A stretch of 64,000 nt of DNA from Mya arenaria (Eukaryota > Mollusca > Bivalvia > Myida > Myidae): contig NC_069124.1 in NCBI RefSeq assembly GCF_026914265.1, positions 86,824,915 through 86,888,914 of the forward strand, in the 5' to 3' direction. Every line of letters starts with the position of its first letter. Within the stretch, counting starts at the first letter, position 1. The position numbers were made by a program, and so were the translations under genes. This document shows positions 1 to 64,000 of the stretch, one piece after another. A model generated the notes under the pieces. That model was not told where the DNA came from and did not search any database. It saw only the letters and a list, made by a program, of their open reading frames with translations.

Positions 1-360
1 TATGGAATGCTGCAAATGGGACATAGAGTGTAGGTGGTCGTGCCCGGGCTGCTACTTTCTCACGTATGGACAGATTTCAAACTTGCCACACGTGTTTGAC
101 ATACCAAGACTACATGTCATGTGGAAGACCCGTGTCCCTACCTCTAAGTCAAGGTCACACTAAGTGTTTGTTTACTATGGAATGCTACATATAAGGACAT
201 AAGAGTGTAGGTCGTCAAATATTGGTGGTATTTATGTTCAGAGGCAATTTAAAAATTTGCCGCATGTAATTGACAAATGTCCCATTTGCCAGACCCACGC
301 TGTATTGTTGTCAAGCATAGAGGAGTCTCAATCCTATGACACAGACATAATGTCATGTGG
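1..360. repeat. degenerate tandem pair, about 176-bp unit
   Basis: The phrase 'tatggaatgct' followed by 'ggacata(a)gagtgtagg' occurs at 1 and again at 177, so two diverged units lie head to tail. Words such as 'cattatgtcatgtgg' and 'aaggtcacact' recur in and around them. This resembles dispersed tandem modules of bivalve genomes. No convincing coding sequence is present. The short open frame at 257-445 has no recognisable domain. Confidence 0.5.
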
Positions 361-859
361 TCTTGCCTATGCAGCAGCCATGTTGGTTAGACATAATGCG
401 TTGACTGTGGTCTTACAAACATTAGGTCACAGAGCCCAAATATAGAAAAACCTTGTTAATACTCTAGAGGTAACATTTTCAGACCAAATATCCTGGAAAT
501 TTGTCAGAAAGGTGAGCGATCTAGGGCCATATTGTTTAACAATACCCCTGGCCTACCATTATTGCAACCTTAAACATTCCAAGCAGCGTAGTTAGTGTGT
601 TGTGTGAAACTAATACAAATCCATTGTACGTGAGGTTTGTTCTTTGCTTTCTTCATACAATAACGAGGGCGATTTGTAATGTTTTCCTCCAAATTCATCA
701 CACTGGACTCACTGTTATTTTTAATTTAAAATTTGAAACACACATCAGTAATTATTGATGTCTGAACGTAAGGTGAACGTAAAAAGTTATCACCCTTTGA
801 TTATAGAAATTACCTGTACCTAAAATTGGTATTTTCCGCTGAAATATTTAAGAAACCTT

Positions 860-2700
860 TGCCAAATCATCTCCAACTTTTGTCAGAATTTATATTGGCA
901 TTATACCTCGCTCAAAGTTAATAACCAGCCATTTCGCTTTAGTCACTGTATAATTGTCTCTTTAATTATAGAAATGTCCTTAAATCAGTCTTGTCCGTTC
1001 AAAAACTTTAAAAACCTTTGTCTAATCATCCCCAAATTAAGTCAGAATGTGTTTGGGCATAAAATGTCAAGTTCGGTAAACAGCCATATAGCTCTAGTCC
1101 CTAAAGAGTAATTGCCCTTTAATTATAGAAATTACCTAATATCGGTCTTTTAAGATCAATAATTTTAGATTTTTTTATTCAATTATCACCAACTTTGGTA
1201 GGTATTGGCATAACATCTTGGACAAGTTTAATAACCTGTCATATCAATATAGTCACTCAAGAGTAATCGCCCTTTAATTATCTAAATTTGTTCTTGAACA
1301 ATCAATAACTTTAGAAGCCTTTGTCCAATCATCACCAAATTTGGCCAGAATGTGTATGGGCAGAATACTTTGGTCCGGTTTGATAGCCAGCCATGTTGCT
1401 TCAGTCATTCGAGAGTTATGACCCTTCAGTTGGCAAAAGCTGTTATTACAGTGTCCACTTTCTAAATTTGGCTTAACGTACAACTACTTATCACCAAACT
1501 TGGTTTCCTAGAATAAGGACGGGCGATTTTGTGACAGTTGTCACTCTTGTTTCGGTTTAGCCTTATTTTGAACGTATTGCGCTGTTTTGATTTTTAAAAG
1601 CTTGGATAAGAAGATATTGAAAATGGGCACGTTGGCCCGAACCATGTACGTATGCTAACTATGAATTGGCACCACTGGTTGACAAAGCTTTAATCGCTAC
1701 CCCTTCAACATTGCTTTGATGTGTGGTCGTTTACCTCAAATTTCCGAGTGCGGTCGTTCAAATAAATTTATATTTTACAATTTCCTTGAAACACATGATT
1801 TCGCCCTTCTGACGTACTCTAGATGGTATATATTAGCTTTTATAATCCGTTCATAGGATATATTATAGTTTAATCTGTCGTGTACGGGCGGGCGCGCGGC
1901 GTCCAGTGTGTTGTCTGAGCAATATATTTAAAAGCCTTTGTCCAGTCATCACCAAATTTGGTCAAAATGGGTATGGGCCTAATAATTTGGACACATTTTA
2001 TAGCTAACCATTTCGCTGTATCCACTCAAGAGTTATCGCCCTTTTATTGTACATTTTACCTCAAATTGCTCTTATACGGTCAATTACTTTAGAAGCCTTT
2101 GTCCATTCAATACCAAGTATGGTTAGAATGTGTATGAACATAAAACCTCGGACAAGTTCGATAACCAATCATATCACCGTTTTATTATATAAAATACCTA
2201 AAATCAGTATTGTCTGATCCATTACTTAAGAAGCCTTTGTCCCATCACCAATTGTGTATGGGCATGGTATCGCGACCAAGTTCGATAACCAGCCGTATTG
2301 CTTGAGTCATTCGGAAGTTGCCTCTTAATTGTAGAAATAACCTAAATTTGATCTTGTTCGATCAATTACATTATAAGGCTTGTCCAATCATCACCATGTT
2401 TGGTCAGAATATGTTCGGGAATAATATCTTGGACAAGTTCGTTAACCAGCCATATCGCTTGAGTTCTTCAAGAGTTATCATCCTTTAAATATAGAATTTA
2501 CCTAAAATCGCTCTGTACAATCAATAACCTTTGACCTGTCATTACAAAATTTGGTCAGAATCAGTATGGGTAGAATAACCCGGTCATGTTCGATAACAAT
2601 CCGTGTCACAGTCACTCCAGAGTTATGACCACACCCACTTATCACCAAACTGGGTGTCCTAAAATTTAGACGCGCGTATTTTGTGATATTTGGCGCTCTT
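860..2700. repeat. dispersed-repeat arrays of about 165-bp modules (copy 1)
   Basis: Diverged modules recur roughly every 140-170 bp at about 860, 1010, 1170, 1310, 1930, 2090, 2230, 2370 and 2520. Shared words are 'gaagcctttgtccaatcatc', 'accaaatttggtcagaatg', 'acaagttcgataaccagcc' and 'gagttatcgcccttt'. A terminal block ending 'gtgacagttgtcactcttgtt' (about 1,490-1,550) closes one array, and a relative of that block opens the reverse-oriented copy at 45,345. No coding capacity is seen. The same array type recurs at 8,030-8,200, 9,000-10,460 and 45,345-45,600. Confidence 0.75.
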
Positions 2701-3690
2701 GTTATGCATGTTTTTCAAAGAACCAGTTGCAAATAATATTATTTGTTATTTATGTCATACAACAAGTGTGTTCCTCTGCATCGCCAAACACAATTTTTTT
2801 ACCGCTAAGTAGAACATATTAACAGCATGTGTTTTGTTGTGTCAATTTCACCGTGGTCGTTCACATTTGTGGTCGCGTGATCCCCCTCCCCTCTTATTGG
2901 TGCCTGGTATTGTCATAATATTTAACTGTAAATGACTCAGAAACTAAGGGACACATTGCTTTATTCCAAAATAAACGCACTATGAAGGTGTGTTTAAAAC
3001 CTGACACACTTCCGTCTTGCTTCCGTATAAGCACCAAGGCTGTCCTCGTTTTGCGTAGAAGTATAGACATCAGAACTTGGTCTTTACTTATTTTAACTGT
3101 TACCCGTGCCCCGTCTCTTAGTATTTATAAGGAAGGTTACGGTTTCAGATTCACACTTTATTTAAACTCCTAAGGTTTGACTTTGAAAAATCCGGGCAGT
3201 GGAATAAAATATGAAAAAGTTATCTTTGAGATGTTGTCACCTCAAAACCTGACTCGAAAGTGATTTGTAAAAATAAGAGCGGGAAATATGCAAAAAATGT
3301 TAGTGTCTATTAATAAAAATAAATAAGTTAAAAAACCAGTTCTCGGACACACATAATAATCACCCATGAGGACAGTGGACAGCACAATACATGTAAAACA
3401 CAACTGACCACTCAGTCACAATTGAGTTCACATGTTACATAAACCTGCTCTTTTCCTTAAGGGATTAACTTATTAAACTATGTCTATGAAACCTGGGTAA
3501 CAGGATAAATAAGCTTTACGTTATCAAAAATAATCTGCTCTCGTAGTTTGCTTAAATTACGTAATGCAAATGTTAAAGTAAACGTGCTGAAATACTTTTT
3601 TAAAAAGTTCACGCTTAATTGCTGCAAATGAAGTAAATAAACTCAAATAAATCCCCTATAATAAATAAATTTTCATAAGCCAATAAAAAC
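2700..3690. other. intergenic stretch, no gene seen
   Basis: AT-rich sequence upstream of gene A. Parts are shared with about 10,530-11,260 of the second duplication unit, for example 'cacttccgtcttgcttccgt' at about 3,007 and 10,928. A short open frame at 2,982-3,173 lies in the shared stretch but has no domain features, and I do not call it a gene. Confidence 0.5.
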
Positions 3691-3694
3691 TAGA

Positions 3695-3962
3695 GGTGAC
3701 ATGGCGCGGTCTGTGCTTGGTTTCGGTACTTTAAATTAACGAGGCTTGGCGACAATATTATTGATGGGCAATCTGTTGCTTATTTCAGCTTAATTAGTAT
3801 TAAAAATAGAACGGAGTCACGATTAAAGCATTACTTGTGATATTTTAAGTAAGATAAATCTACCGATTCGGTCGATTGTTTTGGGTATTTTTACTTTCCA
3901 CCTGCTGTCTATTTAAATGCGCAGTTACCTGCCAACTGCTATACTTTGTATGAACTTTGGAG
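3695..3962 (+). promoter_or_regulatory. promoter block and 5' UTR exon of gene A
   Basis: A TATA-like box 'tatttaaa' lies at 3910-3917. About 30 bp downstream begins a short presumed non-coding exon ending 'ggag' at 3962, followed by donor 'gtaacc'. The acceptor is 'gtttcag' (ag at 4106-4107), six bases before the ATG. About 200 bp upstream ('gaggcttggcgacaatatta', 'gaacggagtcacgattaaag', 'accgattcggtcgattgttt') is almost unchanged in the gene B copy at 11,262-11,531, while the neighbouring intron and flank have drifted. I infer a conserved cis-regulatory module. The transcription start is not determined. Confidence 0.6.
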
Positions 3963-4113
3963 GTAACCATTTCATGTTGATTTTGTTTGTGTTGTTAAAG
4001 GATTTTACTTTAATTTAATTTCATAATGTTGCCTTCCGACGTAGCATTTATGACGTAATTTATCTCGTGATATACACACACACTGTTAATCATCTTACGT
4101 GTTTCAGGCCGAG

Positions 4114-7100
4114 ATGGCGCTAGCAGCAGCGCCCGTTCTTCTGGTGATTACACTCTGCTACTTGCATGGTAGGGCTATTTTGATTGCCCCATTACAGTGT
4201 TATACTTTGTTGTTGCATTATATTTGCGTTCACTAGTCGTGTTTAGTGTTAAGAACTTTGTGTATGTAAGGTGACAAAGGAAGTGTACTGTTGGTTTTTA
4301 AAAAATGAAGCTTTATCTACTTATAAGTTTTTTGTGGACCAAAGAGAATTACAATGCTTAGTTTATGTTTGTTTCTAGGTCCATTAAATATTTGAGCGCA
4401 TTTTTATTTCATTTATTTACACGTGTTCAATTCTATTTTGTTCTTTTCTTTCATCAACATATACATATAAATTTAATTTGTGTCTATAAAATCAAACAAC
4501 CATGTCTAAGTTACATAAACACAAACAGTGCTAAGTATTATAGTTTGATTTCACTCATTATACACTGTTGATTGCATGTCTTGCAAAATGTAATTTAAAA
4601 AAAACGGTACTTTCGTTTGTGTTTTTTTTAACACTTACAATATGTTTACAAATTAATACCAAAAGAAACACTATGCATAAGTAGGCTTTGAAAATTGTCA
4701 ATCAATTGTTGTTCTTATAGTTACGAGATCATAATACATGTAACTTGTTTATCTACTTTGGACATTCATGTTAAAGTCTTTAAATCGGACTGTTAATATA
4801 AAGTAAAGATAATACGTATCTTAAATTAATTATATTACTGTGTATATGCTAAAGTTCAATTTTAGCGATCAACAGAAAAGAAAGCAAGCTGAGGTAGCCT
4901 GCTCTTTTTTCTTTAGATCGTCAAACTTAAACTCGAATTTATTTAGTGTTTTTGGTGCATTGTTCTGAATCGATCTACGCTAAAGTAATGGATAGAAAAT
5001 TTGAATATCCTCGATTGCCATTGGCCCTCTCAAAAAAGCAAACACCAAGGACATGCTACCTGTTAATACAGACACAAGTTTGACTATCTATGAAACTATT
5101 TTTGCTGCATTCGTCAAAATCGATATACGTAAAATTCATGAACAGAAAATTTAAAAAAACTCGATTGTCATTGGCTCACACAACCACGCAAACTTCAAAT
5201 TTTTGAAGCCTTCAGGCATTGTATTATCACGTTTAATAACTTAAGGCATATATGCATTTGAAATACCACATGAAACTATGGAACTATATAAAGAACATCC
5301 ATTTCGGGAACTAAACCATGTTTGATAAATTTAATATGCTGAAAAGTATATATTTGAAATTCATAGGTGTTGCTCAATGGGAAAAACCTTAATGTTATAT
5401 ATATAATATATATATATATATATATTGTAACTTATTTGATACGTTTGAATTAAGTAAATGGTGCAACTTAAAACTCATGAAACACATATCAATACGGTGT
5501 TACTTTTACCTTGCAGGAGCATGGTCGACAGAACCGATGATGTTTGGGGGTGCTATGTCTGGGATGGGTGTTGGAATGAATCCCATGGGAGGCAAATTTG
5601 CAGTGAAGAACGCTATCAGAACCAATATACAGATGCTGTCCAAACAACTAGCTAGTATGGAGAGAATGCACAGCCCTATGATTAGAAACCCATTTATGAA
5701 TAAGAAACCAATCATTCCACCCAAGAAACCTTTCTTCCCTAAAAAGCCGATCCTTCCAAAGAAGCCAATATTTCCACCCAAGAAGCCAATGTTTCCAAAG
5801 AGGCCGATCTTTCCGAAGAAGCCAATGATTCCACCGAAGAAGCCAATGTTTCCAAAGAGACCGATCTTTCCGAAGAAGCCAATATTTCCACGCAAAAAGC
5901 CAATGTTTCCAAAGAGGCCGATCTTTCCCAAGAAACCTATAATCCCTCCTAAGAAGCCGATGTTCCCAAAGAGGCCGATCTTTCCGAAGAAACCTATAAT
6001 CCCTCCTAAGAAGCCGATGTTCCCAAAGAGGCCGATCTTTCCGAAGAAACCTATAATTCCTCCTAAGAAGCCAATGTTTCCAAAGAGGCCGATCTTTCCC
6101 AAGAAGCCAATGTTTCCAAAGAGGCCGATCTTTCCCAAGAAGCCAATGTTTCCAAAGAGGCCGATCTTTCCCAAGAAGCCAATGTTTCCAAAGAGGCCGA
6201 TCTTTCCCAAGAAGCCAATATTTCCACCGAAGAAGCCAATGTTTCCAAAGAGGCCGATCTTTCCCAAGAAACCTATACTCCCACCAAAGAAGCCAATGTT
6301 TCCTAAGAGGCCGATCTTTCCCAAGCAGCCAATATTTCCGCCCAAGAAGCCCATGTTTCCAAAGAGGCCGATCTTTCCAAAGAAGCAAATGATTCGACCA
6401 AAGAAGCCAATGTTTCCTAAGAAGCCGATCTTTCCCAAGAAGCCAATATTTCCTAAGAGGCCGATCTTTCCCAATAAGCCAATTTTTCCACCCAAGAAGC
6501 CAATGTTTCCAAAGAGACCGATCTTTCCCAATAAGCCAATGATTCCACCAAAGAAGCCAATGTTTCCAAAGAGACCGATCTTTCCTAGAAAGCCAATATT
6601 TACACCGAAGAAGCCAATGGTTCCAAAGAGACCGATCTTTCCTAGGAAGCCAATATTTACACCTAAGAAGCCAATGTTTCCTAAGAGACCGATCTTTCCA
6701 AAGAAGCCAATGATTCACCCAAGAAAGCCGATTTTTCCGCAAAAGAAACCGTTTATTCCCAAGAAGCCATTTATACCACGAAAGAAACCATTCATCCCAA
6801 AGAAGCCGTTTATACCCCAAAAGAAGTTTTTCATTCCACGGAAACCGTTCATTCCACGAAAGAAACCATTTATTCCTATGAAGCCGTTTATACCGCAAAA
6901 GAAACCATTCATTCCGTTCATTCCTAGGAAAACATCGTTTATGCCGAAGAGACCATTTTTTCCAAATGGCCTTCCTGGGATGGGTATTTTCGGACAAAAG
7001 GGACCTACTTATAACTCTGTGATGAAGCCAAAAAAATTCATGATACCTAAACAATCCATTGCCAAAAACCCATTTAAAGGAAAACCTAAGTTTATGCCAA

Positions 7101-7129
7101 ACAGAATTGGAGATTCAATATTTTGGTAA
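4114..7129 (+). CDS. gene A: secreted Lys/Pro-rich repeat protein, about 555 aa, two coding exons
   Basis: Coding exon 1 is 4114-4168 and encodes MALAAAPVLLVITLCYLH, a clear signal peptide. It ends in phase 1 at donor 'gtaggg'. Acceptor 'ttgcag' (5511-5516) opens exon 2, 5517-7129; the split codon gives Gly and keeps the frame. The mature N-terminus (GAWSTEP, then Met/Gly-rich) leads into a possibly helical stretch (AVKNAIRTNIQMLSKQLASM). Next come about 18 repeats of a 19-residue type, KPMFPKRPIFPKKPIIPPK, partly as 12-residue units, then a second block of PFIPKK-type repeats, then a non-repetitive tail ending GDSIFW. There is no Cys in the mature part and the protein is strongly basic. Composition and secretion suggest an extracellular matrix, byssal or shell protein. 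I do not recognise a named family. Gene B is its tandem paralogue. The long antisense frames over exon 2 are shadows of the repeat. Confidence 0.85.
5700..6720 (+). repeat. coding minisatellite of gene A (57-bp and 36-bp units)
   Basis: The KPMFPKRPIFP region is a DNA-level tandem repeat. Near-identical 57-bp units (19 residues) run through 5,930-6,070. Four consecutive identical 36-bp units (12 residues, starting 'aagccaatgtttcc') lie at 6068-6211. Later units (6,300-6,720) are more diverged. Identical neighbouring units imply recent slippage or unequal exchange. Confidence 0.85.
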
Positions 7130-7432
7130 ATGAATTTATACAGCTACACAATACAACATTTGTACCAGAACTTGACTTTTAGGGGCTGGTATTGAACTGT
7201 CTCATTAAAATTGATTTTGTTTGTATGTAACGTTGACATGACCATATGAGGATGTTATGTTTGTGAAGGAACTGTATTCCTTTAAGAAATGCTCGAAAAC
7301 TTGTGTTATACACAGATGTCGTATTCTGTGATCATGCAGCTTGAAATGTTGTCACAAAACCTTTGACGTAGCTTACCCTTACACTTAAGCAATAATTTAT
7401 TTCATTGAATACGAAAAATGCGTTGCTAAATT

Positions 7433-7486
7433 AATAAAACATTAAACTTCAATTTCCTGTTTGTTGACATTATATAGTTTAATAAA
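7433..7486 (+). terminator. candidate polyadenylation signals of gene A
   Basis: AATAAA hexamers lie at 7433-7438 and 7481-7486, about 305 and 350 bp after the stop codon. The second is conserved in the gene B copy (14898-14903). No other gene lies close enough to own them. Confidence 0.5.
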
Positions 7487-8019
7487 ATTGTGCTGAGAAA
7501 ACACAGAGTTGTTTTATCTTTAACGAATGGTCAGTTAAAAGTGTACATGTGCTATATAAACATGCGGTAAAGTTACTGTGCATTATAAAAATGTCTTAAT
7601 AATAATAGTTCCTAGAACCGTTTAGTGATTACTTGTTGTTCAACCCAAAATATTTTCAAAATATAATTGCAACTCTGGTTTAGAGATATACCCTAATGTT
7701 CATAGTTGGGTAATCTTCAGGAGTTATTTAAGTATGTTCTTGAATGCAAAGTTTTATTCAAAGTGTACAAGACGTTGTGCTTATTTATGATCGTAAGCAG
7801 TCATCGTTTTGAACATTTAGTTCCGATTTTAATAATTTAAAAGATTACCAAAATATCAACTTCTATAAAAGATCAAGAGGAAGGAATAACGGACCTGTTA
7901 TGTTTGTAAATGCCATTATCAATTGTAAATTTGTGTTACCGATGGTTAAAGGCCTGTATATACATGTAAAGGTCACAATAGTCATACACACTTTTGCAAT
8001 TAAAAGCTTATGTTGATAA

Positions 8020-8990
8020 AACCTAGCCTTTGTCCAACCGTCACCAAATTTGGTCAGAATGTATATTGGCAAGATATCCTAGACAAGTTGGACAGCCATA
8101 TCACTTGAGTGACTCAAGAGTTATCACCCTTAAAGGAATTGTCTGCTCAATCATTTAAGAAGCCATTGTCCAATTACCACCGAGTGTGGTCAGAATGTTT
8201 ATTGGCATACTAACTGAAACAGAACATTTTTATTACATGTAAAAAATCATTTTTTTGTGTTATATTTACATGTCAATATATCATCATTACAACTATATTA
8301 TTGAACTATAAATGATGAACTGAAAATTGTTATATTGCAATTCAACAAAGTTGGAACAATATCGTTTGATTTTTATATTCATATACATGTTGGAAAAATC
8401 ATTTTCAATATATGACTTACTGACCTGAAAAATAAAGTATAACTACTTAAACATTAAGATAAAGCATGACTTAAATGTTCTTAATGTTAATTTAGATAAA
8501 AACAACTTATAATGATGCACCAATTAATAATCTGGTTTATATATTCATGAAACAAGTATATCTTAAATGCTTCATCCAATATATATTTACGTACCATAGA
8601 TGCTATAGATTTATTTTGTGTTTTAAACAGCTTGTTTAAACATATATGTCTAATTCTATAATGCTGTTTAATATAATTTTGTCTTAACATATGGTGAACA
8701 CTTAAACATAAAGTGATACTCCTATTCTGGTTGATTAGAATCACATATTATTATATTTTAGTCTATCATATCCACCAGTAGGAAATCTTAAATTTTGAGA
8801 ACAAATAAGTAATTTTGAAATAGCAATTCTAAGATTTCTTGACGCAATATTATCTAAATAAGACTCAAATTCAAAATAAGTTAAAAGTTTTTTTACACAG
8901 TTAAAATTCTATTTTCATTGACATTTCTTTGCCATTTTTGTAAATATTCGTCTACAAGAAGTTGTTTAAACACTTATAAAATGGTTTTCA
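8020..8990. other. spacer between the two A/B duplication units
   Basis: Two diverged dispersed-repeat modules (8,030-8,200) are followed by very AT-rich sequence without recognisable genes. The open frame at 8,487-8,744 (minus) has no domain features and is probably chance. Confidence 0.5.
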
Positions 8991-8999
8991 TTTACACAT

Positions 9000-10460
9000 G
9001 CAAGTCTTGTCAGAAACTTTGGAACTTTTGTCCAGTTATCACCAAATTTAGTCAGAATGTGTATGAGCATAATTTGTCTGACAAATTTGATAACCAGCCA
9101 TGTCACTCCAGTCATTTAATAGTTATTGCCCTTAAATTATAGATAATAGCTCAAATCAGTCTTGTCCGATCAACAACTTTAGGAGCCAAATTAGAAAAAA
9201 AATGGACAAAATATCTCTGACAAGTTCGATAACATCCACCTCGCTCTAGTAATTCACGAGTAATTGCCCTTAAATTATGGAAATTACCTCGAATCGCTCT
9301 TGTCTGATCAATAATTTAGAAGCCTTTGTCCAATCGTCACCATATTTGGTCAGAATGTGTATGTGCAGAATACTTTGGTCTGATACGATAACCAGCCATG
9401 TTGCTTCAGTCAATCCAGAGTTATGATTCTTGAAAAGGCAAAAACTATTTACAGTGTCCGCTCTCTAAATTTGGCTTAACGTACAACCACCTATCACCAA
9501 AATTGGTGGCCTAGTATAAGGACGGGCATATTTTGTGACAGTTGTTATTCTAGTTTTGGTTTGGCCTTTTTTGAACTTCTTGCGCTGTTTTGATTTTGAA
9601 ACTCATGCTTGAGAAACCCTCAAACCATGTATGTATGCTAACTTTGATTTGACACCATCGTATGACGATGCTATATCCGCCACGTCTTAAACATTGATTG
9701 AAAGTGTGGTCGTTTGCCTCATATTTCAGAGAGTGGTCGTTTTCATAATTTTATAATGTACAATTTCCTTCAAATACATGATTTCGCCCTTCAAACGTTC
9801 CCTAAATGGTATATATTAGCTTTTATACGCCTGTTCATAGGATTGGACGCATTCTAGTTTAACCGGCGTACATGCAGCGTCCAGTGTGCTGTCCGATTAA
9901 TGACCTTAGAAGCCTTTGTCATACCGTAAATGTGATCAGAATGGCTATGGACATTATATTTTGGACAAGGTCAATAACGATCATATCGCTGTAGTCACTC
10001 GAGAGTTATCGCCCTTTTATTATAGAAATTACCTAAAAATGCTCTTGTCCGATCAATACCTTTAGAAGCCTTTGTCCAATCATCACCAAATTTGGTCAGA
10101 ATGTGTATGAACATAATATCTCGGACAAGTTCGACAACCAGCCGAATCATTTTAATAACTTGAGAGTTATCACCTTTTTTTTATAGAAAATACCTTAATC
10201 GGGATTGTCTGATCAACAACTATAATTAGTTTACCAGTCACCACGAAATGTGTATGGTCATGATATATCGGACAAGTTAGACAACCAGCCGTATTGCCTG
10301 AGTAATTCGGGAGCTATTGCCCAATGATGATTGAAATTACTTAAAAACCAATAACCTTGTCCTGTCATTACCAAATTTGGCCAAAATGTGTATGGGTAGA
10401 ATATCTCGGTCAGGTTCGATAACCATCCGTGTCTCCACAGTCACTCCAGAGTTATAACTG
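9000..10460. repeat. dispersed-repeat modules of about 165 bp (copy 2)
   Basis: The same module words as at 860-2,700 recur near 9,010, 9,170, 9,310, 9,910, 10,060, 10,210 and 10,350. The block 'gtgacagttgttattctagt' (9,536-9,555) corresponds to 1,531-1,550 in unit 1. No coding content. Confidence 0.7.
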
Positions 10461-11261
10461 TACAATCCAAGTGGATGCCCTAAAACTAAGACAGTTGTAT
10501 TGTGTGACGCATTTGTTAGGTATGTTTTTCCAAGAACCAGTTGCAAATATCCGTTTTATTATTTATTTCTTATGTTATGCAATATGTGTGTTCGTCTGCA
10601 TCGCCGATCCCCAAATTAGTTAATGAATTTTCTTAAAAAGTACAACACCTAGAACGACAAACAATGTACCATATACAATCTGAAATCAAGTGACCGACGT
10701 TGAGCTAGGTATTATTATAAATCGATTACCGCTTAAAGAATATATTAACGAGATGTCTTTGGTTGGTCAATTCCAATGTGGTCGTTCACATTTGTGGTCA
10801 CGTGCCTTTCAATGATATTGGTGCCTGGTATTGTTTTATACATATTTTTTCTCTAAATGACGCAGATGCTAAGACACATGGCTTTATTCCAAAATGAACG
10901 CATTACGAAGGTGTGTTTAAGATCTGACGCACTTCCGTCTTGCTTCCGTATAAGCTCCATGGCTTTCGACGTTTGGCGAAGAACTATACACATCAAAACT
11001 TGGTTTGCATTTATTTTACCTTGTGAATAAACTTTACGTTATCAAAACTACGTTATCTGCTGTCGAACTTTGCTTTAAATTGGTTACGCAAGCGTTAAAA
11101 ACGTAATAAAATATATAAAAGGTGACGCTAAATTGCTACAAATGAAGTTATAAAACTCAAAATGAATCCCCTAGAATTAATTATTCTTTTCATAAGCCAA
11201 TAAAAACTGAATATTTAGAAAAATATAAGAAACATGACGTAGTAAACAAGTTTGAGGTGAC

Positions 11262-11531
11262 ATGAAACAATTGCGCGGTCTGTGCATGGTTTCGGTACTT
11301 TAAGTTAACGAGGCTTGGCGACAATATTATTGATGGGCAATCTGTTGATTATTTCAGCTTAATTAGTATTCAAAACAGAACGGAGTCACGATTAAAGCAT
11401 TACTTATGATATATTAAGTAAGATAAATCAACCGATTCGGTCGATTGTTTTGTTTTTTTTTACTTTCCGCCTGCTGCCTATTTAAATGCGAACTTCGCTG
11501 CCAACTGTCATATTTGGTAGGCACTTAGGAG
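11262..11531 (+). promoter_or_regulatory. promoter block and 5' UTR exon of gene B
   Basis: The counterpart of 3,695-3,962. TATA-like 'tatttaaa' is at 11479-11486, the 5' UTR exon ends at 11531 with donor 'gtaacc', and the acceptor AG is at 11711-11712. Upstream differs from the gene A copy at only a few positions over about 200 bp, in contrast to the diverged intron sequence. Confidence 0.6.
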
Positions 11532-11718
11532 GTAACCATTTCATGTTGATTTTGTTTGTGTTGTTAAAGGATTTTACTTTAATTTTATTTGATTAAAGTT
11601 AATATTCTAACAAGTTACAGCTTGGATATAAATAGTTTACAGTAAATTCTCATCACATAAAACAAAGATGTATGTAACCTTCAACTCGTATTAATCATCT
11701 TACGTGTTTCAGGCCGAG

Positions 11719-14534
11719 ATGGCGCTAGCAACAGCGCCCGTTCTTCTGGCGATTGTACTCTGCTACTTACAAGGTAGGACTATTTTGACTGCCCCATTTT
11801 AGTGTTATTCGTTTTGTTGCATTATTTGCGTTCTCTGGTAGTGTTTAGTGTTTAGAACTATGTGTGTGAAAGATGAAAAATGTAATGTCCAGTTGTTGTT
11901 GTTTTTATAAAAGATGCTTTAAGCTACTTAAAAGTAGTGAGTGAACCAAGGAGAATCACAATAATTAGTTTATGCTCGTTTCTTTGTCCATGGAACACTT
12001 CAGCGCATTTTTATTTGTTTTTACACGTTTTCCACTTGATTTTCGTTCTGTCTTTCCATCAATATATATAATTTAATTTGTGTCTTTTAAACCAAGGCAA
12101 TATGTGTACGTTAAATAAATAATTTGGGTTGAAGTTGGACTTCTTTAATTATCACCATACGTTACATAAACAAATTCAGTGCTTAGTATTAGAGCCTAAT
12201 TTCATTCAATAAATACTGTTAGTTGCATGTCTTCAAAAATGTTTGTAAAAAACGGTATTTTTTTAACACTTACAATATGCTTACAAATAAATACCAAGAG
12301 AAACACTATGGATAAGGTGTTTTTGAAGTTTGTCAATCAATTTTTGTTCTTGTTGTTACGATACTATAATAACTTGTTAAGCGACATTGGACATTAATGA
12401 TAAAGAACATAGTGATTTTTTAATCGGTCTGTTTTAAGAAACTAAAGAGAGGACGTTTCTTAAATTAATATTATTTCTAGAAATAACTTCGTATATGTTG
12501 AAGTTCAAATTTAGCGATCTACAGAAAAGAGAGCAGACCGAGGTAGCCTGAACTGAGGAATTTATTTAGTGCGTTTTGGTGCATTCCTCTGAATCGATCT
12601 TCGCTTAAGTAATACACAGAAAATCCTTCATTGCCATTTGCCCTCTCAAAATTGCAAACACCAAGTATATATGCCACCTTTTACTGCATACACTACTTTA
12701 ACTACAGCAAAATAATCTATGAAATTATTTTGGTGCATTCGTCAAAATCGATATACGTAAAAGTCATGAACAGAAAACTTGAAAAATACTCCATTCTCAT
12801 TAGCTCACACAACCATGCAAACACCAAATTGTTGAAGCGCCAAGGCATTCCACTATAACGTTCAATAACCTAAGACCTAAATGCATTTGAAATACAATAT
12901 GAAACTATGGAACTATATAAAGAACATTTCGTGAATTAAATCATGTTTGATAAAATTAATATGCTGAAAAGTAAATATTTGAAATACACAGGTGTTGTTC
13001 AATGGGGGAAAACCTTATTGTAAAACCTTATATATATATATATTGTAGTAAGTATTTTGATAAGTAAATACTTGAAATACACAGGTGTTGCTGAATGGGA
13101 GAAACTCTGCCTTAAAAATTAAAATGCTATATATATTGTTACTTATTTGATATGTTTGCATTACGTAAATGGTGCAACTAAAAACTCATGAAACATATAT
13201 CAATACGATGTTACTTTAACCTTGCAGGAGCATGGTCGACAGAGCCGAAGATGTTTCCGGGTGCTATGCCTGGGATGGGTGTTGGAATGAATCCCATGGG
13301 AGGCAAAATTGCAGTGAAGAACGCTATCAGGACCAAAATACAGACGCTGTCTAAACAGCTAGCTAGTATGGAGAGAATGCACAGCCCAATGATTGGAAAC
13401 CCATTCATGAATAAGAAACCAATCATTCCACCCAAAAATCCTTTCTTTCCAAAGAAGCCGATCCTTCCAAAGAAGCCAATGATTCCACCCAAGAAGCCAA
13501 TGTTCCCAAAGAAGCCGATCTTTCCGAAGCAGCCAATGATTCCACCCAAAAAGCCAATGTTTCCTAAGAGACCGATCTTTCCGAAGAAGCCAATTATTCC
13601 ACCCAAGAAGCCAATGTTTCCAAAGAAGCCGATCTTTCCAAAGAAGCCTATAATCCCACCCAAAAAGCCAATGTTCCCAAAGAAGCCGATCTTTCCGAAG
13701 AAGCCAATTATTCCACCCAGGAAGCCAATGTTTCCTAAGAGGCCAATCTTCCCAAAGAAGCCTATAATCCCACCCAAAAAGCCAATGTTCCCAAAGAGGC
13801 CGATCTTTCCGAAAAAGCCAATTATTCCACCCAAGAAGCCAATGTTTCCTAAGAAGCCGATCTTCCCAAAGAAGCCAATTATTCCACCCAAGAAGCCAAT
13901 GTTTCCCAAGAAGCCGATCTTTCCCAAGAAGCCTATAATCCCACCCAAGAAGCCAATGTTCCCAAAGAGGCCGATCTTTCCAAAGAAGCCAATTATTCCA
14001 CCAAAGAAGCCAATGTTTCCAAAGAAGCCGATCTTTCCGAAGAAACCTATAATCCCACCCAAGAAGCCAATGTTTCCAAAGAGGCCGATCTTTCCAGGGA
14101 ACCCAATGATTCACCCTAAAAAGCCGATATTTCCACAGAAGAAACCGTTTATTCCCAAGAAGCCGTTTATACCACGAAAGAAACCTTTCATCCCAAAGAA
14201 GCCGTTTATGCCTCAAAAGAAGTCGTTCATTCCACCGAAACCGTTCATTCCACGAAAGAAACCATTCATTCCCATGAATCCGTTTATACCGCAAAAGAAA
14301 CAGATCATTCCCAACAAGCCTTTCATTCCTAAGAAAACATCGTTTATGCCGAAGAAACCATTTTTTCCAAATGGCCTTACTGGGACGGGTATTGTCGGAC
14401 AAAAAGGACCTATTTATAACTCAGGGATTAAGCCAAACAAATTCATGAAGCCTAAACAAATTATTGCCAAAAACCCATTTAAAGGAAAACCAAAGTTTAT
14501 GCCAAACAAAATTGGAGATTCAATATTTGGGTAA
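11719..14534 (+). CDS. gene B: secreted Lys/Pro-rich repeat protein, about 453 aa, paralogue of gene A
   Basis: Coding exon 1 is 11719-11773 (MALATAPVLLAIVLCYLQ, signal peptide), phase-1 donor 'gtagga'. Exon 2 is 13228-14534 after 'ttgcag'. The split codon is Gly, as in gene A. Order: GAWSTEP N-terminus, a Met/Gly-rich segment, a possibly helical segment (AVKNAIRTKIQTLSKQLASM), about 12 copies of a very regular 19-residue unit KPMFPKKPIFPKKPIIPPK, a PFIPKK block, and a tail ending GDSIFG. It is about 100 residues shorter than gene A, almost all in the repeat block. The 12-residue variant expanded in A is absent. An extracellular structural role is inferred from the signal peptide and composition. 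The frame continues open into the intron at 13188, but that start lacks a signal peptide and lies upstream of the acceptor. Confidence 0.85.
13410..14110 (+). repeat. coding minisatellite of gene B (57-bp units)
   Basis: About twelve 57-bp units encode the 19-residue motif. They differ mainly by Lys/Arg at one position and by synonymous changes (ccaatgtttcc against ccaatgttccc), which suggests homogenisation within the array. Confidence 0.85.
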
Positions 14535-14830
14535 TTGAATTTATACAGCTACACTTTACAACATTTGTACCATTAGTTTAGTTTTAGAGGATAGTATTGA
14601 ACTGTCGTCATTAAAGTTGATTTTGTTTGTTTGTAACGTTAACAGGACCATATGAGGATGATATGCTTTTGAAGGAACCGTATTCCTTTCAGAAATGCTC
14701 GACAACTTGTGTTATACACAGATGTCGGATTCTGTGATCATGCAGCTTGAAATAATGTCACGAAAAACCCTTAGGTAGCTCACACTTACACTTGTATTTC
14801 ATTGAATACGAAAAATGTTTTGCCAAATCA

Positions 14831-14903
14831 ATTAAAACATATTTGATTAAACAAATATGTTTCCGTATATTTTCTGTTTATTGACATTATATAGTTTAAT
14901 AAA
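14831..14903 (+). terminator. candidate polyadenylation signals of gene B
   Basis: ATTAAA lies at 14831-14836, near the position of the first gene A signal. AATAAA lies at 14898-14903, matching the second. Confidence 0.45.
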
Positions 14904-15401
14904 GTTGTGCTGAGAAAACACAGAGTTGTTTATCTTTAACGAATGTTTTGTAGAAGTTGAAAGTCTACATGTGTTGTATAAACATGCGGAATAGTTACTG
15001 TGCATTATAAAAAGGTCTTAATTATAATAGTTTTTAGAACCGTTCGGTGATTACTTGATGTTCAACCTAAACAATTTTCAAAATATAATTGCAACTCTGG
15101 TTTAGAGATATACCCCTATATTCATAGTTGGGTTATCTTCAGGAGTTATTTAAGTATGTTCTTGAATGCAAAGTTTTATTCAAAGTGTACATGACATTGT
15201 GCTTATTAATGATCGTAAGCAGTCATGGGTATGAACATTTAAGTTCCGATTTTCATAATTTAAAAGATGACCACCTGTTATGTTTGTAAATGCCATAGTC
15301 GATTGTTACTTTGTGTTATCGATGGTTAAAGGCCTGTAAATACACGTAAAGGTCACAATAGTCATACATACGTTTGCAATTAAAAGCTTATGTTGATAAA
15401 A

Positions 15402-15830
15402 AAACATGTTTTGTCAGTTTCAATTAACTACTAACGCCCGAAGTGGGTTGTTTTTAAGTTTGAAAGCCATAACTACCAGACATATTTGGAAATTACTAAG
15501 TTCAGCCGGAAACTAAACCCATCAGCATTCCCCTAATGTTTTAAGACTCTATGCAATGAAGTATTGGTGTGTTAAGCAACACAAGTCTTGTCAAATTTTG
15601 CTAACTCAATCACCATAACTCTACTTTTACTAAACGTAGCGGGAAACTAATTCCCAGGTACACAACCTCGTGACCTAAAACATGCCGCAAATGTTACTTG
15701 ACTGAATCAAGTTTTGATTGACACAAATCCAGAAATGCTATTTTCTTTAATCAACCGCCATAACCCTGGTTTTACTAAGTGCAGTGGGAAACGAAACCCC
15801 AGGTGCAAATTCATGACCTGAACAAGGATC
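15402..15830. repeat. degenerate modules of about 150 bp (second repeat family)
   Basis: Three diverged units share 'ccataact(c)tacttttacta', 'agcgggaaactaa' and 'cccaggt(a/g)ca..ctcgtgacct', at about 15,460, 15,610 and 15,760. This family differs from the 165-bp one. No genes. Confidence 0.5.
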
Positions 15831-16009
15831 ATTTTCAAGCAGCGAAGGGTCATTAATTAACGGTCGGGGTCAGTCCTTAACGTTAAAAATTGGTACGCCA
15901 TCATAGTCTGTTAACGATTTAATAGCATGATTCAATCAGAATTGAACTGATTATAAATGAACACGTTGAATAGTTTTTATAATCTCATCTTGTTAAGGGT
16001 TGTTAAAGC

Positions 16010-16125
16010 CCACACACACGCATGCGCACATTCATGCACGCACGCATACGTTCACCCGCGCACGCGCGCACACAACACACAAACGCACGCACGCACGCAC
16101 AATACGATATATATATATATATTTC
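16010..16125. repeat. compound CA/CG/GCAC and TA microsatellite
   Basis: Runs of 'cacacacg', 'cacgcacg' and 'cgcgcgca' are followed by '(ta)n' at about 16,109-16,122. Alternating purine-pyrimidine sequence can adopt Z-DNA. Confidence 0.85.
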
Positions 16126-16247
16126 AAATCGTTAACATGATGATATTTTAGTTTATGTTAATAATGTAGTAAAATGCTGTTAAATCTTGTTAATCAACGC
16201 ATTGTTTGGTGTCACGCTTACCGTTTTATTCTGTTTTCAAGACCTTA

Positions 16248-16447
16248 TCCCACACTCAAAGTCTCTGCTGTGTGTACAAGCAATTTCATGAAACATTTTA
16301 GCGGCACATTCAATGTCCATGATACAGAAGCCAACAATGCAACATTTTCCCACACTCAAAGTCTCTGCTGTGCGTACAAGCAATTTTATGAAACATATGT
16401 TAGAGATACATTCAATGCCCATGATACAGAAGCCATAGCAAATTGAA
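16248..16447. repeat. 100-bp tandem duplication
   Basis: Two units with a period of 100 bp: 'cacactcaaagtctctgctg' starts at 16251 and 16351, and 'catgatacagaagcca' closes both. They are well conserved with scattered substitutions. The open frames across them are incidental. Confidence 0.85.
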
Positions 16448-16543
16448 ATAGTTAGCAGGGGGCTTTGGGGGTAACCCTCCACGTGAAAATGGCCCGAAAT
16501 GGTGCATTTTTAGCGCATTTTTAAAGTGACATTGAACGATTTA

Positions 16544-16559
16544 GGGGGGGGGGGGGGGG
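16544..16559 (+). repeat. G16 homopolymer
   Basis: Sixteen consecutive G residues in AT-rich DNA. The exact length may be unreliable in an assembly. Confidence 0.8.
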
Positions 16560-17949
16560 TGCTTATTAATTTTCGGTACGGATGTTAGACGATTATCATT
16601 TTTTGGATTGTAAGTAATATTTGTTTAGTGAGATGTATTCCACAAGCTGAATTTACTATATTTTAGGTTAGTCTGTAGCCCTATTTTTGCAGATCTCTGC
16701 TGATACTAATAACAAAAAGTTTCTAATAAACAAGTAGTGCTGTTTGTTGTTGTGAATTTACTGTAGCTGATAAGAAAAAATCAAAGCACTTATCATCAAA
16801 GTCCCATGACTTGAAACAATGTTAATGACTATAATAAAAATATTACAATTCGGCAAATGAGATTGCTTCATCATTAAGAAAGGCTCTGATGAGAATAGAC
16901 GCCAAATTTAAGTCATTGTTTGGAATTACTTAGTGGGTTGTTAAGCGCCCGTCTTATGTGGAATTAGTTATTTAGTACAACAAGATAAACAATAACTCTA
17001 TCATATAGCTTAACAGAGTTTTATATACAAAACAAGACTCTCTTATGTTTCTAATCTGACATTTTAATTAACATAAACAATATTTCGATTAACGTCATGC
17101 TAAACGTTTTAATATAATACGTATTGAATAAGAAACAGATGTAGGGGTTAGACTAACTGATATTGCGCAAAAACGATGTCGGGAAGGTACAAAAATATTC
17201 AAAAAAATAAAACAAAAAATAAACATTTTTTTCTTCAGATTTTAAAAAAAGATGCACTTTTTCACGCGAAACTTGAGGTAATTTCCCCGCGAAAATTGAT
17301 GCATTTAGAATAAAATACTTAAGCAAAAAGAAAGTAACTTACATATCCGTAAACGTTTGCAAATGAGGTAAGTTTTATTAGGAGGTATTAAAGCAGTTAT
17401 TGTATTACCACCCTTTTGAAAAGAGCCCTAACAAGTGGTTCTCGGCTTATACTCGTTCCTTTTATTTTTACATAATTATTTATGTTTTATGCTTTATCGG
17501 GATGTTAAAGCAGTTATTATATAACCGTTCTTTTGTTACGGCAGTCAGTATTATTTTATAGTTCTCAGCAGCTAGCATCATGTGTAGCATGCTTTATGTG
17601 TTTTACTGTATGTTGTAGTGTTAATTTCCCCATAATGAAAATGTGCTCAAATTTATATTTCAAAGTATCTTATACATTTGTTTTTTGTTAGTTTAGTTTC
17701 TTTATCCAGCTGTATGCTTCGGGGACGATTAATTTGATGTTTGTTTGTGAACCTCTTTTTTATCAGCAATTTCATTTCCTATGATGCCTTTATGACATGG
17801 AATCCAGACAAATGTTATTGAAACTCCTAGATTATGAAGCAGCGTAGTATTATGAAGTATTTTCTGGAGGATTTTCTGATTATATCACAAAATGTTTTTA
17901 ATCAATTTAACCCTTTAAGCCTGACAGTAGTTTCATTTTTACTAAAATA

Positions 17950-18770
17950 GACAGTAAAACAAGAGCTGTCACAGAGACAGCGCGCTCGACTTTTCCACCT
18001 GTTTGAAGATTATGGATTTCAAAAAATTGGTGAAACGTTTAGGCGGTAATTTACATTTAATACATGGACAAAATAGTTAACTTTCTTGACTTATAAGAAG
18101 GGATGATAGTTCGAAACACTTGTCTAAAATTCATTGAAATACATGACGTATTTGCTGAGCTATTGCAGAAATGAGGTTACATGCAAAACCGGAATTTCTA
18201 AATCAAATTATAAAGGCCCATACTTTGCATTATATGCAAGATAGAGTTATCATACTTGATTTACTAAGTAGATGGGATAGTTCGAAACACATGATTAAAG
18301 TTTCATTGCAATACATGATGTTTTTGCTGAAATATTAACTTTAATGTTGTCTCATGTAAAACCTTATGGTCACACGTAAAACCTTATCCAGAATTTTAAG
18401 TCGAATAAAAAAGGTTATAAATTGCATTATATACAAAATAGAGTATCTTTGTAAGTAGGTCAAATGGTTGAGTATTGTGTATCAGTCTCAATGCCATATA
18501 TAAAGTAGCTGCTGAGGTATTAACCTATGTGTGCTAACATGCCAAACCTTTACCAAAATTTCTAAGTTGAATACTAAAGTTGAATACTAAGGGGAAATAA
18601 TTTGCATGATTTGCAAGATAGAGTTAACTTGATTAATTGAGTAGGTTGGATAGATGGAAACACACGTCTTATGTTTCAATGCAATACAAGCTGTATTTGC
18701 TGAAATATTGACTTAGATGCTGTTAGGTGCAAAACGTAAACCTGACTTTCAATTTCGAAGAAATGTTTTA
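17950..18770. repeat. degenerate repeat modules of about 180 bp (third family)
   Basis: It begins 'caagagctgtcacagagaca' (about 17,960). Units then share 'gttcgaaacac', 'ttcattg(a/c)aatacatgac', 'atttgctga(a/g)(a/c)tatt' and 'tgca(a/t)tatatgcaagataga'. About four diverged copies are visible. No coding content. Confidence 0.6.
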
Positions 18771-21340
18771 TTTTAATTATAAAATATCTAATAATTCACC
18801 TTGAATATTTCAATGAAAACATTTGCTTACTTCGGTAGAAAATGATTCATGATTTATGATTGTATGTTTTATCTGGCGGCACAATTGTAGTAAAATTACC
18901 ACGTTTTATTTTAGTCCATCTTTGTTTGTCGTGCGTGATAGCTGACGTTTAACAGAATATATAAATAAATTAAATTGAAATTAAAATATATCTGTCTTCT
19001 TTTGAGTTCCGAAGGTAATAATCGTTTGAGAAATTATTGTCTAAATGCAATTTCATATCTACGGTAAACTCGTGTCTTGTCTTTATAAGTTAGGGGAAGT
19101 TAGCCATGGATATTTTCATGAAATGATTATTTGATTTTGTTTCTTAGATATTAAGATTTGTGTCACAAGAAGCAGTCACTTTACTTAAATTCATTTGAAC
19201 AGGAAAAGGTTATTTTAAATGAAGGTTATTCTAATCGTGCAGTTACTGTTTTTGTAACTGTTGTTTTGTAATCATCTCTCTTATATATATCATATTATCT
19301 ATAAGATATAACTATTCACCTGAAATATTTTAAAGGTTATATTTGTTTTCCGATAGTAAATAATAGTGTATGAATTCAAACCTATTTAGATAGCCAAACA
19401 TGATAGAATCCCAAAGAACACGGTCGACAAGAATGAAAATTTTCAAATTACATGAATGTGAACATAACCCTTTTCGGCCGTAAGGCCATCTGAAATCACC
19501 CTGATTTCAATGAAAATCGCAGAAATTAACAGAAAATAATAGAAATAAGGTTGGTCATTGGTCATTATAAACTTAAACTAGAAATCCCATTTGTCATTGT
19601 AAAATTAGTCAAATGATATAAAGGAGTATCGGAAACGAGGTCTTTAGATCACTTACTGTTTAAAAGTTGAAGAATTCAATTGAAAGTAGCTCTTATGCGA
19701 GAGATTTTCCAGAAAAGTAGGACAGATCATCGTTCAAGGGAGAGCACAAAGAGTAAAACACCGAAAGTGGTATACGCATTGTTTTCGGACTTGATGGTTT
19801 TTGGTGTTAAACGGTCCTGTTTTGTTTTCCTCCCTCTAACCTATACGTGTGGCTGAAATATTTTAAACGATTCTTTCGAAAACTGACTCTGTATAGTTTA
19901 GCAGAAGCCGTGATGATCTTTTCTATCCATGCATGTCTAACAATATATAGTACGTAGTATGTTTGTTTTTTATCAAAATCAACAAACTTGTCAAATGTCG
20001 TATTTCATATACGATTTTCTTTCTTACAATTATTTAAATTATGTTAGAGGATGTGACATTTGAGATATATACTTGTAGGAATGGACATGTGTTGCGTTAT
20101 GACTTTCAAATATGTATTCTAAAAAGACAGGCTAGCGGTATGTCTGTGTGTGCTGCAAAAAAGCATGGCACAATTTACTTTTATTTTATAATGTAGGAAA
20201 ACGACACTATGTTCTGTTAGTTTAAATCAAATGCACTGGGCTCCTATGTATGTATCGCATTTATGGATTAAAATTTTGATTATAAACTTTACAAGACATA
20301 CGGGTTTACTAAGTCTTACTAAGTCTTGGTCATATTTAAAAACACAAAATATGATTTTGATTCCCCTAATGTGATAATGAAACAATTTGAGATGAATCAG
20401 TCAAACCAGCTGAATTGCTTAATCCGGTCACGTGACCAACGCGTAATATACGGTAACTCGCCGTTTATTTTCGAGGGTGGCATATCCTTGGTCTTCAATC
20501 TAACCTTGCTGGCGATCATTGGGATCAAATCGCATGGTCTATAAGGTAATACATTTGGTATCTTCAAAAAAGGATTTTAACACTGCTGTTAGTAAACATG
20601 TTAAATCCTACGGAAAGTATGGAGCTTAATGCCTTACTTTAAAAGGCTTATAATAGGAGCCTATGGCAACAACGTTAAGCTTTTAATAAAGGTTCTTAAA
20701 ACAGGAGGCAAGAAGAAAGAGAGAAAAGGTCATTGCTGTCCATTGTAGAAGGAAATCTGAAGGACAGTTAGAATTTACAGAATGAAGCTTAAAGTGCAAT
20801 CTAGTCTGATTAGTCATGAATTGAACGATAATAAATCACGAAAAAGAAAAAAGAGAACGACAATTCTTTATACTTTATACAAATTATTTCCAACCAGTAA
20901 GTTGGCATTTTAGCCAAGAGGAAAATTGCTACATTTTTCTAAATAAGCTAGCCGCGGTATGTTACAGGTGAACAAAAGGTTACAAGTCTGAGACAGATTG
21001 ATTTCTTTACTAATTGCTATTGTCCCTATTTTCCCAAAATTTCCCCAAAAAAGATCGTTCATCCTATAGAAGAGTAACTTTAGTTAATATAGCTGCCAAG
21101 ACATTGGTCCTTAGATATAGTCAATTTAATGCATACTAAGAGTGAGGTTTGTGCACATAAAATGTGTGGTACTGCGCTATGTCTGATTCTTTAAACAAAA
21201 TGGGTTATGGTAATATGTTAGTTGATATTGATATATATATTACAATTATATTCCTATTATAACCCAATCAGTAAGAAACCAATATGTTAACATCTCAGCC
21301 CAAAATGGAATACCATTGTAGATTCGAACCAGATTAACTT
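18770..21340. other. gene-poor AT-rich stretch
   Basis: I see no supportable gene. The 72-residue open frame at 20,326-20,544 has no domain or splice context. Short inverted and low-complexity tracts only. Confidence 0.4.
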
Positions 21341-21344
21341 TTAT

Positions 21345-21660
21345 TTGAAGAACATTTAACGTGTGTCAAAAATGACAACCATCGTAAAGTATTATCAAGA
21401 TTCAGACTATCATCTCATTCACTGAAAATAGAGACTGGTCGATATAAATTATTAATATCAGTAGAGAAAAATAGAAAATGTAAACTTTGTTCACAAAATC
21501 TTATTCAGTCTAAATATCATTTCATACTTTGTTGTACAGCCTATATTGAAAAATACATATTGAATTAAATATAATTGGCCAAATATGGCTAAATTTAAAT
21601 ATTTGATGACAGTATATAGAGAGATTTATTTTTACAGAACTTTATGAAATTGAGACAAAG
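21345..21660 (+). pseudogene. LINE C-terminal fragment (Cys/His end of ORF2)
   Basis: The plus-strand frame reads RKVLSRFRLSSHSLKIETGR, then KCKLCSQN with a downstream YHF.LCC. This is the conserved C-terminal segment of APE-type LINE ORF2 proteins, a 'FRLSSH.L.IE.GR' stretch followed by C-x2-C...H...C. A tail resembling W.K..KLM follows (about 21,570-21,650). It is interrupted by stops and has no upstream RT nearby, so it is a dead 5'-truncated copy, probably related to the minus-strand LINE at 56.5-59.9 kb. Confidence 0.65.
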
Positions 21661-22569
21661 ACAGTTAAAAGTTGAGCTTCTTTGGATGTAAAAATGGTTG
21701 TTGTATTTTCTTATTTACTAATAAGATATTGCTTTTGCAAACAGATTTGTTTTTGTCATAACGTAATTTCTATATCATTATACGTTTATGTCTTGGCCAA
21801 AAGTAGATAGTTTCTAAATCGCCAAAGGCAAACATGCCGATTCGCCAATAAACTCTGAATCTAATTGCCAATTGACAAGAACGGTGTGATCTTCGTCAAC
21901 TCACTGTTCACATTGCGGCTTTTTGACATCAGCTGTCAACCGCAGGTCAATGCTGATTATAACGTATGTCATTCAAATGTCTAACATACTTAAGGGCATT
22001 CATATTACTAAAACATAGTATTCATTCCGTGTATTGTTACCCGTGTCTTCAGTGTTTGATCATCAACTTATATATTGTTAAAAAGTGTATTATTTGTTCG
22101 TAGTGAATAATATTATTATCACACATATATAGTCGACAAATGCATTCATATTATATTCATGTAATCTGAATTATTAGCATTGTACTTGCTATTTACTGTG
22201 ACAATTGATAACGACGTGTTGGTGACAAACATCTGACAAATTTGATAACTCCACTATATAAAAATCTTATTTACATGTAAAGATACTCTACCTTTACTCC
22301 CACCATACCTATTATATGTTTTACACATATCGTATGCCATGTTTAATTTGTATAATTATGTGTTTGTATGACGCTGAGGTTGTAATGCTTCACTCAAAGA
22401 AATCTGTTCTGTTTTGATTCCGAAGGACACATATAAGGCTTCTGTTTTCAACATTACACATCAGATTTGAAAAAAGTTCAAATTATACAAGAAAATAATT
22501 GATGCATTGCTTCAAGTCGAAGCGATAAAAATAGAAGAAAAAATGAATGTAGATCACCAACTATAAATT

Positions 22570-22775
22570 GTTATTTACTTCATTGATAACATGTTAAGTA
22601 TACGTATGTTCGAAATAAATTATTGTTGATAATACTGTAACAATTGTATTTGAATAGTGAACACACTTTACTGTTATAAGTAAATTGAACGGGGGATAAA
22701 ATGCCTATTCGTTTTGAGGGAATACTTTGGATTTTATTTTTTGAATTACATTGGCAAAGCAAACAATTAAGCTTA
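22570..22775. repeat. local direct duplication, copy 1 (interrupted by transposon)
   Basis: Sequence from 'tacttcattgataacatgtt' to 'caaacaattaagctta' recurs at about 24,598-24,803. In this copy the 1.7-kb inverted-repeat element follows the TTA at 22,773-22,775. The rest of the unit resumes at 24,503. Confidence 0.75.
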
Positions 22776-24499
22776 GGCCAGAGTTTTTTTATATTTCGTT
22801 TTACGGGAGCGCCGTACCTAAATATTGCTAAACCCAAATAAGAAAAAGATTCAAATTCCTCACTTTATTTTTATTTTTTCCGCCGCCCGTTTCTTCGATC
22901 TCCGATAGAAAATAAAATTTAGTGTTATTTGACCTAATGCTAATTTCACAACAACAAAAAATATCGCGCACAATTCCCAAGATGGCGGAAGCCATGTTGG
23001 TCGTGCTTATGGTTCCAACTGAAATATGTTTCATTGTTTTGTGATATCACATGCATATTTTATGCCATGATGAAAACAAAACTTGAAACTTGCTTATTAT
23101 CATCATCTAAGCGCTTGTTAGGGAAATGGCCGCCTTTTACGAAATTTTAAAGTGGATTTAGTTTGAGGACTGACACTGTTGTTCATATAATCAGTGCGTT
23201 TGTCATTTTGTGATATTTCGGAACGGAATTGTATTTTCTTTATACCAAAGGATAAAATCACTTAAATATTTCTGTGTGTAGACCTGTTTACACGGGGATA
23301 GTGATACACTGAGAATTGGAATTTGCTGTACAGTTTCCGACTACAGTCGTACAGAAAAAGATGCATAGAATGTGGATTTGGCTTGTTTGTCTAAAGGCAA
23401 TAAAGTTATACATGTACCAACATATCGCATACCATTTTAATGGGCATTGGCTCCTCTTTTCATGTCACCCATTTTAAAATGGATTGTTTGTATGTTGATT
23501 AAGAAACTAAAAAATGACTCTACTGTGAAATCTGGTAAGTTTTGAGTTACATGCCTCGTTTTTTTTCTTGTATATCAAAGACATTTAATTTCTTTAGATG
23601 TGTTGTTTATCTCAATATATGTATCCAAAATGATATTAATCAACATTTTAGACACAAACAATGTGCCAGATGCCTTATGTTTTGCCAGTGCAGTTCCAGT
23701 GACTATAAAAAGCATTACAAAAGTATATATGCTCGTATTAAAATCATGCATATATAATAATTTATGTGTAATTTTACTAATTTTCATTTAAAAGTGCAGT
23801 GTTAAATACTGTGGAGTTACAGTTGAAGAATATATTTACATTGGTGTGAACCAGTTGAATTGTGGCGTTTAGGGAGTAAAATGAATATCCAAAATTAATG
23901 TTAAAAAAAGTTCCTTAAACATGCATTATGCACCAGTCAATTGTAACCACGGGTCCCAGGTCTGGGGGTATAAAGGGGATAACGAGAGAAATGGGCCGTG
24001 TATTTACCTTCCAGGTGGCCCCGTAGTGCTGAGTGAATGCATTGGTTTTGTTTTTGCGCCGAAAATAGTGGGGAATGGGCATTACCTCAGGTTGCAGGGA
24101 TTTGACCAGTAGTTTGTTTCCGCAGGGTGGGGTTTTACCAAGGATTGGCTGGACTGAAAGTCAAAGTCCCCGCTATTCTCCAGACCTGGGTGGTGGGCTG
24201 GTTACAATTGACTGGTGCATTATTGTGGCTACTTGTGAAAATGACATCTTGTTTTGACTTTATTATACAGATCTATTATACAACAGGCAGTATGGAGTGA
24301 GAAACAAGTGTGCACAACTTCAAAATATTCATTCTTTAAATGTTTCAGAAAAAAAGAAAAATATACGAAAAATCCATCTTATTTTTATTATTTTTTCTTG
24401 ACGCTCATTTTTCGACATCTTTTTCTTTATTTTATTCCCTCCTCCTGGCGCTTATTTTTGAAAAATTTCCCGTAAAACGAAAAATAAAAAGCTCTGGCC
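22776..24499. mobile_element. 1.7-kb inverted-repeat DNA transposon with TTA target duplication
   Basis: The left end starts 'ggccagag', the right end finishes 'ctctggcc'. About 31 bp of each end are inverted copies (both contain 'tttcgttttacggg'), and A/T-rich subterminal regions with 'gcgcc' words follow on both sides. TTA flanks both ends (22,773-22,775 and 24,500-24,502). The second copy of the local duplication has the unoccupied site 'aattaagcttaatgtta', confirming insertion and the 3-bp duplication. A TTA/TAA target is typical of PIF/Harbinger elements, so that superfamily is my best guess. I recognise no transposase, so it is probably non-autonomous. Confidence 0.75.
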
Positions 24500-24597
24500 T
24501 TAATGTCAAAACCCTTTGAGTCGGGCTTGTCAAGGGAGATTACTGCGTAGCAGATTGAGAAACATAGCGGAAAGAGTTATAGTACCGTGTAAGATAA

Positions 24598-24900
24598 TTT
24601 ACTTCAATGATAACATGTTAATTAAGTATGCATATGTTCGAAATACATTATTGTTGAAAATACTGTAACGATTATATTTGTTTTTGTCAACATACTTTAC
24701 TGTTACGAGTAAAATTTAACGGGGATAAAAATACTATACGTTATGAGAGAATAATCTGGAATCTATTTTAATGACATTTGCAAAACAAACAATTAAGCTT
24801 AATGTTAGTTACTCTCAAATCTCTCTGTTTTGTCGCCGCTTACCAAAGGAGATTAAGAAACATATAGTAAGTGTTTATAGTACCATGTAACCATCATCTA
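24598..24900. repeat. local direct duplication, copy 2 (empty transposon site)
   Basis: Homologous to 22,570-22,775 plus the continuation after 24,503 ('gagattaagaaacatat' against 'gattgagaaacatagc', then 'gt..tatagtacc'). The site where copy 1 carries the transposon is intact here near 24,800. Confidence 0.7.
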
Positions 24901-25208
24901 TTCGGAGAAAAGTTGGTTTTTGTAATCAATATTTTCAAAAAACAATATTCAGGGCAGTTATAATTTGAAACTTAGCTATCAAGTAATGTATACATTTATT
25001 TAAAAACACACACACTGTACTTCACATTTTATCGTGCAACGATAAAAATATCAAAAGCATTCTTTTGCAATTTATGAACATACCCTAAGTTTAAGTTACA
25101 TTTTGGTCAATATCCGATATAGTCGGCGCCATTCTAGGCGCTGACTAATAAACGTGATTTATGCTTACAATTTTGCTTTATACCACGTCGGCATCATGAA
25201 ATATTGTC

Positions 25209-25274
<66 letters not shown>

Positions 25275-25312
25275 CGTGCGTGCGCGCGCGCGCGATCGCG
25301 CGTGTGTGTGTG
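25209..25312. repeat. (TA)n-(TG)n-(CG)n compound microsatellite
   Basis: An uninterrupted alternating purine-pyrimidine tract of about 100 bp passes from TA repeats to TG repeats to CG-rich repeats and back to TG. It should be a strong candidate for Z-DNA and for length instability. Open frames on both strands here are low-complexity artefacts. Confidence 0.9.
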
Positions 25313-26057
25313 ATATAATAAGTGTAGTTAATTTGTGTGCGTCCATGCAGTACGAACGCTCGGGCGATAACGTTTTATGCATTTAGAGCCTTAAACATCA
25401 TTCAGTATTTATAATGTAAATAGAATATCACATTCATGGTCTTTCAATAACTTTAGTTCATCAAAATTAATAACTTCTCACCAAAGAATATCTTCTATAT
25501 AAACGGTGCTAAAATTTGTTTTTAACTATTTCACTGACAAATATAATTGCACGAAATGTGATAATAAACACGTTAAAATAAAGTTCATATATCGATCGTT
25601 TATTAGAATACAGTCTACATTTTCAGCCAATCCAATGGCAGATAGGCAATCATAAGTACTAGAATTAATTATTAAGAATTCAACTTTCACGGGTGTTCAA
25701 AGGTCCGCCTACTGCCGCTCGTCCGATTCAGACTCTGTCCGTCAGATTTTGCGTTACAAATATCAGGAATGAGTATTCTAAGACAGTTAGATAAGCTCAA
25801 GTAATATTTTAGTGATTAAGAAGGGCTCGTTCGCTACGCCCTCATTTCCGGTAAAACCTCATTTTTCTGAAATTTCTCCCAATATGTATCATTGCAAAAT
25901 CATACTAAAGATTTTAAGATTATTTTAAAGAAATCATTCTTACTTGCGACTAAGTCAACTTAAAATGACAAACAAATTTTGTTAGTCATTTGTTAGTAAC
26001 TTGTTTGTCTGAAGAGTTTTACACATGAGGTTAATATTGTGTACATATGTATATATC

Positions 26058-26595
26058 TTATACTGAGGAAGCTCGACATTCTCCAAACAAAAGACGCTCA
26101 AGGGAACGTGACTCAATAGGGTTTTCCGGGGTCAACGAAATATGTTCCAGGCTTCCGATGATGGTGATAGTGTGAGCCAAGAACCAGAGGTATACCTCTT
26201 GATACAGATAGAGCAGCAACCCACAAACTATATTGAAGCCAAAAGTGTAAAAAATGTACAAGGGCACATTACTCAAAAACGAGTTGTAAAACAAGTCAAG
26301 TACTACTACACATCGCGGTGATAATATATGAAAGTGTATGAGTGATTAACCCATGAGAGCAGTTTGGTCCACACATCTATATAACGAAGCGCGTAAAATC
26401 ATGTTCAAAGGTAAGACACTCTCGTGGCCATGGGTCACGAAAAATGCGCCATCGTGCCAAGCATAAGAGTTATATTTGAACAAGAGGATGTAGTTCGTTC
26501 CTTCACCTTCAATTTAGCCCAAAGTATAAAATCACATCCAGGACACGTAACTTGAAGAGGACATGGCCGTAGTTCACGACATATGGAACTGCTCG
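26058..26595 (-). pseudogene. decayed coding remnant, membrane-protein-like, family not recognised
   Basis: Three minus-strand segments abut in different frames. Segment 26,509-26,595 contains VPYVVNYGHVLFKLRVLDVI. Segment 26,346-26,510 contains NYILLFKYNSYAWHDGAFF and HESVLPLNMILRASLYRC. Segment 26,058-26,303 contains hydrophobic stretches (LYIFYTFGFNIVCGLLLYLY, VYLWFLAHTITIIGS) and ends RLLFGECRASSV. The frames overlap or nearly touch, and the residues look protein-like, not random. This suggests one ancestral coding sequence broken by indels, or exons I cannot join. I do not recognise the family. Confidence 0.35.
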
Positions 26596-26659
26596 GCCAT
26601 TTTTTTTAAAAACAACCTCGGATGTATGCCGGTGGTACATCTGCTGAAGTAGTTCGTAA

Positions 26660-29600
26660 AATTTTGAATTATACCTTTAATGAAATGTAGTGTTTTAGTG
26701 TTGTATTTATTGATCTAAGTTTACATTGATTGCCATTGAATTGTATTATGGCAAACATAATTAAGAAACCCAAGAGTTAAGTCACAAAGTTTAACTGCTA
26801 AATAAAATTACTACGCGATCTACTTGCAGCGGACTTAAACGTACCACTTTTTGAGTATGTAAACCGTTCAAATACACGTAAGCCTAATTCAGTGTCATAT
26901 AGGGAACGTTATTACAGCTTGTTACCGATGTATATGGTTAACTTCAAATTATTATCTCTACACCGAGGAAATATTATGTTTACAAAGCTAATGTTTGTTG
27001 CATCACGACAATCTGCCCTCAAGGGCAAATACAGCTAACAAAATAATATATTATCATGTAACGAACTGCATACAAATGTTGTACAAATGTAATACATTGA
27101 AAGTACCAGTGTTTCTTACATGATAAAATATAAAACGTGGCTATACATCATACATAATAAATGCGAAGTTGCTAAAACAGCAAACAATATAACAATTTAA
27201 CCGTCCGCTTTGTTGCCCTTCAAAGTTTTTTCAGAGATTTGCAGGTTCTGGTGAAAATGAATAGCTTTCTGAAATATTTCAAAATATTTTGTTTTACTTT
27301 TGAAGATTCTAAATTGATTGATAATTTTTTTGTTTTTTGCATAAACGTACTAACCAGCTTTTAATCTTTCTCGTTACGATATCTAATTTTGCCATTTTGA
27401 AGACAACAAAGGTTAAATAACAAAGTTCAAACAACTTATCTTTCGAATGCATCATTCGGATTAACACAGACTAAATTATATGTTTAGTTAGTAAAGCAAA
27501 CGAAGGGATGGAGGCCGCCCGCCAGTAGCCAAGGAGCTTTGTGCTCATTAGGACATTCTCTAATGGCCTCTCAAAATGCGCACCAGGGGTCATGCCCAAT
27601 AGGCAACATAGATTGAACTTAAAATTAAGATAAGAAACTGAGTGTTTTGATTGGCCTGTATATATAGCTGACCAGTGGGCTTAATGGAATCACTGAGACA
27701 TGTCTAATGATAAGGATAATATCAATATTGAATACTGGCAAGGTACAATTCCCTACCTAAGATATGGACACGAGTGTGGTTCGCATCAGGTTAAAACCAT
27801 ATGGTCTTCATAGATAAGACAAAAACGTACCAGTGAAATGGAGACTAAACTGGTTATTGACACGAACTTGTTGCGGCTTCAATTGCTTTGATTTATAATT
27901 ATTCATAATCAAAGGGTCAATGTCCTTTGAACTGCTACATGATATTCTAAATAAACACAATGGCGGCTTTTGGTACCTTGATGTAATTCATGAAAATATT
28001 GGTGTTAAATCACAGCTACCCAAAATATATCGTTTTCGAAGTAAAGTATTTGAAACCAATACCTTACAATGTACATGGACATGAGGGAAATTGAGATTTA
28101 AGAACACGATTTAGTCAATTACGTCAGAATGAAAGATGTTATGTTGACACAAACATAAGCATACTGGTGAACAATTTATATATTCTTATAATATGTAAGT
28201 AGGCATATTGTATTTACACTTAATTTATTTTCATCAAGAGATCTTATTATGACAGCAAATGGTAACACTCTATATGAAAGTTATCTTGAGTACAAAACAT
28301 AGATCACTAATAACAATATTTGTAACGTGCATGTTAGCGATTTGGAACCCATGTAAGGCCTGATGACAAGTGATTTACGAGAAGGAGGCGGTCGCTCCGT
28401 GGGAACAGGCCCGTCCTGTCATCGCTGACGGTCACCGGACGTGACGGTACGTTAATGGTTCACGGACCGCCCCTTCTCCTTCCTCACTTTTGGACAACCG
28501 TGGCCGCGTGAACACCAACCAGCGTAAGATATGGATGTCAGTTAGTGTCTTCTTTCTTGGAGTTTTATTTCGGATCTTTCCTTTCTGCATTGCCACGAAT
28601 TAAAGTGTATTGGTTTTAGAATCAGGAATACACATCGTACATACATTTGAATTTAGTGTAAGTACGAACAAAGCGACTTAAAAGAGAAACGAATGAAACA
28701 GCGATATATTCGATTTACATTTTTACATGGGATGCAAACAAATACTTGATAATGTAAAACATAAATGATCTTATATCACATCATGTGGTTTGATTCATTG
28801 CATGAGGCATGACAAACTCTAATTACGTACACATCAAAATGTGGTTTTGTAATTGTGTTTTGTAATGCTGCAATGATAAATTGTTGTCAATTATAAAAAT
28901 AATATTTCTGTTTCAAGAGCGGACGTAATGATCAATGAACAGAACTACGGTTGAGCATTTTAGATTGAGTGTTTTTTTTATTAATTGCTGCGGTTTATTC
29001 GGTTTTATTTCGACAGACTCGAGATCTTCAGTATGGATGAAACCTTATTCTTATTATCTTAACTTATCGATGTAATCAAAAACAAAAATCCTTTCTGAAG
29101 TTCTTATTGATGAGGTTTATAGGTTTTTGAAAAGGAAAAGATGCGAATCATTTTTATTTTATAAATATAAAAATATTTAGTGAGAGTACTCTTAATATAT
29201 AGTAAAATAGGCTAAGGAAATATATAGATACTTTGTTTCTGGTCCCTAGAGGACTGTGTTTAATTGTATAAATTTATTGTGGGACAAATGTGAGGTTCGT
29301 CCTTGGACAATTGTCGCCCTAATGGGTTAAATCCCCCAACGAATTCCTGTTTTTGGTGGCTGTTTTTGTGTTTAAAAAGGCGGCAACCTTAACATTTGAT
29401 ATAATAGTGTACAATAGTGACAAACTGTTATTTTTCATAAACCTTTTTTTGTTTTCAACTGTTTCTTTTGTCTGTTTTGGCCTTTGGTCATTGTGCCATT
29501 TAACAAGATATACGTAGCTATATTCTGGACCTGTACTTGAAGTTTCTATTGAACCATTTAAAGTGAACTTTATACAAGCTTGTACACAAAGTGTCATTTC

Positions 29601-31630
29601 ACTTGAACAATCGTAACTTTTGTCTTTTCTCTTTAGTGAGACCTCACACTGAGGTTTTATTTTTCAATGCACACATGTGTCACAATGGTCGGGGCATTTC
29701 AAATAGTATGTAAACATTTCAAACATAAACCATTCATGATTGTAAGCATATACATTGCCTTAGAACGCGTAATGATAATATTTACAGCAAATCGGCACAA
29801 AATACAAAAAAAGGAAGAGAAAATGTTAAGGCATATTTCGTTTCACACATTAAGGTTTATTAATACAGATATCGCCCTTCAAGCACTTTCTGCTTTATTC
29901 TTGGATTTCGAACATAATATCAAGGAATATAATCCTGTAGTTTATACATAGAACATATTGAAATGAAATGAAAGTCACCTAGTTTAACAATCCAAATCTG
30001 CTTTTTGCTTAAATATTTCGTTATTTTACATCATCTCGTAAAACAAAGTAAGTTGACAATTTGAACGTTTCCCTGATACAAATATAATGATAGATGGGTC
30101 TCCGCCAACTGAATCATCACTGAACATGGGCTCAAACTCGAATATTGAACGACAGTAATAATCACAGGTCCACAAAACCAGATGACTGATGTATAGTTTT
30201 TACTTAAGAGGCCCGTTTTATACCTTGTGTGTTATCTTTTAAAGCCCCGATAATCACCATGAGAATACAATTATATCGTTTTTCATTGTATAATACGATA
30301 ATACGAATGTGTCGCTCAACGCATATGGGAAATCTACCTAGCAACTAAAACTAGAATTTTTATTTTATTGGTAATTAGATAGTGTGCAGTTGATTCTGAT
30401 GTTACTAAAGGTGTCGAGATAATGGCCATCTTCGGTAATTAAACAATACCTATGTGAAAACATGCATGGTATATGACTAATGTGACGGTTTTATGTCTTT
30501 GTTCGTAAATATCAGCATAGAACTGTCATTACCTCACAACCTGTACGTGGTTTACCAGTTATTGTATAAATGTCAATAGGCTCATTATAGTAACACCATC
30601 ATTCACTCATTTTTAAACTAATTATACATGTTTGAATAATATATACACAACCATTGTATATACACATGTTTATGCAAGCAGTCATCATAAAAGCTAGTCT
30701 GGCTCCATGCCTACTAATTCCAATAGTACATAGTAACATAGTGATAGGGGAAGTAATGAAGACTACATAAAAGCTTGCTGAGAAAAATTAAATCGAACAT
30801 TTGAGAGTTTAAGGTCCATCAATATACCTGAATCGGGTAAAATTATGCTCTATACAAATGCGATCGGTGAAATGAACCTCATTAACTGTTTTGAAAATCA
30901 ACAAAAGACCCAACTATCGAAATGTTCCTTATTGAGGCCGGCAATTCGGACTTGACTATCGAAAACGTCCAGCAACAGCGGGAGGACCAATCACTGAAGT
31001 CCTTAAAACGTTTCCTGTTTATTCATATTCATTAACATGTATGTTACTACTAAATTCCCTTAAAACTTTTTACACCTTTTGACGGATCTCCTCTTTTAAA
31101 CGTAAACCTAGACCGAGTTATATGGCCTTTCGGCGAGAACGATGTGACGTTTTCACCTCAGGAAGAAAGTTATATGTACTTTCTAAATTATAATCCATAA
31201 TCCAATCAAAAAACGACTTTCATAAAACGTTTAACGTTTCCAAGCCTGTTTTGTTTTTCGATGCATTTTTTTTATTAAAAATAATGATTTGGTTTTTGGT
31301 TCTTTGCACGTCAAAATAACGGCTCGTAAACCGCATTTGAAATATGTTTGAGTCAGTGTGTACAATTACGTCTTTATCATATGTTTTTGGTGGTTTATAG
31401 AGATTTATCAGTGAATGAAATATCATTTCACTGTTTGAACCAGTAAAAATATAGAATTAACGTAATTCACAGTTTTGAAATTTTAGCCCACTCACAGTTC
31501 CAAATCAAGCGCGCACAGGGCTGGGACATAATTTCAAAGACATACTTTCCAAAATGGCGTTTCGAGCGCATTTTTCTAAAATAGTGAAAAGATTTTTTTT
31601 TAACTCCAATTTAAGGTATATATTAAAATA
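26660..31630. other. gene-poor intergenic stretch
   Basis: Mostly AT-rich unique-looking sequence. Open frames at 29,319-29,597 (minus) and 29,667-29,951 (plus) have no recognisable domain. A GC-rich patch at 28,375-28,530 stands out and is listed separately. Confidence 0.4.
28375..28530. other. GC-rich patch with imperfect inverted repeat
   Basis: 'gaaggaggcggtcgctccgt' at the left and 'acggaccgccccttctcctt' at the right are imperfect inverted copies about 60 bp apart, in conspicuously GC-rich DNA. It could be a fold-back element, an old coding fragment or a regulatory island. I cannot choose. Confidence 0.4.
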
Positions 31631-31632
31631 AA

Positions 31633-31776
31633 TGTTTGTTTCAGTGTAAGATCGCAATATAGTTCACCTCGTGAACACCAAAACTGAATATTTCACTCCT
31701 GGCTACGCCATTCGTGAAATATAGCTTTTGTTGCTCACTAGGTGAAATATTTAACGATCTTACACTGAAACAAACA
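31633..31776. mobile_element. 144-bp fold-back (MITE-like) element upstream of gene C
   Basis: The ends 'tgtttgtttcagtgtaagat' and 'atcttacactgaaacaaaca' are perfect inverted repeats (22 bp including the following 'cg'). The rest of the two halves pairs with roughly three-quarters identity, so the element is one long hairpin. It ends about 100 bp before the ATG of gene C. Confidence 0.65.
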
Positions 31777-31878
31777 ATTATCCTCTAAATATTACTCTTC
31801 AATTTTAATTATGCAATCAGTCCCCCGAATTAGGCAGCCAACTCATACCTAACATTGCATGTCTTTTATTCACAGACG

Positions 31879-34800
31879 ATGGACGTACGCGTTATACTGC
31901 TAACCCTGACGGCTGTCATCAACACCGTCCTGGGACAAATTAACAGTATGATTAGTATTATAAATTCACGTTTGCTATAGTACTATAATTATAATCAACT
32001 TACATGTTGATCTTAAATGATTGGAAATTCTATCGAGTGAGTTAACAATTTTAAACACATGGCGTTTTATACATCTATATATGAATTATATATATATGCT
32101 TAACATTACCAGATATAGGCTATCCCAGTGAAAGATTTTCTCAAGCTCAGCTTGGGTCATCATTTGGGTCCGAACGAGGCGCACAGTTTGGTGACCAAAC
32201 TACGACCCAGTTCAGAGGCCCTACTGATCAACAACTGAGGGGTCAATCAGGTGCACGGTTTATTGGGCAAGCCGGTGCACAGTTTATTGGGCAAGCCGAT
32301 GCACAGTTCAGAGGCCAAGCCGATGCACAGTTCGGGAGTCAGACGAGGTCGCCGTCCATAGGGCAGAGTTTAGACCGAGGCTCAAGTGGGCGTACATCAC
32401 AGGGGTTTATCCACCAAGAACAGCCGAGATTTCCCGCTGACACAACAGGTATTTAAGTTACATGTAAATTATGATAGTTAACATATGTTTAATCAAGGGC
32501 CTTCCACAAAGTCTGTTCGTCCAAAATTGAATCCGTTCCTACATTTATTTTTTGTTTAGTTTTGAGGTACAACACAACGCTTATACTTTTCACTAAATTC
32601 TTTAAAAAATACTCATCCCTAAAGTATACATGTATTGTGTTTGTTAAATATGGAACCTTAAAAAGACATAAATCTTGACTTGTGTTTTGAGAACGTATGT
32701 TATAATCGGCTTTTTTATAACACCCATGTGCTATCAATATATACAGTCATGCTAATTGCAATACAACTGTGATGACAATTGGCAGCTGATTTTGCCGTGA
32801 GTTGGTTTGCATTTACTGATAATTGTTGGGACAATTTTGAGGTCATGTACAAATAATTAGTTTAAACCCTTGTGAACTTCTATTTTTATGACCGTTTCAC
32901 TTTTGTGGTCTCGACATTAATTGATAAAGACATGTTGATGCATTTGCGGTTTGTCTGGTCTGCCTTGAGTTATGTATGTCTCTCGTCCAGTGTCTGTAAG
33001 GCATTAACCCGGTGATGTGTGACTCTCGTCCAGTGTCTGTAAGGCATTAACCCGGTGATGTGTGACTCTCGTCCAGTGTCTGTAAGGCATTGACCCGGTG
33101 ATGTGTGTCTCTCGTCCAGTGTCTGTAAGGCATTAACCCTGTGATGTGTGTCTCTCGTCCAGTGTCTGTAAGGCATTGACCCGGTGATGTGTGACTCTCG
33201 TCCAGTGTTTGTAAGGCATTTACCCTGTGATGTGTGTCTCTCGTCCAGTGTCTGTAAGGCATTGACCCGGTGATGTGTGACTCTCGTCCAGTGTTTGTAA
33301 GGCATTGACCCGGTGATGTGTGACCCTCGTCCAGTGTCTGTAAGGCATTGACCCGGTGATGTGTGACTCTCGTCCAGTGTATGTAAGGCATATACCATGT
33401 GATGTGTGTCTCTCGTCCAGTGTATGTAAGGCATTGACACGGTAATGTGTGTCTCTCGTCCAGTGTATGTAAGGCATTGACCCGGTTATGTGTGTCGCTC
33501 GTCCAGTGTCTGTAAGGCATTGACCCGGTGATGCGTGTCTCTCGTTCAGTGTATGTAAGGTATTGACCCGGTGATATGTGTCTCTCGTCCAGTGTCTGTA
33601 AGGCACTGACCCGGTGACCCGGTGATGTGTGTCGCTCGTCCAGTGTCTGTATTGCTTTGACCCGGTGATGCGTGTCTCTCGTCCAGTGTCTGTAAGGCAT
33701 TGAACCGGTGATGAGTGTCTCTCGTTCAGTGTATGTAAGGCATTTCCCGGTGATGTGTGTCTCTCGTTCAGTGTCAGTAAGGCATTGACACTGTGATGTG
33801 TGTCTCTCGTCCAGTGTCTGTAAGGCATTGACCCGGTGATGTGTGACTCTCGTCCAGTGCTTGTAAGGCATTTACCCTGTGATGTGTGTCTCTCGTCCAG
33901 TGTCTGTAAGGCATTGACCCGGTGATGTGTGACTCTCGTCCAGTGTTTGTAAGGCATTGACCCGGTGATGTGTGACCCTCGTCCAGTGTCTGTAAGGCAT
34001 TGACCCGGTGATGTGTGACTCTCGTCCAGTGTATGTAAGGCATATACCATGTGATGTGTGTCTCTCGTCCAGTGTATGTAAGGCATTGACACGGTAATGT
34101 GTGTCTCTCGTCCAGTGTATGTAAGGCATTGACCCGGTTATGTGTGTCGCTCGTCCAGTGTCTGTAAGGCATTGACCCGGTGATGCGTGTCTCTCGTTCA
34201 GTGTATGTAAGGTATTGACCCGGTGATATGTGTCTCTCGTCCAGTGTCTGTAAGGCACTGACCCGGTGACCCGGTGATGTGTGTCGCTCGTCCAGTGTCT
34301 GTATTGCTTTGACCCGGTGATGCGTGTCTCTCGTCCAGTGTCTGTAAGGCATTGAACCGGTGATGAGTGTCTCTCGTTCAGTGTATGTAAGGCATTTCCC
34401 GGTGATGTGTGTCTCTCGTTCAGTGTCAGTAAGGCATTGACACTGTGATGTGTGTCTCTTGTCAAGTGTCTGTAAGGCATTGACCCGGTGATGTGTGTCT
34501 CTCGTCTAGTGTCTGTAAGGCATTAACCCGGTGATGTGTGTCTCACGTCAAGTGACTGTAAGGCATTAACCCTGTGATGTGTGTCACTCGTCCAGTGTCT
34601 GTAAGGCATTAGCCCTGTGATGTGTGTCTTCTCGTCCAGTGTATTTAAGGCATTGACCCGGTGACGCGTGTCTCTCTTCCAGTGTCTGTAAGGCATTGAC
34701 CCGGAGATGTGTGACCCTCGTCCAGTGTCTGTAAGGCATTGGCCCTGTGCTGTGTGGCTCTCGTCCAGTGTATGTAAGGCATTGACCCGGTGATGCGTGT

Positions 34801-37800
34801 CTCTCTATCAGTGTTTGTAATACATTGACCTGGTGATGTGTGTCTCTCGTCCAGTGTCTGTAAGGCATTAACCCTGTGATGTGTGTCTCTCGTCCAGTGT
34901 ATGTAAGGCATTGAACCGGTGATGTGTGTCTCCCGTCTAGTGTCTGAAAGGCATTAACCCTGTGATGTGTGTCTCTCTTCAAGTGTCTGTAAGGCATTGA
35001 CCCTGTGATGCGTGGCTCCCGTCCTGTGTCTGAAAGGCATTGACCCTCTGATGTGTGTCTCTCTTCCAGTGTCTGAAAGGCATTGACCCGGTGATGTGTG
35101 TCACTCGTCCAGTGTCTGTAAGCCATTGATCCGGTGATGTGTGACTCTCGTCCAGTGTCTGTAAGGCATTGGCCCTGTGATGTGTATCTCTCTTCCAGTG
35201 TATGTAAGGCATTAACCCGGTGATGTGTGTCGCTCGTCCAGTGTCTGTAAGGCATTGACCCGGTGATGTGTGACTCTCGTCCAGTGTCTGTAAGGCATTG
35301 ACCCAGTGATGCGTGTCTCTCGTTCAGTGTATGTAAGGCATTGACCTAGTGATGTGTGTCACTCGTCCAGTGTCTGAAAGGCATTGACCCGGTGACACGG
35401 TGATGTGTGTCGCTTGTCCAGTGTCTGAAAGGCATTGACCCGGTGATGTGTGTCTCTCGTTCAGTGTATGTAAGGCATTGACCCGGTGATGTGTGACTCT
35501 CGTCCAGTGTCTGTTCAGTGATGTGTGTCTCTCGTCCAGTGTCTGTAAGGCATTGACCCGGTGATGTGTGTCGCTCGTCCAATGTCTGTAAGGCATTGAC
35601 CCGGTGATGTGTGTCTCTCTCTTTCAGTGTCTGTAAGGCATTGACCCCGTGTTGGGTGTCTCCCGTCCAGTGTCTGTAAGGCATTGACCCGGTGATGAGT
35701 GATTCTCTTCCAGTGTCTGTAAGGTATTTGCTCGGTGATGTGTGACTCTCGTCGTTCAGTGTATGTAAGGTATTGACCCGGTGATATGTGTCTCTCGTCC
35801 AGTGTCTGTAAGGCACTGACCCGGTGACCCGGTGATGTGTGTCGCTCGTCCAGTGTCTGTATTGCTTTGACCCGGTGATGCGTGTCTCTCGTCCAGTGTC
35901 TGTAAGGCATTGAACCGGTGATGAGTGTCTCTCGTTCAGTGTATGTAAGGCATTTCCCGGTGATGTGTGTCTCTCGTTCAGTGTCAGTAAGGCATTGACA
36001 CTGTGATGTGTGTCTCTCGTCCAGTGTCTGTAAGGCATTGACCCGGTGATGTGTGACTCTCGTCCAGTGCTTGTAAGGCATTTACCCTGTGATGTGTGTC
36101 TCTCGTCCAGTGTCTGTAAGGCATTGACCCGGTGATGTGTGACTCTCGTCCAGTGTTTGTAAGGCATTGACCCGGTGATGTGTGACCCTCGTCCAGTGTC
36201 TGTAAGGCATTGACCCGGTGATGTGTGACTCTCGTCCAGTGTATGTAAGGCATATACCATGTGATGTGTGTCTCTCGTCCAGTGTATGTAAGGCATTGAC
36301 ACGGTAATGTGTGTCTCTCGTCCAGTGTATGTAAGGCATTGACCCGGTTATGTGTGTCGCTCGTCCAGTGTCTGTAAGGCATTGACCCGGTGATGCGTGT
36401 CTCTCGTTCAGTGTATGTAAGGTATTGACCCGGTGATATGTGTCTCTCGTCCAGTGTCTGTAAGGCACTGACCCGGTGACCCGGTGATGTGTGTCGCTCG
36501 TCCAGTGTCTGTATTGCTTTGACCCGGTGATGCGTGTCTCTCGTCCAGTGTCTGTAAGGCATTGAACCGGTGATGAGTGTCTCTCGTTCAGTGTATGTAA
36601 GGCATTTCCCGGTGATGTGTGTCTCTCGTTCAGTGTCAGTAAGGCATTGACACTGTGATGTGTGTCTCTTGTCAAGTGTCTGTAAGGCATTGACCCGGTG
36701 ATGTGTGTCTCTCGTCTAGTGTCTGTAAGGCATTAACCCGGTGATGTGTGTCTCACGTCAAGTGACTGTAAGGCATTAACCCTGTGATGTGTGTCACTCG
36801 TCCAGTGTCTGTAAGGCATTAGCCCTGTGATGTGTGTCTTCTCGTCCAGTGTATTTAAGGCATTGACCCGGTGACGCGTGTCTCTCTTCCAGTGTCTGTA
36901 AGGCATTGACCCGGAGATGTGTGACCCTCGTCCAGTGTCTGTAAGGCATTGGCCCTGTGCTGTGTGGCTCTCGTCCAGTGTATGTAAGGCATTGACCCGG
37001 TGATGCGTGTCTCTCTATCAGTGTTTGTAATACATTGACCTGGTGATGTGTGTCTCTCGTCCAGTGTCTGTAAGGCATTAACCCTGTGATGTGTGTCTCT
37101 CGTCCAGTGTATGTAAGGCATTGAACCGGTGATGTGTGTCTCCCGTCTAGTGTCTGAAAGGCATTAACCCTGTGATGTGTGTCTCTCTTCAAGTGTCTGT
37201 AAGGCATTGACCCTGTGATGCGTGGCTCCCGTCCTGTGTCTGAAAGGCATTGACCCTCTGATGTGTGTCTCTCTTCCAGTGTCTGAAAGGCATTGACCCG
37301 GTGATGTGTGTCACTCGTCCAGTGTCTGTAAGCCATTGATCCGGTGATGTGTGACTCTCGTCCAGTGTCTGTAAGGCATTGGCCCTGTGATGTGTATCTC
37401 TCTTCCAGTGTATGTAAGGCATTAACCCGGTGATGTGTGTCGCTCGTCCAGTGTCTGTAAGGCATTGACCCGGTGATGTGTGACTCTCGTCCAGTGTCTG
37501 TAAGGCATTGACCCAGTGATGCGTGTCTCTCGTTCAGTGTATGTAAGGCATTGACCTAGTGATGTGTGTCACTCGTCCAGTGTCTGAAAGGCATTGACCC
37601 GGTGACACGGTGATGTGTGTCGCTTGTCCAGTGTCTGAAAGGCATTGACCCGGTGATGTGTGTCTCTCGTTCAGTGTATGTAAGGCATTGACCCGGTGAT
37701 GTGTGACTCTCGTCCAGTGTCTGTTCAGTGATGTGTGTCTCTCGTCCAGTGTCTGTAAGGCATTGACCCGGTGATGTGTGTCGCTCGTCCAATGTCTGTA

Positions 37801-40800
37801 AGGCATTGACCCGGTGATGTGTGTCTCTCTCTTTCAGTGTCTGTAAGGCATTGACCCCGTGTTGGGTGTCTCCCGTCCAGTGTCTGTAAGGCATTGACCC
37901 GGTGATGAGTGATTCTCTTCCAGTGTCTGTAAGGTATTTGCTCGGTGATGTGTGACTCTCGTCCAGTGAATGAAAGGCATTGGCCCTGTGATGTGTGTCT
38001 GTCGTTCAGTGTCTGTAAAGCATTGGCCCTGTGATGTGTGTCTCTCGTCCAGCGTATGAAAGGCATTGGCCCTGGTGATGTGTGTCTCTCGTCCAGTGTA
38101 TGAAAGGCCTTGGCCCTGTGGTGTGTGACTCTCGTCCAGTGTATGAAAGGCATTGGCCCTGTGAAGTGTGTCTCTCGTCCAGTGTATGTAAGGCATTGGC
38201 CCTGTGATGTGTGACTCTCGTCCAGTGTATGAAAGGCATTGGCCCTGTGATGTGTGTCTCTCGTCCATTGTCTGTAGGTCTTGACCCGATGATGTGTGTC
38301 TCTCGTCCAGTGCCTGAAAGTCATAGACCCGGTGATGTGTGACTCTCGTCCAGTGTCTTTTCAGTGATGTGTGTCTCTGGTCCAGTGTCTGAAAGACATT
38401 GACCCTGTGATGTGTGACTCTCGTCCAGTGTCTGTAAGGCATTGACCCCGTGATGTGTGTCGCTCGTCCAGTGTCTGTAAGGCATTTACCCGATGATGCG
38501 TGTCTCTCGTTCAGTGTATGTAAGGCATTGACCCGGTGATGTGTGACTCTCGTCCAGTGTCTGTTCAGTGATGTGTGTCTCTCGTCCAATGTCTATAAGG
38601 CATTGACCCGGTGATGTGTGCCGCTTGTCCAGTGCCTGTAAGGCATTGACTCGGTGATGTGTGTCTCTCTCTTCCAGTGTCTGTAAGGCATTGACCCCGT
38701 GTTGGGTGTCTCCCGTCCAGTGTCTGTAAGGCCTTGACCCGGTGATGAGTCATTCTCTTCCAGTGTCTGTAAGGCATTGACCCGGTGATGTGTGACTCTC
38801 GTCCAGTGTCTGTTCAGTGATGTGTGTCTCTCGTCCAATGTCTATAAGGCATTGACCCGGTGATGTGTGTCGCTCGTCCAATGTCTGTAAGGCATTGACC
38901 CGGTGATGTGTGTCTCTCTCTTCCAGTGTCTGTAAGGCATTGACCCCGTGTTGGGTGTCTCCCGTCCAGTGTCTGTAAGGCATTGACCCGGTGATGAGTG
39001 ATTCTCTTCCAGTGTCTGTAAGGCATTGACCCGGTGATGTGTGACTCTCGTCCAGTGTCTGTAAGGCATTGGCCCTGTGATGTGTGTCTGTCGTCCAGTG
39101 TCTGTAAGGCATTGGCCCTGTGATGTGTGTCTCTCGTCCAGTGTCAGGAGGCCTTGACCCGATGATATGTGTCTCTCGTCCAGTGTCTGAAAGGCATTTA
39201 CCCGGTGATGTGTGACTCTCGTACAGTGTCTGTTCAGTGATGTGTGTCTCTCGTCCAGCGTCTGAATGACATTAACCCTGTGATGTGTGACTCTCGTCCA
39301 GTGTTTGTAAGGCATTGACCCTGTGATGTGTGACTTTCGTCCAGTGTATGTAAGGCATTGAACCGGTGATGTGTGTCTCCCGTCTAGTGTCTGAAAGGCA
39401 TTAACCCTGTGATGTGTGTCTCTCTTCCAGTGACTGTAAGGCATTGACCCGGTGATGCGCGTCTCTCGTCCAGTGTCTGTAAGGCATTGACCCGGTGATG
39501 TGTGTCTCTCTTCCAGCGTCTGTAAGGCATTGACACGGTGATGTGTGTCACTCGGCTAGTGTCTGAAAGGCATTGACCCGGTGAACCGGTGATGTGTGTC
39601 TCTCTTCCAGTGTCTGTAAGGCATTGACCCGGTGATGTGTGACCCTGGTCCAGTGTCTGTAAGGCATTTGCCCGGTGTTGCGTGTCTCTCTTCCAGTGTT
39701 TGTAATGCATTAACCTGGTGATGTGTGTATCTCGTCCAGTGTATGTAGGCCTTGACCCAGTGATGTGTGTCTCTCGTCCAGTTTCTGTAAGGCATTGGCT
39801 CTGTGGTGTGTGTCTCTCTTCCAGCGTCTGTAATGCATTGACCCGGTGATTCGTCTCTCTCGTCCAGTGTATGTAAGGCATTGACCCGGAGATGCGTGTC
39901 TCTCATCCAGTGTATATAAGGCATTGGCCCTGTGATGTGTGTCTCTCTTCCAGCGTCTGTAATGCATTGACCCGGTGATTCGTGTCTCTCTTCCAGTGTC
40001 TGTATGGCATTGAGCCGGTGATGCGTGTCTCTCTTCCAGTGTCTGTAAGGCATTGACCCGGTAATGCGTGTCTCTCTTCCAGTGTCTGTAAGGTATTGAT
40101 CCGGTGATGTGTGTCTCTCGTCCAGTGTCTGTAAGGCATTGACCCGGTGATGCGTGTCTCTCTTCCAGTGTTTGTAAGTCATTGATCCGGTGATGCGTGT
40201 CTCTCGTCCAGTGTCTATAAGGCATTGACCCGGTGATGTGTGCCGCTTGTCCAGTGCCTGTAAGGCATTGGCCCTGTGATGTGTGTCTGTCGTCCAGTGT
40301 CTGTAAGGCATTGACCCCGTGTTGGGTGTCTCCCGTCCAGTGTCTGTAAGGCATTGACCCGGTGATGAGTGATTCTCTTCCAGTGTCTGTAAGGCATTGA
40401 CCCGGTGATGTGTGACTCTCGTCCAGTGTCTGTAAGACATTGGCCCTGTGATGTGTGTCTGTCGTCCAGTGTCTGTAAGGCATTGGCCCTGTGATGTGTG
40501 TCTCTCGTCCAGTGTCTGGAGGCCTTGACCCGGTGATATGTGTCTCTCGTCCAGTGTCTGAAAGGCATTTACCCGGTGATGTGTGACTCTCGTCCAGTGT
40601 CTGTTCAGTGATGTGTGTCTCTCGTCCAGTGTCTGAATGACATTAACCCTGTGATGTGTGACTCTCGTCCAGTGTTTGTAAGGCATTGACCCTGTGATGT
40701 TTGACTTTCGTCCAGTGTATGTAAGGCATTGAACCGGTGATGTGTGTCTCCCGTCTAGTGTCTGAAAGGCATTAACCCTGTGATGTGTGTCTCTCTTCCA

Positions 40801-43800
40801 GTGACTGTAAGGCATTGACCCGGTGATGCGCGTCTCTCGTCCAGTGTCTGTAAGGCATTGACCCGGTGATGTGTGTCTCTCTTCCAGCGTCTGTAAGGCA
40901 TTGACACGGTGATGTGTGTCACTCGGCTAGTGTCTGAAAGGCATTGACCCGGTGAACCGGTGATGTGTGTCTCTCTTCCAGTGTCTGTAAGGCATTGACC
41001 CGGTGATGTGTGACTCTGGTCCAGTGTCTGTAAGGCATTTGCCCGGTGTTGCGTGTCTCTCTTCCAGTGTTTGTAATGCATTAACCTGGTGATGTGTGTA
41101 TCTCGTCCAGTGTATGTAGGCCTTGACCCAGTGATGTGTGTCTCTCGTCTAGTTTCTGTAAGGCATTGGCTCTGTGGTGTGTGTCTCTCTTCCAGCGTCT
41201 GTAATGCATTGACCCGGTGATTCGTCTCTCTCGTCCAGTGTCTGTAAGGCATTGACCCGGAGATGCGTGTCTCTCATCCAGTGTATATACGGCATTGGCC
41301 CTTTGATGTGTGTCTCTCTTCCAGCGTCTGTAATGCATTGACCCGGTGATTCGTGTCTCTCTTCCAGTGTCTGTATGGCATTGAGCCGGTGATGCGTGTC
41401 TCTCTTCCAGTGTCTGTAAGGCATTGACCCGGTAATGCGTGTCTCTCTTCCAGTGTCTGTAAGGTATTGATCCGGTGATGTGTGTCTCTCGTCCAGTGTC
41501 TGTAAGGCATTGACCCGGTGATGCGTGTCTCTCTTCCAGTGTTTGTAAGTCATTGACCCGGTGATGCGTGTCTCTCGTCCAGTGTCTGAAAGGAATTGAC
41601 CCGGTGATGTGTGTCTCTCGTCCTGTGTCTGTAAAGCATTGTCTCGGTGCCGTTAAGCAGATGTTTTGATTGACTACTGGGGTTTTGTCTTTAGGTCAAC
41701 TGTTTTATTAGATTGAAGGAACTAATTTCATGTGAGCAAAATATTTGGTATGTAGACCTTAATTGAAGAATCGACAATAAAATCGACTTACTCACTTAGA
41801 TCGTGACTAAAACAACTATTTCCTAATCAAATATCGCTGACGCCATTAACTTTACATTTACTCTGGTAAACATTAACCACAACACAAATTCTGAATTGGG
41901 CTTGCTATTTAGCGTATATCTATTGCACAAAGTATTGAAGCGTAATACGCAAATATCCCATGTCACATACATTTATGAAAGGGGTCAGTAAAAACGATCA
42001 ACGATCAATACAATTTGAAAGATAAACGTTCAAATAGTACAACACAATATAGTCGTAAAAGCAATTTCATTTCAAGGGTGAATTTATAAGATCAATATTT
42101 CATTCAAATCGTCGACATATACAACATTAAGCTTACTGGTAACCAAACTTCACACTCGCCTTTAAAGATGCGCTAGGCCAGAGCAAAAACCAGATATAAA
42201 ATCTATTTTAAAATGTAAAAAGCTCTTGAAAACTGTACCCACCGAACCTTGGCAACGAGTATGAACAAATAATGCACTAATGCCATGTATATTCAATATT
42301 TACATTTAAACAGTATTTAATGCACGTTGATAAATAATGACCATGAGTTTATTGTTAATGTTAAGCGCACCAAAACGCTTAAAATTGTAAAATACGCAAA
42401 TGAAGTCCTAAATCATGGCAATGCGCTGGCAATTCGGGTTTGAGATGTTCTCTGTTATTTTATCTGTTACACACGATACAAGGAGCACCAAACACAATAG
42501 TTTCTGTCCGTAAGGCAATGCGAACATTGAAATGCTTGCTTCAACTGGAACGAAACCAATTTAATGTTACGAGATTCCTACACGTATTTGTATGTAATAT
42601 AAAAGCCAACAAACACATAAGGAAATATATCATTAAAATCATACTGATTAAACAAATGAATGCTCGCTGCCAAATAAAACCCTCGAGTGACGAACCACGC
42701 ATTCAACCTTCTTATATAGCACAGCACGAAAGCCACGTGTATTCCCAATATCCGTCCGCTTAACGTCTCACCGCTGAAACAGACGACAATTAGTCAATTT
42801 TGAAATGAAAATAATTTTATATATACGTTCTCGAACGACCGCTTGTTCGAACGACCGCAGTTTTACTGTTACTATATTTCACCTTGATTTCGCAAGAAAT
42901 ATATTGAATGTTCGCATCGTTTAAACATTTACATGTACACTGCACTTATCAACTTTTATTTAAAAATGAGGCACTAACGCTTAATACAATTGCTGAAGTG
43001 ATATTGATACTGCATGTTTAGCATAAATATTCTCAATTTAATCATGGTTTTTGCTTTCCAGTCGATTTCTTCAACAGCAACCTGCAGCTAGACACAATAG
43101 CCTCCCGCATGGATCTTGGTGGTGGGTCTTCACATGGATCGGGCCGGAGATCACCTCCTAGAAGTATCGGTGGGGTGCGCAGAGTAGCTTCCGGTATCCA
43201 GGAGGACCCGTCCTTTATACAGCGAATTCTTGGCAGCACGGTAGCTGGCAGGGAACTGAGAATGGGGGAGATGGGTAAGTATTCTCACTAATTCTCCCAG
43301 TAAATTATTTGCCTTTTAATGAAAAGGTGATGAAATTGATATTGCACAAGTCTCTCAATAATATTTGAGGTATATTTCATTGCAGAGTAGCTGCCTGAGC
43401 ACGTTGATTGTTCTTGGTTGAAATAACGTTGATTTTAAATTGTTGTATTAGCAAAACGAAGTATTATATCGGTAATGTGTAAAGTTTTATTGAAATTCAG
43501 GCTTTATTTACTTTGTTGTCATAATATTAAATGACATATAACAACCCGGAAACACGATCAATTTATTACATGATCGTCTGGCGTCTGATCATCTTCGCCG
43601 TTTGAATTTAACGGCTGCTGCTATACCAAAACATGCTTTTTTTCCCTGTGTATGTGATGTTTTGGCTAACTATAAAGATAATTTGAAAACTACCACACCT
43701 AAATGCCATCCAAATAAGATTATCACAGATTGCCACTAAATATATTTCTTGATTTTATATGTGATATTTGTTTTGTACTTGAATGTACATGAGCCGTACA

Positions 43801-44467
43801 TTGTATTATGTGTGTATCCAGACCTACCGCGGCACGGTGGTGCCGGTATCGGGGAGCGGCACGCCGACGGGTTGCTCGATGGCTGGGACGGTAACCCACA
43901 GACGCTTATGAACCAGTTCAATCGCGGTCCATCCGGTCCACCCACGTGGTCTGACCCATTCAATGGCCGCCGCATCCCGCAGGTTCCCGTGGGATTCAAC
44001 GGCAACTTTGCCTCCATCAGAGGCTTTGGCCGGGTCCCGCCCGTCAGACCGCGCCGCCGTTGGTGTAAGTATAGAGTAGATGCTAGAGGCATGTTCGATT
44101 TAATATAATCTATCATAGATGGACACTTCAATGCATAATCATTAAATCAACATTAAAATAACATGACTTTTTTCCGGTTTATTGAATAAATGACGAAGGA
44201 ATAAAACATTATTCAATTCGAAACAGTGAAATCCTGACATCTTTAACCACAAAACTTTACAGGGAGATTACAATGAACTCGATTTCCTTGTTTTAATAGC
44301 GACTAAAACAGTGCACTTATATGTCAATTCACATAATTTAAGATAGGAAAAGCCAAAGTATAGTATATATAGCCAATTGTCATGATATTAGCCTTGGTTG
44401 TAATGCATGTCATGATATATTTGCGAATGCAGTGCATACAGATGCAGTCTTTGTTTTCTTTCTAGGA
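31879..44467 (+). CDS. gene C: secreted Gln/Gly-rich protein, 286 aa, five exons
   Basis: Exons: 31879-31945, 32113-32448, 43062-43274, 43822-44064, 44466-44467. All introns are phase 1, with donors gtatga, gtattt, gtaagt, gtaagt. An acceptor 'ttcacag' four bases before the ATG implies a 5' UTR intron. Exon 1 encodes signal peptide MDVRVILLTLTAVINTVLG. Exon 2 has repeats of the GQADAQFRG type. Exon 3 has an Arg/Ser/Gly-rich part, then FIQRILGSTVAGRELRMGEM. Exon 4 has LPRHGGAGIGERHADG, then Gly/Pro/Asn/Arg-rich sequence ending RPRRRW. The stop TGA is split by the last intron (T at 44064, GA at 44466). The exon 3-4 motif recurs in gene D, so C and D are related. Intron 2 holds an 8.7-kb minisatellite. 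A structural or matrix role is inferred. A phase-2 use of the last donor would add NNTKLR. Confidence 0.75.
33440..34092. repeat. 652-bp higher-order duplication within the minisatellite
   Basis: A pattern of unit variants (including the 'tataccatgtgatgtgtgtc' unit) ending at about 33,440 is repeated ending at about 34,092, an offset of 652 bp, and again 2,210 bp further on at 36,302. Confidence 0.75.
33560..37975. repeat. 2,210-bp higher-order duplication within the minisatellite
   Basis: The sequence around 33,550-35,750 is repeated essentially unchanged at about 35,760-37,960. Unit-variant landmarks at 33,872, 34,584, 34,645, 34,979 and 35,324 reappear at 36,082, 36,794, 36,855, 37,189 and 37,534, all exactly 2,210 bp away. 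Confidence 0.85.
38842..41550. repeat. 1,371-bp higher-order duplication within the minisatellite
   Basis: Landmarks at 39,384 and 39,444 recur at 40,755 and 40,815, an offset of 1,371 bp, with a few substitutions. This is somewhat more diverged than the 2,210-bp pair, so probably older. Confidence 0.8.
41650..43061 (+). other. remainder of gene C intron 2
   Basis: AT-rich sequence between the minisatellite and exon 3. The open frame at 42,440-42,763 (107 codons) is Lys/Ile-rich with no domain, and I leave it as chance. It ends in a good acceptor, 'ttgctttccag'. Confidence 0.5.
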
Positions 44468-44531
44468 ACAACACGAAGCTACGATAACCACATTCGTCAA
44501 GCACGTTCCCGTGTATAATTACGTTTTGTGC

Positions 44532-44537
44532 AATAAA
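44532..44537 (+). terminator. polyadenylation signal of gene C
   Basis: AATAAA lies 65 bp downstream of the split stop codon. The last exon is thus a short, almost purely 3' UTR exon. Confidence 0.65.
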
Positions 44538-44539
44538 TA

Positions 44540-45597
44540 CACATAAATATATTTATTGACTGTTTAAACCGTGACTTACCTAAATTGTTATGCATTACAT
44601 AAATAAAACATGATCTACTCTTTTAGTATGCGACTTCACTGTTTTGCTGTACTTGTGTGCGTGTGTGCGTACGTACGTATTTAGCTGCAAGGAGCTCTCG
44701 TTTATTTCAAGTTTCAAACCACTTGGTTCATCTGTTTGAATGTTTGGAAGAATTTCTTAAGCAAATAATTTACATTACATTCCCTATTAAAATAAAAACT
44801 TCTTAAGAAGACCAATGTGTATCCGTTCCATGAAATGAATTTCTAAAATATTAAGCAGTTTTATAAATATTGTAAAAACAAACATTTTCAAATTGAAGGC
44901 TGTTTTACGATATTTTTCTCCCTTACTCAACACATCTTTGATTTAATTAAATATTAATAAGCCTGTCTCACTGCGGCTTAGTTCGTAATGCACCAGAAAT
45001 TATGTACACATACATAGCTGGAAAACATTCAAATGGACTTACCTGTTAGAACTTAACAAAAAAGAGTTTATTAATCCAAAATATAAATTATAACATAGTT
45101 ATTTAGTTTAAACCTATTTATTATACAACCACTGTGAAACAAGTTAGTACCAAAAATTATACTAATAAATCTCGGTGGCACGATATTACGCGACAGTGTG
45201 GTCTTGTGGTGTGGGGGGAACCGGAGTACACGTAGAAAAACCACTCCCCTGGGCTGGTGACGACAAATCCCCGGGTCGCATGTTTTCCATGCAACTGATA
45301 TAAATTATTTCACTGTATTTCATTAAAAGTATATTTAAACAAGAACGACAACTGTCACAAATTTCGTCCGTCCTTATTTAGTTTATAAGTGGTTTTATGT
45401 TAAGCCAAATTTAGAGAGTGGAAAATGTAAACACAATTTTGACAAATCATAACTGGAGTGACTGAGGCGAATGGCTGGTTATCGAACCTGACCATTATAT
45501 TCTGCCCAGACACATCCTGAGCAAATATGGTGATACATGGAAAAAAAGGCATTAAAAGTTATTTGTCGGACAAGACCTATTTAAGGTAATTAAAGGG
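44540..45597. repeat. intergenic stretch ending in reverse-oriented dispersed-repeat modules
   Basis: From about 45,345 to 45,600 the about 165-bp module family of 860-2,700 appears in reverse complement (for example 'acaagaacgacaactgtcac', 'aagccaaatttagagagtgg', 'gtaattaaagggcg'). 44,540-45,340 shows no gene. Confidence 0.6.
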
Positions 45598-48500
45598 CGG
45601 TAACCCTCGAGTGACTTCAGTGATATTCCTGGTTATCGAGCGAATAAGAATGGAACTGATTAGTATTTAAGTACGACAAACGGGTATTAATTTATTTCAT
45701 TACATATTGTAATTTTCATACATGTATAGCGTCTGTGAAATACCACTGCCTCTCAGTACCAGCTTTTACTAAAGCTCGGGCTGCTTGATTGGCTGACAAG
45801 GTTCACTCGAACATACACCTAAATCGATCTCATGCCGACATATAAGCCATGTTAATGATATGACAGAAACAATAACACAACGTTGCGAAAGACGTGGCAC
45901 CATACTTTGCATTAAATGACTTAGACGTATAACCACGGCATCTAAACGCCAGCTCCCCCACTTTACGGTGGTGCAAAGAAAAAGAGCTGTCGACACTTCC
46001 GTGGTGGAGCTGTGCCCTATGTTTACATGAACAAACGTGAGTATGATTTATATTTTATTTGATAATTTCAATCAACGGACATATTTCGAAAATCGGAGAA
46101 TGTGGTACCGTGTAAGAACACTTCTACTGTAGGCGGGTTACTATTTCGTTTCAATATTGTGCAAACTGTGATGCCAGGAGCATTTCTCCCGAATCGGACT
46201 TGTGCATATTTTGAGATCTGATTGCATAGCAAGTACATTTCGGTGCTTACACACCCCGTAAGAACATTCTCACGCATGCAAACATAACTGTTATGTATAG
46301 TACCTATGCCGGAACACAACAAAACTGATAAGCACTTCTTAAAAAGGAAAAATGCACATATTTATAAAAGTGGTGCCGCTGTTGCCCTAGTGGTGGCGCT
46401 ATCGAGTATGTTTTGCGCTTGAAGTAATATAAAAGGTTAACGCTTTTGGAATGAATACAACAGTTGCTATGTTTATCATTCATTGAACATTATGCTGGTT
46501 ATGCATACTACTTGCGGAAACAAAACTCAAAACGCGAACTACCTTAACCTTACTGAAAACTATTTCGAAAACAAATGGCTAGGTGCTGTTAATTTTGGGG
46601 ATTGCATCGTTCTGCCCTAGCACAGACAGCAAACCGAGTAAACATCAATTTTCATGTTTAACTTTATTTGTGTTTAGTACGTATTTAATAAAAACTGAAA
46701 AAACACAAATACCAAAATATACAACGTGAGTTACATTTTGAGCAAATTATTAAAATAAACATACTTTCATCATATGTAGTTCAAAAACTGAATTACCAAA
46801 TAGATAAAACATTGACTAATTCTAGTTAACATCAACTTAGTTCAGTACGCATGGTATATGGCACTAAAATACTCAAATTATTGGTGTGAACAATTTAGTT
46901 TCAGTCTTATCAGATTTTACTTAGAATACAGAAGAATTATTAATAAAACACACATTCGTATGATAGCTGGGGGAGCAACACGTGCATATTCTTAGCGGCA
47001 CTGACCAAGCGAAAGTTGTCTTTTTGCAAGTTCTTGCACTGAAGTGGATCATAAGCCAAGTATTAACAAAACTTTCATTTTCTTCAGTTTAACCAAATAG
47101 TTAGGGATCGTTGGGAAGTTCCATTCTGTTGCTTGCAAAAATCAATCAAATACGGCATTCGTACGTTACGCACATTACTGACGTCGTATTCTCCATTTCG
47201 TGGTTCGATTTACAATTATGATCGAATCTATGTCAAATAAAATGTGTTATTTCATGCATATGGATGAACGAGAAGTTATTATTGATGAATGCGCACTTGA
47301 TAGTTTCACTCTGCATGGCTGAAGAGAAATGATACAATTTGATCATTTACAGAAGAAATACATAGTTATTTTTTATTTTATTTATTTTTTACTGACGTTG
47401 TGTGTGCGGCAACGAATCTAGTGCTTGCTGATTGATATAAAACATTTTTATATCTTCCTTAGCTTACTACTGAAACTTTTCCCAATTTGGGACCTGGTAA
47501 ATTTGGCACAGCTTTCACTACGACTATTGCTATTACTAAAATTTAATAAGTATGTAACTAAGATATTCAGTTAATAATTTACCAGCAAATCTTAACAAGG
47601 TAGCGGATCAAATAATATTTCACATCATGCAAAAAACGTTTTTATGAATTGATATAATATATATCATTTTATTTGTTGGCAATATCACCTACGCACTGGT
47701 CCCTGTATACCTTCGGAAATCCGTGCCAACGATTTATTTGACGGAATACTTCGTCGTCTTTCGTCAATATTTTTGCATCCTTGTACATTAGTAGGTTTGT
47801 GTCACATTATGGTAGAAAAAACTATAAACTAATGCTTTTATTTACAACCGTTGTATGGGGAAACATGCATGTGTAGTCTCTACGCAACTTAACAAAAATC
47901 AGTATACCCTGCACGGTTTGTATAAGTTTCCGTACGTATCCTACACTATATATTCATTCGAGTTTGAACGTTTATCGTTAGGAAGCCTGGTAGCCCCGTT
48001 TTAAACTGGTATCAGTTGGCAACTCAGACCATAAAAGTAAAACTATGAATAATTTAATAACCAACCAAGTAATGCTGAAATACAATGGCAACCACTGGGA
48101 CAAACTCAGCAGACAAAACATTAATTAAGACCTCGTTCAGAGGCATAATGTTTGATGATATTGTAAACACTACATGGACAAGCCCATTAGTCAAACAGCA
48201 AATAATAAGCCATGTTTAGCTGCACAGTGTAAGAGCACAATACACATCGAAGGGGAGAAACATACGTCCTAACACCACTAACAGAAGACACTCGAATTGA
48301 AATATCTTTGATTTTTTCATCCATTAATGATTGGGTTACAACTTTGGAACGGTCAGTAAAACCCGAGTTCGCTTGAAGGCGAGTGCAATAATTAAAAAAA
48401 AACCTGCTTAAGAGAAACGCAAGACAATAACCACATATAACATGCATTAAAACATACTTATTATTACAAATCTACTATCTTGTATATCACAGAAAAACCC

Positions 48501-49019
48501 TGGATTAACACTATAAATATTTAAGTCTTGAACAGCTCTTATTACGTACGAGGTTCTTATCAAATCTGCCAACTTGCATGGAAATACATAGCAACGTGGT
48601 TTATAGTGTTTTGCTTACGTTACTCAAATGAACAGGGTCGTCTGACGATAATTTGAACATGTAGAAAGAACCTTACGAACATTTTATTGTAAACAATGAA
48701 ATGCGTTTTACACCGTTTTGCAACTGAATAGAAACATATATTATACATTGTAAGAAATTTTCAAAGCTTACTTCAGTGATAACAATGCGCTTATCTAAGA
48801 CATATAAGGATACAAAGATAGCGAACGATAATATGTTTTTATTTCATTGCAGCTTTTAAAGGGACTATAACCTTTTGCTCCTTGTACCCAAGAAAATAAC
48901 TGCTCCATTTTGCTTGTCAATGAAATCTTAACTTGAATTAAGAAAGACGAAGTACAAAATCAAAGTGATGCAAAACCGCATCACACAGGTTCAATATCGT
49001 CATCATTTTTTTATATGCG

Positions 49020-49395
49020 TTTGAACGAAATGTTAACCTAAACACCGTTTGACAAGGTGCCTGTCATTTAAAATGTCAGCTGCGTCATTTGGTTTGTAAC
49101 GTAGACATTGGTTAGCTTTGAGTACAACTGCGTCAGACAACGCAAAACAAACGTTACATCGAACGTACAGATATCAATCACTATACGGGGAAATAACGCT
49201 ACGCCTCTTGACTTTTAGCTTTACTAACAAATCTTTCATGTATAGTCAGACAATTAGCATAATATTAATTTTGACATTAGTAATGTCGTGGATAAATGCG
49301 GTTATGTTTTTATTACGAACCAACTGAGGCGTATCAATGCATATAAATACGAAAACATACCAGACTCTTCAGAAGAAACATCAGGGCGGAGAAGG
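49020..49395 (+). promoter_or_regulatory. promoter region and 5' UTR exon of gene D
   Basis: TATAAATA lies at 49342-49349. A short presumed 5' UTR exon ends at 49395 (donor 'gtaacg'), and the acceptor 'gttttcag' ends at 49736, before the ATG-containing exon. About 300 bp upstream is well conserved in the D' copy (62,160-62,573), including 'gtcagacaacgcaaaacaaa', 'cagatatcaatcac' and 'gacaattagcataat'. Confidence 0.6.
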
Positions 49396-49762
49396 GTAAC
49401 GATTGAAAACTTAAAACACTGAAACGTAGCAAAAAAATCAAAGTTAGATTTCACTTAAAACTATAAACTAACTGAAACGGAAATACAAATTCATCATACG
49501 AATAAGAACGAAGGTATGTGTTTCTTATTTGCACACAGCGTGCTTAAGCTATACTTTATATGTTCTTTTATTCTTGCCTTTTTTGGCCATTCCGCAAACA
49601 AATGTGTTCATCATTTTTTTCCAACCAACATCGGTTAGTGCTAGATTATATAATGAATTTGTATAACACATTTTCGCCATAATATTACTAAGTACTCTAC
49701 ATGCAAAAAGATAACATTGTATTATTTTGTTTTCAGAAACTCTTCAGAGGTAGTTAGCAAAC

Positions 49763-52261
49763 ATGCAGACTTTACTACAAACATTATTATGTTTCGTTTT
49801 CGTGGCGCAATGCCTTTCACAACCCGGTGAGAACTATTTGTATTTTATTTTTTCTTGTTTGTTTACATTTATTATTTACTTGTATTCGCCACAAACTTGT
49901 TCATAACATGTCAATAATAGCGTCTTAACTTAAATCTGATATCGAAACTATAAAAAAACAATTTTATTAAACATTATTGGATCAAAATATTCAATATGTT
50001 ACATTCAATCTGATTGTATTCAACGCGTTTGTATTTGATTAGGGACATACTCAGGCAGACGAAGAACAGTCGTAAATAAACCAGTGGTGGTCGATCATAT
50101 GCCGATCTTTAACCCCAAGCCGATTAATCCCAAACCGATTATCCCAAAGCCAATAAACCAAGTAATTTTTGGAGGAGAGAATAGCGCGTTTGGCCAAGGA
50201 AGTTTCATGGGAGGCAGTTCTGAACTCGAGCTCATTAGAAAGCTGCAAGGTAGCACCCAGTTTGGTCGTATTCTCAGAGCAGGTGAAATCATCGAAGGAA
50301 TCACGCTACCCGAACACGGAGGAACCTTAGAGGCAAGCGGCATCACTGCTGATGGTCGCGGTGCTATCATTCCAGGAGGATTACCGAAAAACGTTTTTAA
50401 CGATGGATGGCAGCATCCCTGGGGTGGCAATGCCATCCCAGATGATTATGCAGGACAGGAGCTTATTTTTGACCAAGCTCTAGGACATTACGTATACGTC
50501 AAAAATGCAAATGTCGGCCACCAAATAAACAAGGAAACGCATAACATTCAAAAGGCTGTTGGTCTAGGACAAAGCGTTGTTCCAACATCTCATAATATTG
50601 CAAAGTCAAATATGGCTGTCGAACATTCGATCGTGAAAGAAGCCGATCATATCGCAAGAAAAACAGTTGGAGGCGTTCAAGTTGTTGGTGGAGGGATGGG
50701 CTTCGACCCAATGACCCACAATACTATCAAAACAAGCGGCTCGGGCATCATCATTGCTGGAAAACCAACATACCAAGGTGGCATAATCAAGAGCGGTGGG
50801 GTCGATCCAGTGTCGCACAACATAATCAAAGCTTCCGCTGGAGCTGGTTTCGGCAACAATCCAACATCGCACAACATGATCAAGGCTTCAGTTGGAGCAC
50901 ACTCCGGAATGTCTGGACCTCATATCGGAGGAATCGGTGTTGACCCCATCACCCATGATATCGCCAAATCGGCATCCATTGGTACTGGTGGAATAGGAGT
51001 AGACTCTTTTAATCACAACATCGCAAAGGATAGCAATTTTCAGCATAACATGGTCAAATCATTAGGAGTAGGACACATTGGAGCCGGAAAACCTGGAATT
51101 TCTGCTGGCACTTTTGGTGTTGACCAATCAGGAATCATCGCTCACAATATTGGGAAAGCTACAATGGGAGCTGACTCAATTCAAGGTCACAACTTGGCAA
51201 AAGCTTCTGGCGTGCCCATAGGCTCTGGTTTCATGAACCCAGGATCCCATATCAGCCGTAAAGCAGAAGCACAGGCGGGTCACGATTTTGCTAAATCGGG
51301 TGGTTTGGGTGCCATCAGTAAGGCTCAGTCCGGTATTGGTCAACCAATTGGCATGCAAACTGTTTTCCTTAACGGTGCACAATCCGGAATGGATGGACGT
51401 CAAATTGGAGGTTTCGGTGTCGACCCCATCACCCATAACATCGCTAAATCGGCATCCGTTAGTACTGGTGGAATAGGTGTAGACCCTTTTAATCACAACA
51501 TCGCAAAGGATAGCCAGTTTCAGCATAACATGGTCAAATCATCTGGAGCCGGAGGACACATAGCCGCCGGAAAACCTAACTATGACAAAGGATTTATTTT
51601 TGGTACTGTTAACCAGCAAGGAGTCATCGCTCACAATATTGGGAAAGCCACAATGGGAGCCGACTCCATTCAAGTGCACAATTTTGCAAAAGCCTCCGGT
51701 GTCCCCATAGGCAATGGGTTTATGGGCCAAGGATCCCATATCAACCGTAAAGAAGGTCACGATTTTGCCAAGTCGGGTGGCATGAATGGAATGAATATAT
51801 TTGGACAAACGTCAGGATCAAACTTTGTTCACGATATGAATAAGGCTCAGTCCGCGATTGGTCAGCCAATGGGTTTGGGACATATGATAAAACCAGTTGG
51901 TGGCGCATCAGTAGTACACAACGTAAACAAAGTCGGAGCCGGTGGGGCTGCTGGTATGGGACATGATAGGTTGGCTGCTGAAGTAGGACACGGAATTGCA
52001 AAGAATTCAGTTGCTAATGCTGCTGGGATTGTTGACATGGGATCTGGAGGAGCGGTATCTATGGGAGATCCCTTCGCAAATCAGGCTGCGGCGCGACTTG
52101 CCCAGGAGTCACTTCACGTCGCTCAAAAGACGGTCGGCATGGCCTCAAACGGAGGTGGTGCTTTCAATCAGCCTATTATGCATAAACCAGTAATGCCAAA
52201 GAAGCCTGTTGTAGGCCCTACTGGATATGGCGGCCGTACTCGCAGTGTTCGCATTCATTAG
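49763..52261 (+). CDS. gene D: secreted Gly-rich protein with His-Asn-x-x-Lys repeats, 760 aa
   Basis: Coding exon 1 is 49763-49826 (MQTLLQTLLCFVFVAQCLS, signal peptide, then QP), phase-1 donor 'gtgaga'. Exon 2 is 50043-52261. The mature start is Arg/Val/Lys-Pro-rich (KPINPKPIIPKPI). A motif shared with gene C follows (LIRKLQGSTQFGRILRAGE ... LPEHGG ... ADG). The bulk is Gly/Ser/Ala-rich with about 20 HN(I/M/L/F)xK(A/S)-type motifs (HNIAKS, HNMVKS, HNFAKAS, HDFAKSG). A block of about 160 residues is duplicated in tandem (about 50,930 and 51,410). The C-terminus is again Lys-Pro-rich (KPVMPKKPVVG) and ends RSVRIH. The regular His and Lys spacing could serve metal binding or cross-linking; this is inference. 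No named family recognised. Confidence 0.85.
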
Positions 52262-52646
52262 ATGACATTGTAAGTATACAGCCAGTCTATTTCCCTATGT
52301 TGATCGATGAATTGTGATTAAGTGATTAAGCATTAAAACTCGTGACGCAAAAACGATGCTGCTTACACAAAATGCAAATCAGTTTCATTATATTATGATT
52401 GATAAGCAAATTAGAATAAGTATTTGTCATCATTAACATTGAATCATTTTAGTATTCAATCAACACAACGTTACTAAAAAAACAAAACCTGTTTACATTT
52501 TGTTGTTATGAACTTTACTTTTATCTGCAGACTTAATCGGTGATGTGCAATATGGTGACACAAGACGCGAGGTACTTGATCCAGCCAGTTCTTGTGATAT
52601 TTTCATGTAGATTTTTTTTGAGTATTTATTGAAAAGTTAAAATAAA
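52262..52646 (+). terminator. gene D 3' UTR with a likely intron and polyadenylation signal
   Basis: Eight bases after the TAG stop is an excellent donor (gtaagt at 52270), and 'ttatctgcag' at 52521-52530 is a good acceptor. A 3' UTR intron is therefore likely, too close to the stop to trigger nonsense-mediated decay. AATAAA follows at 52641-52646. Confidence 0.55.
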
Positions 52647-54739
52647 AATCGTAAAATTGAATTACACACATTGTTATGTTCCTCCCTTGGTAAGCGTTAA
52701 ATATACCGACGGCGACTGTCCAAGTTATAAATGACGACACAAGCAGTTTCTGTTGTTGTGTGACAAGTCTTTAAAATTTTCAGTCTAACTGTATCTTGAA
52801 ACACAAGAGATAGAAGAAAGAATTCTTTTTAATATAGAGTTTCAATCTGACGAAGAAAGATAACTCTCGAGTGACTACAGTGATATTTCTGGTTATCGAA
52901 CGTTTAAAAATGAAACTAATTTTAATTAGGTATGACCAGCGGTAATTAATTAATTTCATTACAAATTGTAATCAGTTCTTGCTAAACATACATGTATAGC
53001 GTCTGTGAAATACCACTGTCTCTCCGAACCAGCTTTTATTAAAACCCGGGCCGCCTGGTGGGGAAGGTCATGATCAGTCACAAAATAGCCCTCTCTCTGC
53101 TGACAAGCTACACCTAAATAGAACTGATGCCGACACTTAAGTCACGTTAATGATTTGACAGAAACAATAGCATAACGTTGAAAATGACGTGGAAACATCC
53201 TTGGCATCGACGTTTAACGTCAATTTCCTTCATCACCAACGCTGAAACACGTGCGCTTGATAACAAAACTTATGGTTATTAAACGACGGAACAACAGATT
53301 CTGCCTGTTGGTTAATAGCATTGTTCATTCAAATGCTAGTGGAGACGAATGGTTTTGACCTAGATCATTTGACTATCAGACGAACATTCAATGTTGTATC
53401 TACCTTCGGTAAGAGAGGGAACTGCATGTTCTAAGCGGCACTAACCAACAGAAAATTGTCGTTTTTCAAGTCCTTGCATCATATTTTTTTACAAAACATA
53501 TCATTTGTTTTATTTTAACAAAACAGTTGAGTTCGTTGAAAAGTTCCATTCTGTTGCTTGCAAAACCCCCACATCGAATACGTCATTCGTACGTTACGCA
53601 CATTACTATACATCTCGTGGTTCGTTTTACAATGATGATAACAAAGAAAAATGTGTTATTTCATGCATATTGATGAAAGAGAAGTAAATATTGATGAATG
53701 AGCAGTTGATAGTTTCTCTGCATGGCTGAAGAGAAATGATACAATTTTATCATTTACAATCTGGTTTGAGAAGAAATACTTTTTGAAAATGCTGTTTAAA
53801 GTTTTTTTTTACTGATGTTATTTGTGATGAAACGAATTGAGTGTTTTCTAATTGATATAAAACATCTTTATATCTGCCTTAGCTTATTTTGAAACTTATT
53901 GTCCATTTAGTTCTTCTTTGGGAATTGGCTGATTTTGGCACAGCTTTCACTACGACTATTGCTATTACTACAATTAATTAAGGCTATAACTTTGGCATTC
54001 AGTTAATAATATACTAGCAACATTTAACAAGGTAACACATCAAAAAGTATTTGACATCATGTTAAGAAAATGAATTGGAATGCTATATATCATTTTATTT
54101 CTTAGCAATTTATCAAATTTGCTTTTTTTTAAAAAAAAATCAATAATATACGTCTAATACATATTTACTATAAAACATAAATTCGTAGCAGTAAAAAAAT
54201 GATTATTTCAAGGCTCGTAAACGGTTTTGGTCAATAATACTTGATTTCATCACCATCAAAATGCATTTGAATTCAATTCGAGTGTTTTATTTTTAACACC
54301 CAAACTATCATATTTCTTGTTTATGTAGCCTACTGAAAAAAGATAAATCGAGTTCACGTATAAAGCAAAAGACAGGCAGAGATTTCCGCCACTCACGTGG
54401 TATGCATAAATAACATCTCAGTCATATGTTCACGTTGAATGCGGCGTAAGCACCTATTTGACAAAACCAAGCTTACCGACGACAACTTGCACCTTGTGTC
54501 TTCTGTATTTTTATTTTATGCTTTGTCCTCTTCCTTGTATGAAAACGAGTCTGATAAATAGTCAGGAACGTTCGGTCATTTTATCCGAAATTTTTCGACT
54601 GAACAAAAGTTAAAGAGGTAATGTGTTTGGTCATAAATCGTTCATGCTAAGCTTTATTTGTCACGTATCCGAAATGTCTTGTTGGATGCATTGGCGAGGC
54701 GAGTGTAACCATTTATAGTTAATATGTTAACAGTTTTAC

Positions 54740-55390
54740 AGTTTTATTATACACTCAGCACATACAGTATGTGAAAAGAGGTAAATACATTTAATACAAA
54801 TTACATTTGTAACATAGAACAAATCTGGTATTCAACCAGGCTTCAAGGTACATACAGCTAACAAAATCTAACAAAATACAAATTGGAATCAGTGAGCCTT
54901 TAAGGGTTTGGATATAAACAGATTCAGGCCAGACTTCAAAACCCAAAGAAAAGTGATTGTTAGTCGTAACAATTGTCGCTCTATTTCGTTCTTAAATCGG
55001 GATTATATCCCATGCATCATATTTCGGCTTATTCATTCTTCATGTCTGTTCTTTTTTTAATTACCATTAATATTTATATCTTTATATTTGATCAATTATT
55101 TTTGTCGGGAATTTGAAAAAAAAGGCATTTGTAAATGTTCCATATATTAGCAATATATCAGTATTTCTTAAATTTAATGAGATTATCATTCCTTTTGTTT
55201 TAATGAAGTCAATGATAATGGTTCTAAGTTCACTTTTTTCTTGTAATTGGAAACTAATGTTTTCATTATTATGTATCTTTTATGCTCTTGTTCTACTGTC
55301 ATTTCTTTTCTGCTTTATGCTCCTGTGAACTGTATCATGCTTGTGTTTATCCATATGGCAACCGCGTTTGATTGTTGACGTTATTAAGTA
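54740..55390. other. AT-rich flank of the LINE block, origin uncertain
   Basis: This part of the inserted block precedes the 2A-type LINE. It could be its 5' UTR, or 3' UTR of the minus-strand LINE cut off by it (the minus strand near 54,740-54,770 reads 'gtataataaaactgt'). The open frames at 55,113-55,328 and 55,398-55,652 are hydrophobic, AT-driven and not recognisable. Confidence 0.35.
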
Positions 55391-55651
55391 GTTAATTATG
55401 GGATCTGACTTATGTTTTTATAGGATTGCCATAGGGTTGTTTAATGCACGTTTTTGTAGAACTTCCAAAATATATTCACTGAGATTATATCCATTAACAG
55501 TCTTAATCGCGGAAATATACTTTATATTACGACTCTATTCAATATCACTTCGGCACCTATTGACAGTTAATGACATAATGGTATCTATTATGAAGCCATC
55601 TTACACAGCTTTGACAGTTTTCAAATTATGCATTGAATTTTTTTTGCTGTG

Positions 55652-56480
55652 ATGTTTGGTTCTTCAGAGAGTAACAGTGATCTTTTTAATTTTTATAAGT
55701 TTATGCCAATATTACTAATTTTGTCCGGTGACGTTGAATGTAATCCTGGACCTGACTCCGAATCATGTTTTTCAATATTACACCAAAACATTCGAAGTAT
55801 CCGATCTAAAATGGACTTCATAAAGGACAGTTTTATTGACTTTGACATTTTGTGTTTCGAGAATGAATATATCACACAAGATGGAAACTTGCAAATGCCT
55901 CTTTATAAAAAGGGTCACCGTACTTTGGTGTCTAACTATAGACCTATTTGTTGATAAGTTGTGTGGGAAAGGTAATGGAACGAATTATTTTTAAACACAT
56001 GTACAATTATATGCACCATAACAATCTCATTTACAAATATCAGTCGGGTTTTATTCCTGATCACTCAACGGTGTATCAACTTATTAATATATATCACCAA
56101 ATTTGCAAATCATTCAATGACAAACAGTCAACAAGCAATGTATTTTGTGACATATCTAAAGCGTTTGACAGAGTTTGGCATCGTGGTCTCAAACTCCAAG
56201 AATACGGAATTTCAGGAAATGTACGAAGATGGTTATCACAGTATCTTCTTCATAGGTCTCAGAGGGTTTTTATAGGAACTTCATTTTCTAACATTAAGCA
56301 CATATCATTTGGGGTCCCACAAGGCTCTGTTCTAGGTCCACTTCTGTTTCTAATTTATGTGAACGATATCGCTGAAACCCTTACATCGTCAACTAGGCTT
56401 TTTTCAGACGATAGCTCTCTTGCGGTTTCATCGAACAACACGCACTTCTTGGAGGTTATAATTAATAGTGATAGGGCTGT
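55652..56480 (+). pseudogene. CR1/L2-type LINE ORF2 remnant with a 2A-like peptide
   Basis: From the ATG at 55,652 the frame reaches GDVECNPGP at 55,727-55,753, matching the 2A consensus D(V/I)ExNPGP. The start of an APE endonuclease follows (ILHQNIRSIRSK, DILCFE). The frame then jumps, through loss of most of the endonuclease and RT N-terminus, to SNYRPI (about 55,930). A +/-1 frameshift near 55,950 leads to RT: CVGKVMERII, SKAFDRVWHRGL, GVPQGSVLGPLLFLIYVNDI and FSDDSSL (the FADD/YADD catalytic box with Ser in place of Ala). It ends abruptly near 56,480 against the minus-strand LINE. Internally deleted and inactive. 2A-like sequences near the ORF2 N-terminus are known in CR1/L2-type elements of invertebrates. 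Confidence 0.8.
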
Positions 56481-56529
56481 ATATATAAATCAGGTAATAT
56501 ACAATAAAATTCTTCCAGTTTGTGCACTG

Positions 56530-58568
56530 TTTCATATATTCGATATTATTCATATTCATATATTTTAACATTTTGGGGAATCGTTCACTTTGCTTTTCCA
56601 AGTTTTGTATATACTGGTTTCTTAATGAGGTTTCTACTAGATTTAACATTGATGCCTTGGAATCTTCGTAATACTGTTTTTGCAAATATAACTTAAGCCA
56701 CAGTCATCTAAAATATTCTTAACATTTTCTAGCCAAGGATATGTATTCCTATTTTTTATCGAGTCATTAAAAATATTTTATACAATACAGATGGCTGGTT
56801 GTGTGTTAACTTGTACCAAAACCCTACGAGTCGTTTTGCAATCATAATATTGAATGAAAAACGACCAAGGTCACCATATAGCATTACATGTGGTGTACTT
56901 TTCTTCGCATTCAAAAAATGTTTCATGAAATCAGTATGGATTTTTTCAACTAAACTTAAAATCACCATACCCCTACATTTCACATGCATACAACAAAATA
57001 GGGACAACAGTATTATCAAAAAGTTTAAGCTGACAGTAAATTGGCAGATACAAATTTCGTATTTTGAAATACAGATTAAATAGAGCTTTTCTAGCTTGTT
57101 CAATGACATGTTTTTTAGCATTAAGCAAACGTCTATGTTTAGTGGAAACTATGCCAAGATATTTAAAACTATCGACAACTTCAAATTTAAAATTTCTTAT
57201 AGATATATCTCTTGCTCTTCTAGGCATGTCTCCAAAAACTAGAACTTTTATTTTATCGACATTAATATCTAGCTCCCAAGTAGTACAATAGTCGATGAAT
57301 GCCTCCATTAGTGATAATAATTCGTGTTGACTTTTAGCAAATAACACAGTGTCGTCAGCATACAACAATACAACTAGTTTCAAGTATACATCGAGATCAA
57401 AATAATTTATTTTAATACTAGAGGCATATGTGACAACACAAAGTGCTGAAGGTCAATTAAAAATAGTGAAAATAAAACGGGTGATAAATTATCACCCTGT
57501 CGTACTCCTCGACTACATTTAAAGAAGTCAGAAACATTGTGATTTAACAAAATGCATGATTTTACGTCATTGTACATGTTTTTATAACACTGAATAGTTT
57601 ACCGTTCACATTATACTTAATCAGTTTTGACCAGAGTCCTGCACGCCATTCAGGATCAAATACTTTACGGAAGTCAATAAATGTACAATACAGTTTAGAT
57701 TTCTTATGCTTACAATATTCTGAAAACATTTGTAACACAAAAATATTATCTACATTGCTATGATTTCGTCTAAAAACCAGCTTGATTTTTTAACAAAAGT
57801 TCGTTTTCTTTTAGGTAAGCGGTACGTCTTTCGTTGATAATTGCAGTGAACAATTACCTAAACAACTCAAAATAGTAATAGGTCTATAAGTTTCAGGCAG
57901 TTGTAATTTCCTTTGCCTTTATAAATTGGTACAATAACTCCAACAAGCCAGGAATCTGGAATCAAGCCAGTATTTAGTATTTTGTTAAACAATTGAACAT
58001 ATATAGGCATGCATTGCTCACATGAGTATTTGATATATTCGTAAGTTATATGGGGAAGACCACTAGCTTTTCCGCTTTTCAGTTTATTTCTAGCTCTTCT
58101 AACTTCGGATGTATCTATAATTCAGATTTTTAAAGAAGTCAAGACATATTTTTTCGTTTAGGCCATTAACATAGTTCCAATATTCCTTTGGATATTTATT
58201 TCTTTCAAAAAATATCTTATGTATTTTACAACAGAGGTACGAATAACTTTTTTATATTTCTTACTAGCATTCAACATGGTCGTTTTATCTTCATTACTCC
58301 TACTTATCCTGAGTCTCCTTTTCGAATGATGAACATTATTGCGTGCACTTTTACAACTATCATCAAAACATTTTTGATTTGGATGTTGTTTAATCATGTT
58401 ATTAGTTTGCATATTTTTGTATGTTCCAAACGTATTTTTAGCAGCATAAAACAGTGTGTTACCAATTTTAGTAACTATGTCATTTATATTTTGTTTATTG
58501 TTGGCAATGTCAATATTGTTCAATAGACCATTGATTTCATCAATTCTTTTTACATCTAGTTTAATCAA
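56530..58568 (-). pseudogene. LINE ORF2 linker, reverse transcriptase and C-terminal part
   Basis: Linker: QKCFDDSCKSARNNVHHSKR. RT blocks in order: LKSGKASGLPHITYEYIK, GLIPDSWLVGVIVPIYKGKG, NQAGFRRNHSNVDNIFVLQM, FIDFRKVFDPEWRAGLW, CSRGVRQGDNLSPVLFSLFL, LLYADDTVLFAKS, FKYLGIVST. The C-terminal part has KSTPHVMLYGDLGRFSFNIM and then SLRNQYIQNLEKQSE. Catalytic YADD is kept, but the frame is broken repeatedly. Confidence 0.8.
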
Positions 58569-58631
58569 AAAATATTATTTTTTTATCATTTTGTCAAGGT
58601 TTAAGTTATTCTAAACAGTGTTCATTTTGCT

Positions 58632-59390
58632 CTACATTTCTATAGTAAGATCCAAGAACAACAGGCAAGTGAACATCAGACAAAAAGGATATAATTCCCC
58701 AATATTAAAGTGCGATAAAAACAGGATGTTTTCTTTAGACACAATATTATAATCTGCAACAGAAGAGTTTTTACACGTAAATGTTCCAAAGCTAACGTCT
58801 CCGACAGCTCTTCCGTTCATCATAGCAAGATCATTAATTTTACAAAATTCAACGAGAGTAGTCCCAGATCTATTGACAGTAGTATCCTGGGAAGAACGTT
58901 TTACTTGCATTCAATTACTACTGTTCTAGCATTGAACTCGCCCATAAGTACAACATATTTGTTATATGTTGTTAATCGCTCTATATCTTCATAAAACATA
59001 TCGTATATATCTCAAGAATGAAATCTAGTGTTTTCGGGGGGTACATAAACAACGCCAAAATAAAAATCTTCTTCAGCATTGATTTTTATCAAATTGACAA
59101 ATGTTGTAGATAATTCTAACCACAGAACATATTCCCAATTACTTTCTATTGACTTTAAATATTGAGTAAATTCATTTTTAACACAAAGACCTATACCACC
59201 TTGAACACTTTTGTTTTCGATATTTTTATATAAAAGAATAACCTGTTAGTTTGATATCATCTATGTCTCAAAGTTGAGTTCCTGCACAAGCAACAATATC
59301 GAAATTCGAAACGTAATCACAAAATTCTGAAAAATTTAGTTTGAGTTTCAATCCACAGACATTTATAGCAGAAAACAAAATGTTCCGTTC
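58632..59390 (-). pseudogene. LINE ORF2 apurinic endonuclease part
   Basis: The N-terminal side shows SAINVCGLKLKLNFSEFCDY and FDIVACAGTQL (the usual catalytic-site ET appears as GT). After stops and frameshifts the C-terminal side shows RSSQDTTVNRSGTTLVEFCK, NDLAMMNGRAVGD, GTFTCKNSSVADYNIVS. These match APE-type LINE endonucleases. Inactive as it stands. Confidence 0.7.
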
Positions 59391-59416
59391 GGAATGACCA
59401 CCATGTCTGTCCTTCA

Positions 59417-59864
59417 GATGAGTGCGGGCATGCTCTTGTCGACTAGGGCTCCGTCGACAAATAGCTTGTCTTTAACTAGAACGACCTTCTGGTTGTCCCT
59501 CCGGATCTGTCGTAACACGGGGTATAACTGTTTACGCTTCTCCTCAACTTCATCCTGAAACTGTTCATTAATGCCATACCTCGTACCAACTCTCGCTTCT
59601 TAAAAAAAAGAAAACTTTACAAGAATAGGTCTGGGGCCCTCTTTGACGTCCGCCCTGTCGTATCGGACCCATTCTATGTACACGTTCAAACTTGACATCA
59701 TTCAGATGCATTTTATCACTTAAAAAAGTACATAGCTCTGACTCCGTGTCTTCGAACGTACGCCCTCCGTTGTGTTGTACGCGTTCCGGTATATTAACCA
59801 AGCGAATGCTAACTGACAGATTCAATGGACTCAGTAAAATAAGCAACACACAGTTTAATTTCAA
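59417..59864 (-). pseudogene. LINE ORF1 remnant (RRM-like nucleic-acid chaperone type)
   Basis: It contains RLVNIPERV and VKFERVHRMGPIR, characteristic of LINE ORF1 RNA-binding proteins. After a frameshift at a homopolymer (59,598-59,611) comes a C-terminal part with DEVEEKRKQLYPVLRQIRRD and LVKDKLFVDG. It ends in TGA near 59,417. The fused open frame at 59,568-59,864 is only its N-terminal part. Confidence 0.65.
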
Positions 59865-60479
59865 TTATATGGAAAAGAAGTATTTCATGACTTTTCTGTG
59901 TAGATCCCATACGGTACATCAATATTCACTATTCAAGCATTTAAATAGCATTCAAGTAAATTTATCAATCGTGTGTTTCCGGTTTGGTTGGAAACTCATA
60001 TTTTACAAACATGACATTAATCTCGATGGTTATTTTCAACTGAGAACATATTTTCAAATAGCCAGGTTCAATTAATCAGTTACTCAACCAAAGGTGCTGT
60101 GATATCTGATATATATAATATCAGTAGTAATATAATGAAATATATAGGGACACGCATAGAGGCACTAGACCCAACATTTGCTAAAGGAGAGACAAATAAC
60201 ATTAGACCAGTATATGTGTGGACGACAGTCGTGTATTATTATCATGCTTCACTTCCCCTAATTTAATTTAAGATAATATAGACCAATATTTGACTTGCAG
60301 ACATAATTTCATCATAATATATGTCCACATGTTTGAGAAATCTCCTACGCTCTATCCCCTTATACCTTCGGAATTTTATGCTGACGCTTTTTTGACGGAA
60401 TACATCGTCGCCTTTCGTCAATTTTGTTTTATATTCTTGTATATTAATGGGTTTATGTCACATGTTGCTAGGAAAAAAA

Positions 60480-61530
60480 ACTTCAGTTACAACTTTGAGC
60501 AGGTGCGAGTAAACGCTTAAATTTCATTGGATAAAACAACCCATGTGACATTAATTCATTTCTCCATGAAGCATTCGTGCATGCAAATCGGCTGAATAAT
60601 ATTTTATTCATAACCGGACTACTTTCTTTTTACGACTTATGACTTTACGTCGGGGTAGGCAGTTTACAGTAGTTAGCGCCTTTAGTATGTGTATTTTCCT
60701 TCTAAAAATATTTGGGGTGAAAATAAAGCAACAATTGAACAATAAACCTTTTAAAAATATTGATCTGGTTTTATGTTTTATTATAAATGACATTAAAATT
60801 AGATTGCTGAGACCTGGAAGCTGAAAGTTCGTCTGCAGCACAGAGTAAACAGGGCAGATGACTTTTTTTATTTGTTTAAAGATCTTTTCGGTAGTTTTGA
60901 GTTGTTTGAGTCGGAATTTAGTGAGTTAACTTCTGCTGCTGCTGAGATTTCTCCAGAAATTGAAGAACTGATGAACAGATCTTATGATATTTTACCTGAA
61001 GTTGCAAATAAAAATGAAAGTGAAAATGAAGGTTTAAATCTAGGTCATAAGCATAATGAAAGTAATGACATGCCAAACATTCATGAATATAAACAACAGG
61101 GCAGTAGGTTAATGGTAAAAATATTGTCTTCGGCAATGAATAATGGAAGATACATTTGAGAGTTTAAATAAGTCGCCTAAACGTAAATATTTTACCTGAA
61201 AAGTGTTATTATTTCCGTTTCAAAATGGGGAAAAACGAGGAGCCGGCAGCCATTACTGGTCTCACTGTTACTAAATTTAGCTCAACGTGTCTCCAATACG
61301 ACGATGTATTCATACGCGTGGGAATGCTACATGCTTCTTGGAATAATCGAGTGATGAATTGCGGTTCTTGGATAACGGCAAAATAAAAATAATATTTTCT
61401 TTGTAGTTGTAATTATGAATATTACATAATACTTTTCTGCGTCTCATTGATGTATGAAGGGTCGGAAAAATAACACCTAATTTACACATAAACACCTTTG
61501 GTGTTTATGCAAATAAGGTGAACTCAAATG
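60480..61530. other. insertion of about 1 kb in the D' unit, with a 95-codon open frame
   Basis: Unit 1 has only about 40 bp at the corresponding place (47,820-47,860). The insertion carries an open frame at 60,872-61,159, acidic and Glu/Asn/Ser-rich (SAAAEISPEIEELMNRSYDI), with nothing I recognise. The ends show no clear inverted repeats. Possibly a transposon fragment. Confidence 0.4.
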
Positions 61531-62159
61531 ATGCATGTGTAGTCTTTTGGCAACTGTACTAAAATCAGTATACCCTATAAGGTTTTTATAACTTCCCGTA
61601 CGTATCCTACACTATATATGTTCAAACGTCTATCGTTAGGAAGCCTGGTAGCCCCGTTTTAAATGGTATCAGTTGGCACCTCAGGCCATAAAAGTAAAAC
61701 TACGGATGATAAAAACCGACAAGGTAATGCTATAATACAGTGGAAACTACAGGGACAAACTCAGCTGACAAAGCATTATCTAAGATCTTGTTCAGAGACA
61801 TACAATTTAATGATATTATCAAAACTACATGGACAAGCCTATTAGTCAAACATCAACATATAAACAAAGGCAATGCACATATCTAAGACATCTAAGGATG
61901 CAAAGATAACAAATGATAACATGTTTTTATTTCATTGCAGCTTTTAAAGGAACTCACTTTATACATATGCAAACCTTGTTATGTCTATTAGATTTTAAGC
62001 ATTAACATTTGATGTATTAACCATTTAACTTTCAAAATACTGCTTTTCATTGCATAAATATGCATAAATGAGATGTATGTGTACTTACATAAATAAAGTT
62101 TTATTATGAATTACCAAAGACGAAGTACAAAATCAAAGTTATGCTAAACCGTTTCGTAC

Positions 62160-62573
62160 ATGTTCAATATCGTCATCATTTTAATAAACGTTTAATCAAA
62201 TAATAAGTTGACCTCTACACCGTTAGACAAGGTGTTTATCAATTAATATGGCAGTTCCGTCATTTGGTATGCAACGCAGTAATCGGTTGACCTTGAGTAA
62301 AACTGTGTCAGACAACGCAAAACAAACATTACATCGAACCTACAGATATCAATCACAATAAGGGGAAATAACGCCTCTTGAATTTCAGCTTTACAAATAA
62401 ATATTTCATGTACAGTCCGACAATTAGCATAATGCTAATTTTGACATAAGTAATGATGTGGGTACATGCGGCTCATTTATTTTTATTTCGACACAACTGA
62501 GGCCTATCAATGCATATAAATACGAAAGCATAACAGACGCTTCAGAAAAAAAAAACATCAGGGCGGAGAAGGG
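62160..62573 (+). promoter_or_regulatory. promoter region of D'
   Basis: Matches 49,020-49,395. TATAAATA is retained at 62515-62522. The 5' UTR exon donor has changed from gtaacg to gttagg, a weaker site, and an A-run in the exon has lengthened. Confidence 0.5.
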
Positions 62574-62973
62574 TTAGGATTGAAAACGTAAAATACTAAA
62601 ACGTCACAAATAAACCAAAAACCAAAAGTTCGATTTCACTAAAATATCCACTAAGTGAAACGGAAATACAAATATACAAATACAAATACAAAATACAATC
62701 ACACAAATAAGAACGAAAGTATGTGTTTCTTATTTGTTCACAGCGTGCTTAAGCTAAAAATTATATATTCATTTATTCTTGCCATTTTTGGCTATTGCGC
62801 AAACAAATGCTATTCTTATTTTTTGCAAACAAAAAAGTGTACATCGGTTAGCGCTGGATTATATAATGAATTTGTATAACACATTTCCGCACTTTATATT
62901 ACTCTTTTTGAAAAAACAACTACAACATTCTATTATTTTGTTTTTAGAAACTCTTCAGAGGTAATTAACAAAC

Positions 62974-63506
62974 ATGCAGACTTTACTACAAACATTATTA
63001 TGTTTCGTTTTCGTGGCACAATGCCTATCACAAGCCGGTGAGAACTATTTCTATATTAATTTATCTTGTTTGTTTACATGTATTATTTACTAGTAATCGC
63101 TATAAATGTGTTCCTAACATGTCAACAATAGCGTCTTTACTGCGGACCGAAGCTAATATAGAAAAAATAACAATCCATTTAAACAAAATAATTAGTACAT
63201 TATTGAATCGAAATAGCCAACAGTTATGAACGTTAATGCATCTGGTACATTAAACGTAATTGTATAAGTACTCAACGCGTTTTCATTTGTTTAGGCTATA
63301 ACTCAGACCGACGAAGAATATACGTAAAGAAACCAGTGGTGGTCGATCAGCAGCCGATTATTCACCCAAAGCCGATGAGTCAACAATCGATTCATCCAAA
63401 GCCAATTAACCAAGATATGTTTGGAGGAGAGAACCGCGCATTTGGTCAATGGTTTTTAATGGGAGGCGGTTCCGACCGGGCTTTCATTAGTAAGCGGCAT
63501 CACTGA
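62974..63506 (+). pseudogene. D': truncated copy of gene D
   Basis: The signal exon 62974-63037 is nearly identical to that of gene D (CLSQA for CLSQP), with the same phase-1 donor. Exon 2 starts at 63295 and follows gene D through the Lys-Pro-rich start (IHPKPMSQQSIHPKPINQ) and GGENRAFGQ. It then meets three deletions relative to D: about 50,239-50,334, about 50,348-51,173 and about 51,274-52,385. The second creates TGA at 63504-63506, leaving about 92 residues including the signal peptide. The shared GST..GR.LR.GE motif and nearly all HN-x-x-K repeats are lost. Remnants of D sequence continue to about 63,605, then 3' UTR. Probably a pseudogene. A short secreted Lys-Pro peptide cannot be excluded. 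Confidence 0.75.
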
Positions 63507-63957
63507 CTCAATTCAAGGTCACTAATCTGCAAAAGCCTCTGGCGTGCTCATAAACACTGGCTTCATGAACCACAGATCAAATATCAGCCGTAAAGCAGAT
63601 GCACATAATTTATTTAAATATATTATGATTAATCAGCAAATTGAAATATGTTTTTGTCATCATTAACACTGCATCATTTTAGTATTTAATACATAATGTC
63701 ACTCAAATAAACAAAACCTGTTTACATTAGGTTGTTATGAACTCAGACTTATTCGGTGATGTGCCATGTGGTGACACAAGATGCGAGGTACTTGATCCAG
63801 CCAATTCTTGTGATATGTCCATGCAGATTTAATTTGAGTATTTATGAAAGTGAACAATGTTATTTTCCTCCCTTTTTAAACGTTAAACATACCGACGGCG
63901 ATTGTCCCAATTATACATAATAACAAAAGCAGTTTCTGTTGTTGTAAGACACGTTTT

Positions 63958-63985
63958 TGAACAGGGTTGTTTTCAGCCCTGTTCA
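63958..63985. other. short perfect hairpin
   Basis: 'tgaacaggg' and 'ccctgttca' form a 9-bp stem with a 10-base loop, right where homology to duplication unit 1 ends. Too little sequence remains to say whether it is the end of an inserted element. Confidence 0.4.
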
Positions 63986-64000
63986 GTGTAGCCACAAACT

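Follow-up and report, generated by a model that had tools for sequence, protein, structure and literature searches.

The closest described class to the genes analysed here consists of proteins with repetitive low-complexity domains (RLCD) that are secreted by the mollusc mantle, exemplified by the KRMP and shematrin families; the repeats of shematrins are of the Gly/Tyr type. A further comparison is offered by the foot proteins of dreissenids, which are bivalves related to Mya. Shematrins are called 'glycine-rich' and zebra mussel byssal genes include duplicates, some of them clustered (PMC9210306), Dbfp2 of the quagga mussel contains Pro 25%, Tyr 23% and Lys 18% (PMC6474901), and Met-rich regions with prolines are reported for insoluble proteins of the Pinctada shell and ligament (PMC7591529). 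The window examined here, the whole stretch of 64,000 nucleotides from Mya arenaria, holds five predicted genes, A, B, C, D and D′, and A to D would be new members of this known kind, the mollusc secreted repeat proteins. As in the RLCD class, A, B, C and D have a signal peptide, judged by hydropathy alone (best 11-residue mean of 2.34-2.72 at the N-terminus vs 0.69-1.25 elsewhere in the same protein), and short biased repeats form much of the mature protein, as the 57-bp repeats of A and B, the HxxxK array of D and the Gln/Gly repeats of C exon 2, though not in D′. Compared by description, the Lys/Pro/Phe/Ile and His/Lys arrays of the clam differ from Gly/Tyr-type repeats. The likeness to the dreissenid foot proteins (Dbfp2/Dpfp) lies in Lys/Pro-rich tandem repeats, secretion and duplicated genes, some clustered (PMC6474901, PMC9210306); those proteins are Tyr-rich, however, and the Tyr-rich repeats of DOPA-type mussel and dreissenid proteins are found in none of A (2 Tyr of 555 residues), B (2 of 453), C (1) and D (7). 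Pinctada NU-5 and LMP, also by description, resemble A and B in low complexity and in Met-rich stretches with prolines (PMC7591529), but in A and B it is Lys and Pro that predominate.

All gene models are predictions from sequence, and their exons lie on the forward strand. Gene A has a 5′ region at 3909-3961, with a TATA-like box at 3909 and a predicted 5′ UTR exon ending at a GTAACC donor, then a signal exon at 4108-4168 (ATG 4114; coding 4114-4168) and exon 2 at 5517-7129 (stop 7127-7129), which encodes a mature Lys/Pro protein of 19-residue (57-bp) repeats for a total of 555 aa. Its duplicate B has the TATA-like box (11478) and UTR donor in common with A, a signal exon at 11713-11773 (ATG 11719; coding 11719-11773) and exon 2 at 13228-14534, again for a mature Lys/Pro protein, with a total of 453 aa. 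Gene C begins with a signal exon at 31876-31945 (ATG 31879; coding 31879-31945) and exon 2 at 32113-32448 with its Gln/Gly-rich repeats. The gene is longer than first described, with exons on to about 44.5 kb. These are exon 3 at 43062-43274 (Gly/Ser/Arg-rich), exon 4 at 43822-44064 (donor 44062 or 44064) and a predicted last exon at 44466-44540, which holds a few codons or just the last part of the stop codon plus 3′ UTR, and whose end is approximate (AATAAA at ~44532). Intron 2 of C contains a 43-bp satellite array of ~202 copies (32972-41649), and arrays related to this satellite are present on other contigs. Gene D has a 5′ region at 49340-49512 with a TATA-like box at 49340 and a predicted 5′ UTR exon, a signal exon at 49737-49826 (ATG 49763; coding 49763-49826) and exon 2 at 50043-52261, encoding a mature protein containing Gly, Ala, Ile, His and Lys, with HxxxK 26 times and a total of 760 aa. 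D′, with a signal exon at 62948-63037 (ATG 62974; coding 62974-63037) and exon 2 running from 63295 to its stop at 63506, is an internally deleted remnant of D. The TATA-like box and UTR donor of D are common to D′ (box 62513), and similar DNA is readable in two D relatives beyond the window, D2 (C3:86904497-86906178, inverted) and D3 (C3:86140118-86141452). AAA/TRIP4 genes flank the locus on its left, and a further gene is situated right of D2.

The gene plan in the original prediction holds in most of its parts. The signal exons contain 55 (A, B), 67 (C) and 64 (D, D′) coding bases, within the expected 55-67; each is followed by a phase-1 intron, and the 8 coding introns listed are all GT-AG. 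An acceptor-like AG, as anticipated, lies just upstream of each ATG, at a distance of 6 bases in A and B, 3 in C and 26 in D and D′; for C, the 5′ UTR intron is predicted from this acceptor alone. The mature parts are low-complexity repeats in A, B, C and D, but not in D′, which has 91 codons without repeats and then decayed D sequence. Secreted repeat proteins are indeed clustered, within ~60 kb by these predicted models. The count of five stands for the predicted signal exons; the window self-comparison reveals B and D′ to be local block duplicates, so the five examples collapse to three families, and to just two should C and D prove to be kin.

In the A/B family, A is composed of Pro 27.6%, Lys 21.1%, Phe 12.1%, Ile 10.8% and Met 7.0%, with a mature pI of ~12; B has Met 6.4%, and both are Met/Gly-rich at the N-terminus. 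Between prolines, basic or polar tokens (KRQNHT) and hydrophobic tokens mostly alternate, with 62 and 60 of 139 in A and 45 and 45 of 108 in B. Nucleotide alignment of the A and B repeats gave 23 overlapping HSPs; in the best of them, codon positions 1/2/3 carry 13/16/66 mismatches over 265/264/264 sites, and this third-position excess argues that the repeats are coding and under clear protein-level selection. The dN/dS of the repeats is 0.09, the lowest value; that of the non-repeat parts is 0.6, indicating weak constraint. A further count of 0/133/763 on 26 units picked by protein pattern was dropped as biased by that choice.

In D, 26 of the 38 His residues begin an HxxxK motif, while 2000 shuffles gave HxxxK/R a mean of 3.0 and a maximum of 9. 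The best HSP between D and D3 is again biased to the third codon position, with mismatches of 12/16/26 at positions 1/2/3 (192/193/193 sites). The reading frame of D2 is broken and D′ is a remnant, which points to a D family that is partly decaying. D also carries, at 50211-50456, a non-repeat motif, LxGSTxxGRxLRxGE...LPxHGG, in common with C, where it straddles the exon 3/4 junction, the first half in exon 3 and the second in exon 4. The comparison gave E 9e-6 for segments picked after the motif had been seen, and the score of 84 was reached in 0/500 shuffles of each of two kinds, the best of which scored 81 and 82. C, carrying this motif, may be a partner of D. In motif searches the C query did not return the copy in D, nor the D query that in C, so members as distant as C and D could escape such searches; a third match (C2, E 3.4) was set aside as chance. 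Weak matches of C elsewhere (best E 0.0078) were likewise set aside, 16 of the 20 listed covering only query 3-141, the signal and Gln/Gly exons.

Shuffled and reversed controls left no homology beyond low complexity to connect A/B with either C or D. An A-C score of 31 was reached by 312/500 global shuffles and was rejected as low complexity. The A-D score of 59 occurred in 0/500 global and 37/500 windowed shuffles, but 59 came up in the reversed control too; for B-D, a score of 63 was reached in 2/500 and 15/500 shuffles and the reversed control gave 66, and both candidates were rejected. Since nothing beyond low complexity connects them, A and B may be just neighbours of C and D.

The original prediction went further, in that a secretion module was kept at this locus while the repeat part was free to change, and this was not borne out by the searches, in which each 5′ module DNA was found solely with its own family. 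The D module was recovered at 4 places, all of the D family, and the C module at 1, C itself; the A module was full-length at 2 places among the matches listed, A and B, and the remaining 42 listed matches cover only a dispersed element (query 122-215). No signal-region match between A and C, A and D, or C and D is listed in the window self-comparison (E<=1e-8, at least 60 bases). That one module of 5′ UTR intron, signal exon and phase-1 intron was reused by exon exchange with unrelated repeats is consistent with the same plan and phase in all five genes. However, animal genes are known to have an excess of phase-1 introns close to signal-peptide cleavage sites (PMC1626468), so finding one in each of three families says little for a common plan. 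Signal exons also appear to be conserved roughly like introns: between A and B, the signal exon is 89% identical, the flanking coding parts 91-92%, the 3′ UTR 90% and the intron 84%, and between D and D3 the signal exon is 83% identical vs 81% and 76% for the introns. The exception is D/D′, at 95% (61/64) vs 82% and 87% for the introns (Fisher p 0.02, uncorrected, introns pooled), the one result that leans toward a kept secretion module. On balance, module reuse is highly improbable, and the locus cautions against taking a common phase-1 signal-peptide intron as a sign of a shared module. A very old exchange could have left no DNA trace.

The locus probably encodes structural repeat proteins of this bivalve that are secreted and lineage-specific and whose genes are clustered locally. 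Signal-like N-termini, splice structure, the three families, selection on the A/B repeats and the C-D motif can all be read from the DNA; the label 'structural' comes from amino-acid composition, and the 'dedicated biomaterial locus' first proposed is plausible. The cluster would have grown as blocks were duplicated locally (A to B; D to D′, D2 and D3) and as repeats expanded within exons, with no secretion cassette moved between genes. A and B would be long cationic rods built of alternating basic and hydrophobic pairs, each set apart from the next by Pro (KKP-MFP-KRP-IFP), an alternation that would favour extended polyproline-like chains packing by charge/hydrophobic and cation-pi contacts, and the chains could be cross-linked via lysine. 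D would be a long Gly-rich chain whose HxxxK array could bind metal or join histidine/lysine cross-links. Candidate materials are the periostracum or siphon sheath, shell, ligament and byssus. Translations of six exons or ORFs (among them exon 2 of each of A, B, C and D and the exon-4 ORF of C, with C exon 3 left out) gave no Pfam match at E<=1, collagen, and with it the Gly-X-Y trait of byssal precollagens, included; among PDB sequences, neither exon 2 of D nor the N-terminal 159 aa of A had a match at E<=1.

Other functions would fit some of the same features. The basic-Pro-hydrophobic repeats of A and B, with their pI, may resemble known proline-rich antimicrobial peptides, and the two genes could encode precursors or forms of cationic defence peptides rather than a material. 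Their length (mature ~50-63 kDa) speaks against this, as does the proline directly after 59 of the 66 dibasic pairs in A and 41 of the 46 in B: a proline following a dibasic site hinders protease cleavage, so that nearly every such site should be shielded from processing proteases and short-peptide release blocked. We consider a defence role very unlikely. Gamete, egg-coat and mucus proteins also include secreted, repetitive and fast-changing ones, and the sequence is compatible with such a role with no part in hard or fibrous material, but no specific evidence favours it either, and we rate it as very improbable. Byssal or adhesive foot proteins like those of dreissenids, perhaps of a juvenile byssus, are suggested by the compositional likeness of the Lys/Pro repeats to Dbfp2 and by the duplicated, partly clustered byssal genes of the zebra mussel (PMC6474901, PMC9210306). 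With 2 Tyr each, and Phe/Ile/Met in place of Tyr, A and B would make no DOPA-rich adhesive, and this function is unlikely.

Within the structural reading, it is tentatively hypothesized, with considerable doubt, that the proteins are co-deposited in an undescribed material of the burrowing clam, with A/B as a cationic Lys-Pro/hydrophobic rod, D as a His-Lys array polymer, and C joined to D through their common motif, which would be an orphan domain serving assembly. If confirmed, the genes would be concrete candidates for clam extracellular material, offer two simple repeat designs copyable as peptides (Pro-separated cationic/hydrophobic pairs and HxxxK arrays), and serve as a test case in which selection holds repeat parts while gene copies come and go.

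To look for other genes, codon usage was scanned with four HSP70 frames as the training set and with satellite-starting rows left out. Of its top 60 rows, those in the window are mainly A to D′ with their shadows in other frames, along with stretches of low complexity and a few weak ORFs, though small exons could escape such a scan. RVT_1 matches are also present in the window, from a separate search.

The window (C3:86824915-86888914) carries a real, partly decayed cluster of predicted secreted repeat-protein genes which, judged from sequence comparison, is explained by local duplication. The original prediction counted five genes, each with a signal-peptide exon, a phase-1 intron, and a mature part of low-complexity repeats of differing types (Lys/Pro, Gln/Gly, Gly/His/Lys); the predicted secreted repeat-protein genes stand, but they do not amount to five independent examples. 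The surroundings of A and B form one duplicated block (~2.8-8.0 kb versus 10.7-15.4 kb), with a repeat-rich stretch farther upstream, and D and D′ share blocks (~47.7-52.8 kb versus 60.3-64.0 kb), in rows of a nucleotide self-comparison from which the satellite of C and part of the A/B repeats were left out. Because A/B and D/D′ are duplicated blocks, the independent count is three families, or two if C is related to D. D′ is a decayed remnant, having lost most of exon 2 and reaching a stop after 91 codons; RVT_1 reverse-transcriptase fragments on both strands (55637-57452) separate it from D. Two relatives of D lie outside the window: D2 (C3:86904497-86906178), inverted, with its frame broken once and less than 20 kb to the right, and D3 (C3:86140118-86141452), shorter, with an open frame and ~0.7 Mb to the left. 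Against the assembly (1,216,080,610 bases, 18 contigs), all 21 matches listed for the A N-terminus fall inside A or B, and all 11 listed for D exon 2 belong to D or to one of its copies D′, D2, and D3. The stretch separating the window from D2 holds tandem low-complexity ORFs (L015:1059-2724), SPPEVG-like on the minus strand; an ORF right of D2, by eye a putative decapping-enzyme fragment, has no Pfam match. Among the left neighbours, one exon matches AAA_2 and another TRIP4_3rd.

The genes had also been proposed to share a secretion module (5′UTR intron, signal exon, and phase-1 intron) that is kept while the repeat part changes. In this genome, the sequence comparisons do not support that idea, because the 5′ DNA of A (over its full length), C, and D matches only the respective family, signal-exon identities lie near those of the following intron except in D/D′, and an excess of phase-1 introns close to signal-peptide cleavage sites is already known in animals (PMC1626468). 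The 5′ DNA of D is found at four places, all in the D family, and that of C at one; among the 44 listed matches to that of A, full-length ones occur only at A and B. The remaining 42 cover just query positions 122-215, where the UTR intron of A holds a piece of a dispersed element (window ~4001-4094) with matches on many contigs. Identity of the signal exon versus the following intron is 0.89 versus 0.84 for A/B, 0.83 versus 0.81 for D/D3, and 0.95 versus 0.82 for D/D′, where the signal exon compared with both introns pooled gives an uncorrected Fisher p of 0.02. An ancient module exchange whose DNA trace has since been lost could still have taken place.

In the predicted models, A, B, and D consist of a signal exon and a single large exon, C has five exons holding coding sequence or stop, and all eight listed coding introns are GT-AG. 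Signal-exon lengths are as claimed (A and B, 55 nt; C, 67 nt; D and D′, 64 nt), and a splice acceptor precedes the ATG in all five, with a TATA-like box and UTR donor additionally common to A/B and to D/D′. The signal exon and acceptor of C hold, whereas its extent required revision, as two more ORFs (43.0-43.3 and 43.8-44.1 kb) are predicted to belong to it; both are prominent in a coding scan, have splice sites, and can be spliced in frame to exon 2. Joining these two exons creates a motif that is present unbroken in D, and this lends independent support to the predicted C model. The 3′ end of C is uncertain, with the donor at 44062 adding a few codons and that at 44064 leading to an immediate stop. 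Intron 2 of C contains an 8.7 kb satellite (32972-41649; 43-bp unit, ~202 copies), parts of which recur at 2,210-base spacing, and related arrays occur on contigs C15, C6, C2, C1, C10, and others. In D, D2, and D3, GTAAGT closely follows the stop and a conserved acceptor lies farther downstream (window 52270-52540; C3:86904497-86906178), an arrangement that suggests a 3′UTR intron or an alternative end.

The shared motif (C, ...FIQRILGSTVAGRELRMGEM-DLPRHGG...; D, ...LIRKLQGSTQFGRILRAGEIIEGITLPEHGG...) gives a BLASTP E of 9e-6 for the two chosen segments. Compared as whole proteins, C and D reach a local score of 84, a value attained in 0/500 global and 0/500 windowed shuffles (maxima 81 and 82), while reversed C scores 41. 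As a genome query, the D copy matches D and D2, plus one weak match (E 3.4), without recovering C, and a search with C does not recover D. Close copies of the motif are thus confined to the D/C region, and since neither query recovers the other, relatives as distant as C is from D may escape detection. This one orphan motif is worth following.

A and B are rich in Pro and Lys (mature pI ~12), with basic and hydrophobic tokens alternating between prolines and dibasic pairs followed by Pro in 59 of 66 cases in A and 41 of 46 in B. In D, HxxxK begins at 26 of the 38 His residues (shuffles: mean 3.0, maximum 9), and C is high in Gly, Arg, Gln, and Ser. By composition, cationic-hydrophobic rods might pack together, while His and Lys could take part in cross-linking or metal binding. 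Both repeat designs are unusual. Neither a Pfam scan of six translations nor PDB sequence searches with D exon 2 or the N-terminal part of A gave a match at E<=1.

Published accounts describe many repetitive low-complexity proteins in mollusc mantle secretomes, evolving via duplication, motif gain, and slippage (PMC4897951). In zebra mussel, 37 byssal loci are spread over 10 chromosomes, in part as clusters, and six shematrin-like mantle proteins do not align with their pearl-oyster counterparts (PMC9210306). An oyster shell-protein cluster has expanded through tandem duplication (PMC10543319). Among the titles listed in a literature search, none describes this particular cluster.

For the A/B repeats, where alignments possibly pair non-orthologous units, the best HSP has 13/16/66 mismatches at codon positions 1/2/3, the 23 overlapping HSPs together have 396/322/1385, and dN/dS (NG86 here and below) is 0.09. 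The non-repeat parts of A/B give 0.31 at the N-terminus, 0.76 at the C-terminus, and 0.6 when pooled, with five nonsynonymous versus one synonymous change in the signal exon. The internal duplication of D has mismatches of 12/13/30, and D versus D3 has 12/16/26 (best HSP) and a dN/dS of 0.40 over 458 codons.
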